From Amyloporia xantha (taxonomy: Eukaryota; Basidiomycota; Agaricomycetes; Polyporales; Adustoporiaceae), in assembly GCA_036971615.1 (NCBI GenBank), contig JAYKKR010000004.1, positions 1,736,001-1,800,000 of the forward strand: a stretch of 64,000 bases of DNA, given 5' to 3'. This document shows positions 1 through 64,000 of this stretch, in pieces. A model generated the notes under the pieces. That model saw nothing but the letters and a program-made list of their open reading frames with translations, was not told the origin of the DNA and ran no database searches. The number at the start of each line of letters is the position of its first letter. Positions within the stretch are counted from its first letter, which is position 1. The position numbers and the translations under genes are program-made.

Positions 1-796
1 ACTGCCTCGTCGTCATGCGTAACCATGACTCATTCCTTACTCAGCTATCACCTGACTCCTACTTCGCATTACTCATGCTCAACCATGACTAGCTATATAA
101 ACCCCTACTTACTCACTCTATCCCTTAGTCTTTCGCTCTTGTATAACTACTGTCTTACAGCACTACTTTGAATAACATCGCTCTCGCTCTACGTCGCACC
201 GTAGGCTACCTTCGTCCCCACTGTGCTCCTAACACCAGAACCCTTCCAGCAATCCAACAACCTCAATGCTCCTCCACAAATGCTCCAACCCAATCCAAAC
301 AGTCCTCTCAACTCCCAACAGACCACCCGACCCATTCCATCACCATCAAGCTCATGTGGGAACTCACAGAGGTAGAGATGAAGCATGGCGCAGTGATGCA
401 ACGGTACGAAGCTGGAGATGCTCTCAGCAACTCAGCTAGAGGCTTACACTCAGCTTATGTTAGAGGGAGTGCTCGGACGCACAGATCACGTGATTTAGGC
501 GCCCATATGTCGTACATAGCTGTGGTCTCTGCCTGTATCTATCCTTAATCCGTGCTATGAGTAGCCTTTGGTTAGGTGTCGGTGTATGTGTCGGGTTAGC
601 TGTTTTGGCGCCTACTCTCCCTCCTGAGTTTCTAGGAGTATATCTGCTCTCTGAGCACCCCTTTGTGTCTGTGTTTCCTCTATTCGCGCGACAGCTTATG
701 ACACAGAAGATCGAGGCCGGAGACTTGACTCGAATGGCAAGATTCGCCAACACAAACCTTGAAGTGTGGACAGCAAGGGGAGGATGCAGGCAAAGA
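1..796. other. Repeat-like DNA without a convincing gene
   Basis: No supported gene. A TATATAAA box lies at 94-101, followed by a pyrimidine-rich stretch, which resembles a core promoter or the promoter part of an old LTR. Downstream there is a 126-codon open frame (168-548) with Pro/Gln/Ser-rich composition and no family I recognise. It could be the remains of a retroelement leader, but no primer-binding site, LTR terminus or gag motif is visible. Confidence 0.3.
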
Positions 797-1010
797 ATGC
801 ATCAGGAAAAACGCATCTGGTACTAGGACACTCTAGGACTGTCGTAGAGTGTCCTAGAGCACTCAGAGCACTTAGAGTGCCCAGAGTGCTCAGAGTGTCC
901 CAGGTTGCCCTCAGACTAACCCCTTCTAGCTCAAATCTCTGAGAGTGTCACAGAGTACTCCCAGCATGTACCTAAGTTACTCTGACAGTACACTTAAAGA
1001 CATATTTATT
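797..1010 (+). repeat. Palindrome-rich repeat, unoccupied relative of element 1 target site
   Basis: This copy reads GCATCAGGAAAAAC, then GGTACTAG (819-826), then a run of interleaved palindromes built from GGACACTCTAGGAC and CACTCAGAGTG units. The same left part ends at 3980 and the same right part resumes at 27501, so this locus is what element 1's target looked like before insertion. It is paralogous, not allelic, and carries a few substitutions. The nature of the repeat family is unknown to me. Confidence 0.8.
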
Positions 1011-1944
1011 GCTCCCAGATTGTCACAGAATGTTCTTAGATAAGGACAGAGTATTGGAAAATAAATATATTGTATTCATGCGTATTACACTAAAGCCCAC
1101 TGTCTAGCATGTAGTATGAACCAGCACAGTATCCAGCATCCGACATTCCATTCTCTACCACTTACCATGTCAAGTAATTGAATTAAGCAGCAGCAAGAAA
1201 GGTACATACATACCAGCTACCTGACATATATGCAAGCTGGTGGACAACGCAATCAGATATAGTCATTGATCAATTAAATTCAGGCTTACCACAATGTTCC
1301 AACAAGATGTGGATACAGTAGTCAAGTGAATGGCGCAAGACAGAGGGAGAAGGGAGGGCACATGGATAGAAGACAAGCTAATGAGAATCTAAGAAGGCGT
1401 AAGAAAGTCAAAAAATGATACAGAAATTGTGGTCCAAACATGACTTACATAGATTGCATGCGCCCAGTGTCAGAAGCACCATGAAGGACAGATGAAGGAC
1501 AGTTGCATGCCAAGTAAATGTCATATCTAGTATATATGGTTGACACGTCAGAGTTTATCTTCAAGATATAACTTGAATTCGACTCACCTTTCATTGTCGG
1601 TTCATGACCGCATAACCATAGTGCTAGATACTATTGATATTTGAATCAGAAACTGATGTTAATGTTGTGTAGAAATAGATAGGAAAAGAAAGAAAATATT
1701 GACTTACCTGAGCCTACAATGACCGGCAAACAGCTACACTTCATTCAGAGATGCCAGCACATCAGTGATACAGAACTGCTCAGAAGGAGGCAATAGCAAG
1801 CTAGATGTGTATCAGAGATCAGAAAGAGAATGATTGAGTGAGCAGAAATGAACAGAAACAGTAAAGTGGCAGGGAGGAAGATGAAGCCAAGTGAGTGTTG
1901 TGGAAGAGATGCGACAGTGAAAATGAGCGCTGAGCAGTCCCAAT
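1011..1944. other. AT-rich non-coding stretch
   Basis: AT-rich DNA continuing from the palindromic repeat, with stop codons in all frames and no domain. It resembles the 27600-28237 stretch in composition and position behind the palindromes, suggesting one longer repeat family, but I could not align the two confidently beyond about 200 bases. Confidence 0.4.
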
Positions 1945-3080
1945 TTGGGCATGAGTCTGTCGCGACAGACTGAGTCTGATCTAGGGTTAGGGTCGGTATG
2001 GACTTGTGCAGATTTGCACGTCTCTTCAGCCTGCGCCAATCCCACCACTCATCCCGCTCCCTCCACCACCTTTGTCCTCTCCTCCTCGGCCGCTTGTTCT
2101 CATTTGTCTCCGCGCCCTGCTATCGCTCGTGCATCTCCATGCAATTCTCTGGAAGGCAGGTTTCGACGCGTCATTCGCGTCCGCCCCGTGATCGACTGTC
2201 AAATCGATTGTCCCTGGTGCACGCCTGATGCTGCAGTCGTTCCCGCCCAACGGCAGATGGGTTGTCTCTTTTTCTGCTAACACACGGCTCTCTGTCCCGC
2301 ACCTCAGCGCGTTTGACAGCTTTGAGGATTCACCAGCCAGCGCCCCGGCTAGCCACAGACTTGCACGAGCACATTTGGCGCTGTCGTCGTCCTGCGGAAG
2401 ACTCCCTCCTGATGCACCACCATCACCAGCGCCCTCGCCCTCGCCGTCTCTGGCACCCGAGTTTCGCGGCCGTGCCAGCACAACGGCCGAGTGAAAGCAG
2501 GTGCGTGGCAGGGTGCTGGCATGTGAGCACTGACTCGAACGACGGTGCGAGGCATAGGGAACGGGATCGCAACGACGGCCGCGACGAGCCGTCGCCCTTG
2601 CCGTTGCCTCGACGCCTTCACCCTCGCCCTCGCCTTTGCCTCAACGCCTTTGCCCTCGCCCTCGCTTTGACGTCATTCCTCTCGCCCATGTGCTCGATGC
2701 CCTTGACACCCCCGACGCGCTTGCTCTCACCCATGCCGTCGACACCATCGCTCTCACCCACACGCTCGACACCCCACTCTCGCCGACACGCTCGCCGCCC
2801 TCGCTCTCACCCACGCCATTGATGCCGTCAACGCGCTCACTCTTGCCTACTGTCACGAGTTGACATCGAGCATTTCTTCCTTTCTATATACGGACAATTT
2901 TCTCCTTTTACTCATCGTTATTTTCCCCTCTTATTCGAACGGCCATTCTACTGTACACATCGCAAGCTCCTTGTTCATGGACTTAGACGCGTCGACCATT
3001 ACAGGTCACATGTTCCCTTCCCACGGACTGCGTCCCGCCTTCCCTTTACGGACGTTTACTTAAGCACGGTGCCGGCCGAC
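1945..3080. repeat. Low-complexity, imperfect short tandem repeats
   Basis: Several overlapping open frames on both strands arise from C-rich and CTC/GCC-rich sequence. From about 2600 to 2860 imperfect units of the type CTCTCACCCA..GTCGACACC recur, so the open frames are a by-product of composition. I see no conserved domain and no consistent exon pattern. Confidence 0.4.
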
Positions 3081-3972
3081 CTCGGGCCCCGCCAGGCTCC
3101 GCTCACGACATCACTTATGACTCATAGCCTGCTTACTCAGGCTGCGCACAGACCACCTGCGCACGGACCATGTAGATAGCCTGCCCTGAACTCTTGCAGT
3201 ATATAAGTAGTACGCCTCTGCCTGGGGACTTCAGTTTCGACCTCTTGTCCCTAGGTAAGCCAAGCTTGCCTGTATATACTTACCATTACTTACATCTATT
3301 TTACCTTGTCCCTAGCCTCTGATTCGAGCTCTGCTCATCGTCGCTTCGATAAGATCCTAGTCGAACGCCCTCAGCCCTTGTTAGGTTTGTCCGTCCTCTG
3401 TCGCTCGACTCATAGTCGCGACATTAGGTCGAAACTCCCCATCGCTGCCGGCGTTCACCAAAAGAACTCTCATATCCCTTTCACTTCCAATAGGTTGGGT
3501 GGTGCGCACCTCTACTATACGTCGTAGAATACCCTTACTGTGGAATAGGCGGGGACCCGGTGCTCGTGACGCCATCTCCAGAAAGCCATAAGTAGATAGT
3601 AGACACATCGCCACCACTAGTGGAACGAGCTTTCAGAAACTGCACTTCAGTGGGCGTTTCTTGTTGGGTAACCAACGCGTAGCGCAGATTCCTGCAGCAT
3701 AATAGTCAAAAGCTGTATTGGGTCCTACGTGAATTGCGAACCACTAGGGGATCTCTTGGGCGCTGTACTATACCCTTTAGTTCCACGGTCTTTCTTACGT
3801 ACGCGCACTTCCCCTTCCTCCATCCATTGTGGCGAGCGGAGAAACCCTCCCTTGTCACGGACTAGAGCACGCCTTCGACACCGAGGATCTTTGTGATTGT
3901 GCCCTCCACGAAGCTGGTTGGTTCGACTGTCGTCAGCAACCGTGCCCTAACCGCATCAGGAAAAACATATTT
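3081..3972. other. Possible degenerate LTR/promoter fragment
   Basis: A TATATAAG box at 3200-3207 is followed by pyrimidine-rich sequence and then by about 700 bases with no long frame. This is compatible with an old solo LTR, but no matching second LTR or target duplication is visible. The last part (3952-3972, GCATCAGGAAAAAC-type) belongs to the repeat into which element 1 inserted. Confidence 0.25.
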
Positions 3973-3980
3973 GGTACTAG
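3973..3980 (+). repeat. Left target site duplication of element 1 (GGTACTAG)
   Basis: GGTACTAG stands directly before the left end of element 1 and recurs directly after its right end at 27501-27508. Eight bases is the duplication length known for Zisupton/KDZ-type transposons. The next bases, GA, also match, so the duplication cannot be told from one of 9-10 bases by sequence alone. Confidence 0.85.
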
Positions 3981-4110
3981 GAGCCCGTTCAGTCATATTC
4001 ACCTGACTCATAGGATATATATGGTTGACAATGTGCCCTGACCCAAGGGACGCCGGATGTCGGCCGACGCTGCAGCAGGGCCTTGAGATTCAGGCTCGGC
4101 CGGTTGCTCT
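3981..4110 (+). repeat. Left terminal inverted repeat of element 1
   Basis: Begins GAGCCCGTTCAGTCATATTC and continues with CTGACTCATAGGATATATATG and a GACGCCGGATGTCGGCCGACG block. The same blocks occur in the same order, inverted, at 27400-27500, and directly at 28238-28330 at the exposed end of element 2. Confidence 0.8.
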
Positions 4111-4129
4111 CACCACTATATAGGCTTAC

Positions 4130-4600
4130 AGGCTCGCGCGATATACTCTGCTTGTCCGCGACAATTCCTCCCTGTCTCCCTGGCTCGGCCGAGGCACTGC
4201 TGTTCCCTGTCCTGTAGCCTCGCGCGATGTGCTCTGTTTTCCCGCGACAATTCCTCCCTGTCTCCCTGGCTCGGCCGAGGTGCTGCTGTTCCCTGTCCTG
4301 TAGCCTCGCGCGATGTGCTCTGTTTTTCCGCGACAATTCCTCCCTGTCTCCCTGGCTCGGCCGAGGTGCTGCTGTTCCCTGTCCTGTAGCCTCGCGCGAT
4401 GTGCTCTGTTTTCCCGCGACAATTCCTCCCTGTCTCCCTGGCTCGGCCGAGGTGCTGCTGTTCCCTGTCCTGTAGCCTCGCGCGATGTGCTCTGTTTTTC
4501 CGCGACAATTCCTCCCTGTCTCCCTGGCTCGGCCGAGGTGCTGCTGTCCTCTGTCTGGCAGGCTCGCGCCATGTGACATTTTCCTCGGCGACAATTGCCC
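4130..4600 (+). repeat. Subterminal 86-base tandem array of element 1
   Basis: About five and a half copies of an 86-base unit; the word ATGTGCTCTG or its variant starts at 4141, 4227, 4313, 4399 and 4485. Each unit carries TCGGCCGA (4185, 4271, 4357, 4443, 4529) and, 35-36 bases on, a related TCGCGCGA. The two-site layout and the period match the arrays of elements 2 and 3 although the rest of the unit differs. Likely protein-binding sites for transposition; open frames across the array are artefacts of the repeat. Confidence 0.85.
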
Positions 4601-5143
4601 ACTGGCTGCCCCTGTCCTCCCACCAAAATCGCTTGCAGGCGGACAGCTTCACACTGTGGGGACTATCAAATTGCAAGTGAGTCTTGCCCATGTTTTACTC
4701 ATGTACATGCCATCATCTGCCTGCACCGCGGACAATTAGTTGCCAATACTCATGGCTCTCGCGCAAAACAATAGTGAAGATCGCGACTGGCAGAGTTCAC
4801 CATAGAGACCTCGCGAGAGCATATTCACCCCGGGAATACAACCCATACTAAACTCTGCCAGTTCGTCAAGTGGCTCGCAACCATAAGCACCATTAAACAT
4901 CAATGGATAAACGGTGCAAGAGGGCCACCGCGAGTTTGGGAAAGTCCATCGCGGGTCGCGCGCGCGAGCACGACAACTCCACTCAGGCTGTCGCGACCAT
5001 GGCCACTTGTAGCGAAAGGCCCCGTTATGTGTATACTGCCGAAGTGACTAATTTCATAACTCAAACTAGGGTACATACCAAGCATACAGGAGGTGAACTT
5101 CATGGTAAATTTGCAGGAAAAAAGTACATGGCTAAAGTCGCGT

Positions 5144-6524
5144 CTACTCGGGAGGACCGTCCTCGTGCTCGTCCCAGGACGGAGACCCATGCACCCACAA
5201 CTTCGTCTCCACCTTGGAGATCCTACTTTTTATGCTCGTTGTGCTCAGGTGCTGCCGAATTCCCCGCTCCAACAAGAGGATGTCGTTGAGCGCGTCGATG
5301 TCATGGTCGACCGCGATCAATTGGTCGCGAGCGTGTCGCCACATGTCGCGGAGATATGTGGCCTCGGTCGCGATAGGAAATCCTATGCTGGATGAATGGT
5401 TGAATCAAAAACATGAAACATTTGCCCACCATTGCTAATTTTATCCTTGATATGCGCGTAGCGCGCGGCGAGAGAAGTAGGTGGCAAAGGTGCTACTTCC
5501 CCGAGATGACCTGCCGCGACATCATCGCGGCGCGGAGCGTCATGGACGTCAGGGGCAGAATCTGTATTTCTCGTCTCGACTTGAGGAGCACTTCTGGAAT
5601 GGCCTTCGTCCACAATGTGTTCAATTGTGCTGTGGGTATTGAAGTTTTCGTGACGCTCCCCACCCTGCCTCTTGGTTCTGGCCTCAGCGCTGATGCGGGC
5701 GACTACTTGAGGTTCTTCATCGAAGTCATCGCTAAAATCGTCAAGAAGGATGGGCGACCGTTCGCGACTGCGCTCTGTTCCTGTATATCAGAGGTTCGCC
5801 CTATGTTATTATATCAAATGGAACACACTTGCCTTCACTCCCATGGCGTTCCATAACCTCCATAGCCTCCTTCAACACGCTTTTTAGGCCGACAGGTGAG
5901 CGGTCACGGTAGAATGCTACAATCAATATCAGTTCAATCCAAAGAGGAACTTCCTCACACACTCTGATGGACAATATTGTTGTGAGTTGGAACAATTCCG
6001 CGGCCGCGTCGGGCACGTCGAGGTCGAAGTCGCGGTCGAAGTCGAGGTCGCGGAGGTCGCGGTCAAGGTCGAGGTCGCGGTCGAAGTCAAGGTCGCGGAG
6101 GTCGCGGTCCAGGTCGCGGTCGAGGTCGCGGTGGAGGTCGAGGTCGCGGTCGAGGTCGATTGGGGTTCGCGCGCGGTTCAAATCTTCACGCCAATGCTAG
6201 ATAAGTGCCCATTCCATGTGGATATGAGGACATACCTGGATCCAAATCAAAAAATCCAAATCAATCGGGGTGCGTGCGCGGCCACCCGAGTTCTCGTCTC
6301 GGGGCACTGAATCGCGGTCTTCAAGATCGGAAATCAGTCGTATTAACATCAGCCACAAAGTGGAGATCGCGATCACTGTACTCACCTCTAGTCATAAGAG
6401 TTCCGCGGGCCTCAGACATGAGCACGTCGGGGGAGATCTGTGCGCGCCTTCGATTGGATTTGCCTATGGGTTGTCAGTACTCATCACAGCTGTGGACGAG
6501 GTCCTCACGGTTCTCCATGTCCAT
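5144..6524 (-). CDS. RSPIDL-repeat protein, left copy of element 1
   Basis: Function unknown to me. The gene runs right to left from ATG at 6524 (MDMEN, then a GTGAGG donor, as in the sister genes) to TAG at 5144. Small exons each carry a variant of the peptide R-x-R-S/T-P-I/V-x-L (RARTPIDLD twice, RDRSPVGL, RERSPILL), joined by acidic linkers. One exon holds a long Arg-Asp-Leu-Asp repeat encoded by a minisatellite (6010-6165). The last exon (5144-5382) has the most conserved block, FPIATEATYLRDMWRHARDQ followed by LIAVDHDIDAL, and predicts a helix. The same gene flanks the Zn2Cys6 gene in every element, in divergent orientation, which suggests joint regulation. The (S/T)P motifs could be phosphorylation or docking sites; that is inference. 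Exon junctions are approximate. Confidence 0.6.
6010..6165 (-). repeat. Coding minisatellite (Arg-Asp-Leu-Asp)n
   Basis: A GACCTCGACCGC-type repeat inside an exon of the RSPIDL protein gene. In the coding frame it gives alternating RDLD/FD units directly after an RTPIDLD motif. The opposite strand shows a Val-Glu-Val-Ala frame, which is a shadow. The unit itself contains the CGCGAC/GTCGCG word that is scattered throughout elements 1 and 2. Confidence 0.75.
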
Positions 6525-6883
6525 GTTCATCGATCGCGGTGTTTGTGGTCGCGACGAGGTGGGAATGCTAAGTTGTTTTCATGAGCTTATGAACATTGCA
6601 CAGGAATTTGTATTAGCACCTACTTGCAGCGGAAAGACTGGATGAGAGTACAAAGACGCGTAGCAGTTGACTTGGGATAGGAGGTCGCGATCGATTCAGG
6701 CGCCCACGTGACAAGACGATCGAAAATCGGCGATCACCTGAGCGCGCGTTGACGCGTTGCTGACATAACCCGCAACCCGTTCAGCACTTGAAGGTCGCGC
6801 GCGTCCAAGTTCATTCTGTCTTCCTCTTACCATCACCGCCACTCCAGCCTCTCTCGCTTTTCTAACCTCGCTTCTCACTGAAA
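6525..6883. promoter_or_regulatory. Bidirectional promoter of the RSPIDL/Zn2Cys6 gene pair
   Basis: Divergent intergenic region. A conserved box spans 6756-6810: GTTGCTGACATAAC, then GCAACCCGTTCAGCACTTGA, then AGGTCGCGCGCGTCCAAGT. It recurs almost base for base at 30249-30303 in element 2 and, more diverged and inverted, at 25311-25366. A CACGTGAC E-box-like word lies upstream at 6705. A pyrimidine-rich tract just before the ATG of the rightward gene fits a fungal transcription start. Which factor binds is unknown. Confidence 0.6.
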
Positions 6884-9690
6884 ATGTCCGACGCCGTCGT
6901 CCGCCAGCTCACCATCGACACCGCGACCGCGCGTATGGCGGCCGCGCTCGCTGCGCGCCCGCCCCGGGCACACAAGGCTACGTGCTCTACGAGGAGTCCT
7001 TCTACTCCGAGTTTGTGAGTACATAGCAGCCACTCATATGAGAACAGCTAACATCTTTTTCATTTCTAGAAAAAGGGCTGGCACGCGTTCCGCGACGCTC
7101 CCCGGGATGTGCGCGGGTCTCTGCGCGTGCCTATGTTGCTGTGCAGCGCACTCAGGAGTACGCCGACTCTCGCAACGGCGCCGACCTCCGCAACATCAGA
7201 GTCGACGATCCTCGCATCTCCTCGAGCGGCATGAAGAACTTCGTCATCCCTGGGCCAACTCAGGAGGTGGAGCTGGGGAACGATCAGTGGTGGGCCAAGA
7301 GAGGTAAGCACAGTGCATGTCAGTTGTCGAGGCCACTGACAAATGCTAACATCTTTCACAGCAGGAGCTCCTCCAGCGGCGCGCGAGACGCTTGCGCAAG
7401 CTCCGACGCCGGAAGCATCGACGTCGCGCGTCCCTGTCCAGAAACGGAAGTCGGATGCGCACCAGGACAGCGAGACCGCGAAGAGCAAGGCAGCAAAGCC
7501 CTCCGCTCAGGCAGACGCTGCCACCCAATCGCGCACACCCCCACCAGCGGCACCCACAGCGCAGCCCACCGCGGCCTCTATGGAGACAACACAGCAGCCC
7601 AAGAGGACAAAACCGCGGTTCGCGTTGCCCCCAGTAAATGCGCCCCCTCGCATGAAGCGCCCGGTTGTCCGGCCATCCCTGAAGAGGCCACTCGTCGACT
7701 CGGACGACAGTCCAATCGTTCTGGATTGTGTGAGGGTGCCGCCGCTACCTGAAAAAAGAAGCCGTCAAATGCAAAAGGCAAGAAGCGGGCACGTGAGGAA
7801 GAGGTGGAGGTGGAAGTGGTGGGTGGACGCGACGAGGAAGAAGAGGAGGACGATGAGAATGGGGACAAGGAGGACAAGGAGGAGGATGACGACGAGGACG
7901 AGGAGGACGCGCCGCCTCCGCGCAACGGCGAGAAGACGACCGCAGGCAAGAATGCGCCGCGCCGGTCCGCACGCACCAAGGAGAAGCAGCCTGAGCACAC
8001 CACAAGGGCCGCTGCAGAGGCTGCAAGGATCGAAGAGGCGTCTGCAGTAGCAGTGAAATCTGTAAGTCATTGCATCGTCGCGATTGTTTTACGCTCACCT
8101 GCTGGTCTGTAGGTCGTCAGCTGTGGTGTATGCGCGCAGGCCAAAAAGGTGTGCATGGTCGCGACATCACACTTCGGGCGCTGCATGTACTGCGCGCGCA
8201 ACAAGGGCAAGTGCTCTCTGGTTCCTCGGCGACCCAACGGCAAGGCGATCACTGGCCACCAGACCGCGACGGACACCGCAAAAGTGTTTCAAGAATACGC
8301 GCAGAAATGCATCCGCGACAAGGTTGCGCCGCCGGCATGGACCGTCTGGGTGAAAGACCTGGGCTTCTTGCACCAGAACAGTGACAACAAGAACATACTC
8401 CCCAACGGCCAGCTATTCGAGGAGTATGAGGCCGAGTTGGCTCAGGCGAAGAAAACCGCCGGCAAACCAACTCGCGGTGCGGTGAAGAAGACGCGGCCAA
8501 AACGAGACAGTCGCCTTGAGCGCACCTCACCGCTGCTCGACATCGACGCCGAGGACCCAGTAGAGCCAGTTGCAGGGCCCAGCCGCGCGAAGAAGCCCAA
8601 GACCGCGCCATCTCGCCGTGACCCCACACCGCCCGCCTACGTCTACCTCAAGGACCAGGAGAACCAGTGGGAGCATCACCAACTCGAAAGGTTCGACGAG
8701 CCGCAGCAAAGTCCCATTGCGCGCGAAGAGGAGGACCGCGGTCTTGCGGAGACCAACCAGGAGGCCCATCGCGCGCGCGAGACACACTCCGAGGCCTCCC
8801 ACGAGCAGCTCGCCAAGGACCAAACGGAGACCGCGCAGCTGAAGGAGACGGTCGTGGCCTTGCAAGAAAAGGTCGCCATGCTCGAGGACATCGCGAGGAG
8901 GCATGAGGCTGCCATAGTGCCCCTGGAGAAGATGGAAGACACGGTCACCGAAGTTGCCGTGCAGCTCAGGGACTTCCTCATGGAGAAGGTCCAAACATCG
9001 TTTGGAGACTATGAGGAGGATGTCGCGAGCTTGACGGAGCGCTTGGCGGCAGTGGAGGTTGCGGGGGGCACGGGCGAGGCGCGTGTCCTGCTCGAGAGCT
9101 TGACCGAGCGCATGGGTGCGGTCGAGGTTGCTGGGAGCGCTATCGAGGCGCGCGTCTTGCAGGTGGAGGAGCAACAGGAGAACATGGAAGAGTCCATGGA
9201 GAATCTCGACACGCGCGTCGAGACGGTAAGTGCGCAGGTCAACGCACTGAACAGCGCGGTCGCCTCCATCGAGCCCGAGCACCTCCAAGCGTCAATCATC
9301 AACCTTCGCGAGGAGTTCAAGAAGGTGCAGCAGTCCCTCAACGCATCGAGCATGCAAGCCTCGCTGGACACCATCTCTGCGCAGATTGACGGGTACGCGG
9401 GGCAGATGGAGGGCATCCGCAAGCAAGTCCTGGACCTCAGCGCTCGACGGGCCTATGTGCCAGAGCCCTTGTTCCAAAGCGCGGCTTCGCGCGCGACTTC
9501 TACCGCCGCCCTCGCGAGCAACATCAGCCAGGACAGTGTTCAAACACGGGATCCAAGCACGACCGCGGTGACGCGAGTTTCAATCCAGGCCGCGGATGTT
9601 CACAAAATTGCGACTGGTGGAGAACAGCAGGGGAGGACTCACAGCGCGGCACATCGTCCGCATAGATTTCTTTTTACGACGAATATTTAG
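6884..9690 (+). CDS. Zn2Cys6-like coiled-coil protein, left copy of element 1
   Basis: Probably a nuclear DNA-binding protein; exact role unknown. Exons about 6884-7014, 7070-7303, 7362-8061 and 8113-9690. Order in the protein: a conserved N-terminal region ending in a KKGWHAFRDAP block; a WW(A/T)-ended segment; a basic/proline-rich region; a Glu/Asp run (near 7840-7910); then at the start of the last exon six cysteines spaced C-x2-C-x6-C-x9-C-x2-C-x6-C (CGVC...C...CMYC...C), which fits the fungal binuclear zinc cluster. The rest is heptad-rich coiled coil, with a conserved ISAQIDGYAGQMEGI block near the end. Unusually for this zinc cluster it lies mid-protein. Frame breaks of one base near 6966, 7133 and 7757 are seen against the sister copies; the last exon is one long intact frame of over 500 codons. 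Divergent from the RSPIDL gene. Confidence 0.7.
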
Positions 9691-10055
9691 ATGTACATAC
9701 CATAGTCTCGCGAGCGCATGGGACTTCAACAGTCCCAAAAACTACTATATAAATGATTATAATTCCAGTCCAATTTCTGCGCGCGACTCAAGTTGTGAAA
9801 GAGTGGAGCAATAGTCTCTGATTAACACAAGTCTGTACAGGTCTGGAATTACAATGCATTAGATTGCCCATTAGGTGGAACATCACAAATAAGACAGCAG
9901 ACGCCACAGGCAATACTTATCGGGTGCCTTCTAAGATATCTGGTCAAAACTCGTCCGCGACTCAACAATCGCCACTAAATAACCGCGACTCAGCAACTGA
10001 CACTGGACAACCGCGACTGCGTGACGCGCCGCGCCTTGCATGGGTATCACAGGCC
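9691..10055. other. Convergent 3' intergenic region
   Basis: Lies between the 3' ends of the Zn2Cys6 gene and the HMG-like gene. AT-richer than its surroundings, with stops in all frames and TATATAAA/AATAAG-type words that could serve 3' end formation. Nothing else seen. Confidence 0.4.
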
Positions 10056-13000
10056 TCATCTTCTTCTTTGTCCATGGCCACGTTTGGCCACTTTCCTAGG
10101 ACGAGGATTATCATCTTCCTCTGAATCTTTCTCCTCGTCCTCCTCATCCTCCTCCTCGAGAGCGGGCAAAGCAGGCATTCTGCCCCCGGCACCGCGACCG
10201 CGACCTCTCGCGCGGCCGGTGGCGCGAACCGTAGCACGCGCTTGGCAGGACTTGCATTGGATTTCACCTGACCGTCTTGGCTATCTGGCCTTGCATCACC
10301 TTTCCCAGTCTTATCCTGTTTCCGCGTCGTTGCGCGTGTCGCACGCGGCTGTCCTATCGCATCTGACACGGATCCTCCTGTAGGCGCTTGAAGCATGGCC
10401 TGCTTTTCTTTCTGCGCCTTGGCCCTCGTCCATGCGCCGGGAGCAGGTCGCGAAGGTGACCCATCCTCGTCGGATTTGGTACTGTCCTTGTCGCTTGAAC
10501 CGTGAGTTCTATCAACATACATGGATGACGGGCCAGCAGTATTCTCGTGGCTGGCCCCTTGATATCGCGGTCGCGGCTGAGGACGCGCGGGCCGCGCCAC
10601 ACTTGGCCCCGCGACAGCTGTACGCCACTCCATTCCTCCCAGCGCGGGCGGTGCAGTTTGGGTGGTGGGCTTTATGGTTGCCGCGACAGGTGGCTGGCTC
10701 CCAAGACGGTCTCGCACTTTGTTAAGCAAGGCGAGCCGCGCTTCTCCAGGGCCCTGAGCTGCAGTCCGCTTGGTCGGAACCATGGCATTGGAGTCTGCAT
10801 TCAGTTGCCCACCTGCCCCTGGCACCGCTGCTTCTTGAGGGGGTCGCGAAGGGCCCGCCTGCGCGAGGGCCACGCGCGCCCGCTTGTCCTCAATGGCTTT
10901 CTCCTTCATGGCTTGACGATCCAAATTGATCCGCGCGATGTGGTCGACAGCCTTTTGTTTTGTTTGCTTATCCATCTCTTGCTCTTTCAACGCGCGGGAC
11001 GCGACCTTCTTCTGGTGTGCAGCAGCGCGCTCCTTTTGGCCGCCTCTCGCGCTAATCCCTCCGCCCATGCCCGGTCGTCTTCGGCCTCCCTTTGTAACCT
11101 TTCCTTCTCTTTCATTATAGCCAGTTCCTCCCGCTCTGTCCCGCTCTGGTTGTCCTTTTTATTCGAGGCACGGGCCTCCTGAATCCCTTGCGCGTTGTCC
11201 GGATCTACACGCGCGAGCTGTTTCTTCGCAACAGGTGGAGGTTTTGCTCGAACGGCAGCCTTGGCCGTCTCTTTCGACTTCTTCATAGCATCTAGCGCCC
11301 TCTGTGTCGCTGCTAGGTGTTCATTGAGCTGTCTCAACTTGGAATCGTCATCGGCATCTTCGAGGCTGCCTTCCCCTTGATCGCGGTCTCCAGGACTGTC
11401 GCGCGCGGAGAAGGACTGTCGCGCGTCCTCGCGACCCAACTTTCCTTCATGGTGAAGGTGCTCGCTGTGTGGAGGATCCCGCGGTAGGCTCTTCAGTAGC
11501 TCCTGAATCTGTGAACCTTGCATCCTGAGATTTGCCACCTTTGTCACCGCTCGAAATGTTAGGTGATGGCGGTTGCACCGTATTGGACCGCGATGATTCT
11601 CCACCAGTGGTGAGCGTGTGTGCCGCGGGCAGGGCAGCTGCCTGCGCCTCCGACTCCCTCATTACGTCACAGAGGAGCCTCAGCATTGGGTCGATTCGAT
11701 TGACCACGTCCATAAAGTCGATCTGTGTGCCGACGACATGTGCAGGAATGCCTGACTGTGCGGCGTCCTCCTCTTCCTCCCACCCAAATTGAACAACGTC
11801 AAACTCGCGCGTGATTAGTCCCGCGATGAGAATGAACTGCTCAATGATCGCGCTGTACCCGGCGCTATCGCGCGGAGGTTACCTTCTTCATCCAGATAAG
11901 GTGCATCATCCATCCATTGGAGGATCTCGTCGAGCCCATTCGGATCACTGTGCACATGCGGCGGGAGGTATCTTTCCGTATACTCCCAAGACGTCCAGCC
12001 CTGTTGGCACAGTGGCTGGGGAACAGGTTTAGTGCCGCGCTGCAGATTCAGGGTTAGTCGCGGTATGATATGAGACCGCGCGCCACTCACCATAAAGTTC
12101 TGCAAATTGTGAACCACTTCAAAATAGACCTCGCCCGTTCCAATTGCCATGAGGAACTTGTCTCGACGTGTCCGCGATTTCAAAGCCCAGTTTGTTGGCT
12201 TCTCGCAAATGAGTAGGGGTCATTCTCATCACCGGAGGCATCGTCGCTCTCGTCTCCAAAGTCGCGATCAACCTCATCATCTTCAGAGTCATCATCACGA
12301 CCGCGTCCGGGGACTGCGCGGGCAGGGCGCTTTCCTCGCGCCTTCTTGCTCGCCTTCCCTTTGTTCTTTTTATGCTTTCGCGCGGGCTTCTTCCGCTCCT
12401 CGATATAGGCCTCGCTGTATTCGGCCCGCGCCATTATCGCATCGCCGGCATCATCGCGCTTGACCATATACGCCTTGAACCGGAAGGGAGAGTGGCCGCC
12501 GTTGGTTACTTGTCGGTCGCGCCAGTATTGTAGCAAGCTCCTGAGGGGTCCATCCGTCATGTGCGAAGGATCGCGCAGACCCATCCCGTCCAGCGTCATT
12601 TCGTCTTCGAAATAAAGCGACGGATTCTGCGTGATATGGGTCCACGGCGCGCGGGCTTTTGCGTTGCCGGTCGCGGCCTCTGCCAAAACGTTAGAGACCA
12701 CGTGTGCAAGCGGAAATACGAGCTCACGAAAATGAATGTTCAGGAACTCGCGGAGCATGGCTTTCAAGTCGTCCAGCTTCTCGCGGCCTTCATCTGCCTT
12801 TGGCACTGGAATCAGCGGAAGGCCTTCCGCATCCACGTCCATGGCTTCCCTTATTCGCACCTTCCTCATGGCTGCACTTTGTGACTGATCTGCTACCACT
12901 CCATCCAGGAACACATTGCGACTGTATAATCCGAATTGGGTTTGTGTGTCTTCATCCCAGTTAGGCATGTCTGTGAATGGGGGTGCCCCTTCTAAATCTT

Positions 13001-13740
13001 TATTGTAATCGTGCCTGTTATGCATGTCAGTATTAAATTGTCGCGCCAAAGTACAACCTCACGTATCCACCAAGATTTCCTCAGGTCCCACTTGAACCGC
13101 GGAAAACGCGACCATTCGTACACCGTAGTCACAATAGATTTGAGTCGTAAATGCTTTGAGGCGCTGCACCAGTTTCCTTTGAATGACTCTATACAACTTT
13201 TAGCTCGACGCGCGCGACCGAAACGGAGAGGCACATACTTCGCGACGGCAAGCTTGCAGGCCGCTTGGCCTCAGACGGCATTCGCCCTCGCGATATATCC
13301 AGCTTGCTCATCTGCGCTGAGTGCCTTCCAAAGCCGAGCTTGCGCGGCTGGCCACGCGCCGATATTCTTGTTGCCTATACCGTCTCCATTCGTGATCTCC
13401 TTGAAGCCGCCTTAACGAGTTCTCTGTTCTCAAGCCCGAATTGCTCAGGGCCTGATCTTTTCCGCCCCCATCTCATTGGCTTCTTTCGCCCGCTGCCTCG
13501 AGCACCGTTGCGAAACCATGCCGAGAGTTGCTACCCTATTGTCAGCCTTCGTTGCGCAGAGAATTGCAGCCAACATACACGTCGTAAGCCACCTTTGTCC
13601 TGCTTTGCAAGAGTCGCATGCTCTCCCTGTAATTTTATCAAGGTCGTGTCGATGATGTTTTTGCGCGCGTTCCTGTCCGCAGGCTTGAAAAGCTCGAGCT
13701 CATCACCTAAAGAGCTGGTGTGGATGCCTTTAAGACTCAT
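10056..13740 (-). CDS. HMG-box-like large accessory protein, element 1
   Basis: Orthologue of the 33407-37211 and 51666-54938 genes. It starts at ATG 13740 (MSLKGIHTSSLGDELELFKP). After an exon with WFRN and RWGRKRSGPEQF motifs comes IGAWPAAQARLWKAL and DEQAGYIARAN, which resembles the last helices of an HMG box (W..L...E...Y...A). A conserved middle part follows (APWTHITQNPSLYFEDEM, DGPLRSLLQYWRDRQ, FRFKAYMVKRDD), then a Lys/Arg- and Asp-rich linker, a helical segment (RYLPPHVHSDPNGLDEIL), a long Ala/Glu/Lys coiled coil, the block APTGGSVSDAIGQPRATRAT and an acidic tail ending near 10056. At least two single-base frame breaks (near 13400 and 13285) and others in the 3' half are visible against element 2. 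Divergent from the TET/JBP gene. DNA or chromatin binding is inferred only. Confidence 0.6.
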
Positions 13741-14190
13741 ACTGTTCGTTTTATGCTTTGTCGCGTGAGCAGATGAGTGTTGAAATTTAGTGACAAGTTC
13801 CTGTTGTGGAATTGGAAGCGCTTTGCCAGGCGCTCCTCAACTCACGAACCGCGACCAGTCCCAAAGCGGATTGCAGTTTCATGTCGACTGACCGCGACAG
13901 TCACATCCAACTGCGGGGCCTAATATCATTGCGCTATGATTGGTCACCGAATCGCTGAGTTCCGGACATCCGCGCCGGGTCCAATATGAGATCTAAACAG
14001 GGATGTGGTCGTCATGAGGACATACATGCTGGAACCGCGTGGTCCCGATGTCCTAGTTGTTCTGCGAACTTGGGCGGGGACGCTACAAAGCTTGCGCGCG
14101 ATATCACGCACGGAAGGAATTTGGGTGAGCATCGAGACACAACCGCGACCGGTGTCCTGAAGGTCCGCGAGCAGTTTACAGTTAGCAAAC
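13741..14190. promoter_or_regulatory. Divergent promoter of the HMG-like and TET/JBP genes
   Basis: A 450-base intergenic region between two ATGs. The spacing is kept in element 2 (476) and element 3 (450). An inverted CCAAT box (GATTGGTCA, near 13938) and the word ACATGCTGGAA (14024-14034) have counterparts at the same relative place in element 2 (CATTGGTAG and 37519-37529). Confidence 0.45.
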
Positions 14191-15445
14191 ATGGATTTGA
14201 CAGACGAGCTTGCGGCTTTCATGCAAGTCATGTTCCGTAGAAGACTGCACCTGCTGAGACACGATGTCGGTGTGGCACCGCCACCTCCTGTGGCGTTGAA
14301 TATTAGCACGTATCTTGTCGGCGAATGCAGCGCGATTGCCGACCAACTGGCGCGCGCATTCCTTCATCGTGGTTTCGTAACAATTCTGCTTCGGAGTGTA
14401 AATCTTTGCTCATGTCTGGCCAGTTCGCATCCCTTGGGATGTTGACAGATACTCGGATGCTTTAGGGTTGCAAGCGAACGGCCAGAACGCCAAGCTGGAA
14501 GACGCGTTGAAAGCAAAGTGGCGCGCATACTTCCAGACAAGGTTATGTGTATTAACCAGCCGTCGATTCTGACCGACGCGCATGACCGCATCATCGGTTG
14601 GTTCCTTCCCGCTTTATTATCACCGCAACGTCAGGTATTCACTTGGTAGACCTCTTGTGTGGATACACTAAACTGACACATCGAGGTCAGAGTGAAATGG
14701 ACATCGCGACAGGAGTTCTAACTCAGCAGCTCAGGCATAGTGGGCCGCGAGCAAATGCCAAGGGTTGGCGTCAGATGGGAAGTCTTTTCCGCGACCCAGC
14801 CACATGTTCAATACCACCAGGATGTGTGAATATATCCCCGGCATGGTATCAGCAGGGTCATGTAGTGAGTTGATGATGTCTGCCAGGAGGAAATAATGGA
14901 ATAAACATTATTTGCAGGGGCCTCCACATGCGCTCAATGCATCCGCGAGTCTGCAAGGCGCCAACTTGGTGAGCGGGCGGCAATGGATGGCTGCGATCGC
15001 GGAGACTTCCGCTATCCTATCTGCGGTCCTAGCAGTAGTTCATCCCGCATTATACGCGGCGGGTCGCGAAACCATGCGTAGATTGATGCAGGACCCATCG
15101 TTGAGGGACAGCATGCAGGGATGGGCGACACCGTTCAACGCGGTCCAGATAATATCCAACCGCGAGACACCGCGCCACCGCGACAGCAACTCGAGGAAGC
15201 CGTGGTATGACCTCCTCGCGACATTCGGCTCCTACCGCGACCTCCATTTCGAGATGGACGGACCTGGACTGACAGTCCATTACCCACCGGGATCTGTGAT
15301 TGCGCTATGTGGCAAGGTGCTGCGGCATGCTGTTCCGCCGTGTCAAGGGGATCGCGTATGTTATGCATATTTCATGCGAGACGCTATCCACACCGCAATG
15401 GGAGTGGCTGCACCTCATTGGATGGAAACATCGTACTACAAATAG
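14191..15445 (+). CDS. TET/JBP-family 2-oxoglutarate/Fe(II) dioxygenase, element 1
   Basis: Family enzymes oxidise the methyl group of 5-methylcytosine (TET) or thymine (JBP) in DNA, using Fe(II) and 2-oxoglutarate; product specificity here is not known. Exons approximately 14191-14373, 14451-14637, 14692-14863 and 14919-15445. The last exon holds the double-stranded beta-helix core: NAVQIISNRETPRHRDSNS gives the iron-binding HxD, KVLRHAVPP the distal iron-binding His, and GDRVCYAYFMRD the 2-oxoglutarate-binding Arg. A substrate-side block reads RKPWYDLLATFGSYRDL. The start at MDLTDELAAFMQ is conserved with element 2 (MDLTDEVAAYMQ). A one-base frame break lies in exon 2 (near 14529); the catalytic exon is intact. 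Always divergent from the HMG-like gene and next to the transposase, the known basidiomycete arrangement. Confidence 0.85.
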
Positions 15446-15525
15446 AGTATAAATTGGGCCGTTAGGGGATGTCACAGTGCCAATGTAAACTCTTACTTCG
15501 GGAATAAAACCAGCGTGATACATTA

Positions 15526-18500
15526 CTATTTACATGTCGCACAAAGCGCACTGAGCGCGTCTCCCAAGGAATTGTACATCGCGGCTTGTCGCAGGGCATA
15601 GCACTTGTGGCCCGGGCCAATGTACGGGACGTTTCCGCGCGACCACCATGCATGCGCGCGTTTACGGAAGCTGACTTCTGTCCACCCCATCTCCGCGACC
15701 AGAATGGTGTAGTCCTCTTGCCATCTGTCGCGGCGCGCGTGCTCTCAGCCAATTCACTCGGTGCACTGATTGTGAGGTTAGCAAGAGTCATCGGAATTAA
15801 ATGTCAGACTTACACTCTGCCATCCAATTTGAGTGTGCACCGTCTCCATGCAAGTCTACTGTCCAAATCCAGGAGAGACCAGTGTTGCGGGTTCCGCGAA
15901 GGGAATTATCCATGAGTGCTGTGATGGATCTGAGATTTTCGCGGACCAAGCGCTGATACTTCTGCAGTGTCGCGGGACTTGCTCCAAGACCTTCCATCGC
16001 GCGCCGCGCCTGGGTGTATATCCGCGCGTTCTCATTCACTGTTTTGTTCACCACCGCGACATCATCCCAAGAGCGCAACTTCAGACGTTGGCTCGTCGCG
16101 GCTCTCACTCCAGTACGGTAGAGTACAGAGCGGAAGCCAATCGCGAGACGAATCAGGTGGAGCGCATCATTTGCTTGGCCTTCGCGGAGACGCAGCTCCT
16201 CCTCCGCGACCTCACCGAGATCATGGCGATGCATCACATCGTTACCTAACTCAGACGGCAGCCAGAGCGCGGCCTCCTCAGGTTCAAATCGCGCCTCGTT
16301 CTCGACTTCACCCATCTCGTCCAGGGGATTTATCTCCTCTTCAAGGTCCACCCACTCTGCACCATCATACGGTGCACGAAGACAATCGGCGTCTTCATCG
16401 TCCAGGCCAGGCAGAAATGTCGATGTCAATGCCTGAAAGGTGTCGATTCGCTTTTGTAGCCTTTGTCTCTTCTCTTCAAGTTGCAGCTGATCTGCGAGTA
16501 ATGGATGACGCCCCAACTTCTTCTTCAACGCACGTATGTTGAGTCTGTTTTGTGAAGCATCAACGTGTTGTCCGGCGTTCAATGCATATGACCTACTGTG
16601 TCTCCTGGATCTTCATTCCATTCGCGAGCCATTGGGCCACTCCTTGACGGCGGCCGGCATTGGTCTCCTCGCGGGTGAGATCTAATTGGATCGCGACTTT
16701 CCCTGGCGCTGTGAGGAATATTACTAGTGGTCGAGGAAGCAGCAAAACGTGATGGCACTTGCCCTTCTTCAACTGGACGTCATACACATCCATCTCTTTC
16801 ACGTCGCGGTCGCGGTTCCCCATGGCGCGGGTCTCCTGCGCGGTCCAGGATTCAAGCTGCTCATCGCTCGCGGTTGCCTCCATCTGTGCCAGCACCTCGG
16901 CGCTCTCCTGTCGTCCGGCCGCGGCCTTCTTCCACTTTCGGACAAGTGAGTTCCCTAGGAGTGCACTATAATGTCACCGCCGCGACACCCTTCTCGACAA
17001 AATACGCACCCATGCCCGTCAACTTCTTCCAGTTGGAGTCGTTCATATGGTCGTCAATGACCTCCTTCCTATGCGCCGTGGACATCCCGCGGGTGCTTCC
17101 TGATATGTTGTTGAGGGGTGCCCATAAGGTTTCAATTACCTCGCCATCTATTTGCCCCGCGCCCTCAATGAAGTTGGGAGAGTATCGAGGGAAGCAACTA
17201 TCTTGATGGCCATGAACGTGGAACAGTCCAATGCCGCTCCGTATTGTCAGCCCCGGGGGCATTTTTAGGTATGGATTTCCACTGAATCGGATGTGCAGTC
17301 TCTTGCTGTACTGGCACATAATGTCGTACATTACCAGGAGTGTTTTGATCCCCCGAGGCTCGCGAGGACGCTGTTCAGCGCATAGTCCATATTCATTTGA
17401 CTGTGAGTTGAATATGATCAGTCGCGGTCGCGCAGCCGTCGCGACGGTGCTTACCGTTCGCCTTTCTGAAAATCTACCACGGCATGTGGAACAAAGCACC
17501 CATGGCGAGCGCAGGCCGCCGCGCCAATCCCTGTAGCCTCCAGATTATGCCGATCTGCGTTGGCCTGATTGACCGCGCGATGGTCGTGACAATCGGACTT
17601 CTATAGCCATCAGCCGCGCGTAATGTGAGCGTATCTCCACCGCGACAAGGTCTGTGACGGACCTCTTTGAACTCCAAGGCCACCTTTAGGTGCTCCTTGT
17701 ATAGCCTTTCGCCTACCATGAACCCTTGGCCATCGCTGAGTGCCACATCGTCGTTCGGGTTTCTCATGCGCAAATGCTCCGCGCTGAAGTTGCCATCCAT
17801 GACGACAGAGCGCATGTACTTCCACCTGGACAAAGAGGTGTTTATGTCCCGAATCCGGTTGAGGAACAGAAAACTCACTGCTCTGGGTCCTCGCGATAGT
17901 TATCTGGTATGTTGACACGCGGTTGGGGACAGGTTGGGCAGAAGATGGCCAGCCCGCCTGGTGGTATGGGCGCTGTCACTGAATGGCCATATCCGTGCCA
18001 TTTACGATACTTGAGGTTCCGCCATTGTCGCGAAAGTCGCAGTAGCTCGCGGTAGCGGTCCTATTCAAGAACATCAGTGCGAATGGATGTGCGAGAGGAC
18101 AAAGGACCGACCGGTACCCTATCCGGAAATGCATTGTTCGATTACGCGCGTGAGTTTACTATAGTAGCTCATCGCGGAGGTCTTGCACTCTTTGTTGGTT
18201 AGCAGGAAGTCGTCCAGGACTCTGAACGTGAACGCGGTTCTTGGGCGCAATGTACTCCCCGGGTAAAGGCCCATTGCGAGCAGTTGTTTGTCCGGGCTAG
18301 TTGCATTCGGACAAGAGCACCACCCGACTCCGATCTCGTGCACGCCGGTGACATCCACAACAACCACGATTTCCGTCGCGCGCGAATGCAGGTGTAAATA
18401 CGGGTCGCGGCGCTACAGGGGACTCAGGCCGGTCGCGGACTTCAAGCTCAGGACTCGCGTGCTCGCGCGACTCTGTTTCCGCAGCCTGCGCGCATTGCTT

Positions 18501-19092
18501 GCCCTGATGGCCCAACCAGATACGCACGCCCGCGTCATTCAGCCATGCGGGCGAGAAGAAATCGCCGCTCCACTTTTCGACACGGTGGAGTGGCATCGTA
18601 CTGTGCGAGATCTGACAGCACTCTTGACATGTCACGGGGCATCCGTAGCACTCAAGGCAGCGCCAATCACCTTCCGCGGAATGGCATCTAGTACATTGTC
18701 TGTTCAGTGGCGGTGCTTCTCGCTCCAACAGGCAGGCGAGATAAGCCTCGCGGTGGGGAAGCCAGTCTCGCATAAAGTCATTCTGGCCCTGTGACACATC
18801 TCGCCATCAGCAATCCCGCTCAACAACCATTCAAAGCAGTTTTACCTTATGCCGCAGGGGGCATTTCAATGGGCGGATCTTCGCGGATATCATCCGGTGA
18901 CGGCATCGCGGTGTTCGCTCGAGTTGGCGTTTTTCTTGGAGATTTCGAGGGTGATCGGCTAGGAGTTCGCTCCCCTTCGCGATTGTCCCTGAATACATAC
19001 TCAACTCCCCGCGTCGTATGCTTCTCGAGTCTTGTACCGTAGTGAACACCGCGCCCTACCGTGATGATTGTCCCGCGAGGTCGCGGTTTCAT
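15526..19092 (-). CDS. CxC2-KDZ transposase, element 1
   Basis: Transposase of the Kyakuja-Dileera-Zisupton superfamily, a DDE-type enzyme expected to cut and join the element ends. The first exon (19092-18846) is Ser/Pro/Arg-rich and ends LRHK before an intron. The next exon (about 18797-18300) carries the CxC2 cysteine cluster (CTRCHSAEGDWRCLECYGC, then CQECC and MPLHRVEKW), typical of KDZ N-termini. The core follows: VVMDGNFSAEHLRMRN (first Asp), NQANADRHNLEATGIGAAAC, QMNMDYAL, LLVMYDIMCQYSKRL (second Asp), LFHVHGHQDSCFPRYSPNF, and DGEVIETLWAPLN (Glu) with DDHMNDSNWKKL. A C-terminal helical part and a Cys/Tyr-rich end complete it. About ten exons. Frame breaks of one base are visible near 18378, near 15735 and in the C run at 18857. 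Convergent with the TET/JBP gene. Confidence 0.85.
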
Positions 19093-19350
19093 AGCTGCAA
19101 TGAACGAGGCAGGACGGATGGCTCAAGCCCCGGTCCATAGTCATTCTGCTCAAGATAAAGCAATCGTTACCGAGACGCGCGGCTTATCATGTTTATCACC
19201 ACTCTATCCACCGTGCTTCGCGACCTCGCGGTACACACGTGGGTGGGAATAACTTTGGCCACAAGGTGACTAGGTGCGATATGCTAAATATTCGACGAAG
19301 TGTGTGGAGGCAGCGCCCCAGTTCAATCGCTCTCATCTTTGTTCCCTGCC
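19093..19350. promoter_or_regulatory. Upstream region of WWxW gene A with duplicated box
   Basis: Bases 19232-19310 contain ACACGTG-like, AACTTTGGCCACAAGGTGAC and ATGCTAAATATTCG words. The same words in the same order and spacing precede the paralogous gene at 20736-20810, about the same distance from its ATG. The first part of this region may also hold the promoter of the leftward transposase gene. Confidence 0.5.
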
Positions 19351-20115
19351 ATGCCGGCCGCAACATCTTCCGCGGCGTCTGCCCAGCACATGGAACGCAT
19401 CGCGATGCGGATGTTCCACTATCGCACTTGGCGCATCCAGGAAGCACTGCTCAGGTTGAATGAGCGTCTCGACTCTGGGGATCTCCCGCGCAATGACTTA
19501 CAGTACATTCGGTGGCGAGAGGCACTCACATTTGAATTTGTGAGTCACCACCATCTGGTTACATGATGACGCTGCTGACCACCTCGTGCACAGCGAGAAA
19601 CTTCGACAGTGCCTGGGAGAGTTGGTCCTCGCGCGGCGCGGAAAGGCAATCGATTTGCCCCAAGTCATTCAGGCCATGATCGATCAGACAATGTTCGGCG
19701 TCAAGTGGACGATCGACATCCGCGCGCTCGCCGCGATCCCTATTGCGCTCCCTATCGCGCCTCCCCGGAGGACATGGTGACTTCGGAGGATCATCTGTCC
19801 AGCATCTGGTGGGAGTGGGCCGACCGAGATGACTCGAAACCTGAATGGTGGCGCTCACCAACTGGGGTGAGTTCTTTCAATATTCCTCCGTAAGTTATTC
19901 AGTCTCATTCTTCACACTGTAGGACTACGTCGTCACGGAGAACTTCGACGTCGACTGCCTGCGTCAGGCGGAGGAGCTTGCGAGGCACCTTTCAACCATC
20001 ACGGAGAGGATGCTCGCGATGAGGACGCGCGATAAGCAGGGAATTCTCCGCGTGCTCGGTGCTGTCAAGGAGGACGCGCCTGCCACCGCGGCTGGAGGGT
20101 CGACTTTATTGTAGC
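19351..20115 (+). CDS. Small WWxW-motif protein A, element 1
   Basis: Function unknown; no family recognised. Three exons, about 19351-19539, 19594-19868 and 19923-20115. The N-terminal part is helical (ERIAMRMFHYRTWRIQEALL), the middle has LPQVIQAMIDQTMFGVKW, and exon 2 ends with the signature SIWWEWADRDDSKPEWW. Exon 3 is helical (DCLRQAEELARHLSTITERM). A close paralogue follows (20853-21596) and an orthologue lies in element 3 (45294-46047), always beside the transposase 5' end. Frame breaks near the start of exon 2 and in a C run near 19765 are visible against the paralogues. About 200 residues if read through. Confidence 0.6.
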
Positions 20116-20852
20116 ACGTCTGTTGTATTTTCTCGCGTCTCAATACAATGTTGTTGCAAGATCACCCGGTGTCCATGAGATTGAGGATCGTTGGAATGCA
20201 TAGCACGAAGGCGGGCCGTACGTCCCAACTCTCACATCAGCGGTGAGCTCGCGGCCATTGGTCGCGGTCAGAGCGATGGACGACCGCGTTTCGCCGAGCC
20301 TATAGCGAATTCCGTACACATCGGGGACAATAGCATGCACAGCATTTGCCGAGCATGTTCATGGACATCAGAGAATGTTCATGAAGTGCCTGACATGACG
20401 CACATTCATACGCCGAGCTTCGCAATGATTATCAGATCCATAAGTCGCACTCACGACTCAACGCGCATTTGGCGCGGTCGCTTCTGCGATGATCGGCGGG
20501 GAGTGCGCGCATCATGGCAACTCTTATCGAATATATCCTCAAGACCTCGCGGCGCGCTTTTACCCTTTTGGATTGCCGCGAACCATCCGCGCCAAAGTAA
20601 TCTTATTACCGAGTTGGGACAGTTGCAGCGAAGCCTGCAGGCAGGTCATCTGCCCAAGCCCAAGGCCTTTTGTGACATGTCGCTGCTTCTCATGCGCATC
20701 ACCGCTCTTCCTCCCCTGCTTCGCGAACGCGCGGTTGACACGTGTATGGGAACCACTTTGGCCACGAGGTGACCAGGTGGGAGATGCTAAATATTCGGCG
20801 AGGTGTGCGGGGGCAGGGCTCCATCTTCATTTCACCCTCTTCCCATTTCGCA
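20116..20852. promoter_or_regulatory. Intergenic region with duplicated promoter box
   Basis: No gene. It begins with the 3' end region of WWxW gene A and ends with the upstream region of gene B. The box at 20736-20810 (ACTTTGGCCACGAGGTGAC, ATGCTAAATATTCGGCGAG) repeats the one before gene A. Open frames here (for example 20191-20772) show no conservation. Confidence 0.45.
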
Positions 20853-21596
20853 ATGTCTTCTGTCCTCCCGGCTCAAATGTCTGCCCAAGCATCCGCCCAT
20901 CAACTCGAGAAGACCGCGACCCGCATGTTCCGCTACCGCGCGTGGCGGATGGAGCAGGCCATACGGAGGCTCAATGAACGGATTGCATCCGGTGATCTCC
21001 CCGGACGGACCTCCAGTATGATCGCTGGAAGGTCGCCCTTATCAAAGAACTCGTTAGTCACTATCATTGACAAGTTGAGCTCATCGCGCTGATTAACCAC
21101 ACACAGCGCGACAGTCTTGCGAACCTTGGCGAGATTGTGCTCGCCAGCGGGGAAGGAGGTGAGGTTGCCGCAGATTATCCATGCCGCGGTCGCGCACACA
21201 CGGTTCGATGTCGAGTGGGACCTCGACATTCACAAGCTGGCCGCGGTACCAATCGCGTATAAAGTGGCGCCGCCTCCTGAGGAAATCCTATCCTCGGAGC
21301 ACCACCTCGACACAATCTGGTGGGAGTGGCCCGACCGCGACGACGACAATCCGGAGTGGTGGGATTCACCTACATTGGTAGGTTCATGTGTTTCAAATAT
21401 CACATTGTCCTCGTTGTTCTGACATTGCAATTTTCAGGAGCTCATCGACAGGGAGACCGCAGAGGCGGATCAAGTCAAAATCACGATTGACCACTCCGAA
21501 GGCGGCCAATACATTGCGGCCAGAATGCTCGCGCTGCAGGAGGGAGGCAATGCGAGGGGCAGCGTGCTGTATGCAATTCGGGAGGAGGTTCCCTGA
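20853..21596 (+). CDS. Small WWxW-motif protein B, element 1
   Basis: Paralogue of the gene at 19351, arisen by tandem duplication with its promoter. The N-terminal helix reads HQLEKTATRMFRYRAWRMEQ, the middle LPQIIHAAVAHTRFDVEW, and the signature TIWWEWPDRDDDNPEWW, followed after an intron by a helical end (ARMLALQEGGNARGSVL). Three exons. The duplicates have diverged strongly outside these blocks, so both may have been kept for some time. Single-base breaks are visible around 21003 and 21160. Role unknown. Confidence 0.6.
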
Positions 21597-22530
21597 TTTG
21601 CTGCTTCGTTCACTCCCGCGGATATTCCGCCATTGGTCGCGTAGTCTCCCTCATGTGTAGAAATGCAAATATATACGTATTGTGATGGTCGCGAGATAGT
21701 TACAACATTGACGTACGGGAGCGTCAAGCGTAAGCCTGTCGTGGGCGCATTTTCCCTCAAGAGGTGCACTACTGTAACGCGAAGGCTGTCCGAGTTTGTG
21801 TCCAATCGTCGCGACAAAGGTGTCGGGCGGGATGTGTTTGCAAAAATAGCCTTTGTGAGCCTTTATTAACTGAGGTATTTTGAGTGTTTCTCCCAGTCAA
21901 TAGCTAGGGGCATATAATGCGAATCTCCCGCACAGGGAATGTAAGGATATCAGCCAATTCTGAAAGCAAGTGTCGCGGCGACGCGGGAAGCCGGAGGGTG
22001 TCAACAGCAAAATTGCACGGGTCGACTTGAAAGTGGATAGGAGCCCAGTGGCTGAGGCAGGCACCCCGCGAGCAATTGTCGCGAGTGAACGGCAAACATT
22101 GTCGCGGGCAGAAGCAAGTAGGTTCTGTGCTGCTGTCATGACCTTCAGAGAGCAGCTTTCTAGTGCCTTGGAGGATTCGGTCGCGGATGCAAGTTCGCGG
22201 TGGATTTCTGAAGTGTCGCGGTGGATTTCGGACGTGTCGCGGTGGATTCCTCACCTATGCAGTTGCGTCGTTTACAATCACACGACTTGTAAAGATTGAG
22301 TTAGCTAATATATTTCATGTGGGACTGTTGAAGTCCCATTCTGTTGCGGCTGGGCGATACGTATATGCTAAAACTACAGCGGCTACTCTACGGACAGTCC
22401 GCGACACCCTGATACCCTCCGCGGCTTCGCTCCTCACTGTGGTCCTCCTGCGCCCTTGTTGAGGGTCGAGCCGAAGGCATTTCCGCAAGCGCGTGCGCCC
22501 GCGCTGCTGTCTTGCGAGCTCCCAGATGCA
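21597..22530. other. Non-coding stretch with short triplicated repeat
   Basis: No supported gene. At 22196-22250 an 18-base unit of the form TCGCGGTGGATTTCGGAC is present three times in tandem with small changes. A second GTCCAAT/TTGAAGTCCCA word recurs near 9722 and 22330 in the 3' flanks of the two Zn2Cys6 genes and may be part of their 3' ends. Confidence 0.35.
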
Positions 22531-25228
22531 CTACTTTGAGTAGGCGTGAAAGGGGGCCGCGGTGGGGGTATGTACGGGGAACAGGGGCCCGGGCCTGAAG
22601 GCGTGCGTCCTAGCCACATCATTGAGCTGCCTGCGCATCTCCTCCATCTCACCTGCATATCCGTTGATCTGCGCGGAAATGGCGCTCAGGGATGCTTCGA
22701 CTGAAAACGCGTCCAGGCTCTGCTGCATCTTCTTCACCTCCTCGCGAAGGTTGACAACAGAGTCGCGAAGCTCTGCAGGCTCGACGGCGTTGAGGGTGTC
22801 CGCGAGCACTTTAATGCGCTGGCTCGAGGACTCCACAATCGTTCCCAGCGTGTTGTAGTTGCTGCCCAGCGTCCTCACGTACTTGTCCATGCCATTATGG
22901 CGCTCCTCGAGCTGCTTGATCCGTGCCTGCAGATTACCTCCTGTCGCAATCTCGACCTCGGAAAGCCGCTTGGAAAGAGACGAGATCTTCGAGTTCACGG
23001 GAGCCACTGCATCCTTGATGCGGTCTTTGGAATATCCCTGCAGCTTCACGGATGCGTCTTCCAACACGCTGCGGATCTCCACCCTCGAAGCCAATGACGG
23101 CAGCTCGTGGTCGAGCTCATCGTCCAGTGAAGCAAACTTGTCCTCGAGAGCACGAACCGCTTTCTGGAGCTGCCGTGCCTGGAGGCGCTCCTTCGCGGCC
23201 AACTCTCGCTCCTTCGCTGCTAACTTTCGTTCCTTCGCGGCTAGTTCTCGCGGCTCGGCATCCCCACTCCATGTCGCGATCGCTGGGGTGAACACTGCCG
23301 TGAGTGTCGTTCTCGAGCTCGTCGACTTCCTCTTCCTGCTCTTCGTCAGGCTCATTAGCGTTCAGTTTGCTGAAGGTGATCTGAGATTTCCGCGACGAGC
23401 TCGCGTTGCGCGAAGGGGTTGCCCAACGCCCGGTGTCTTCGCGACGGGCGCCCGACTGGGTCCTGGATTCGCCGGGGCTGTCAACCCTTCTCGCTCCACG
23501 TCAATGGGGGTGGGGTGGGTTTCAACCTCGGGTCGCGCTTTGCCCTCTTGCTCTTCGGCAGCGCTTGCACGACTTTGGGTGTGGTCGTAGTCGCGGACGT
23601 CTTAGGTCCGGGCGCCTTCGTCAAGTTCACCTTGTACACCTCGTACAACTGCCCATCGGGAAGGACATTGTGGCCCTTTTCATCTTGATGCAAAAAGCCT
23701 GCATCGCGCGAGTAGACCGTGTTGGTCGGTGGCTTGATGCCATCCTTGATGCATTGCCGGGCGTACTCCTGGAATGCTGTCGCGGTTTCCGTGACATTCT
23801 TGCGGCCGCTGATTGCCTTGCCGGTGGGTGTCCGAGGGGCCAAAGAGCATTTGCCTTTGCTCCGCGCGCAGCGGATGCAGCGCGCGAAAGATGATGGCGC
23901 GACCTTGCAAGGCTGCTTATTCGCGATGCACAGCGTGCACGGTACCAGCTAGCAAAAAGATGGGTGAGTAGCGTGAAGGTGACGCGATGACAGTACTTAC
24001 TGATACAGTCGCGTCCTTGGCTGCATCCTCAATCTTCGCGACCTCGGCAGCGGCTTTGGCGCGGATCTCCTTCTCCTTCTCGGTCTCCTCCTTGTCGGTT
24101 CCCTCCTTTCCCCGCGTCGACCTCCGAGGAATGCCCTTTCCTGCCATTTTCTTGCCTTTCCTTTGCGACGGGGATGCTTCCTCCTCACTGTCGTCATCCA
24201 CCTCCTCGTCATTCTCGTCGGGACCATCATCCTTGTCATGACCCCCCTCATCGTCCGTATCGTCCGTATCCTCCTCATCCGCATCCTCTGCTTCCTGCCG
24301 TGACCGCTTCCTTGCCCCCGTGGCCCCGGACTTGTCGACAGGAGCTACAGTGGTTCTGCTCGATTGGGCAGCCATACGGGGCACGCTGACGTAGGGAATG
24401 TGGGTGCGATTTTCGCGGGAGTTATGCTTGCCTATGTTCTTGAGTGACTGATGGCTGGGCTTTGCTTGCGATGGCTGCGCGACGCAAACAGTGCCCTTGC
24501 CTGCCAATGGGGGTGGCTGTGAGGACGTGCTCGCCGCAGACTGGGATACCGCGCGCTGCTGGGACGGGCGGGATTCGGTCGCGGCGTCGGCCTGACGGGA
24601 TGGCTTCGCAGTTTTGGTGGGGGCGGGCTCCGTGTCCTGATCAGCGGACGACTTCCGCTTTTGGCCACTCGCGCGGGACTTTGACGCTTCCAGGTTGCGC
24701 GCTCGGCGATGTTGGTCCGCCAGATGCAGCGGCAGGAACAGGAGCTTCCGCTGGTAAATACAAAGTCTCAGTCAGTTCCCTAGACAAATGACAAAAATGT
24801 TGCTTACCTCTTACAGTCCACCACTGGTCCTTCCCCAGCTCGACCTCCCGAGTAGGGGCAGGCACAACAAATTCCTTCTTCCGCTCGGCAGAAATCCGCG
24901 GGTCATCGACCCGAATGCGGCGAAGGTCGGCGCCGTTCCTAGACGCCACGTACTCCAGCACCGCACTGAACAACAATGCTGGGACGCGAAGCGACCTTTT
25001 CACATCTTTGGGCGCGTCGCGGAAGGCGTGCCAGCCCTTTTTCTAATGTGGATGAACATATTAGTTGTTTGACAGCGAGCTCATCGTTGTACTCACAAAC
25101 TCGGTGTAGACCATTTGCTCATAACGTATGTACTCCGGTGCTTCAGGGAGGGGAGCGCAGGCAAGCGCGGCACCCAGATGCGCGGTCGCGGTATCAATGG
25201 TCAATTGGCGGATGGTGGTGTCAGACAT
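22531..25228 (-). CDS. Zn2Cys6-like coiled-coil protein, right copy of element 1
   Basis: Diverged paralogue of the 6884-9690 gene on the opposite strand. Start at 25228 (MSDTTIRQLTIDTATAHLGA). It has the same exon layout: short first exon ending TEF before a GTGAGT donor, KKGWHAFRDAPKDVKRS, QWWTVRG before the second intron, a basic linker (GQKRKSSADQD), a Glu/Asp-rich segment, then CTLC...C...CIRC...C with the same six-cysteine spacing, then a coiled coil with (ELAAKER) repeats and ISAQINGYAGEMEEM. It ends at TAG 22531. Frame breaks occur near 24700, at a C run near 23506, and near 23260. Divergent from the right RSPIDL gene, mirroring the left pair. Its sequence distance from the left copy suggests an old duplication or merger of two elements rather than a recent copy. 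Confidence 0.65.
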
Positions 25229-25492
25229 GCTGTGGGAGAGGACTGAAGATGAAACGGAGATAGTGAATCAGGTGAATAGCTGGTTATGGAGGAGATGGAG
25301 GTTAGAACTGACTTTGATGCGCGCGACCTTCGAGGAACTGAATGCGTTACGGGTTATGTCAGCAGCGCTCAATCAACTCGTCACGTTTTCGCGGCGATCG
25401 TGAGCAATCTGCATTGATCGCGACTGTCGTATTCCACTCAGTGTCTCGTCTTCCCAACCGACCTCATCTCGCGCGGACAAATGGCGCGGGCG
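25229..25492. promoter_or_regulatory. Bidirectional promoter, right gene pair of element 1
   Basis: On the minus strand 25366-25311 reads GCTGCTGACATAACCCGTAA, then CGCATTCAGTTCCTCGAAGG, then TCGCGCGCATCAAAGT. This is the same box as at 6756-6810 and 30249-30303, in the same orientation relative to the Zn2Cys6 gene. Conservation here, where coding sequences have diverged, argues for function. Confidence 0.55.
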
Positions 25493-26704
25493 ATGGACTC
25501 TGACATAGATAACTGTGAGTACGCGTCTCGCGCATGACTGATACTGATGTTTTGTAGCTGTGTTTGATCGAGAACGATCTCCGGTGACCCTCGACGCATT
25601 CATGTCGGAATCTAGCGACCTGGAATCGAACACTGGTAAGTAGAGCCATTTCCAGCCCCATTTCGGGAGCTTCTTTCGTCCATTTCACCTAAATCTCAAA
25701 GGCGTCGATTCGGCGCTCCAAGACAACAACATGAACACCCGCGCGGTCCCGATTGATGTGGAAATATTTGATCTCGAGCCAGGTAATGTTTCGGGTCGCT
25801 CGATGTTGTGATCTCATCTAACATCCGCGCGAAGTCTCCGAACGCTCTCGGAGCCCCATTGAGCTCGACATCCTCGATCAGGATACTGACATTCCTCCCG
25901 CTGGCGACTATGTAGCTCACAATAGTGAGTGAGGGAATTGTTTGCCCAGCTTGTTTTAACTTGCTTCATGTAGGAGCCGTTCTTCGTGACCGATCACCGG
26001 TGGACCTGGCAGACATGTTCAATCAGGATAGCGGTGACCTCAGTAATGGAGGTATGTCTGAAATAACAGCTATGGCACAAGTACTACAAGTACTACCACT
26101 CATATAATGCAGAGGAGCATGCTCGCGCGCGTTCTCCGATCGACCTGAACGATGTCGTTAATGTCGATTCGAATGACGCACTGGATGATATTGCGCGTGC
26201 CAACGCAGACGCGAAAGGAAAACGCAAAGGTAAGAAAGATTGGAACACTCTCAAAGAACAAATCTCGATTGAAATCACACATAACGAAGAGGAATCCAAT
26301 GTTGCACCCGCGACTGAGGCTCGGAGACCCTTGCCGCGTGACGACGCTGTCGCGCGCCCGCCACCTTCTGTTTCTGACCCCGCTCGATATAGCTACATAA
26401 AGGAGACTGTTGGACAAGGTGTGTAATCTTGCAGTTTATCCTAACAGGCTATTTATCTTCACATAGGGTTTCCTTCTGTGAGGGAGGCCACTTACGTTCG
26501 CGATGTGCGCAGACACTCTCGCGAGCAGTTGATCGCGGTCAACCGCGACATTGAGGCGCTCGAGGACATCCTCTTTCTGGTGCGGGGATTCAGCAGCTAC
26601 TGAGAACAAGGAGGACAGCAAGGACGATTTCCGAAGTAGAGAGAAGGCTGTGGGTGGATGGGTGTCCCTCACCGGATGAGGATGAGGATGGTGGTCCAAA
26701 GTAG
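25493..26704 (+). CDS. RSPIDL-repeat protein, right copy of element 1
   Basis: Start at 25493 (MDSDIDN then a GTGAGT donor). Successive small exons each encode one motif copy: RERSPVTLDAF, RSRSPIELDIL, RDRSPVDLADMF and RARSPIDLNDV, followed by a Lys-rich linker and the conserved terminal block FPSVREATYVRDVRRHSREQ plus LIAVNRDIEALEDIL. A one-base break in the G run at 26584-26587 moves the last 40 codons out of frame; read through, the end at 26702-26704 aligns with the other copies (acidic, ending GGPK). The one-motif-per-exon pattern suggests growth by exon duplication. Function unknown. Confidence 0.65.
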
Positions 26705-27400
26705 ACCTCAATTTAGCCCTATTCATTTTCACTGTAATCTCAATGTGAACTTCGCCTCCACCGCGCTGTGCATGTATGCTAAGGCAAACCATAACAGTAC
26801 TTGATTTTGCAGTGTATAATAGCTACATTGCGCCCTATAGTATGCACACCATATAGGACTACATCCCGACCGTGCCTAAGTGCGGATTGGTCTGGTTATT
26901 GTGTTGTAAATTAAGGGGCTTCCTCACGCGCGTGCACTCACGACATGCTGAAAACCCGCTTGGTGCCAATTTCCGCATTTTGCAACAGGATCGGTAAATA
27001 TGATACCTAATATTTTAAAAAGGTCTCCAAGCACCATGGCACGACATTGACCGGTCGCGTTCGCGCGCGGTCTTGCACCTTAGGGAAGCATATTACGAGC
27101 GGCCGCGCTTAGAGTAAGGATAGTCGATAAAATATCTTATCGGCCGATCTTATTTCCAAGATGCGGAAATGGCATCGCGCGAGCCTGCAGTATGGCCCAC
27201 GGCGCGAGACGGGTCGGTCGCGGTGGTCTCGCGCGGTCTTGCACCGTAGGGAAGCATATTACGAGCGGCCGCGCTTAGAGTAAGGACAGTCGATAAAATA
27301 TCTTATCGGCCGGGCCTAGCTCTATGTGATAGTGGTACACCTCGGCCGCGCTATACCTGTGGGGAATGCAGCGCGCGTCGGGCGATGCTGTCTCGTAGGT
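26705..27400. repeat. Right subterminal region of element 1
   Basis: Non-coding. A segment of about 85 bases containing TCTTGCACC, GAGCGGCCGCGCTTAGAGTA and GATAAAATATCTTATCGGCC occurs twice, 166 bases apart (about 27063-27150 and 27229-27320). GATAAAATATCTTATC is a near-perfect palindrome. CGGCCG sites stand at 27100, 27141, 27266, 27307, 27343 and 27415; spacings of 41, 41, 36 and 72 recall the phased arrays at the other ends. Confidence 0.7.
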
Positions 27401-27500
27401 CACAGCGGGGGCGTCGGCCGGCGTCCGGCGCCACTAGGGTCAGGCTACATTGTCAGGCATATATGTCCTAGGAGTCAGGGGTACAGTGACTGAAAGGTGT
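27401..27500 (-). repeat. Right terminal inverted repeat of element 1
   Basis: Reads GGCGTCCGGCGCCACTAGGG, then TCAGGCATATATGTCCTAGG, then AGTCAGGGGTACAGTGACTG, ending AAAGGTGT. It is nearly identical, inverted, to the exposed left end of element 2 (28238-28330) and more distantly to the left end of element 1. Confidence 0.85.
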
Positions 27501-28237
27501 GGTACTAGGACACTCTAGGACTGTCCTAGAGTGTCCTAGAGCACTCAGAGCACTCAGAGTGCTCAGAGTGCTCAGAGTGCTCAGAGTGTCCCAGGTAGCC
27601 CTCAGACAAACTCCTTCTAGGTCAAATCTCTGAGAGCATCTCAGAGTTCCTGCAGAGTATATCTGAATTACTCTGAGAGCACACTCAAAGATATATGTAT
27701 TGCTCTTAGATTGTCTCAGAATTACACAGAATCACTCAGATTATTTCATAATAAATGAGATATATTTATAAATCAAAACAAATGTATATTATTCTAATAC
27801 TACAGAAGGCAACTATCAATAGGGATAGTAAGCTGATGTCTGTCAAATAGTATGCAAGTACTCACTGTAACCATATCATATATACATTCTATAAAACTGA
27901 AGGAGATTAGAATAACTATGAAGACTTCTGTCAGTTAATACATTATTTCTGCATCTGCAAAAACATACCATCAAAATTCATGACTCCTAGTACATATCTG
28001 GAATGAATAGCAGAAGTCTAGATACTGTCCAATTTATGAAAAGATGACAGTATGTGTGATGTGGCATGAACTCACCTTAAATTCTCAGACAGTGCTGGAG
28101 GTCTAAATACAGTCTAGGATGACATGTCATTAGTATACCCAGCAAGACAATACACTCACTTTGATAACAATGGTAGAACAGATTAGAGACTAGTTTCACA
28201 ACTGTAGCAGTGGAGGTTATCTGACAGAGAGAACAGC
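27501..28237 (+). repeat. Target repeat between elements 1 and 2
   Basis: Starts with the second GGTACTAG (27501-27508) and a 29-base near-perfect palindrome, GGACACTCTAGGAC/GTCCTAGAGTGTCC (27508-27536), then several CACTCAGAGTG palindromes. It aligns with 819-1010. AT-rich non-coding DNA follows up to the end of element 2. The eight bases before element 2 are AGAACAGC; no matching partner is found because the other end of element 2 is lost. Confidence 0.75.
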
Positions 28238-28600
28238 ACACCTTTCAGTCACTGTACCCCTGACTCCTAGGATATATATGCCTGACATTGTCCCCTAAGG
28301 CATGGGGCGCCGGACGTCGCCCGACGCCCTAGCAGTGGCCTCTGAGACTGGCCCGGCCGCCGTGTGTTGTGATCACCTGAAGTATGGCCCGGCCGATGCG
28401 TCATTCCATCACCTGGATCTAGCCCCGGCCGACATCGCGACCATGTCCGTCTTTATAGTGTATATAGTGTAGGCGCGGCCGCTCCTAAACTGATTCCTTC
28501 GCGTGCAGGACCGGCCGCGAGGAACTCAATGGGACGATCTCGCGTCGCGATTCCTACTCAAGGCTCGGCCGATGCTCTGTACGTTCGCATTCCCTAACTG
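28238..28600 (+). repeat. Terminal and subterminal repeats of element 2
   Basis: After the terminal repeat (to about 28330), CGGCCG sites stand at 28354, 28390, 28426, 28476, 28512 and 28566, spaced 36, 36, 50, 36 and 54. The 36/50 alternation with a sum of 86 is that of the arrays in elements 1 and 3, though here the sequence between sites is not a recognisable tandem repeat. Confidence 0.75.
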
Positions 28601-28870
28601 ATTAAGGGGTCTCTGTAGTGACAAATAATTCTGAAGCTCTCTACTCTCTCCGGGCGTGTACTTGTACAACTCACCTCTAGCAGGTATCACTTTCAGCGAA
28701 TTCTCTCCACTTTGTCGCGGACGCGACACACACTAAACTTGTGGTTTATGGTATGCCCGCTGTCAGTGGTGTTCATGGTCATTTACTCTGATCTAGGCCC
28801 GTGCCAATTTGAAAATTGTATTCGCATTACCAGCGAGAACTAATGACTTTTAACGATGCATGTCGTTACG

Positions 28871-30122
28871 CTACTGTGAAGGGCCGTGCTCCTTGTCTTC
28901 ATCGCCAGAGCCAATCTCCTTCTCCCACAACATTCGCTCCATCTCTCTCATCCTCCCTCCTATGGTTCTCTTGCGAACTTCCCCCTGGATTGCCTGCTGC
29001 AAGACAAGCATATCGGTCAGCGCTTCGATGTCGCGGTGAACCGCGATAAGCTGCTCGCGCGCGTGGCGGCGCTCGTCGCGGAGAAATGTGGCCTCCCTCA
29101 CAGAAGGAAACCCTATGAAGGAATCAGAACCAGTCCAGAATATGATGATTCTTACGTACCAAGGGTAACTTTTTCCTTAATGTAGGCAAGTCGCGAATGA
29201 TGAGAAGGAGGCGGAAGAGGCGCCATCACACCTGCAGTTGTGACCGCGTCTAAGTTGCGCGCAGGCCCTGCAGTCATGTGCTTGATCGCGGGGTCTATTG
29301 GGAAGTCATCCTCAGAGGAGATGTCAATAATGCTGCGTTCGCTAGAGTTATTGTCATTTCCCCTGTCCCTGCCTTTATCCTTGCTGCTAGTGGAGAACTG
29401 AATTTGATCTCCTGGCTCGACCCAGATCAGAAATTTGATGTCGATAGAAACACGCGGTTATGTTTCGCATGGTTAGTCCGGCACAGATCACGTTGATTGG
29501 AGTACACTCACCTTGACCGTGGTCATTGTCGCTGTCCTCTCCCAATGCTGTGAGGTCAATTGGAGATCGGTCGCGAGACACGGTGATGTCTTCGTCTGAG
29601 TTGATGAGGCCGAGATCTATTGGGCTCCGTCCACGGCGAGACTCTTAATGCAGATTTTCAAATCTTGCTGATGTTGAAGTGTTACAAGAAGATGGGAACA
29701 TACCAGTTTCCAACTCAAATAAATCGAGGTCAATTGGCGTCCGCGCCCGCTCCAATTCGTGGCCTTCGAGGAGAGGCTCTTAATGCAGATTTTAATATAT
29801 TGCTGATGTGGAAGTGTTTCAAGAAGATAGGAACATACCTGTTTCCAACTCAAATAAATCGAGGTCAACTGGAGTCCGCGCCCGCTCCACGTCGTGGCCT
29901 TCGAGCGGCAAGTCAATTTGTTCGCGACTTCATGAGCTTCATAGATGAAACTCGTGATCACTGCACTCACCGTCGTGATGTTCGAAGTCATCGGGTTCCG
30001 ACATCAGCGCATCGAGGAGGACCGGTGACCGCTCGCGATCAACTTGAACTTGGTGCGGTAGGTTAGTAGTGATGTTATCGGCGCTGAATGGACGACTTAC
30101 AATTTTCCGCGTCTGAATCCAT
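28871..30122 (-). CDS. RSPIDL-repeat protein, element 2
   Basis: Starts at 30122 (MDSDAEN, then a GTAAGT donor) and ends at 28871. Motif-bearing small exons include RERSPVLLDAL, ERARTPVDLDLFELE, ERARTPIDLDLFELE, RGRSPIDLGL and RDRSPIDLTAL. Two neighbouring exons with their introns (about 29630-29780 and 29760-29900) are nearly identical repeats of about 135 bases, direct evidence of recent exon duplication. The last exon has REATFLRDERRHAREQLIAV and DIEALTDML, then a Lys/Glu-rich helix and an acidic end. Exon borders in the middle are approximate. Function unknown. Confidence 0.65.
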
Positions 30123-30375
30123 GGCTCGCGCTATTGATGTTCGTGGACGGAGGGATGTGTACTCGAGAATGTCCACAACAACGCAGGTAAGTCAAGGAGG
30201 TCGCGCTCGATTCGACTTCACCACGTGCACGTGACAAGAAGATGACCCGTTGCTGACATAACTAGCAACCCGTCCAGCACTTGAAGGTCGCGCGCATCCA
30301 AGTCCTTTCTTCCTCCTCCTCCACCACCCTTTCTTTCCTCTTGCTCTTAGTACAAACTTGCTCCTTCCACAGATC
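30123..30375. promoter_or_regulatory. Bidirectional promoter, element 2
   Basis: Box at 30249-30303: GTTGCTGACATAAC, GCAACCCGTCCAGCACTTGA, AGGTCGCGCGCATCCAAGT. It matches element 1 (6756-6810) at nearly every position while flanking bases differ. Two overlapping CACGTG words (near 30221-30232) lie upstream, and a CT-rich tract precedes the Zn2Cys6 start. Confidence 0.65.
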
Positions 30376-33217
30376 ATGTCTGACGCCGCCTCCACCCAGA
30401 ACCAAATCTACATCGCGACCGCGCGCATGGCCGCCGCGCTTTCTTGCGCGCCGTCCCCTGGCACAGAGGGGTATGTCGTGTTTGAGAAGGCGTTCTATGC
30501 AGAGTTTGTGAGTGAGCCTGTGTATCTCCTTGCTTAATGGTTGACCCATCCTCTGTTACTAGAAAAAGGGCTGGCATGTATTTCGCAACGCGCCCCAGAT
30601 GGTGCGGGCATCACTTTGCGTACCCGCCTTGCTGTTCAGCGCTGCGCGGGAGTATGCAGAGTCGCCGAACCACCCTGATCTGCGCCGCATCAAGGCGGAC
30701 GATCCTCAAATCGACGCGTACAGACGCAAGGTCCATGTGGTGCCCGCACCACCTGCACAGGATGGACTGGGTGAGAAGCAGTGGTGGGCCGCGACAGGTG
30801 AGTACTGCGTTCCGACTTGTCGAGCACACTGACTGACCTTTGTATTTCCAGCACAAGTGGCTCCTGCTGCCGCTGCAGGTAAAACAACGCGACGGGTCCC
30901 GACGCCTGAACCGTCTACATCCAAACGCGCAGGGACGAAGTGCAAGTCGTCTGTGGAGCGCGACAGGGAAGCCGCTCCCGCCAAATCCGTCAAGCCCTCT
31001 CGTCAAGCTGACGCCTCCAGCCAATCCCGTTTGCGTCAACCCACTGTCGCAGCGCCACCCTCCGCGGCAAGCCCATTGACGCCGCCGCGTATAGGTCCGC
31101 CAAGCGCGCTTTGCGCTCCAAAGTGCAGCCCCCAGCGAAGCCATCTTCGACAGTGAAGGCGGTGAACAACTCAGGCGACGAATGGAGAGTTAAGGCCCCA
31201 ACGCGCAAGGTCTACGTCATGGCACCAAGCAGGACGGGGGCATCGGGAGGGACAAAGGCAGCCACGGGAGGGAAGAAGCGGATGCGAGATGACATGGAGG
31301 AGCCGGAAGCGAACAATGAGGAGGGTGTGGATGACGAGAACGAGGATGAGGACGACGAGGATGAGGACGACGAGGGTGAAGATGGTGAGAACGAGGATGA
31401 GGGAGCCCAGTCGCGACGGGGTGAGAAGAAGGGCCTAGGCAAGACTAGCACGCGCAGGACGACACGAGCGAAAGCGGGAACTGACAAGGAGAAACAGAAG
31501 GAGGTCAGCACAAAGGCGGAACTCGAAGCCGCGAAAATCGCAGCCGCGACCGCGTGCGCCAAAGCCTCAGTAAGTGCGAGCCTCCTTGGATCAGTTCTAC
31601 ACTCACATTTGTATTCCACAGGTGGTGCCCTGCGGTCAGTGTATCACTAACAAGACGATATGCGAAGTCTCGCCTGCGTACTTCGGGCGGTGCATGCGCT
31701 GCGCTCGACTCAAACTCAAGTGCTCGCTGACGCCTCGTACACCCGCCGGCAAGACGATAACCGGACACAAGTACGTCACAGAGGCCGCGACAAAGTTCCA
31801 CGATTACGTGGACGAATGCATGAGGAACAAGGTCGCGCCCCCGACCGAGTGCGTGTTCGTCCGCGAGCTGGGGTTCTTGCATCAGAACGATGAGGGCGCG
31901 CTCGTCCTCCCTGGAGGCCAATCATTCGAGGACTACAAGAATGACAAGGCAGCGGCAGCGGGTCGCGCAACAGAGGCGAGTGGCCCGCCCAAAAAGAAGA
32001 GGGCGAAGCGTAATCCGCGCTTGGAGCGCACGTCACCTCCCGTCGATGTTAACGGGGAGGAAATCCCACCCATCGCTGTCGCGAGGCCCAGTCAAGCGAA
32101 ACTGCGAGAAGAACAGCAGCAAGCAGAGCTGGCTGCTCAGCTCGCAGCCCATCCGCCCCGCTACGTTTTCGTTCGCGACAAAGAGGAGCTTTGGCAGGAA
32201 TACAAGAATGCCGCCATTGCTGAAGCCAAGAAATTGGGCGAGTCAGCTCCAGAGGCGTGTGCGTCGAAACCAAGACGCGAGCCTTCTCGCGACGTGTCGT
32301 CCCCGCTCACTGTCGCGACGCCTCGACACGCAACCTCCACACCCCCGGCGGAAGATGGGTCGCGAGTTCCGCAGGTCGCGAATGAAGAGCCCGATTACAT
32401 GCAAGAGGTCGAGCAGGAAGCCGACCAACTGATCGACGACTCCAATGACGGCAGGAATGCGAGTGAGGCCGAAGAAAGCCAGCAAGGAGCTCCGTCGAAT
32501 CAAGACCGTCTGGAGGCCACCAAGCTCCAGGAGCTAGTTAAGGCCCTCGAGCGCAAGGTCACGGTGCTGGAGGATATCAACGAGCGCCAGGCCATCGACA
32601 TGGTCTCGAAGGAAGAATTCCGCGACTCTGTGATCGACGCGTCTTTGAATCTCCAGACCTTGTTTGATAAGCACATCCACGACATGATGGCTTCGACGGA
32701 CGCGGAGCTGTGCAAGGTGACGGAGCGCATGTCCGCTGTGGAGCTCACTGGGCGTGAGCTACAGTCGCGGATCAAGCAAGTGGAAGAACGTCAAGACGGA
32801 ATGGACGCGACACTGACGAATGTGGGCGAAAACAATGCGGAGGTCGGCAAAGTCGTCGAGTCGTTGGATCAACGCATCCAGAAGCTCGCCGAGAGTATCA
32901 TCGCGATCGAGCCTGCGGAGCTCCATCAGTCGGTCAAGGACATCCGCGAAGAGACGAGGAGGATCCAACAGAGGCTGGACAACTCGACTGTGGAGACTGC
33001 ACTCAACGCCATTTCCGCACAGATCGATGGGTACGCTGGCCAGATGGAGGGGATGCACCAGCAGCTGCAAGTTCTGACCAGGGAGCGAGCCTTTGTCCCG
33101 CCACGTCTTTTCGGCAGCTTCAGCACCTCACAGTCTCGTCTCACGTCGGGGTCGCAGGCCAACAGTGACAGCCAGGCGTCCACTTCGACGACTGGGCGAA
33201 CGCCCGATACTCAGTAG
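30376..33217 (+). CDS. Zn2Cys6-like coiled-coil protein, element 2
   Basis: Best preserved copy. Exons about 30376-30507, 30563-30797, 30852-31569 and 31622-33217; total near 890 residues. N-terminal block KKGWHVFRNAPQMVRASL with IKADDPQID; WWAAT before intron 2; basic linker; a run rich in Glu/Asp (31300-31410); zinc-cluster cysteines CGQC...C...CMRC...C with C-x2-C-x6-C-x9-C-x2-C-x6-C at about residues 364-395; then a conserved FHDYVDECMRNKVAPP block, and a coiled coil ending in ISAQIDGYAGQMEGMHQQ. One frame break lies around 31090. The cluster spacing fits the fungal Zn2Cys6 rule, but the mid-protein place and lack of the usual downstream domain make a transposon-specific DNA-binding or DNA-bridging role as likely as transcription control. 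Confidence 0.7.
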
Positions 33218-33406
33218 ATAGGCAAGTGTGTGGAGCAGGGTGGGGATGAAGTCTACATTAGCAAGGCGTTGTTAATTCTGATGTAAACTACCGTCGCGAC
33301 CGCGGGGAGGAGCATACCAACTCCCCCAAAAGTATAATGAAGTTTCCAATGTGTCTAGCAGGCAAAGTCGCGCGCGTAAACAGCGCATGTGTATTAGGTA
33401 TCTGAC

Positions 33407-36400
33407 TTATAAAGTATAATTACTGGGATCGTCGTAGATCATGCATTCCTGATGCATCTCCGGCGCGACCACTTGAAGACGTTCCCTACTTGCGTTTCTG
33501 TCCATTCCCCGTCTCGCGACTTTCTTTCGCGGAGGTTCTGCTTCCTCCTGCCCTTCGTCATCGTCAACCTCTTCCTCCTCTTCGTCCTCCTGAACCACAG
33601 GCAGTGTGGATCGACCGCGACCACCGCGACCACCGCGACCCCCTCGCGCCCGTCCAGCACCTCGTCCGCGACCGGTAGCACGAGCTTTGCCGCGACCACG
33701 CGCGGCTGTCCTATCATCCTTTCGCGGCCCAACTCCTCCCTGAGAACTGCCCTCAGCGACATCCGCTCCCTTATCCTGCGCTCTTGCACTTGCTCGAGTG
33801 TGGCGAGGTTTCCCGATAGCATCTGATACAGATCCACCGGTGGGTGCGCGGAGCATGTCGTCCTTCTCCTTCCGCGCCATGTTCCGCGTCCAGGCATGGG
33901 CAGGAGGAGGCTCATCGAGATCCGAGTCTGTGCCCTCCTTTCCACTCGACACAGTTGGTCGGACCGCATATGAGCTCGAGGCACCAGAAGCAACGTTGCT
34001 GCTTCCCCCAACAAGATTCTCTTTGGGAACTGGACGCATTGGACGTCCGGCGGGTGGACGTGGAGCTGAATTTCGCCATGGTATTTCTCCCTCGAGGACC
34101 GGGGGCGCTGTTTGTGTATTCTGGGGAATAGGGTCCGCAACTAATGGCGACCCTCCAAAGCGGCTTCTGACGCGCTCCAGTAAGATCTGCCGTTGCTCCT
34201 CGACGGATTCAGGAGCAGCGCGCTTTGCGGGCACTATTGATGGTGAAGACTCCTTGGGCTCTTCGCCTCTGCTTGCCATGGGTCCAGCTTGAGGAAGCCG
34301 TGAAGTCCCGGCGCGAGCCTGCTGAGCTAGCGTGCGTGCCATTCTCCCTCGTTTATCCGCGGCCGCCTTCTCGTCGGACGACTTACGCATGGCGTCAAGG
34401 CGTTGAATATTATTCCTTGCATTCTGTTTTGTGCGCAACTTCTCCTCCGCGTCTTTAGCCTCGCGCGCCGCGACCCTCGTAGCCTCCTCTGCCTCTCGTG
34501 CCAATCCTTCAGCCCAAGCCAAGTCGTCCATCTCCGCTGCGACTTGCGCTGCCTTCCTTGCTTTTTCCCTTTCGATGGCCTCCTGCTGAATTCGTGCGTT
34601 CTCCTTGGCTGCCGCGACAGCCTCCATCTCAAGCTGGGCTGGATTTAGCCTGTCGCGGACATCTGAATTTGTTGCAGCATGCGTATCGGCCTCCTGCATT
34701 GAGGTGTTTCCTTCCCGTCGCGGTTGGCTCGCCTCCTCGAAGCGCAACTGACTTTCCCTGGTCGCGGCTGCGGCTTGTTGTTCACTTGACTTCTTTAATG
34801 TTTCGACGGCGAGAAGTGCCGCTGCCAATGCGTCCTTCAAGTTTTGTGTCTCTGGATTAACGTCCACATTCTCATTATTGTCCGCGCCGACGTTGTCATT
34901 GCTGCCCATGGGTTCTGCAGCGAATACCAAGGGGCCCCTGTCGCGGTCTATGCTAAACTGCTCCTGGAGGCTCTCCTGCATCTCAGGACTGTGCGTGACA
35001 GCTATTACCGAGCTGACCTGAGACCCTTGAGCCTGTATAAGGTGGGAAGAACTTGAAGCGCCTTCAACGCCGGACCGAGATGACCCCCTCCCTGCATAAC
35101 TTGTAGGGGGCGCATTTACCAATCCCTGGGCCTCCTTCATGACATCGCGAAGAAGCATCACCATTGGAAGAATTTGGTCGTCCACAATCGGAATAAATGC
35201 AATCTGTGAATTCAAAATGTGATCTGGGATGCCCGACTGAACCGCGTCTTCTTCATCCTCCCACCCAAATTGCACAAGATCGGCCTCGCGGGTGATAAGG
35301 CCGATGATGAGTAAAAATTGTTCCACGATTATGTTGTTCTCAGGACTGTCTCGTGGGAAGCTGGCGGTCTTGTCGAGATAAGGGGCACTTCCCAGCCACC
35401 GGAGTGCAGCCGCGAGGCCGTCAGGATCACTGTGAATTGTCGAGGGAAGGTAGCGGTCATCATAATCCCAGCACGTCCAGCCATTTCCCTCAAGGGGCGC
35501 GAAGTGTGGTATGGTGCCGTGCTGAGTTGCATGCATTAGTCGCGGAACATATTAACGTCGCGGTGAACTCACCATGAGTTCATCGAGTAACTCGACTGCT
35601 TCAAAATATGCCTGCGCCGCGCCTATTGATACAAGGAAGTTATGACGACGTGTGCGCGAGTTTTTGGCCCAGCTGGCTGGCTTTATTCGAATGAGTGATG
35701 CATCCTCCTCATCATCAGAGGAATGATCGCTCTCGGCGCCGACATCCATATCAAACTCGTCACTCTGATCCTCGTCTTGGACGCGACGGGCAGGACATTT
35801 GCCACGGGCTTTCTTGCTCCCCATCGGCTTGGACTTTTTGTTCTTTCGCGTCTGCTTCTTCGGCCGCTCGACGACAGCTTGGTCGTATACTGCGGGCGCC
35901 ATGATCGCATTACCGTCGTCGTCATGTTTTAACATGTAGGCCTTAAAACGAAACGGGGACACCCCCCCATTGCTGAGTTGTCGCTCACGCCAGTATGCTA
36001 GCAGGCTCCTTAGCGGCCCGTCGGTCATGTGAGAAGGATCGCGAAGGCCCATCCTTTCAGGAGTCATCTCTTGGTCAAAGTATAGGAAAGGATTTTGCGT
36101 GATATGCGTCCAAGGGGCTCGCGCCTTTGTACTTCCAGTCGCGGCCTCTGTCCGGTCATCAGAGACGGCTGTCGCGACAAAGGAAATGTGCTCACTAAAA
36201 TGCATGTTCAAGAACTCCCTAAGCAATGCTTTCAAATCGTCGAGCTTCTCGCGATCGTCACCCGCAGGCTCATCAGGGATCAACGGAAGACCCTCCGCAT
36301 CGAGGTCCATGATCTGCCTGATCCGCGCCTTTCTCGCGGCTGTACCCATTGTCGCGTCCGCTACCTCTCCATCCAAGAATACGTTGCGACTGTACGTGCC

Positions 36401-37211
36401 GAATTCTTTGTATGTGTTCTCTTTCCAATCCGGCATGTCCGTAAATGCTGGAGCATTTTCTAGGTCCTTGTTGTAGTCATGTCTGTATTCTATGTCAGCA
36501 TGAGGCGTTTACAGATAAACGCGACCTCACGTTTCTACGAGGACTTCGTCCAGTCCAACCTGAACGGCGGAGAACGCGACCATTCGCACGCCATAGTCGC
36601 TGTATATCTGAGTCGTGAAGGCCTTCAGCTGCTGCACCAATTTCCTTTGGATGGATCTACACAAATATGAGGGACAGGTGTGATACAGCAAAGAGGCACT
36701 ACAAACTTTTGCGAAGCCAGGACGAGCGGCCTTTTCGCGGCTGTCGGCGTGTTCGCCCTCGCAATATACGCGGTTTGCTCGTCCTCAGTGAATGCTTTCC
36801 AAAGTTGAGCTTGCGCGGACGGCCACGCGCCGATATTCTTGTTTCCAATCGCGTCCCCATTGGTGATCTCCAAAGACATGGCCTTGACAAGCTCCCTGTT
36901 CTCGAGTGCAAATTGCTCTGGACCTGACCTTTTACGCCCCCATCTCGTTGCTTTTCTCGGCCCATCACCTCTGTTGCTGTTACGGAACCATTCCAGGAGT
37001 TGCTGCACCGGTATCAGCGTTGTCGCGATAAACAGAGAAGAAGACGTACCCTTCGTAAGGCCCCTTTTTCCATGTCGACGAGCGTGGGGTGTGCAGTTTG
37101 TAACTTGATTAACGCCGTGTCGACAATTAATTTTCTTTGATTACGGTCGGCACTCTTGAAGAGCTCGAGCTCAGCACCTAAAGAACTGGTGTGGGCACCT
37201 TTGAGACTCAT
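33407..37211 (-). CDS. HMG-box-like large accessory protein, element 2
   Basis: Starts at 37211 (MSLKGAHTSSLGAELELFKS) and ends at 33407. Exon 2 has WFRNSNRGDGPRK and RWGRKRSGPEQF, then IGAWPSAQAQLWKAF and EDEQTAYIARAN, similar to the helix 2-3 part of an HMG box. The middle exon of about 290 codons carries FGTYSRNVFLDGEV, APWTHITQNPFLYFDQEM and FRFKAYMLKHDDDGNAI, then a Lys/Arg-rich and an Asp/Ser-rich patch. The last exon of about 700 codons has a Trp/Tyr block (WTCWDYDDRYLPS), an Ala/Glu/Arg coiled coil, APTGGSVSDAIGKPRHTRAS, an Arg-Gly-rich tract (RGRGKARATGRGRGAGR), an acidic run and a conserved tail. RGG-type tracts usually bind nucleic acid; the exact role is unknown. Confidence 0.65.
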
Positions 37212-37687
37212 TTTGCAGGTTGGATGGTTTTTTGGTGGGAGGTAATGGCTGTACGAATAAGAAAATTCAACAGGGCACACATCGCGAGTCCAAATCGGTG
37301 AAACACTGCGCTCATTGCGTCTGCAACCGCGACCAGGCCCGATGTGGACCGTTTCACATTAAGCGACAAGTGGCGCCCTGCGTCGGCACCGCGACAATGC
37401 AATTACGCCTTAAAGCTGACATCATTGTCCTCCCATTGGTAGCCAGATAGCTGAGCCCGGCGAGGCGCGCCGGGTGCCTGAATGTTCTTCCAGAGGGCGC
37501 GTGAATACATGTAGGTAGACATGCTGGAAACACATGTACTACATGGCACTCAGGTAGTAAACGGGCCTCGGAGCTACTTCCACAAACATTTCATCGCTCT
37601 CGTTTTCACACAAATTGTGGGTAGCTGCTATCTCGACAATGTGACCATTATGCCTGAATCGCGACAAGTTGCTGAACCTTACAGCTG
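37212..37687. promoter_or_regulatory. Divergent promoter of HMG-like and TET/JBP genes, element 2
   Basis: 476 bases between two ATGs. CATTGGTAG (inverted CCAAT) near 37435 and ACATGCTGGAA at 37519-37529 have counterparts in element 1. A GGCGAGGCGCGCC palindromic stretch lies between them. Confidence 0.45.
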
Positions 37688-38935
37688 ATGGACTTAACCG
37701 ACGAGGTGGCGGCATACATGCAAGCCATGTTTCGTAGAAGATTACACATCCTTCGAAAGGATATAGGACCCGCGCCACTACAGCCATCCTCCCTGAATAT
37801 TAGTACATATCTCGTTGGTGAATGTAGCGTCATTGCAGACCGTCTCGCCCATGCATTTCTCCATCGCGGTACAGTAACAATTCATCCGTGTAATGCCATG
37901 GGGTGCTGATGCGATAAGTAGTCAGCGTCCCTTGGGATGCAGACAGGTATGCAGATGCACTAGGCGTCCAAGCGAGTGGTCAGAACCACAAGTTGGAGGA
38001 TGCATTGCGCGCTAAGTGGCCGCATCTGCTACCAGACAAAGTGATGTCATTGAGGGAACCGTCCATTCTGACGGATATGCACGGGCGGGTTCTGGCCTGG
38101 CTTCTTCCAGGTCTGCTATCTGAAAAACGGCAGGTGCACCTGAAGTAGCATTCTAACTTGAATGGTGTGTGTTAACACATCCACACCAGAACGAAATGCT
38201 GGCCGCGACAGATCTATTAGCCAAGCAACTCAAGCAGTGTGGGCCGCGACTGCGTGGCGGATCACAGGAAGGGACGCGCAGTTGGCGACAATTGTCGAGC
38301 CTCTTCCGCGACCCTGCAATGTGTCGAATTCAACCAGGCACTGTAAATATATCCCCCGCATGGTACCAGCAAGGTCACGTTGTAAGTGTGACACTCACCA
38401 TCGGCAGCTCATGTGAAAATGATGTTGCACAGGGACCGAGTCATGCCCTCGAGCATTCCGCGAGTCTGAAGGGGACCAATAGGGAAAGCGCACTGCAATG
38501 GATGTCTGCCATCGCTGAAACCTCAGCCATTCTGTCTGCGATTCTGGCAGTAGTTCACCCCCACTTTACCAGGCTGGTCGCGACACCATGCTCAAGCTAG
38601 AGAAGGTCCCTGGTCTCTGCGAGGATGTGAAGGCGTGGGGATCCCCATTCAACGCCGTACAGATCATATCGAACCGCGAGACACCACCTCACCGCGACAA
38701 CAACTCACGAAAGCCGTGGTATGATCTCCTCGCCACAATCGGATCGTACCGCGACCTGGTCTTTGAGATGGATGGGGTGGGTCTCCATGTCCATTATCCA
38801 CCTGGATCTGTGGTTGCCCTTTGTGGCAAGGTTCTTCATCACTCTGTTGGACCATGCGATGGAGATCGAGTCTGTTACGCATATTTTATGCGCGATGCCG
38901 TGCACGCTGCGATGGGGGTAGTTGCACCACATTGA
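37688..38935 (+). CDS. TET/JBP-family 2-oxoglutarate/Fe(II) dioxygenase, element 2
   Basis: Collinear with the element 1 enzyme: start MDLTDEVAAYMQAMFRRRLH, four exons, FRDPAMCRIQPGTVNISPAW before the last intron, then GPSHALEHSASLK. The catalytic half has NRETPPHRDNNSRKPWYDLL (HxD), KVLHHSVGP (distal His) and GDRVCYAYFMRD (Arg). A one-base shift in the C run at 38558-38562 splits the last exon into two frames; both halves are otherwise well conserved with element 1, so I do not take it as proof of loss. The end VVAPH is slightly shorter than in element 1. Expected to act on modified bases in nuclear DNA; substrate not determined. Confidence 0.85.
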
Positions 38936-39031
38936 ATGGACATTACATATTATGACTAAAGCAGGCACATCTCCGGGAAATGAGACTTATGTAATGCCTT
39001 GATCGAAGGAGAGAAACAATGGAGCAGACTG

Positions 39032-42000
39032 TCATTTGCAGGGAGCACAAAGCTCGATCAGTGCGTCTGCCATGGATGTATACATCGCCGCCTGTCGCAG
39101 AGCATAACACCTGTGGCCGCGCCCAATGTATGGAACATTGCCGCGCGACAGCCAATCGCAACTCCGTTTGCGGAAGCTGACTTCCGACCAGCCCATCTCT
39201 GCAATAAGAATAGTGTAATCCTCCTCCCATCGGTCGCGGCGAGCGCGCGCCCTGAGCCAATTGACCCGGTGCACTGAGGAACGATATTAGCTCAGACATC
39301 ACTTATGTATTCCGAATCTTACGTTCAGCCATCCAGTCTGACTGTGCACCATCTCCGCCCAAGTCCACAGTCCAGATCCAAGAAAGCGCAGAATTACGGC
39401 TTCCACGCACTGAGTTGTCCATAAGTGCTGTGATGGATCGGAGGTTGTCGCGCACAAGTTTCTGATACTTCCCCAAAGTCGCGACGCCTGCACCCAAACC
39501 CTCCATGGCGAGTCGCGCCTGTGTGTATACTCGCGCGTTTTCATTGACCGTCTTGTTCACCACCGCGACTTCATCCCATGAGCGTAACTTCAGACGCTGG
39601 CTTGTCGCGGCGCGCACTCCGGTGCGATATAGCACAGACCTGAATCCAATAGCGAGTCGAATGAGATGCAGCGCGTCGTTTGCCTGGCTTTCTCTGAGAC
39701 GCAACTCCTCCTCCGCGACCTCCTCAAGGTGTCGCCGCTTCATCACGTCATTGCCAAGCTCGGATGGTAACCACAATGTTGCCTCCTCCGGTTCAAACCG
39801 CGCCTCGTTCTCAATCTCGACCATCTCCTCAAGTGGGTTAATCTCTTCCTCCAGATCCAGCCACTCTGCACCATTGTACGGCACATGGAGACAGTCCGCA
39901 TCCACCTCATCAAGACCAGGCAGGAATGTTGAAGTCAGCCCCTGAAATGTGTCAATGCGTTTTTGCAGCCGCTGTCGCTTCTCTTCCAGTTGAAGCTGAT
40001 CCGCGAGGAGGGGATGACGGCCCAACTTCTTTTTCAAGGCCCTTAGATTTAGCCTGTGAATAGGCACGGTAGTACATTGTCAGCATGCATTTGAAGCAGG
40101 TAACATACTGTGTTTCCTGTATCCTGAGTCCATTGGCAAGCCATTGGGCTACCCCTTGATGACGGCCGGCCGCGGTCTCCTCGCGAGTGAGAGCTAACTG
40201 GATGGCAATCTTTCCAGGGGCTGTGCGATGGGAATTAAGTCGCGAGATCACCCACATGGATGGTGCACATACCCTTTTTCAACTTGACATCATAAACATC
40301 CATCTCTTGCACATCGCGGTCGCGGTTTCCCATTGCGCGCGCCTCCTGTGCAGTCCATGCTTCCAGCTGCTCATCGCTGGCGGTGGCTTCCATTTGTGCG
40401 AGCACTTCCGAGCTCTCCTGCCGTCCATTTTTAGCTTTCTTCCACTTGCGGACGAGTGAAGCACCTATATATATGGGCGTAATGTCAGTGCCGCGACAAG
40501 GTGCTCAACAACGTTCATACCCATCCCCGTTAGTTTCTTCCAGTTGGAGTCATTCATGTGGTCGTCGATTACCTCCCTTCTATGCGCTGTGGACATCCCG
40601 CGCGTGCTTCCTGATATGTTATTTAGTGGAGCCCATAATGTTTCAATTACCTCGCCATCTATCTGACCCGCGCCTTCAATGAAATTGGGTGAGTAACTTG
40701 AGGAAAACAGCTATCTTGATGGCCATGCACATGGAATAGCCCTATCCCACTACGTATCTTGACTCCTCGTGGCATTTCAAGGTATGGATTCTTCTCAAAT
40801 CTGAGATGCAACCTCTTGCTGTACTGGCACATAATATCATACATCACAAGGAGTATTTTCACTCCGCCCAGCGTCGCGAGGACGCTGTTCAGGGAATAGT
40901 CCATATTCATTTGCCTGCATGAGACACACAATTAGTCGCGGTCGCGGCCTTGTTGCGAGTGTACTAACCGCTCGCCTTTCTGAAAGTCAACCACGGCATG
41001 AGGGACAAAACACCCATGACGGGCACATGCTGCCGCGCCAATGCCTGTAGCCTCTAGGTTGTGACGATCGGCATTGGCCTGACTGACTGCCCGATGGTCA
41101 TGACAATCTGATTTCTATATTCCAAACACAAAGCTGTGTATCAGGTATGCGCGACCGCGACTCCATGGACGACTGACCTCTTTGAACTCCAAGGCCACTT
41201 TTAAATGTTTCTTGTATCGCTTTTCCTCGACCATAAATCCGTGTCCGTCACTCAAAGCCACATTGTCCGTAGGATTTCTCATACGCAGATGCTCCGCACT
41301 GAAGTTCCCATCCATCACAATGGAGCGCATATACTTCCACCTGTCGCGACGCGTTTAAGGCTGGTTAGTGCTGGTCGCGATGGGCAGCACTCACTGTTGT
41401 GGGTCATTGCGAAAATCCTCCGGTATATTAATATGTGGTTGAGGACATGTTGGACAGAATATGGCTAATCCCCCTGGTGGGATTGGCGCCGTTACTGTAT
41501 GCCCGTATCTGTGCCACTTTCGATACTTGAGATTGCGCCACTGTCGCGACAGACGCAAAAGCTCACGGTACCGATCCTATCCAGGTGCATTAGCATCCAT
41601 GCTTGTCCCCAGCCATGGGGAGCGCACCGGTACGCTGTCCGGAAATGCGTTGTTGGTGACGCGAGTCAGCTTGCTAAAATAGCTCATCGCGGAGGTCTTG
41701 CATTCCTTATTTGTAAGCATTCCTTATTTGTAAGGAGAAAGTCGTCGAGCACTCGGAAAGTGAATGCAGTTTTTGGCCGTAATGTTGTCGCGGGATAAAG
41801 ACCCATCGCGAGCAGCTGTTTATCCATGCTGTCGCCATTAGGGCATGAGCACCATCCAACTCCAATCTCATGCACACCGGTTACATCTACCACAACTATG
41901 AGGTCTGTTTCGCGTCCAAGGGAGGGGGCGAATAGAGGCGGGGGCGAGAGAGGGGCTTCTTCTTCATCGCGACCCTCCATTGCTGAACAGTCGCGGTAGC

Positions 42001-42397
42001 CTGCGTCTTGGCCTGCGTTTCCGGCACATGGTCGGCCCTCATGCCCAAGCCATATGCGCACGCCTGCGTCATTGAGCCACGCGGGGTAAAGAATTCACCA
42101 GTCCACTTCTCTATACGGTGAAGCGGCATCACCATGTGTGAACGCTGCAAGCATCCTCGACATGTCACGGGGCATCCGTAGCATTCCAGGCAGCGCCAAT
42201 CACCCTCCGCGGAACGGCATTGGCTGCATTGTCTGTCAGGTGGCGGTGCTTCCCGCTCCAGCAGGCAGGCGAGATAAGCCTCGCGGTGTGGAAGCCAGTC
42301 CCGCATAAAGTCATTCTGGCCCTGTGAAACAGGACGCGATGAGCAAATGCCGCTCGATAGTAATTCAGTTACCGTGCACCTTGTGTCGAAGCTGGGG
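39032..42397 (-). pseudogene. CxC2-KDZ transposase, element 2, truncated and interrupted
   Basis: The CxC2 cluster (CSQCRSAEGDWRCLECYGC, CRGC, MPLHRIEKW), MDGNFSAEHLRMRN, LLVMYDIMCQYSKRL, LFHVHGHQDSCFP and DGEVIETLWAPLN blocks are all present, with the C-terminal helical region (ALKKKLGRHPLLADQLQLEE) down to 39032. The first exon is cut by element 3 just before its LRHK end. A perfect 17-base tandem duplication at 41701-41734 puts the LTNKECK region out of frame, and a C-run shift lies at 42082-42086. The truncation and the duplication make this copy very likely inactive; it could still be moved by a related transposase. Confidence 0.8.
41701..41734 (+). repeat. 17-base tandem duplication inside transposase exon
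   Basis: CATTCCTTATTTGTAAG is present twice in a row. Elements 1 and 3 have one copy of the corresponding codons (LTNKEC), so this is a local duplication. Seventeen is not a multiple of three and it breaks the frame. Confidence 0.9.
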
Positions 42398-43130
42398 GAG
42401 CCCATTCAGTCATTATAGCCTACTCTATAGGGAGAGATATGGGTGAAATTTTTATTACTTAGTAAGGAGAGCGGACGTCGGCCGACGCCATCGCTATAGC
42501 CTGCAGTGCAGGGTCGGCCGAGAGGGTATAATATAGCCTGTAGATACGGCGCGGCCGAGTGCGCCATATTTCCGTAGTATATTCTCGCCTGCAAGTAGTG
42601 TCGGCCGAGGGCTATAATATAGCCTTTAGATACGGCGCGGCCGAGTGCGCCATATTATCGTGGTATATTCCCGCCATCGCTATAGCCTGCAGTGCAGGGT
42701 CGGCCGAGAGGGTATAATATAGCCTGTAGATACGGCGCGGCCGAGTGCGCCATATTTCCGTAGTATATTCTCGCCTGCAAGTAGTGTCGGCCGAGGGCTA
42801 TAATATAGCCTTTAGATACGGCGCGGCCGAATGCGCCATATTATCGTGGTATATTCTCGCCTTGAAGTAGTGTCGGCCGAGGGCTATAATATAGCCTGTA
42901 GACACGGCGCGGCCGAGTGCGCCATATTATCGTGGTATATTCTCGCCTTGAAGTAGTGTCGGCCGAGGGCTATAATATAGCCTTTAGATACGGCGCGGCC
43001 GACTGCGCCATATTTCTGTGGTATATTCTCGCCTGCAAGTAGTGTCGGCCGAGGGCTATAATATAGCCTTTAGATACGGCGCGGCCGACTGCGCCATATT
43101 ATCGTGGTATATTCTCGCCTTGAAGTAGTA
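42398..43130 (+). repeat. Left terminal repeat and subterminal array of element 3
   Basis: Terminal repeat to about 42510, then seven units with TCGGCCG at 42514, 42601, 42700, 42787, 42873, 42959 and 43045. Each unit holds a second site (GCGGCCGA) 36-37 bases after the first, and the next unit follows 50 bases later (period 86-87; one 99-base step has a small insertion). The units also carry GGTATAATATAGCCT and GCGCCATATT words. The array is inverted relative to the one at 60096-60450. Confidence 0.9.
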
Positions 43131-45293
43131 TATTCCGCCCTATTGTTTCCTTTTCTACGCTTTAATTATATGCATTTCAATAAATCTCATGCTGTATGTA
43201 TAATAATAATAATGCCTCGCCATCCATTAGGCTTTGCAATCTGTCATTCATCACGACGTTTCGTGTGTGGTCAGGTCAGTGGTGTGACTACAATTCAAAG
43301 CGCAAGGTCTGATTGGCCATTTCCGACGGCTCCATACACCCCACCCAAGACACGCGCAGAGACAGGGCCATCTTACATGTGTCCTTCAAAGCATCCAGCT
43401 GTGTGGACCCTTTGTGGGACACAGATCCAATGGCCATCTCAAGCGGCAGCATCGCGCTATATTCTACCGCTATACATATTTCATGTACGCTAAGGTCATT
43501 TGAACTGGATCTACCCACCTACCAGCATCTAATACATATTCTCGCCTAACCCAAGACACGCGCAGAGACTGGGCCATCTGATATGTGTCCTTCAAAGGAT
43601 CCAGCTGTCTGGACCCTCTGTGGGACACAGATCCAATGGCCATCTCCAGCGGCAGCATGCGCTATGGAATCATGGCGCCACCATGTCCAGACGCGCTATG
43701 CAACCATGCGCCACGTACCTTGCCTGCCACATTGTGAGGCGTATGGCACGCAGGTGTTATGATGTGCTGGCGCTGTTGGACGGGGCCATTTCATCCTTGC
43801 TACCCTGGGTCACCCAGAGGAATCGAATCACCGTCCACGTTTTGAGAGTACCCCTGATGCTGATGGACAATTCAGCTGCATCCGGAGTACTCATGGCGTG
43901 GAGGGCAACTCGATTCCACTGGTGAACGTAGAGAGCAAGGAGTTAATGGCTTTATCCAACAGCGCCTTGCATGAATCCCGCATCCATGCAGACCATAACT
44001 TTGAAACTCACGTTAGAGAGTCCGACTCCAGACAGGAAGACTTGCCGGCGGCGACGGGCGCCAGCAGGTGTTATGATGTGCTGGGGCTGTTGGACTGGGC
44101 CATTTCATCCTTGCTGCCCTGGGTCAGCCAGAGGAATCGAATCACCGTCCACGTTTTGAGAGTACCCCCGATGCTGATGGACAATTCAGCTGCATCTGGA
44201 GTACTCATGGCGCGGAGGGCAACTCGATTCCACTGTTTGAACGTAGAGAGCAAGGAGTTAATGGGTTTATCCAACAGCGCCATGCATGAATCCCGCATCC
44301 ATGCAGACCATAAATTTGAAACTCACGTTAGAGAGTCAGACTCCAGACAGGAAGACCTGACTTATGTTCCTCCGAGCCGCATACCTGTGGCTCAGAAGGA
44401 CATAAGTCAAATGGGCCTTGTCCGGCGGAAACGGGCGCCATCCGATGGCGAAGTGCATGCGCGCTGATGCTCGCTGTTGGGAGATGGAGCTATCGCTCGC
44501 CAGACAGGGCGCCTTCCTCTGTGTCACTCGGAGCAGCATACCTGCGGCTCGGAGGGCCACATATGGAAGTTGCGCTGTCCGGCGGCGATGGGCGCCATCC
44601 GATGGCGCCATGCATGGCGCGCTCATGCTCACCGTGGGATGGCGCTATGGCTCGCCAGACAGGGCGCCTTCATCTATGCTCTTCAGAGCCGCATACCTGT
44701 GGCTCTGAAGGTCATAGATGAAGCCGCCTCGTTCAGCGGCAATATGCGCCATCCGATCGCGCCGTGCATGGCGCGCGCAGGCGAGGCACATGGTGCGCAG
44801 CCGGCGTGATGTGCTGGCGTTCTCGACCTGCATGATTCTTCAATGCTACCCTGGATCAAAGCATCTGAATCGAATCGCCATCCAACCATTGTTGGATGGC
44901 CATCCGATTCAGCCGCTTGAATACCAAGACCATTGAAGAATTGGCTGGCGCAGAAGGACGTCATGCATTTATGCACTCACCGCGCAGACGAAACGGATAC
45001 ATACGCCACCTGAAAACACCCACCTTTGACATGGCGCGATGTCCAAAGAGCATGATTTGCTGGCGTCCTCGAGCTCGGCCATTCGTCAATGCTACCCCGA
45101 AGTTAAGCGTCTGAATCGCATCGCCATCCACATGATTGGATGGTAATGTGATTCAGCCGCTTAGTTACAAGGTCCATTGGACAAATGGGAGACGCTGGGG
45201 ACGTCATGCACTCGTGCTCATAAAGGCAGCGACAAGAAATACATACAGACGACGGCGAGATCCACCTACGACATGGCGCGCAGAGACCCGGTC
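43131..45293. repeat. Non-coding region built of decayed tandem duplications
   Basis: No supported gene. Several blocks recur: a segment with AAGACACGCGCAGAGAC and GGGACACAGATCCAATGGCC (43350-43450 and 43555-43660); a block of about 300 bases with GTTATGATGTGCTGG and TTGAGAGTACCCC (43757-44045 and 44070-44360); a GCATACCTGTGGCTC/GGCGCCATCCGATGGCG block repeated three times (44380-44790); and a GAATCGCATCGCCATCC block (44815-44980 and 45050-45230). Short perfect palindromes such as GCGCCATGCATGGCGC are frequent. Open frames across it differ between copies and are not conserved. Confidence 0.6.
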
Positions 45294-46047
45294 TCACTCC
45301 TCATCTGGCAACAGCACCTCTTTGAAGGCGTCCAACATCCTTGTGAGGTCGCCGGCATCGCGATGGCGGCTCTCGGTGAAGCGGGTGACCAGGCGTTCGA
45401 CGTCATCCAATCGATGGCTGACCGCTCTCATATCGCGGTAGTTGACTTGATAGGTATCGCCGCGACGCTATGCGGCAATCGATGCAATTTATGTGAATGA
45501 ATGTGTTGAAAAGGTGGGAGTGGGGTGGCGACTTACTCTGTCATGCAGTGGATACTTCCACCATGCTGGAAGATGACTGGGAGGGTCGTCTGGCCAAGTC
45601 CACCACGCGGGCTCGGTTTCTGTGCGCAGCTTCTGTAGCTGCAAGGATGGCGGCGAGGCGAGCGGCGTGAACGGCTGTATCTCGAGGACGTGGATCTGTG
45701 GGACGGCCCCAAAGACGGTGGCGTCGCTGATCTTGCGGACGACGTCGGGGAGCTCGACGTCGGTGACGCCGACGAGGCGAGGCGGCCAAGGCAGTCGCGA
45801 AGGGCTTCCTGCTGAGCGTCAGAGCAGACACGTTGGGGAAGGCGAAGCTTACCATTTCCATGCGGAGGCCAATCTCCCACCGCGCCAAGGTGATGTCGAA
45901 GCCAGCCACCTTGTCTCTACCGGCGGCGACAGACATGATGGTCGCTAGCGCCTGCTCGCAGCGCCAGGCATAGTATGAGATCAGTCGGCGGTTGATAGCG
46001 ATGAGGCTGGAGAGGGACTGTTCGCGATTCTTCAAGGCGAGAGCCAT
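45294..46047 (-). CDS. Small WWxW-motif protein, element 3
   Basis: Orthologue of the two element 1 genes. Start at 46047 (MALALKNREQSLSSLIAINR), helical first exon (LISYYAWRCEQAL), intron from a GTAAGC donor near 45853 to an acceptor near 45816, then LPDVVRKISDATVFGAV and the signature PAWWTWPDDP followed by LPAWW. After a second intron the last exon is helical (DMRAVSHRLDDVERLVTRF) and ends at TGA 45294-45296 (LLPDEE). A one-base shift near 45790 hides the middle. It is divergent from the transposase gene, as in element 1. Function unknown; the tryptophan pairs suggest a small folded domain. Confidence 0.6.
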
Positions 46048-46323
46048 TGCGCCATGGGGTGAATGGGTTGGTAGGCCAAGGCAAAATGCAAGGCAAATTT
46101 GAGGAGTCGATGGTGGATCGGGTGATCGCCTCGAGGGAAGGTCATGGCGAAGATCCGTCGGAGATAAGCATCGGCCAAGTATCTGAAGGTGATCGCGTGG
46201 ATATGATCCGTTGTTGATAAGGGATCAGGAGGCAGGGGCGTGAGAGATCGCCATTCAGTATGAAAAGGAAGCTGTCATGGATCACAATAAGCCAATTGTC
46301 ATCTGTCCGCAGTGATACGGCCA
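46048..46323. promoter_or_regulatory. Divergent promoter of WWxW and transposase genes, element 3
   Basis: 276 bases between divergent starts. AT-richer than the genes, without an obvious TATA box; I could not find the GGCCAC/GGTGAC box of element 1. Its role as a shared promoter is inferred from the gene layout. Confidence 0.35.
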
Positions 46324-49300
46324 TGGCCCGCACGAAGAAGCAACATGTCAGTGGCGATGCGGTGTTCGTGCATCGCGAAGAACGGTGAACTGCAAGAGGC
46401 GCCGTCACATACGTTCCCAAGGAAGCACCGCTACCGCGTGCGCATGTGCCGACAAGCGCATCAAGATTGCCGTCGAAATCCCCTCTAAAGCCGCGTCTCA
46501 TGACGCATATTCCGAACCCGTGCAGGAGCATGTGGTGTTTGACGATGTGATGCCGATGAAGAGTCTGCACAAGGTGAGTACCGTCGCCTTATTTGGGTCG
46601 CTCAATGTCAACGCCGAAGGCGGGCAGTCGCAGAACGACTTTATGCGCGAATGGCTTCCACTTCGCGATGTGTATCTAAGCCACATCATCGAGCTAGAAG
46701 CTCCACCAGGTGAGAGACGATGCAGCAAATGCGCTGATGCGCATGGCGATTGGCGCTGCTTGGAATGCTTTGGGCGCCCCGTGTATTGCGAGGACTGCCT
46801 GCAGTTGACGCATCGCCGCATGCCGCTGCATCGGGTGGAGAAGTGGGCGGATGGGTTCTTCGAACCGGCGTGGCTTCGGGAGGTTGGGGTGCGGATGCAT
46901 CTCGGGCATGATGGCGAACCATGTGTGGATGCGGAGTCCCCGATCACGCCGCTGGATGGGGATGCTGATAGCGATGGCGAAGACGACGACGTGAGTGACG
47001 CCGGGGACAATGAAGAGGATGAAGAGCCAATCAAAGCGGACTCGACGGGCGCCGCGAAGTCACTACGCGTTTGACACTTTGACCATTGTAGATGTTACGG
47101 GGATGCATAGCCTGGACGTTGTGTGGTGTCGTTGTGATAACAGGCTCACTCGAGACCTGCAACTATTGGACATGGGCCTCTATCCTGGGAGCACCAAGCG
47201 GCCACGCACTGCGTTCACATTTCGGGTGTTGGATGATTTTTGCTTACCAACAAGGAGTGCAAAACCTCGGGGATGAATTACTACAGCAAGCTTCGACGTG
47301 TCACAAACTCCGCGTTCCCGCATTCAGTGCAGGTAAGCCGCTATGTGCATATGAAGCTGTTTTCGCCGTTGAGAAGGGGCTAGAACCGTTACAGAGAGCT
47401 TCTGCGGGTGTCCCGCCAATGGCGAAACCTCAAATACCGCAAATGGCATGGATATGGTCATGGCGCCTCCAACGCGATACCAGCTGGTGGCCTCGCTTTG
47501 GGGTGCCCGGCATGTCCCAAGCCTGGCGTGAATCTCGCTTCCGGATGGCGTGATGACCCCGTACAGTGAGCCATGTAAGACGTTTTTGGGCGGCATGTGT
47601 AACGCGATAGCAGATGGAAGTACATGAGGAGCATCGTAATGGACAGCAACTTTAGCGCAGAGCATCTCAAGATGCGTCGCCCAGAGGACGACGTCATTCT
47701 CAGCGATGGCGACGCTTTCATGGTGGGCGACGACACCTACAAGAAGCATCTCGCTGTCGCCATCGAGCATAAAGAGGTCCGTGATCGACTCCTAGTGGAT
47801 GAACCATTGGACGCTCATAGCCTATGTAGAAATCCTTCTGTCACGATCATCGCGCCGTCAACCAGGCGAATGCAGATCGCCATAACCTTGAAGCCACGGG
47901 GATTGGCGCCGCGGCCTGTGCGCGCCATGGGTTTTTCATGCCGCATGCGGTGGTTGATTTCCAGAAAGGCGAGAGGTAAGTGGTTTGCTATTTCCTTTGT
48001 TCACTTACACCCGCTATCAGACAGATGAACATGGATTACGCGCTGAGCGAGGTGCTCGCCACCATGGCGGGTATCCAGGTGCTGCTGGTGATGTACGACA
48101 TCATGTGTCAATACGGCATCAATCTCATGAAGCGGTTTGGGGAGAGTGAGTATTTGCACATGCCGCCGAACGTGGAGATACGGCACGGAATAGGCCTGTT
48201 TCATGTCCCACGGCCATCAAGACACATGCTTTCCTCGCTACTCACCCAACTTCATTCCCGGTGCTGGTCAGATTGATGGCGAAGTGATTGAAACCCTTTG
48301 GGCGCCGTTGAATCTCATTTCGGGTAGCACACGCGGCATGACCACAGCACATAGAAAGGAAGTCATTGACGATCACATGAATGATTCCAATTGGAAGAAG
48401 TTGACCGGGATGGGTGGGCCAACCTTGACATTGGTGGAGAGGTTGATTGACTGTGGTTTCAACAGCGAACACCCTTGTTAGGAAATGGCGAAAGGCCAAA
48501 GCCGGCGCCATGGAGAGCGGGGACGTGTTGGAGTTCATTGAGAGATCGAGCACGGAGGAGCAGCTAGGAGAGTGGCGAGCCGCTGAGGGCGAGGCGCTCG
48601 CCATGCGTGACGCTAAAATCAGCGCGATGGATGTCTTTGACGTGCAGATGAGAAAGGGTGAGAGTTCACAGTATAGGGTACGGCCATGAGTAATGATGTG
48701 GCACAGCACCCACCCGGATGCAGATCCAACTTCAACTAACGCAAACGGAAACATCGCAACATCGCCATCAGGGCGTAGCTGCATGGATAGCCACGGGCAT
48801 GAAGATTCAGGAATTGCAGTAGGTAGCGTCATTGAACATCGGGTGCCAAGCTCACAACAGGTCTTAGGTTGGTCATTAGCCAACTGAAACGGAAGATGGG
48901 CCGACATCCGCTGGTGGCGGACCGCCTTGCGCTGGAGGAGCGCCGTCAGCGCCTTCAGAAGCGTATAGTGACATTCGAGTCCAAAGCGGCTTCGTATGTT
49001 CCACTTGTGGCCAAGCCCGATGGGAATGGCGCCGCAGAGGCTTATGACGGGTCTGAATGGGATGCACTGGAGGAAGATGTCAATCCTCTTGATGAGATTT
49101 ACACCGGTGAGATCGATTCTGGAATCCAGCCTGAGAGCGCCATCATTTCGCTTCCATCGCAGCTTGGCTACGATGTTGTCGTGGCCAGCGGTTTAGAGGA
49201 CATCGCTTCGGAGGAGTTGAGTTTGCGCATTGGGCAGGCCAATGACGCCCTTCATCAGATTCGCCTCGCCATTGGTTACAAGTCAGTGCTGTTTTCGTAC

Positions 49301-49886
49301 GGCGGTTCGTCATGCAAAGAGCCAGCGCCAAAAGCTCCGGTCCTGGGACGAGGTCATCTCCACGCAGAGGGCGGTGCTAGAGAACGTGTGCATTTACAGT
49401 CAAAGCCGCCACGCCATCCTCGCTCTGAATCCGACTGACGCCATCAAAGCGCGCTTCCGTGCCATTCAACATGATGACCTCAAGGCGATCACCGCGCTGC
49501 TCGACAACTCCATCCGAGGAACACGGCAGGACAAGTTGTCCTGGATATGGACCGTAGACATCGAGGGCGATTCAACGCAGTCCAACTGGTTGACGGAGTG
49601 TGAGTGCGCTTGTGGTCCGTCCAATGCCCGCAATGCTGACTGCAGCGCGCCAGTGCATCGCGTCAACTGGTTCCGTGCAAAATCACGTAAGGATAGGTGG
49701 GCGGAGGAGTTTGTCATGGTCACGGCAGAGATGGCGTGGACGCAGGCGAGCTTCCATAACAAGGCGAACCTATGGCGCTCCCGCCTCTATGGGCCTCCAG
49801 GTCATGTATGCTATGCGCGCCGTCAGGCCTCGCTGTGGACGCGCATGGCAGAGCATGCCGCTTCTCGCTTTAATACATGTGTGTGA
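46324..49886 (+). CDS. CxC2-KDZ transposase, element 3
   Basis: Exon 1 (46324-46573, ending SLHK) is basic and has a one-base break near 46385; exon 2 carries the CxC2 cluster (CSKCADAHGDWRCLECFGR, CEDC, MPLHRVEKW). Then: VTGMHSLDVVWCRCDN, IVMDSNFSAEHLKMRR (first Asp), NQANADRHNLEATGIGAAAC, QMNMDYALSEVLA, LLVMYDIMCQYGINL (second Asp), HGHQDTCFPRYSPNF, DGEVIETLWAPLN (Glu). The C-terminal part has QLKRKMGRHPLVADRLALEE and LSWIWTVDIEGDSTQSNWL, ending at 49886. Breaks: a T run at 47237-47241 and an extra base at 48206-48210. All catalytic blocks are kept. The residues SNF replace GNF of the other copies at the first catalytic site. Convergent with TET/JBP. Confidence 0.85.
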
Positions 49887-49951
49887 TGGTTCGCCATTCA
49901 CGACCCTACTAGATACACAAACATAGACAACACAAATACAGATCTGTGTAT

Positions 49952-51215
49952 TCAACCATAAGTCCACTCCATCCAGTGCGGTGCCTTGACATTCATCGCG
50001 GCGTGCACTGAGTCCCTCATAAAATAAGCGTAGCATATGCGCTCTCCATCGCATCTCTGAACGCCATGGCGCAGAAGCTTTCCGCAAGCGCAACTACGCT
50101 ACCCGCCTTGTAGTCTATAGCGATATTTGGACCATCCAGCTGCATTTCCAATGCGCCGTAGCTCCCTACCGTGGTGAGAAGGTCGAACCACTGCTTGCGC
50201 AGTTTTTATCGCGGTGTAGCGGCGTCTCGCGATTGCTGATGACCTGAATGCCATTGAAGATCGAAGACCAAGCGCTTACTATTGCGGGATACTCCACTTC
50301 GCCAAGAAGCGACTCCATGCACGTATGTCCCGCAGCATACAGGTCGGGATGCATGACGGACATCATGGCGGATAGGATGGCGGCTGATTCACGGATGGCG
50401 GTCAACCATCGCCATCCACTCTGGCCATCTTGATCGCGTAAGCTCGCCGAAGGCAGCATTGGGTCCAATGGGCCCTGGATGTATGCGCCGTCATTCGCCA
50501 GTCATCAGAGTTAACGGATCGTCAGCGTACCGTGTGACCCAGCGCGTGCCATCCTGGAGACAGATTGACAGTCCCCGGAGGTGTGGTGCAGGTTGATCGA
50601 TCGCGGAAATATGCTTCATGGTTTCGCCAACTGACCCCCGGGGCTTTACGCATCAGTTGTGTTGATAGGTGGGCCGTCGCCAATTGTATCTCCCTCTGCC
50701 GACATAGCGTAGTGAGCGCGGTGCATGGCGGAAGATGAATGAGCCCACCTGGCGATTCACATGAAGGACGCCCGGAAGCACCCATGCTAGGATGCGCGAG
50801 TGCTGGTCGAGGAGCACGCAGGGTTCATCTAGAACCACGGTGGTGTCTGGGAGGAGAGGCGGCCATTTAGTCTTGAGCTGCGCCTCCAGATTCACGTTCT
50901 GTCCGGTGTTGCCCACGCCTATAGCATCAGAATACCGGTCAATGTCCCAGGATAAGCGCACTACTTCCCGGTCAGCGCAGAATGAGTAGATGCCCACAGC
51001 ATCCAAGAGTACACACCAGGTTTGATATATGCCTTTGCGAGCTGGTGCGCGATCTGGCTGCATTCGACGACGATATCGGCGCGGATATGTGTGGGAGGCT
51101 GTGGGTTTCTCGGTTGTCCGGCTGCATTCCGAAGCTTGTGTAGCCAAAACTGAAACATATCGCGCATGCAAGCTGCCAATGTGTCGCTGAGCTCCAAGCC
51201 GCTGCCCGCTATCAT
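49952..51215 (-). CDS. TET/JBP-family 2-oxoglutarate/Fe(II) dioxygenase, element 3
   Basis: Most diverged of the three. Start at 51215 (MIAGSGLELSDTLAACMRDM), collinear with MDLTDE..AAFMQ of element 1. Exon 2 has RYSDAIGVGNTGQNVNLE and VLDEPCVLLDQHSRILAW, exon 3 YFRDRSTCTTPPGTVNLSPG. The last exon has VISNRETPLHRDKN (HxD), KQWFDLLTTVGSYG, the distal-His block LLRHGVQRC and CYAYFMRDSVHAAM (Arg), ending WMEWTYG at 49952-49954. Single-base losses near 50205 and in a T run near 50085 split the catalytic exon into three frames. Convergent with the transposase, divergent from the HMG-like gene. All iron and 2-oxoglutarate ligands are recognisable. Confidence 0.8.
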
Positions 51216-51665
51216 GGCTTACAGACAGGGGATGGATGGAGATACACACCCCATCTCGCATTATTGCTCAATCTGCCATCTACTGACCATGCTGCAACAG
51301 CATGTCCATTAGCTTTGCACACTTGTTTGGTCGATCACATCGTTGAGCAAGCGCTGGCAAGATCAGGCCCAGCCGATCGGCAAGGCGTGATCCAGTGATC
51401 GAGGCGCGTCATTGGCATGTGGACCGCGATTCTCGACCACGGCGCCATTACGCCGGGGCCTCGGCCTGGGAGATGCCGCGCTCCGCCGGAGGGATGCCGG
51501 TCGGGTCTGCCCCGACATGGACGCTTGCAGTGTAAGAGAGATCAGCGGGGTTAGAACAGGACAAAAGTATCACCGGAGGTCAGACACGTCTGGGCAAATG
51601 TTCAGTTGGGAGTGCCCAAGTGTCTGTCATCCTGAGAGCATCTCGGTCTGCTTGTTGTCCTCGCC
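51216..51665. promoter_or_regulatory. Divergent promoter of TET/JBP and HMG-like genes, element 3
   Basis: 450 bases between divergent ATGs, the same length as in element 1. Contains GATCGATCA-like and GCCAATG words; I cannot find the ACATGCTGGAA word of elements 1 and 2. Confidence 0.35.
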
Positions 51666-54600
51666 ATGGGAATAGCTATCCTGCAGGCATATCTAGACAA
51701 GATCCCAGAGCAAATAGAGCGATGGCGCAACACGAAAGGCACTGCGAGGGCACCCATTGTCGATGAGGCTGTCAATATCCTCATGGAACAATTCGCAGAG
51801 CTGACAGATAAAAATGGCCTGAAAAAGGTCAAACCAACAGTTCATGGCATTGTCATCTTCGTCATTCACACATTTCTATAGTCCCTGGGGACCTATTTCA
51901 GCAACCACTACCGAATCGTAGAACCCCAGGTGCCCATCCCTGGAACGAAAAAAGGTCAGCGAGGGATATGTATCAGGAGGAGCACAAAACAGAGCTGCTA
52001 AGGGTGGCCAACGAAAGGACGGGAGGGACGAGGTCTGGCCCACCAGGAGATAGGCGCATACACCAAGGTAGTGAGCGAGTATTGGGGCAAACTGGATGAG
52101 GACGCAAAGGCGGACTACCAGATGAAGGCGGATGCGTTCAACAATGACGCCAAAGAGGTCAAGGCTGGATCTTCGGCGTGAGTGGGAGCGCGACCTTTGT
52201 GCTAAGTTAACGGCAGCTGATGGCGACGCAGGAAAGCGGACAAGGAGCTCATTCTGTTTCTGAGGAAATACGCTCGAGAGGCATACCGACGCCATGGTGT
52301 CAGGATCTTTACGTTGAGTAGCTACAAATCTCCTGATGGGAGAGTCATCATTCAGGAGTGAGCAGGCAATTTGTATCGCCTCTCACCGCTCTGACCGCTT
52401 TTCACAGACACGACTTCAACGATGAGATGGAGAATGGAAAAGCCTTTTCCAAGGTGGACGATTGGCACGCAGATACGATGGTCAAATGGGCCAAGTACAG
52501 CACAGAGGCATTTGATAGCAATCGCGAGGCGGCGTTGACAACGGAGAGGGAACGTCTCGCGGCACACGGCGAGAGCTGCTGGTCGACGATGGCGGTCTCC
52601 CGTTGATACCGCCAATGGATGGCGAGGATGCGCCATCCCTGCCTGTGATGAAATCCATGATCAGAGACTTTCTGTCTACTCACTACCGTAAGTCTTGATC
52701 CACACGGCGCTCACAAAGACGCTGATGGCGCCATAGAACGGGCTGCAGGAAGCGCCAAAGAGAAGTGCCCTTGGCGCGCGCTCAAAGTGCGTGGGGCTGA
52801 ATTTATAGAAGCAGGAATGGTGCCAGACGGCTTCCAATTCGACGATCCGTCGCATATGGTCAGGAAGGACATCATCGCGGTCCTGCATCATTGGAGAGCG
52901 GCGCAAGAGGCAAACAAGGGGCAGTGCGCGTTCCGCTTCAAGGCATACCTGAAGAGCAGGGGACGAGGATTCGGAGCTAATCCCTGCTGTGTATGAGGCG
53001 GCGAGAGCACCCAAAGGCGCTAAAGGCAAGGCGGGCCCCAAAAGAAGAAAAAGAAGGCGGTGAAAAGCGGCAAGGGCAAAGGCGTGCAACGTCTCAGCAC
53101 CGATGACGATAGCGCCGTGGACGACGACACCGAGCACGAGACTTTCAATCTGGACATCGACGTCGGGTCAACTTCCGACGAAGATGATGACAGCGAAGAT
53201 GCAAGGCGCCGCACCCAATTGGGCGCTGCTCTCACGTAGACGGCGTCAGCAATGGCTGGAGGCGGCATCGCCATCGCCAGAATTTCGCGTGATCGTGGAC
53301 GCGCTGCCTCGCATGATGGTAGTGACTTCATTTTCTCCGTAAACTAAGGCTTACCTTGTGAGTGATAGAGTGGGCTGAAGACGACAAAGCGGGCGCCGGA
53401 AGGCGCCGACTGGGCGACCTGGCACAACCCGCATCGACACTTGTCCTATATGGTTCATCGCCACGCCCATGGGCTCGATCCAGTGCTGAAGTGGCTCGAC
53501 TCGAAGCCTTATTTGAACAAGTCCGGCAGGCTGACAGGGGACGTCGGCATGATTGAACAAGTGCTCCTCGTGATCGCCATGATAAGCCGCGATCTGACGG
53601 CGGCACAGTTCGCCTTCCAGGATCCCGACGCCCCGCCTTCGGACATTCCACGCCATGTCAGCGAGAGCACCATACCCTTCGCCGTGATTGCCCAGAGGCT
53701 CGACCCACATGTATCATCGTTGTGCGCGCTGGTGAAGCAGGCACAATCTGTGCAAGGCGACGCGCCATCCATGGAAGGTAGCTCTGTCACCCGCAGTAGC
53801 ACTGCGGCCGCGGCGCAGCCAACACCTTTGGAGGCCCCACCACCGGCGTTGAAATATGGTCCACCACCTCCCCACGTTCCCAGACAGGGGAAGCCATTAC
53901 CTCGCCCTCCCATGATGCCCACTGGGAATCTCAACAAGGGTCCACCTCCCCCACTCCGCCCGAAGCCTCGCCATTTGCAAACCCTGCGGGCGGAACAGGA
54001 GCGTCGTACGCCTGACCCGCCAGCGGCATTGGCGAGGAAGCCGCGCCAATCCTCACATCCCCTAAGATAAGGCGATCGCGAGACGTGCATAATGGCCAAG
54101 TAGCTCAGCAATCCAGCTCGCCGTTGCCGGAACCTCTGCGAGGCACGCAAAAACATTCGCTTCCGTTTCCAGTCACAGGAAAACCGCCTCCAGCAAGGCC
54201 GCTAATGACCACGGGAAGATCGGTCTTTCCATCCATACCTAAGCGCGCCTTGGGTATGAGACCACGTCCACAACTAGAAGAGAGACCGCCATCAATTGAC
54301 GGCGCACCGCCTTCCTCGCCAATGGCGCCAGGGCGCGCACCACCATCCTCCCCATCGCGCTCAATGACGCAACTGTCCGCCGCGGGAGTATGGATTTCTC
54401 CTCCTCTCCACCTATTGCGATGAATCAGCTCTCACCCGTTCGAGATATGAGGGGCCTACAGGTACATTTCTCCGACCGTGAAAATCATGACAGTAAAGAC
54501 GAGAGCGACGGCGAGGCCAATCGTGGTCCTTCTCCCTCACTTCCTGTGCCAAAGCGCAAGACACGCCAAACAGCTCGGCAGGCAAAGGAGATCAATATTC

Positions 54601-54938
54601 AGGCACTGCCAACGGCAGGCGGGTCCTCGATCACGGGTGCTCTCAACGACATGAAGGTCGCCACCCACACTCGTCAGAAGACAAAAGCTAAGGAGGAAAA
54701 GTTGAAAAAGCGAAGTCACCGCGTGAGCGAAGAGGAGGAAGAGGAGGAGGAAGCAGAGAAACCACCCCAACCTCGTGAAAAGCGAAAAAAGGCGGGTCGC
54801 TCAAAGCGGGCTCTGGCGGAGACTTATAGCGATGGCGAGGAAGAGCAGGGCGAGCCTGCCCCCGCCATTCGTAGGTCATCGCGCAAGACAGGTAGGGGAG
54901 CTCAGCCCCGACCCACTAAAGCGCGTGGTCGCCGTTAG
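51666..54938 (+). CDS. HMG-box-like large accessory protein, element 3
   Basis: Diverged orthologue of the element 1 and 2 genes. The N-terminus differs (MGIAILQAYLDKIPEQIERW) but keeps APIVDEAVNILMEQF. Next, IGAYTKVVSEYWGKL and DEDAKADYQMKADAF is the clearest HMG-box-like stretch of the three. Later blocks are recognisably shared: SYKSPDGRVI, LILFLRKYAREAYRRHG, DDPSHMVRKDIIAVLHHW, AFRFKAYLK, a Lys-rich then Asp-rich patch, LDPVLKWLDSKPYLNKSG and GGSSITGALNDMKVATHTRQ. Between these lies a long proline-rich section (PPPPHVPRQGKPLPRPP) instead of the coiled coil of element 2, and the tail is Glu-rich then basic (KARGRR), stop at 54938. Single-base breaks are frequent (for example near 52570, 52975, 53225, 54070). 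Role unknown; probably nucleic-acid binding. Confidence 0.6.
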
Positions 54939-55160
54939 AATACTATTTCTCATGTACACTACCTCGCATTTAAATTCAATGGCGATGATTGAACTCAGCG
55001 CTGCGAAGGATGGCGATAGCGTGCCGCTCCCTGTGCAAGCCCCGTGGCTTACTGTGATGCCGAGGGTGTTGCCGTCATCGCACTCTCAATCTTACTGGTC
55101 GCTGGAGAGTGTACACAATGCATTCATTTGAAAGTACAGCGAAGTTACAAAAAGAATTAT
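54939..55160. other. Convergent 3' intergenic region, element 3
   Basis: Between the 3' ends of the HMG-like and Zn2Cys6 genes. No gene seen. The corresponding gaps in elements 1 and 2 are 365 and 189 bases. Confidence 0.4.
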
Positions 55161-57928
55161 CTAAGGCGAAGCGGGAGGCATCTCGGCGTCCTCGACAGCG
55201 ACGGGTGATGTTGCGGCATCAGGCTCTCGCTCCTCCGCGGCCACGCTCGCCATCTCGTCTTCGTCGATCTCCAAGGAGAAACGCCTGATTGAAGGTGTGG
55301 AGCCACCGGCGGGCGTCGACAGAGCTTCATTCGTGAAGTCCGATTGATCTCCTACAGAGCCACGCTCTGAGGTAGACCACAAAATGGGAGTGGCTCCCTC
55401 GTGAGCGCTGTCCATGATCGCCCTCGCCTTGCGCCGTCGTTGCGCGTCCTGTTCCGCCTTCTGCACAAGCTCCACCAACAGATGTGCCTTGTCCAATAGC
55501 GTCTCGGCCTCCGCGTCGTTGTGGCGAGCGACGTCACGGCGCACTGACTCAAACTGCGCGATGAGCCCCTGTAATCTCGCCTCACCTGCCTCAATGCCCG
55601 CCATCGCCTGCCGCGTCCTCTCGCTCTCATCGCGCACGTTGTCCATCAACGTGTCCACGCGCACCTCCATGTTCGCGACTTGCGCACCAAGGCGATCCAT
55701 CGCCATGTTCTCCTTGGCTGCGCGCAGATCGTCCTGCAGAACCGTGACCATTTCCTCGAGCGCAGCGATGCGAGCGACGGAGTCCTCAGAGCGCACATCT
55801 TGCAGAGTCTGCTCCGCGCCTTCAACTCTTGCCAGTAGGCCGCCAATCTGCCCTCGGCGTTATCAATGCGCTCGGTCATGTTGACCTGCTGCCTGTTGAT
55901 GGCGAGCAGTGACTGCTGGAAGTTGTCGACCATGCTACCGAGCGGTCTTGCCACGCGGTCATTATGTTGATGTTCTTCTCGAGTCGGTGGCCTTGCTCAG
56001 TGAGGTACGCCGTAAATGGCTGGAAATGAGACAGCTCCTGGTCCTGCGCGTAGCGCCTTCATCCATGGCGGTGGGGTCCTTGGAGAATCCTACGTAGTGG
56101 TGGTACTCGCCATGGTGGTCTGGCAGCCACACATTGACTTGGTCAGTTGATCGCGCCGTCCAGAAAGAGTGAAGCCGACTTACATTTTACCTCGCCAGGC
56201 CTGAGCCCAAGCCGCGCCGAGCGATCGCTCGAGCTGCTGGCCTCTGCCTCCTGGAGAGGACGGTCCGCGCGCTCCTTGCCCTTCCCTTTAGCCACCGCTG
56301 GAGGTGGCTTCCCAAGCCACGCCTTCATCGAGCTGAGCGACGTCTTCGGGAGCGGCGCTATTGGGCGGGACGCAGCCGCATCGCTAGTCGCTGACGCCAC
56401 CCGCAGCTGGCTGTCCACCTCCCGCGTCGTCCTTCGCATCGACATCCGCGCTACCCGCCTTGCCATCGTCCTTTTCCCCCTTCTTCATCCACATCCATCT
56501 CATCGCTCGCCTTCGATTCCGAACCCTTCGCCGCCGCTTTGCCCCGCTTGCCTCTATCCTCCACAAACTCCTTCCTCTCCTCATCCCAGCGCGGTGGAGG
56601 AGGCTTGATGCCATTGGCGAGGCTGTTCTTGATGACGTCCTGATACTTGCTTGCCAGGACTGCACCGTAGGGGCCCCTGATCGGATTGCCGCTCAGGTTG
56701 TGTGGCACGATCGAGCAGCCTATCTTGCGCTTCAGGCAGCGCATGCAACGCCGACCGTCCACGACAGCAAGCCTGCATTCAGCTTTGGCCTTGGCGCAAT
56801 TTCCGCAAGGCATCGCCTGAAGGCATGTCAGTCAGCATCGCTTGCCGCGCATCTGGTAAACGTACTCACCGAGACAAATGTCTCCGTCTCCTCCATCTCC
56901 TCACTCTCGCCTTGAGCATCCCTCGTCCATGTCGTCATCTTCGGGCGCCGGCGAGGCCTTCGCCTTTCCCTTTCCCTTCCCCGTCGACGATCCCGCCTTC
57001 GCCTTCGACCGCGTCTGCCTGGCGTCATCATCCTTGCCCGCAGGAGACTTGCGCGATGAAGCCTTCTCGTTCGTCTTCAACGTCGATGGCCCCGCCTTCG
57101 TCTTCGTCCGCGGCTCAGACTTGCCGGCCGTCGTTTCCTCTCCTGCCGCTTTCGCAGTGGTGGTCTTGACTCCGCCCTTGGATGCCGCCTTAGTTCCCGG
57201 CCGTCGTTGCAGCCCCTCCGCGCCGTGGCTTCTTTGTTACTGGTGCAGCGATGACGACGCCCTCATCGCCGTCCGTCGCTGGCGTCGTTCCCTTTGACCT
57301 TCTAGAGGCCGCCCCTGCGTCGTCATCCGCCCCCTTCTTCGCCACTTTCCCTCAACTCCCGCCCGCCTCTGCCTCCTCTGTCACCCCACTTGGCCCCGCA
57401 ACTCCATCCCCACCCAGCGCAACCTCGCTCGTACGCTTGCGCAACAGCGCTGCTGAGCCGTTAGTGATGACGTGGCGTAAGGTTTCGCAGTGCACTCACC
57501 TTTCCACCAAAGGTTGCCCCCGAGGTCTTCGGCAATGTAATCGCCATGCCACACGTATTTGGAGAGGCCATGGCTTTGAATGGCAGGGTCATCAACCTTG
57601 ATGGCAGTCAAGTCCACTCCGCGCTTCTTGTGCGACGCCACCGTGTATTGCGCCATGGCGCTGACCAACAGCGGCGGCACTTGTAATCCCTCGCGGTGTT
57701 TTCCCAGCGCCTTGATCTTCGCGAAGATCGATTGCTAGAGGCGCCATTATACAGACTCAGCGCCACAGTGCTCACCCTGATTGTGTTACAATCACTTACC
57801 ACTTCCTCCCAGAAGTTGCTCTCAAACACCTTGTACTTCGCGTCGCGCTTCCCGGGCAGAAATTTCAGCGCCTCTTCCAGGCGCACTGCGGCGATGATGA
57901 TGTCGCTGTTGATGCTGGAGGCGGACAT
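55161..57928 (-). CDS. Zn2Cys6-like coiled-coil protein, element 3
   Basis: Start at 57928 (MSASSINSDIIIAAVRLEEA), first exon ending NFWEEV before a GTAAGT donor. Exon 2 has LQVPPLLVSAMAQYTVAS and IKVDDPAIQSHG, ending LWWKG before its donor, as in the sister genes. A Lys/Pro/Ala-rich and then Asp/Glu-rich exon follows. The next exon begins MPCGNC...C...CMRC...C with the same C-x2-C-x6-C-x9-C-x2-C-x6-C spacing, then KRKIGCSIVPHNLSGNPI and VIKNSLANGIKPPPP, counterpart of the CIRDKVAPP block. The C-terminal part is coiled coil (RIAALEEMVTVLQDDLRAAK) and the end is acidic at 55161. Divergent from the RSPIDL gene. Breaks near 57000 and 55800. Confidence 0.65.
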
Positions 57929-58172
57929 GGTGGTAGAAGCAAGCGAGATGGGATTTGACAGCTGTGGTGATGGCGGTGGTGGTGGTGGTGGTGGTGGTAG
58001 AAGAAGAGACGAAGTCAGACCCACGCGGTGCATCGCGTTGGTTGATGGCGGGCGCCTGGCGGAAGATCCGCACCCGTTCGATCAGCACCGCACGTGTTGC
58101 GCTCATGGGTATATTAGATGCCTCTAGACGAACTTGGCACGTTTCCGCATTCCTTCCGCCTTGCTTTCAACC
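57929..58172. promoter_or_regulatory. Bidirectional promoter of Zn2Cys6/RSPIDL pair, element 3
   Basis: 244 bases between divergent starts, with a (GGTGGT)n microsatellite at 57973-57998 and a CACGTG at 58090. The GTTGCTGACATAAC box of elements 1 and 2 is not recognisable, which suggests that regulation has diverged in this lineage. Confidence 0.4.
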
Positions 58173-59892
58173 ATGTCGGAACACGCAGACGAGCTAGGTG
58201 AGCACATCATGTAGATATCCTCACGCCAACCTGCGCTCACTCCCCTCAGCCCGCCAAATACTAGACTTCGACTCCTCGCCCATCAGAGGTGATGCCCCTC
58301 GCCCTACCCTGGACTTCGAGTCCTCGCCCATCAGAGGGGATGTCCCTCGCCCAACTCTGGACTTCGACTCCTCGCCCATCAGAGGGGATGTTCCTCGCCC
58401 AATTCTGGATGTGGTGTCTTCGCCTTCGCCTTCGCCTTCACGCACTCTGCCACCAGCGCGTACGCTTGGCGATTTGTCCGCATCGCCATCGCCATCCCCG
58501 CCGCCGCTAAACTTTCGCTTTGCTATGTCGCCAACGCCTGACCTTGCCAACGTTCAGGGGGATCTGCACAACGTAGCACTCCTCTCGATATGCCGCCACC
58601 GCCGTCCGCGCCTACTTCAAAAAGACGTGTGGACCTCGTCTTCCCCCAATTAACGTCCCCTCAACTACGTAGGCCCACAATGCAGTCGGCATCTTCCCAA
58701 GATATAGATCTCTTCCGTCCATCGCTCAACATTTCGCCCTCACCGCCGAATACCTCGCTATCAAGACAACCGTTGGATTTCACCTCGCAATCGCGAATGC
58801 AGACCTCACCTTTTAGATCCGCCCTGGACCTTTCGCCATCGCAGGTAAACACCCCATTGCACCGTCCACAGCTTGACCTGGAGGCATCTCCAGAGCGAGT
58901 GCACAGCGCCCAGCCTACCTTCGAGTCGCCTGTCCCTCATCGTGCACACCTCGACTTGTCGCCATCGCTGTCTCAGTCCTCCAGCTCCGCGATCAGCTGG
59001 ATCTCCGGCCACTCCATCCCCAGGTATGTCCACACTCATGTTTTTAAACCTATTTCCTACTGACACTCCATTCCTCTACTATTGAAGATAGAGGCGCGCC
59101 TATGGATGGCGTCGTGGATGGCGGCGTGGATGGCGGCGTGGACGGCGGGATGGACGGCGGGATGGACGGCGCACTTGATCACGACCTTGCGCATAGCCAA
59201 GATGGCGATGTTGACATGGCGGATGAGCGCCTCATCCAACTCAATCGCCAGGTATTTTGCCTCGCTTTCTCTTGCCTTTGTGTTTGAATACTCATAGACA
59301 GTACCTTGACATTATAAATGAGGTGTTGGACGAGCACAACATACCCCGCGGTCCTCTGGTAAGTGAAAGCCCTCCATCGCCTTCATCGTCATGCTGATAC
59401 CACTCCAGGACTTGGAGGCACACCGTCAGCGGCTCAGAGACCGTGGCCAGGATCTCCCTCGTACCTTCGCCCTCGCTCCCATTCTGGATCACGACGAGGA
59501 CATCATTGACTCAAGTAAGTACAGCGAAATTCACCCTTTCACCATACTTAAATATGCAAAGAATTGGAGAATCCATACTTTGATGATGGCAGAGGCCACT
59601 CCCCCAATAGCGCCATGAACGCCATCGAGATTAAATTCGGTATGACTCTGCGCTCGCAATTTGCCATTCGCTAAAGAAAACAATAGAAGGTTTTCCTCGC
59701 GGAAGCGAAGAAAACTTGATGTTCCTTCAAGCGCAATCCCTGAGCGAGAGGTTACGACGTATAGAAGAGGACATTGACGTCGCCAACGCAATCTTGAAGC
59801 TGCACCAGCCCATCAAATCCTTGCTCACAGCCAAGCCACCGCAGGGCGGGACCACTGGGGTTGAAGCCATGATGTGGAATGGCGAGATATAA
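58173..59892 (+). CDS. RSPIDL-type repeat protein, element 3
   Basis: Start at 58173 (MSEHADEL before a GTGAGC donor), counterpart of MDSDIDN. Exon 2 holds three tandem 48-base units giving LDFDSSPIRGDVPRPT (58262-58410), then further SP-rich motifs such as SLNISPSP, LDFTSQS, LDLSPSQ, LDLEASPE and LDLSPSLS. So the (S/T)P plus acidic/leucine theme is kept but the exact RSPIDL word is lost. A later exon has the Asp-Gly-Gly minisatellite (59100-59165). The terminal exon keeps the layout of the family: LMFLQAQSLSERLRRIEEDI, then DVANAILKLHQP, ending at 59890-59892. Orthology rests on position, exon 1, the motif theme and the helical end; sequence identity is low. Single-base breaks near 58600 and 59660. 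Confidence 0.55.
59100..59165 (+). repeat. 12-base coding minisatellite
   Basis: Five to six units of GGATGGCGGCGT or GGACGGCGGGAT, coding for Asp-Gly-Gly-Val/Met in the frame of the RSPIDL-type gene. It is rich in TGGCG, the short word common through element 3. Confidence 0.75.
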
Positions 59893-60089
59893 TTCGTTAT
59901 ACAGTATATACTCCGATGTCGTTGGCATCAAGGACAAAATGTAGTCACAGAATATTGAGTTGCTTTACCAATATACGCGAACACATGACCTGGCGGCGCC
60001 GATACCGCGCCATGAAAATACCATCCCAGTGGGCATACCAGGCCCATAAGCGCGGCGCGCCATGATGCGTGATATGAATACCACTGCAT

Positions 60090-60566
60090 CCACCATCGGC
60101 CGACGCTACTTGAAGGCGATAATATACCACGGAAATATGGCGCACTCGGCCGCGCCGTGTCTAAAGGCTATATTATACCCTCTCGGCCGACGCTACTTGA
60201 AGGCGATAATATACCACGGAAATATGGCGCACTCGGCCGCGCCATGTCTACAGGCTATATTATACCCTCTCGGCCGACACTACTTGAAGGCGATAATATA
60301 CCACAGAAATATGGCACACTCGGCCGCGCCGTATCTAAAGGCTATATTATACCCTCTCGGCCGACGCTACTTGAAGGCGAGAATATACCAGGGAAATATG
60401 GCGCACTCGGCCGCGCCGTATCTACAGGCTATATTATACCCTCTCGGCCGACCCTTCACTGCAGGCTATAGCGATGGTGTCGGCCGACGTCCGCTCTCCT
60501 TACTAAGTAATAAAAATTTCACCCATATCTCTCCCTATAGAGTAGGCTATAGTGACTGTATGGTGT
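60090..60566 (-). repeat. Right subterminal array and terminal repeat of element 3
   Basis: TCGGCCG at 60096, 60183, 60270, 60357 and 60444 (steps of 87), with a second CGGCCG 50 bases after each (60147, 60234, and so on), giving the 50/37 alternation. Then CACTGCAGGCTATAGCGATG and the terminal repeat ending TGACTGTATGGTGT. It is the inverted counterpart of 42398-43130. The open frame over the array is an artefact. Confidence 0.9.
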
Positions 60567-63500
60567 GATGAACGAACGACCACCGGTGGTGCGAGCAGGG
60601 AAGAAGAGGATACACTTAACGCGGGAGGGAGGACTTGTAGTGCCGGAAGGGAGCGGGAGGAGCGGGAAGGAAGGATTCTGGGTAGAAGAAGACGAGGTGG
60701 TACATGCGTACGCCTACAAGAAGGTAGTGAACAAGGTAAGGCCGGTGGCGACGACGCTACCTGAAGAATTTCGAATCGTGCGAAGAGCGCCAGGGGACCC
60801 CCTGAGGAACCTACCGGAACTGCCTCATCGGCCGCCCGAGTTCCACCCGCAGGGGCGTTATACGGACGAGCGGAGGAAGGCGTTGGACGTAGGGGGAGGG
60901 GGATTCCTGTGGCCAGAGGAAGTGAAGTTGGTGGACTTTTTAGTGGGACAGCACGAGCGGGTGTTCGCCTGGGACGAGACGGAGAAGGGAAGGTTCTCGG
61001 ACGAATACTTCGACCCGGTCATGATTCCGACGGTGGAACACGTTCCGTGGGTGCTGAAGAACATCCCTATCCCGCCGGGAATCTTTGATCAGGTTGTACA
61101 AATCATCAAGGACAAGATCGCTTCAGGGGTGTACGAGCCTTCGAACTCGTCGTACCGGTCCAGGTGGTTCTGCGTGGTAAAGAAAGACGGGAAGTCCCTC
61201 CGGTTGGTGCACGATCTACAACCCCTAAATGGCGTAGCTATCAAGGACGCGGCGGTTCCCCCACTGGTAGAACATTTGGCGGAGTCCTTTGGGGGAAGGG
61301 GATGTTATGGGATCCTGGACCTATACGTAGCTTTCGACCAGCGGACCCTGGACGCCCGGTCTCGGGACATCACCTCGTTCCAGACGCCGCTGGGGGCATT
61401 TCGGCTGACCTCGATTCCGATGGGGTATACCAATTCTGCGCAAATTATGCATGGGGATGTGACCTTCATCCTGCAGGACGAGATTCCGCATGTCACGGTC
61501 CCGTTCATCGACGACGTGCCAATTAAAGGGCCAAAGACCCGGTACGAGCTGGAAGGGGGGGGGTATGAGACAATCGAGGGGAACCCAGGGATAAGGCGAT
61601 TCGTGTGGGAACACCTACAGAACGTAAATCGGGTGTTGCAACGGATCGGGAACGTGGGAGGGACGTTCTCGGGGAAGAAGGCGTATTTGTGCGTTCCAGA
61701 GGTGGTGGTGGTAGGGCACCGATGCACGTACGAGGGGAGGGTCCCGGAGGAGTCCCGAGTGCAGAAGATCAAGGATTGGCCGCGGTGCGAGACGGTAACA
61801 AACGTGCGAGGATTTTTGGGGACCTGCGGGCTGGTGCGGATGTTCGTAAAGGACTTCGGAAAAATGGCGCGCCCACTCAACGACCTGCTTCGGAAGGGAG
61901 CCGACTTCGTATGGGAGGAGGCGCAGGAGGACGCTATGCGGAAGCTGAAGGACGCAGTAATCAACTCGCCCGCGCTCGTCCCGATTGACTATGGGTCCGA
62001 ACGGGAGGTGATTCTGGCGGTGGATTCATCGTGGATCGGGGTGGGGTTCGTGATCTTACAGAAAGGGGAGGACGGGAAGAGAAGGCCAAACCGGTTCGGG
62101 TCCATAACGTGGAACGAACGTGAATCCCGATACTCGCAAGCCAAGCTGGAGCTGTTTGGGTTGTTCCGGGCGCTGCGAGCGTGCCGGATCTACATTATCG
62201 GAGTGAAGAAGCTGGTCGTCGAAGTCGACGCCAAATATATTAAGGGGATGCTAAATAACCCAGACATCCAACCAAACGCCACTATCAACAGGTGGATCGC
62301 TGGGATCCTCCTATTCGACTTCAAGCTGGTACACGTGCCGGGGAACGGCATGCGGGGGCGGATGGGCTTTCGCGGCGGGGGCAGCAGAGGAAGACCCGGA
62401 AGAGGAAGATGACTTCAAAGAGTGGATTGACGAGGCCTACGCGTTCACCATGGAGGTCTTGAATACGCCGGGAGGGAAGAGGGACGAAGAGGGACTGATG
62501 GTGTGGTCGCTGGACGCGGGAGAGGGGGTAGAGATCCCAGAGGTCAGCAACGGAGGGGCGCGGGAGGAAAGGGTGCGGAAGGTAGATGAATTTTTACGAG
62601 ACCCGAGGCGGCCGGAAGGAATGGACGAGAGGCAGTTCACCTCGTTCGTCCGTTACGCCAGCAAGTTCTTTGTCAAAGGGGGAGGCTCTGGAAGAAAGAT
62701 AAAGGAGGGAAGCACAAGGTGGTGGTGGAGAAAGGGAAACGGTACGGCCTGATGAAAGAGGCGCACGACTCCCTCGGGCACAAAGGGATCTTCACGGTGC
62801 GCGCCCGGCTCCTCGAACGATTCTGGTGGGTTAGTCTCGATCACGACGTAAAATGGTATGTGGGAAGCTGCCATGAGTGTCAGCTCCGCAAGGCGCACAA
62901 GTACCACATCCCACCGACGGTACCTATGCCGGGGGGGCTGTTTTCGAAGGTGCACATGGACTCGATGCACATGCCAACAGCATATGGGTACACGCATATC
63001 GTCCAAGCGCGTTGTTCCCTGTCATCTTACCCAGAATGGCGGATGCTGCGGAAGGAGACAGGAGTGACGATTGGAAACTTCATCTACGAGGAGCTGCTGT
63101 GTCGGTGGGGAGCGGTGGAGGAGATTGTTACGGATAACGGGACACCGTTTGTCGCGGCGTTGGAACACCTGCGGGAACGGTACAAAATCAACCATATTCG
63201 AATATCAGCGTACAACTCACAGGCGAACGGGATCGTGGAGCGGAGGCACCGGGACGTACGGGAAGCAGCTGTTAAGCTTTGCGGAGGGAACGAGAAGGGG
63301 TGGCCTAAGGTGATGCATGCTGTGTTTTGGGCGGAACGGGTGACGATTCAGAAATCGACGGGCACTTCGCCTTTCTTTATCGCGCACGGGATTGAACCAG
63401 TTTTCCCTTTCGACCTGGCGGAAGCTACTTACTTGGTGCCGCCCGACCGGAAGGAGATCAGCGAAGTGGACCTACTTGAAATCCGGGGGCGCCAGCTGCT

Positions 63501-64000
63501 CAAACGGGCGGAGGATTTGCAGGACGTACGGCGGAGGGTGCTAGCGGCTCGATACGCATCGGTCAAGGATTTTGAGCAGCGGTTCGCACGGACGATCAAG
63601 GATTTTGTGTTTACGGCGGGGGATCTGGTGCTGGTGCGGAACTCACAAATTGAGACGGAACATAGCAGGAAGTCAAAACCCCGGTATTTCGGGCCTATGG
63701 TTGTCATACGGCGTACAAAAGGAGGAGCCTACATACTCGCGGAACTAACAGGAGCGGTGTCGAGACTACGGTACGCGGCGTTCCGTGTGGTACCGTATAA
63801 GGCGCGAAAGGAGGTTGCACTAGACGTGCGCAAGATCGTCGAAGAAGCGGAAGAAGCGCAAAAGGGGTATTAGACGAAATGGAAGTAGGGGATGAAGAGG
63901 TGGGTCGGGAAAGCGAGCAAAAGAGTTATGGGGAGGAAGCGGAAGGGGAGGGATCGAGCGGGGAGGAAGGATCTGACGATGGGGGGGAAGAGTAGGGAAC
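60567..64000 (+). mobile_element. Ty3/gypsy LTR retrotransposon, pol part only
   Basis: Contains reverse transcriptase, RNase H and integrase in the Ty3/gypsy order. The gag, protease and 5' LTR are missing: the sequence starts directly at the end of KDZ element 3 and runs out of the window, so the 3' LTR is not seen. Codon use and G-rich composition differ from the KDZ genes. Confidence 0.85.
60568..63873 (+). CDS. Ty3/gypsy polyprotein, partial: RT, RNase H, integrase
   Basis: Copies the element's RNA to DNA and inserts it. The pre-RT part has LPHRPPEFHPQGRYTDERR. RT: SRWFCVVKKDGKSLRLVHDL, CYGILDLYVAFDQRTL, PMGYTNSAQIMHGDV and the active site FIDDVPIKGP (Phe for the usual Tyr, Asp-Asp kept). 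RNase H: ILAVDSSWIGVGFVI, ESRYSQAKLELFGLFRAL, and VEVDAKYIKGM. Integrase: the HHCC zinc finger (HDSLGHKG ... CHECQLRK) and the catalytic blocks MDSMHMP, VTDNGTPF and SQANGIVERRHRD. Frame breaks of one base in G runs at 62340-62343, 62377-62381 and 62678-62682 separate the RNase H end from the integrase. A short acidic frame (63879-63995) follows the integrase stop and may be its displaced tail. The N-terminal part is truncated by element 3. Confidence 0.9.

Follow-up and report, generated by a model that had tools for sequence, protein, structure and literature searches.

The window analysed here, a stretch of 64,000 nt from Amyloporia xantha (GCA_036971615.1, contig JAYKKR010000004.1, positions 1,736,001-1,800,000, forward strand), holds three KDZ elements, namely A (3981-27501), B (28237-42397) and C (42398-60567), as found by comparing the translated frames among themselves. 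Read in the orientation of A, their common gene set consists of RSPIDL (-), Zn2Cys6-coiled-coil (+), HMG-like (-), TET/JBP (+), CxC2-KDZ (-) and WWxW (+). These six genes form three back-to-back pairs: RSPIDL with Zn2Cys6, HMG with TET, and KDZ with WWxW. The features of element A are as follows.

3974..3980, no strand: 7-bp target duplication GTACTAG left of A (end comparison)
3981..27501, plus strand: element A, 23.5 kb, ends GAGCCCGTTCAGTCA / TGACTGAAAGGTGTG, identical ends in 10 other A copies
4133..4575, plus strand: 86-bp tandem array at the left end, one CGGCCG per unit
5144..6530, minus strand: RSPIDL gene (predicted model, approximate)
6589..9665, plus strand: Zn2Cys6-coiled-coil gene (predicted model, approximate)
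10056..13882, minus strand: HMG-like gene with a long C-terminal part (predicted model, approximate)
14191..15445, plus strand: TET/JBP dioxygenase, 347 aa model (Pfam, CcTET alignment)
15526..18893, minus strand: CxC2-KDZ transposase (Pfam)
19351..19890, plus strand: WWxW gene, copy 1 (start approximate)
20890..21419, plus strand: WWxW gene, copy 2 (start approximate)
22531..25228, minus strand: second Zn2Cys6-coiled-coil gene
25700..26603, plus strand: second RSPIDL gene (start approximate)
27502..27508, no strand: 7-bp target duplication GTACTAG right of A (end comparison)

A preliminary description of this DNA had assigned one set of five to six genes to each element. Element A exceeds this, running to 27501 with two WWxW genes, a second Zn2Cys6 gene (-) and a second RSPIDL gene (+). 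The additional Zn2Cys6/RSPIDL pair (22.5-26.7 kb) was considered as the remnant of a fourth element and rejected, as it lies inside the ends of A and two Zn and two RSPIDL matches occur in 10/10 other A copies with fetched ends. The HMG-like gene of the A copy in the window carries one 1-nt frameshift relative to 4/4 other A copies read there. Elements B and C contain the following features.

28237..42397, plus strand: element B, right part missing, left end CACACCTTTCAGTCA
28871..30122, minus strand: RSPIDL gene of B
30169..33168, plus strand: Zn2Cys6-coiled-coil gene of B
33394..37315, minus strand: HMG-like gene of B
37688..38935, plus strand: TET/JBP dioxygenase of B
39032..42336, minus strand: CxC2-KDZ transposase of B
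42398..60567, minus strand: element C, 18.2 kb, inverted, terminal inverted repeats of 208 nt (96%)
42486..43129, no strand: 86-bp tandem array of C, left end
45492..45818, minus strand: WWxW gene of C (conserved reading frame)
46323..49961, plus strand: CxC2-KDZ transposase of C
49958..51254, minus strand: TET/JBP dioxygenase of C
51666..55057, plus strand: HMG-like gene of C (modelled in two pieces, approximate)
55161..57734, minus strand: Zn2Cys6-coiled-coil gene of C
58225..59892, plus strand: RSPIDL-family gene of C (LDF[DE] repeats, GFP...DI...IL tail)
60096..60452, no strand: 87-bp tandem array of C, right end

The order RSPIDL, Zn2Cys6, HMG-like, TET/JBP, CxC2-KDZ and all relative orientations had been described as identical in the three elements, with C inverted as a whole, and the comparison of translated frames bears this out. 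Only blocks align between the elements, as had been stated, and frame-against-frame comparison recovers shared blocks in all three. The limits proposed earlier, 3981 and 60566, coincide with true element ends (3981 and 60567). A WWxW gene next to KDZ, claimed for all three, is present in A and C; B is without one in the window because C separates its KDZ gene from the opposite end of the element, and WWxW matches are present in each of eight other B copies with fetched ends. RSPIDL, likewise claimed for all three, is found in A and B, and in C is recognisable only by the C-terminal block GFP...DI...IL and degenerate LDF[DE] repeats.

Two further annotations were weighed and not adopted. The HMG-like region and its C-terminal block might have been two genes; the predicted A and B models join them, while the C model is in two pieces. 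A non-coding stretch beside the WW gene of C was considered as a separate repeat and rejected, as 39/40 scored matches of 97-100% lie within 8 kb of a CxC2 match (40 matches scored of 82 candidates). Rfam microRNA matches in this stretch were far below gathering scores.

The ends of the elements read CACACC...GGGCTC or GAGCCC...GGTGTG. These end motifs occur 127 and 140 times in the genome, against 0 and 5 times for the reversed patterns. Pairing took in 90 of the 127 and 100 of the 140 end places, leaving 46 ends unpaired, and formed 72 end pairs, 54 long and 18 short. Matches to Zn, HMG, TET and CxC2 lie inside 49/54 long pairs, and HMG, TET or CxC2 matches were found in 0/18 short pairs. 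Exact 7-bp target duplications flank 24/28 fetched copies over four families, in addition to A in the window, and one further copy has 6/7; C in the window has no target duplication at its ends. Since the ends are conserved and the 7-bp duplications exact, the six-gene set of 17-24 kb is mobile as a whole. It is a KDZ transposon of the 7-bp-duplication kind, Kyakuja-like by duplication length, and at least four diverged families (A, B, C and E) retain the set, with conserved ends and flanking 7-bp duplications. Over well-aligned stretches, most copies of A, B and C are about 97-100% alike and have therefore moved recently.

The order and orientation Zn(+)HMG(-)TET(+)KDZ(-) was examined in 43 of the 54 long end pairs and is present in all 42 elements that hold the four genes, which excludes chance. 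The prior refuting case, partner genes lying mostly away from KDZ, is not what this genome presents: loci within 30 kb of a CxC2 match number 105/108 for Zn, 91/93 for HMG, 43/43 for RSPIDL and 69/76 for WWxW, against a chance expectation of about 14% of the genome. These counts cover all 150 CxC2, 114 TET and 122 Zn rows, and 105/150 HMG, 76/100 WWxW and 43/50 RSPIDL rows; omitted rows were taken as second stretches of counted loci, and matches less than 1.2 kb apart were merged. Together with the shared ends and duplications in four families, this linkage supports the earlier proposal that RSPIDL, Zn2Cys6, HMG-like and WWxW are parts of the mobile unit. WWxW genes on contigs C39 and C16, far from CxC2, were set aside as counter-evidence, as the stretches read on the two contigs are internal-deletion derivatives that have the same ends. 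A protein database search returned 1 HMG, 1 Zn and 7 TET matches, and the co-occurrence figures are therefore from one genome. A partner match within 30 kb is missing for 46/150 CxC2 matches, suggesting that the set was added to KDZ transposition; these 46 may, however, be immobile, or have partners too diverged for the queries.

The linkage of KDZ and TET is already known. Iyer et al. 2014 reportedly described KDZ transposons that carry TET/JBP together with a divergent HMG protein, and the present elements resemble those in combining KDZ, TET/JBP and an HMG-like gene. To our knowledge, that work describes neither the complete unit with its ends and arrays nor the Zn2Cys6, RSPIDL and WWxW families. 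We found no published description of the full six-gene unit with its arrays, including in the accessible part of the main text of Kojima 2025. According to that part (PMC12730594), TET-positive Kyakuja elements have 5'-CA..TG-3' ends without inverted repeats, and Dileera and Zisupton make 8 bp duplications. The present elements share with TET-positive Kyakuja a KDZ transposase, an AG-type TET with HxD and the Asp337 position, and 7-bp target duplications. In contrast, their ends are CACACC.../GAGCCC..., with 208-nt inverted repeats (96%) in C, and the unit contains four further gene families and terminal arrays, whereas the accessible text on Kyakuja mentions no further genes (PMC12730594). 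Cryptococcus KDZ1-3 also have a KDZ transposase with a cysteine cluster, and terminal inverted repeats of 139-241 bp, but differ in having CxC1 instead of CxC2, 8-bp or 4-8 bp duplications and a length of about 9-11 kb, with no TET set mentioned in the part of the source available (PMC12810828).

Among the earlier family labels, KDZ and TET are certain (Pfam, CcTET matches), and 'HMG-like' and 'Zn2Cys6' stay below Pfam thresholds. The KDZ model of A contains the catalytic and cysteine-cluster domains (PF18758, 1.8e-41, 142.7 bits; PF18803, 8.2e-19, 68.2 bits). The TET model of A matches PF12851 (2.8e-19) and, over the catalytic domain, CcTET (E 4e-32). Aligned with CcTET, for which the numbering follows the accessible part of Kojima 2025 (PMC12730594), the A model, the only one compared, shows HxD as His-Arg-Asp, a second His, Arg, Ser at 331 and Asp at 337. 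It thereby has the residues of AG-type TET/JBP enzymes, namely HxD, the second His, the Asp337 position and Gly/Ser at 331.

The putative Zn2Cys6 protein carries C-X2-C-X6-C-X9-C-X2-C-X6-C in A, the second copy of A, B and C; that of E has one residue fewer in the middle, and the six cysteines are aligned in 5/5 rows. The binuclear cluster pattern is C-X2-C-X6-C-X5..12-C-X2-C-X6..8-C. Pfam Zn_clus scored 12.2 bits on the B piece, below the cut-off of 21, and a PDB sequence search gave Ppr1 alone (E 4, non-significant). The AlphaFold model of the cluster is of low confidence (pLDDT 54), and the first four matches of a fold search with it were Leu3 Zn2Cys6 chains (E 1.7-6, non-significant). The HMG-like protein has no Pfam match; its PDB sequence search gave Nhp6A alone as a weak match (E 0.73), and its conserved exon, folded with a short in-frame intron read through, reached pLDDT 35. 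RSPIDL is an acidic chain in which P-[I/V]-D-L motifs recur, with a conserved tail. The core of SUMO-interacting motifs is a repeated [PILVM][ILVM]DLT-like sequence. Relaxed cores of this pattern number 2, 3, 4 and 4 in A, the second copy of A, B and C, and 51, 7, 0 and 0 of 2000 shuffles reach the same counts; the strict core occurs once, in B.

All six genes have an A-B dN/dS below 1: 0.06 for KDZ, 0.12 for TET, 0.13 for HMG, about 0.16 for WWxW (dN 0.24, dS 1.46, against B copy L047), 0.38 for Zn and 0.53 for RSPIDL. The A-B pS is 0.63-0.69 in Zn, HMG, TET, KDZ and WWxW, and 0.47 in RSPIDL on 82 codons. Family relationships, which the preliminary description had required to be congruent, agree in the pairwise comparisons made: for all six genes A is nearer to B than to C, and for Zn, RSPIDL and WWxW family C is nearer to E than to either A or B. 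The host genome contains DNA_methylase matches above cut-off. Between-copy transitions are twice as frequent at CpG as at other C/G positions (53/7958 vs 62/20055; 32/6486 vs 36/16295 without the badly aligned B WW-end set). CpG observed/expected is 1.0-1.1 in the elements, so strong methylation-driven decay is not seen.

In families A, B and C the arrays near the ends are CGGCCG-rich, with units of 86-87 bp in A and C and 76-77 bp at one B end. Over 50 end rows (49 distinct ends, one B end having been entered twice as L018 and L052), CGGCCG occurs 406 times in 49.9 kb inside (8.1/kb) and 23 times in 48.4 kb outside (0.5/kb), counts that are inflated by tandem copies of one array unit; GCCGGC occurs 20 times inside and 17 times outside. 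In the window, the element ends have 11.2 CGGCCG per kb versus 0.27 in element interiors. The palindromes GCGCGC, GGCGCC, CCGCGG and GCCGGC are not enriched in the window ends; GGCCGG, which overlaps CGGCCG, is also commoner there (3 in 3.9 kb vs 4 in 51.9 kb). In family E the motif is half-changed, to TTGGCCGA and GGGCCGAC, both of which keep the TCGGCC core; 22 such cores lie in 1.2 kb (one end read). In the C39/C16 derivatives this core is only weakly enriched, with 5, 7, 6 and 7 inside and 3, 1, 1 and 4 just outside.

CGGCCG is a palindrome of the triplet bound by Zn2Cys6 proteins. Sites for the transposase are an equally plausible reading of the arrays. Arrays of the kind associated with VANC are present, carrying CGGCCG (A, C) or the TCGGCC core (E) in 86-87 bp units, and in 76-77 bp units at a B end. 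VANDAL elements are MuDR-type elements not known to carry a TET gene, and VANC is not known to be a Zn2Cys6 protein; TnpA binds subterminal repeats, and Spm/En has a CACTA transposase and is not known to carry a dioxygenase. The present unit resembles VANDAL/VANC of Arabidopsis, as far as the accessible part of PMC10398659 describes it, in an element-encoded sequence-specific factor, here predicted, a short motif in rapidly diverging non-coding tandem arrays, and family specificity. The same source links maize Spm/En TnpA, also element-encoded, with demethylation of its own element, a role that is predicted here (PMC10398659, in part).

These features suggest that the elements bring along machinery of their own for evading silencing. 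The function, which the preliminary description had left open, is supported indirectly by the CGGCCG arrays. We give an even chance to the reading that the six-gene unit with CGGCCG-rich ends is an addressed anti-silencing system, encoded by the element itself and added to its transposase. By analogy with plant VANC and TnpA, the Zn2Cys6 protein most likely marks the ends, where the CcTET-like enzyme strips methylation. Specifically, the Zn2Cys6-coiled-coil protein would bind the CGG/CCG palindromes of the terminal arrays as a dimer, and the HMG-like protein would bend or open the array DNA. TET, recruited or given access at the arrays, would oxidise 5-methylcytosine placed at CpG-containing array sites by host DNA methyltransferases. 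The ends, now unmethylated and assembled, would then be open to cutting by the KDZ transposase. RSPIDL may serve as a chromatin adaptor, possibly via SUMO, and family-specific array units would keep each machinery on its own family. The specific version, an addressed demethylation machine in which Zn2Cys6 reads CGG palindromes in its own arrays and brings its own TET, with family-specific arrays and readers diverging together, is put forward tentatively, at somewhat less than even odds.

The extra proteins may instead be parts of the transposition complex with no role in anti-silencing: Zn2Cys6 and the HMG-like protein would bind and bend the arrays and join ends 18-24 kb apart, RSPIDL and WWxW would be assembly factors, and TET would act on an intermediate. 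We regard this as unlikely. A transpososome would form near the ends, which is where the arrays do lie, the genes have been conserved as a group, and gene-poor derivatives keep both ends; yet the 46 CxC2 matches mentioned above have no nearby partner match, the mobile Cryptococcus KDZ1-3 are described with KDZ and CxC1 domains only in the available part of PMC12810828, and a DNA demethylase is unexpected as a synapsis factor. It is quite improbable that TET writes rather than erases, with stable oxidised bases (5hmC or 6mA products) shielding or marking the element for its own machinery, comparable to base J. The enzyme is CcTET-like with the Asp337 position, a type with reported 5mC and 6mA activity (Kojima 2025, PMC12730594, in part), and transposon classes of two mushrooms show enrichment of 5hmC and 5fC (PMC8889193, in part), but Pfam detected no glycosyltransferase or modified-base reader in the proteins scanned. 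The least probable reading, in which Zn2Cys6 is a self-repressor or copy-number regulator acting via the terminal arrays and TET and the rest serve the host or are passengers, fits the higher Zn and RSPIDL divergence expected of a fast-changing specificity factor and the two diverged Zn/RSPIDL pairs in A, but passengers would not show the low dN/dS of TET and HMG over large synonymous divergence, nor keep a fixed order in 42/42 elements.

The question at stake is why fungal transposons carry TET genes, and the published answer, in the text accessible, stops at the enzyme. Here, TET is one of six genes in a fixed unit whose ends are defined and which offers both a candidate DNA-reading partner and its candidate target, in four diverged families. 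The notion that TET may help escape silencing thus becomes testable by binding, methylation mapping and deletion. The unit offers a counterpart to VANC and TnpA that also contains the catalytic eraser. If the reading as an addressed demethylation machine is true, these elements would be, to present knowledge, the first transposon with both address and eraser. They also show how a basidiomycete DNA transposon keeps a 17-24 kb set of accessory genes, and how such a unit is exploited by gene-poor derivatives.

The six gene families make up, with near certainty, one mobile unit. The window corresponds to C34:1736001-1800000 of the 46.8-Mb genome (60 contigs, each denoted by C and a number). Comparison of the frames of its three elements, A (3981-27501), B (28237-42397) and C (42398-60567), with one another gave a shared order and orientation for all six families, namely RSPIDL(-), Zn2Cys6-coiled-coil(+), HMG-like(-), TET/JBP(+), CxC2-KDZ(-) and WWxW(+), with three back-to-back pairs: RSPIDL and Zn2Cys6, HMG and TET, and KDZ and WWxW. 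In element C the set is inverted as a whole. The gene models, spliced from conserved blocks and built without transcripts, are approximate. Element B of the window is devoid of WWxW because its KDZ gene is followed immediately by element C; WWxW matches are present in all eight other B copies fetched. Among 43 long end pairs examined, 42 contain Zn, HMG, TET and KDZ matches, and all 42 show Zn(+)HMG(-)TET(+)KDZ(-). Family E, a fourth diverged family elsewhere in the genome, was seen in part: the RSPIDL tail and Zn at the fetched loci L063 and L064, the WWxW tail at L062, and between them HMG, TET and CxC2 matches in the order and strands of A. The HMG-like gene of window A carries a 1-nt frameshift at 13277-13530, a place that is intact in 4/4 other A copies read there.

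Ten further A copies start and stop at the same bases, as do eight B copies, one element end being CACACCNNNCAGTCA and the other GAGCCCNTTCAGTCA. The seven flanking bases are identical at both ends in 8/10 A, 7/8 B, 5/6 C and 4/4 E copies fetched, the eighth B copy agreeing at six of seven positions, and window A has the 7-bp duplication GTACTAG at both ends. As a control, A and B ends were paired wrongly; 3 of 306 such pairings agreed at six or more of seven positions, one of these being a flank swap between two A copies. The gene set therefore sits within a unit whose transposition creates 7-bp duplications. CATGCTA is found at the left end of the A copy L024 (C25:76800-80900) and at the right end of the A copy L041 (C41:160700-164900), each end being without a duplication partner of its own; this sharing reflects either ectopic exchange between the two copies or an assembly join.

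A repeat starting TGGTACTAGGACACTC has two copies in the window (818-1031 and 27500-27722). One of the two was interrupted by A, which makes the copy at 818 look like the empty site. Window C shows no target duplication (flanks GCTGGGG and ATGAACG at 42398 and 60567), and a search of 20 kb beyond the window found no further end motif, so a rearrangement accompanied or followed the insertion of C. A retroelement with a reverse transcriptase and RNase H frame (60556-62412) abuts the right end of C.

The end motifs occur 127 and 140 times genome-wide; reversing them as a control gave 0 and 5 occurrences. Among the matches listed (the first 100 places per motif), 190 ends were used, giving 72 pairs and 46 unpaired ends. 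Zn, HMG, TET and CxC2 matches lie in 49 of the 54 pairs of at least 16.9 kb. The 18 shorter pairs (3.5-9.1 kb) are gene-poor derivatives, with HMG, TET and CxC2 in none, Zn in one and WWxW in five.

B, C and E carry CACACC at the RSPIDL end and GAGCCC at the WWxW end. Element A has a second RSPIDL/Zn pair at the CACACC end and the first pair at the GAGCCC end; this suggests that, after gain of the second pair, the interior of the element was inverted. This double-ended arrangement has multiplied, being found in 10/10 fetched copies. The loci L058-L061 (C39:91000-108500, C16:425500-441000) are internal-deletion derivatives with both ends retained, together with the RSPIDL tail, Zn2Cys6 start, KDZ start and WWxW. 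WWxW matches are regularly spaced on both contigs, as tandem arrays would have them: 15.6 kb apart on C39, where there are four, and about 12.4 kb apart on C16. Among the matches listed, five GAGCCC ends follow one another in one direction at 6.2-kb spacing on C23:349404-374254, which may be a further tandem array made of short derivatives.

About 14% of the genome lies within 30 kb of a CxC2 match. Counted by locus, with copies non-independent, 105/108 Zn, 91/93 HMG, 43/43 RSPIDL and 69/76 WWxW loci fall within this distance. The Zn matches include 17 A, 9 B and 11 E loci, and family C accounts for at least 40 matches at 97-100%. The independent evidence for linkage is the set common to four diverged families, together with the C39/C16 deletion derivatives. 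Conversely counted, 46 of 150 CxC2 matches have no partner match within 30 kb. Of 79 TET matches scoring over the Pfam cut-off, 73 have a CxC2 match no more than 15 kb away and 77 have one within 30 kb. Among sub-cut-off TET/JBP matches (23-33 bits), 17/35 have no CxC2 match within 30 kb (for example C32:3109, C45:96458, C23:1106922, C60:143831 and C59:612534); several share a common 141-aa frame and one score, and they resemble copies of a different repeat that carries TET.

In six of six genes A is nearer to B than to C. For C and E the comparison covers Zn, RSPIDL and WWxW, and in all three C is nearer to E than to A or B. The congruence of gene families, put forward in the preliminary description for a module kept together, is thus borne out at family level by the A-B and C-E affinities. 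Synonymous differences per site between A and B are 0.63-0.69 in Zn, HMG, TET, KDZ and WWxW; they reach 0.79 in the C-terminal block of HMG and fall to 0.47 in a short block of RSPIDL. The A-B dN/dS is below 1 in all six genes, at 0.06 for KDZ, 0.12 for TET, 0.13 for HMG, about 0.16 for WWxW (84 codons, B copy of locus L047), 0.38 for Zn and 0.53 for RSPIDL (interval 0.31-0.90), the ratios being rough with dS near saturation. One region departs from family-level divergence:

Window 43474-45585 and L062 6-1762: non-coding stretch by the WW gene, holding 157- and 314-bp repeats

In this stretch of about 2 kb, C-E identity is 85-96%, compared with 68-75% in adjoining coding and array DNA, suggesting that parts of the ends have at times been exchanged or homogenised. 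A 701-base part of it has at least 40 matches at 97-100%; 39 of the 40 scored sit no more than 8 kb from a CxC2 match.

The KDZ-TET(-HMG) association is already known; Iyer, in 2014, reportedly noted that KDZ-TET elements come with a divergent HMG protein. TET-positive Kyakuja with 7-bp duplications have been described, and the words HMG, Zn2Cys6 and coiled are absent from the main text of that paper (Kojima 2025, PMC12730594). A partial literature search, made largely among open-access papers, found no description of the complete set. What seems to be new is the complete unit, with its arrays, the ends that mark this subgroup and the other three families.

Tandem repeats lie near the ends, with units of 86-87 bp (A left, both ends of C, E and derivatives) or 76-77 bp (WWxW end of B); at A's right end and B's left end the motif is present and no 86-bp array was called. 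The units are family-specific, yet CGGCCG is common to A, B and C. It occurs 44 times in 3.9 kb of window ends versus 14 times in 51.9 kb of element interior. GCGCGC, GGCGCC, CCGCGG and GCCGGC show no enrichment in the same comparison, and GGCCGG, which overlaps CGGCCG, counts 3 versus 4. At fetched ends (50 end rows, 49 distinct ends), CGGCCG counts 406 in 49.9 kb inside versus 23 in 48.4 kb outside, and GCCGGC 20 versus 17. Family E has few CGGCCG and, at the one end read, 22 TCGGCC cores in 1.2 kb; the C39/C16 derivatives show a weak excess of TCGGCC (5-7 per 1.2 kb versus 1-4 just outside). Zn2Cys6 proteins bind mirror-image CGG triplets, as established for Gal4, Ppr1 and Leu3. The Zn2Cys6 protein of the elements has six cysteines in 5/5 copies aligned. 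It scores below Pfam significance (12.2 bits vs 21), and its PDB sequence search (Ppr1, E 4) and fold search (Leu3, E 1.7) were likewise below significance.

The TET catalytic domain aligns with CcTET and retains its metal ligands as well as the Asp337 position; CcTET is described as active on 5mC and 6mA (Kojima 2025, PMC12730594). The HMG-like label derives from a non-significant match to Nhp6A, the protein having no Pfam match. The RSPIDL chain is acidic and repeats P-I/V-D-L cores, in excess over shuffles in B, in C and in the second gene copy of A, and weakly so in the first copy of A; its tail is conserved and recurs in A, B, C, E and the derivatives. The small WWxW protein has a WWxW...WW core that does not vary among the three copies aligned.

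Host DNA_methylase matches are present. Transitions among copies are twice as frequent at CpG (53/7958) as at other C/G (62/20055), and number 32/6486 versus 36/16295 without the badly aligned B WW-end set. The elements have a CpG observed/expected ratio of 1.0-1.1. This pattern fits elements that meet some methylation and mostly escape it, and also fits a host with little methylation. The main rival reading gives part of the set a role in the transpososome; it is compatible with anti-silencing, and both can hold. The best reading, evenly balanced between right and wrong, is that the gene set may form an addressed anti-silencing system.
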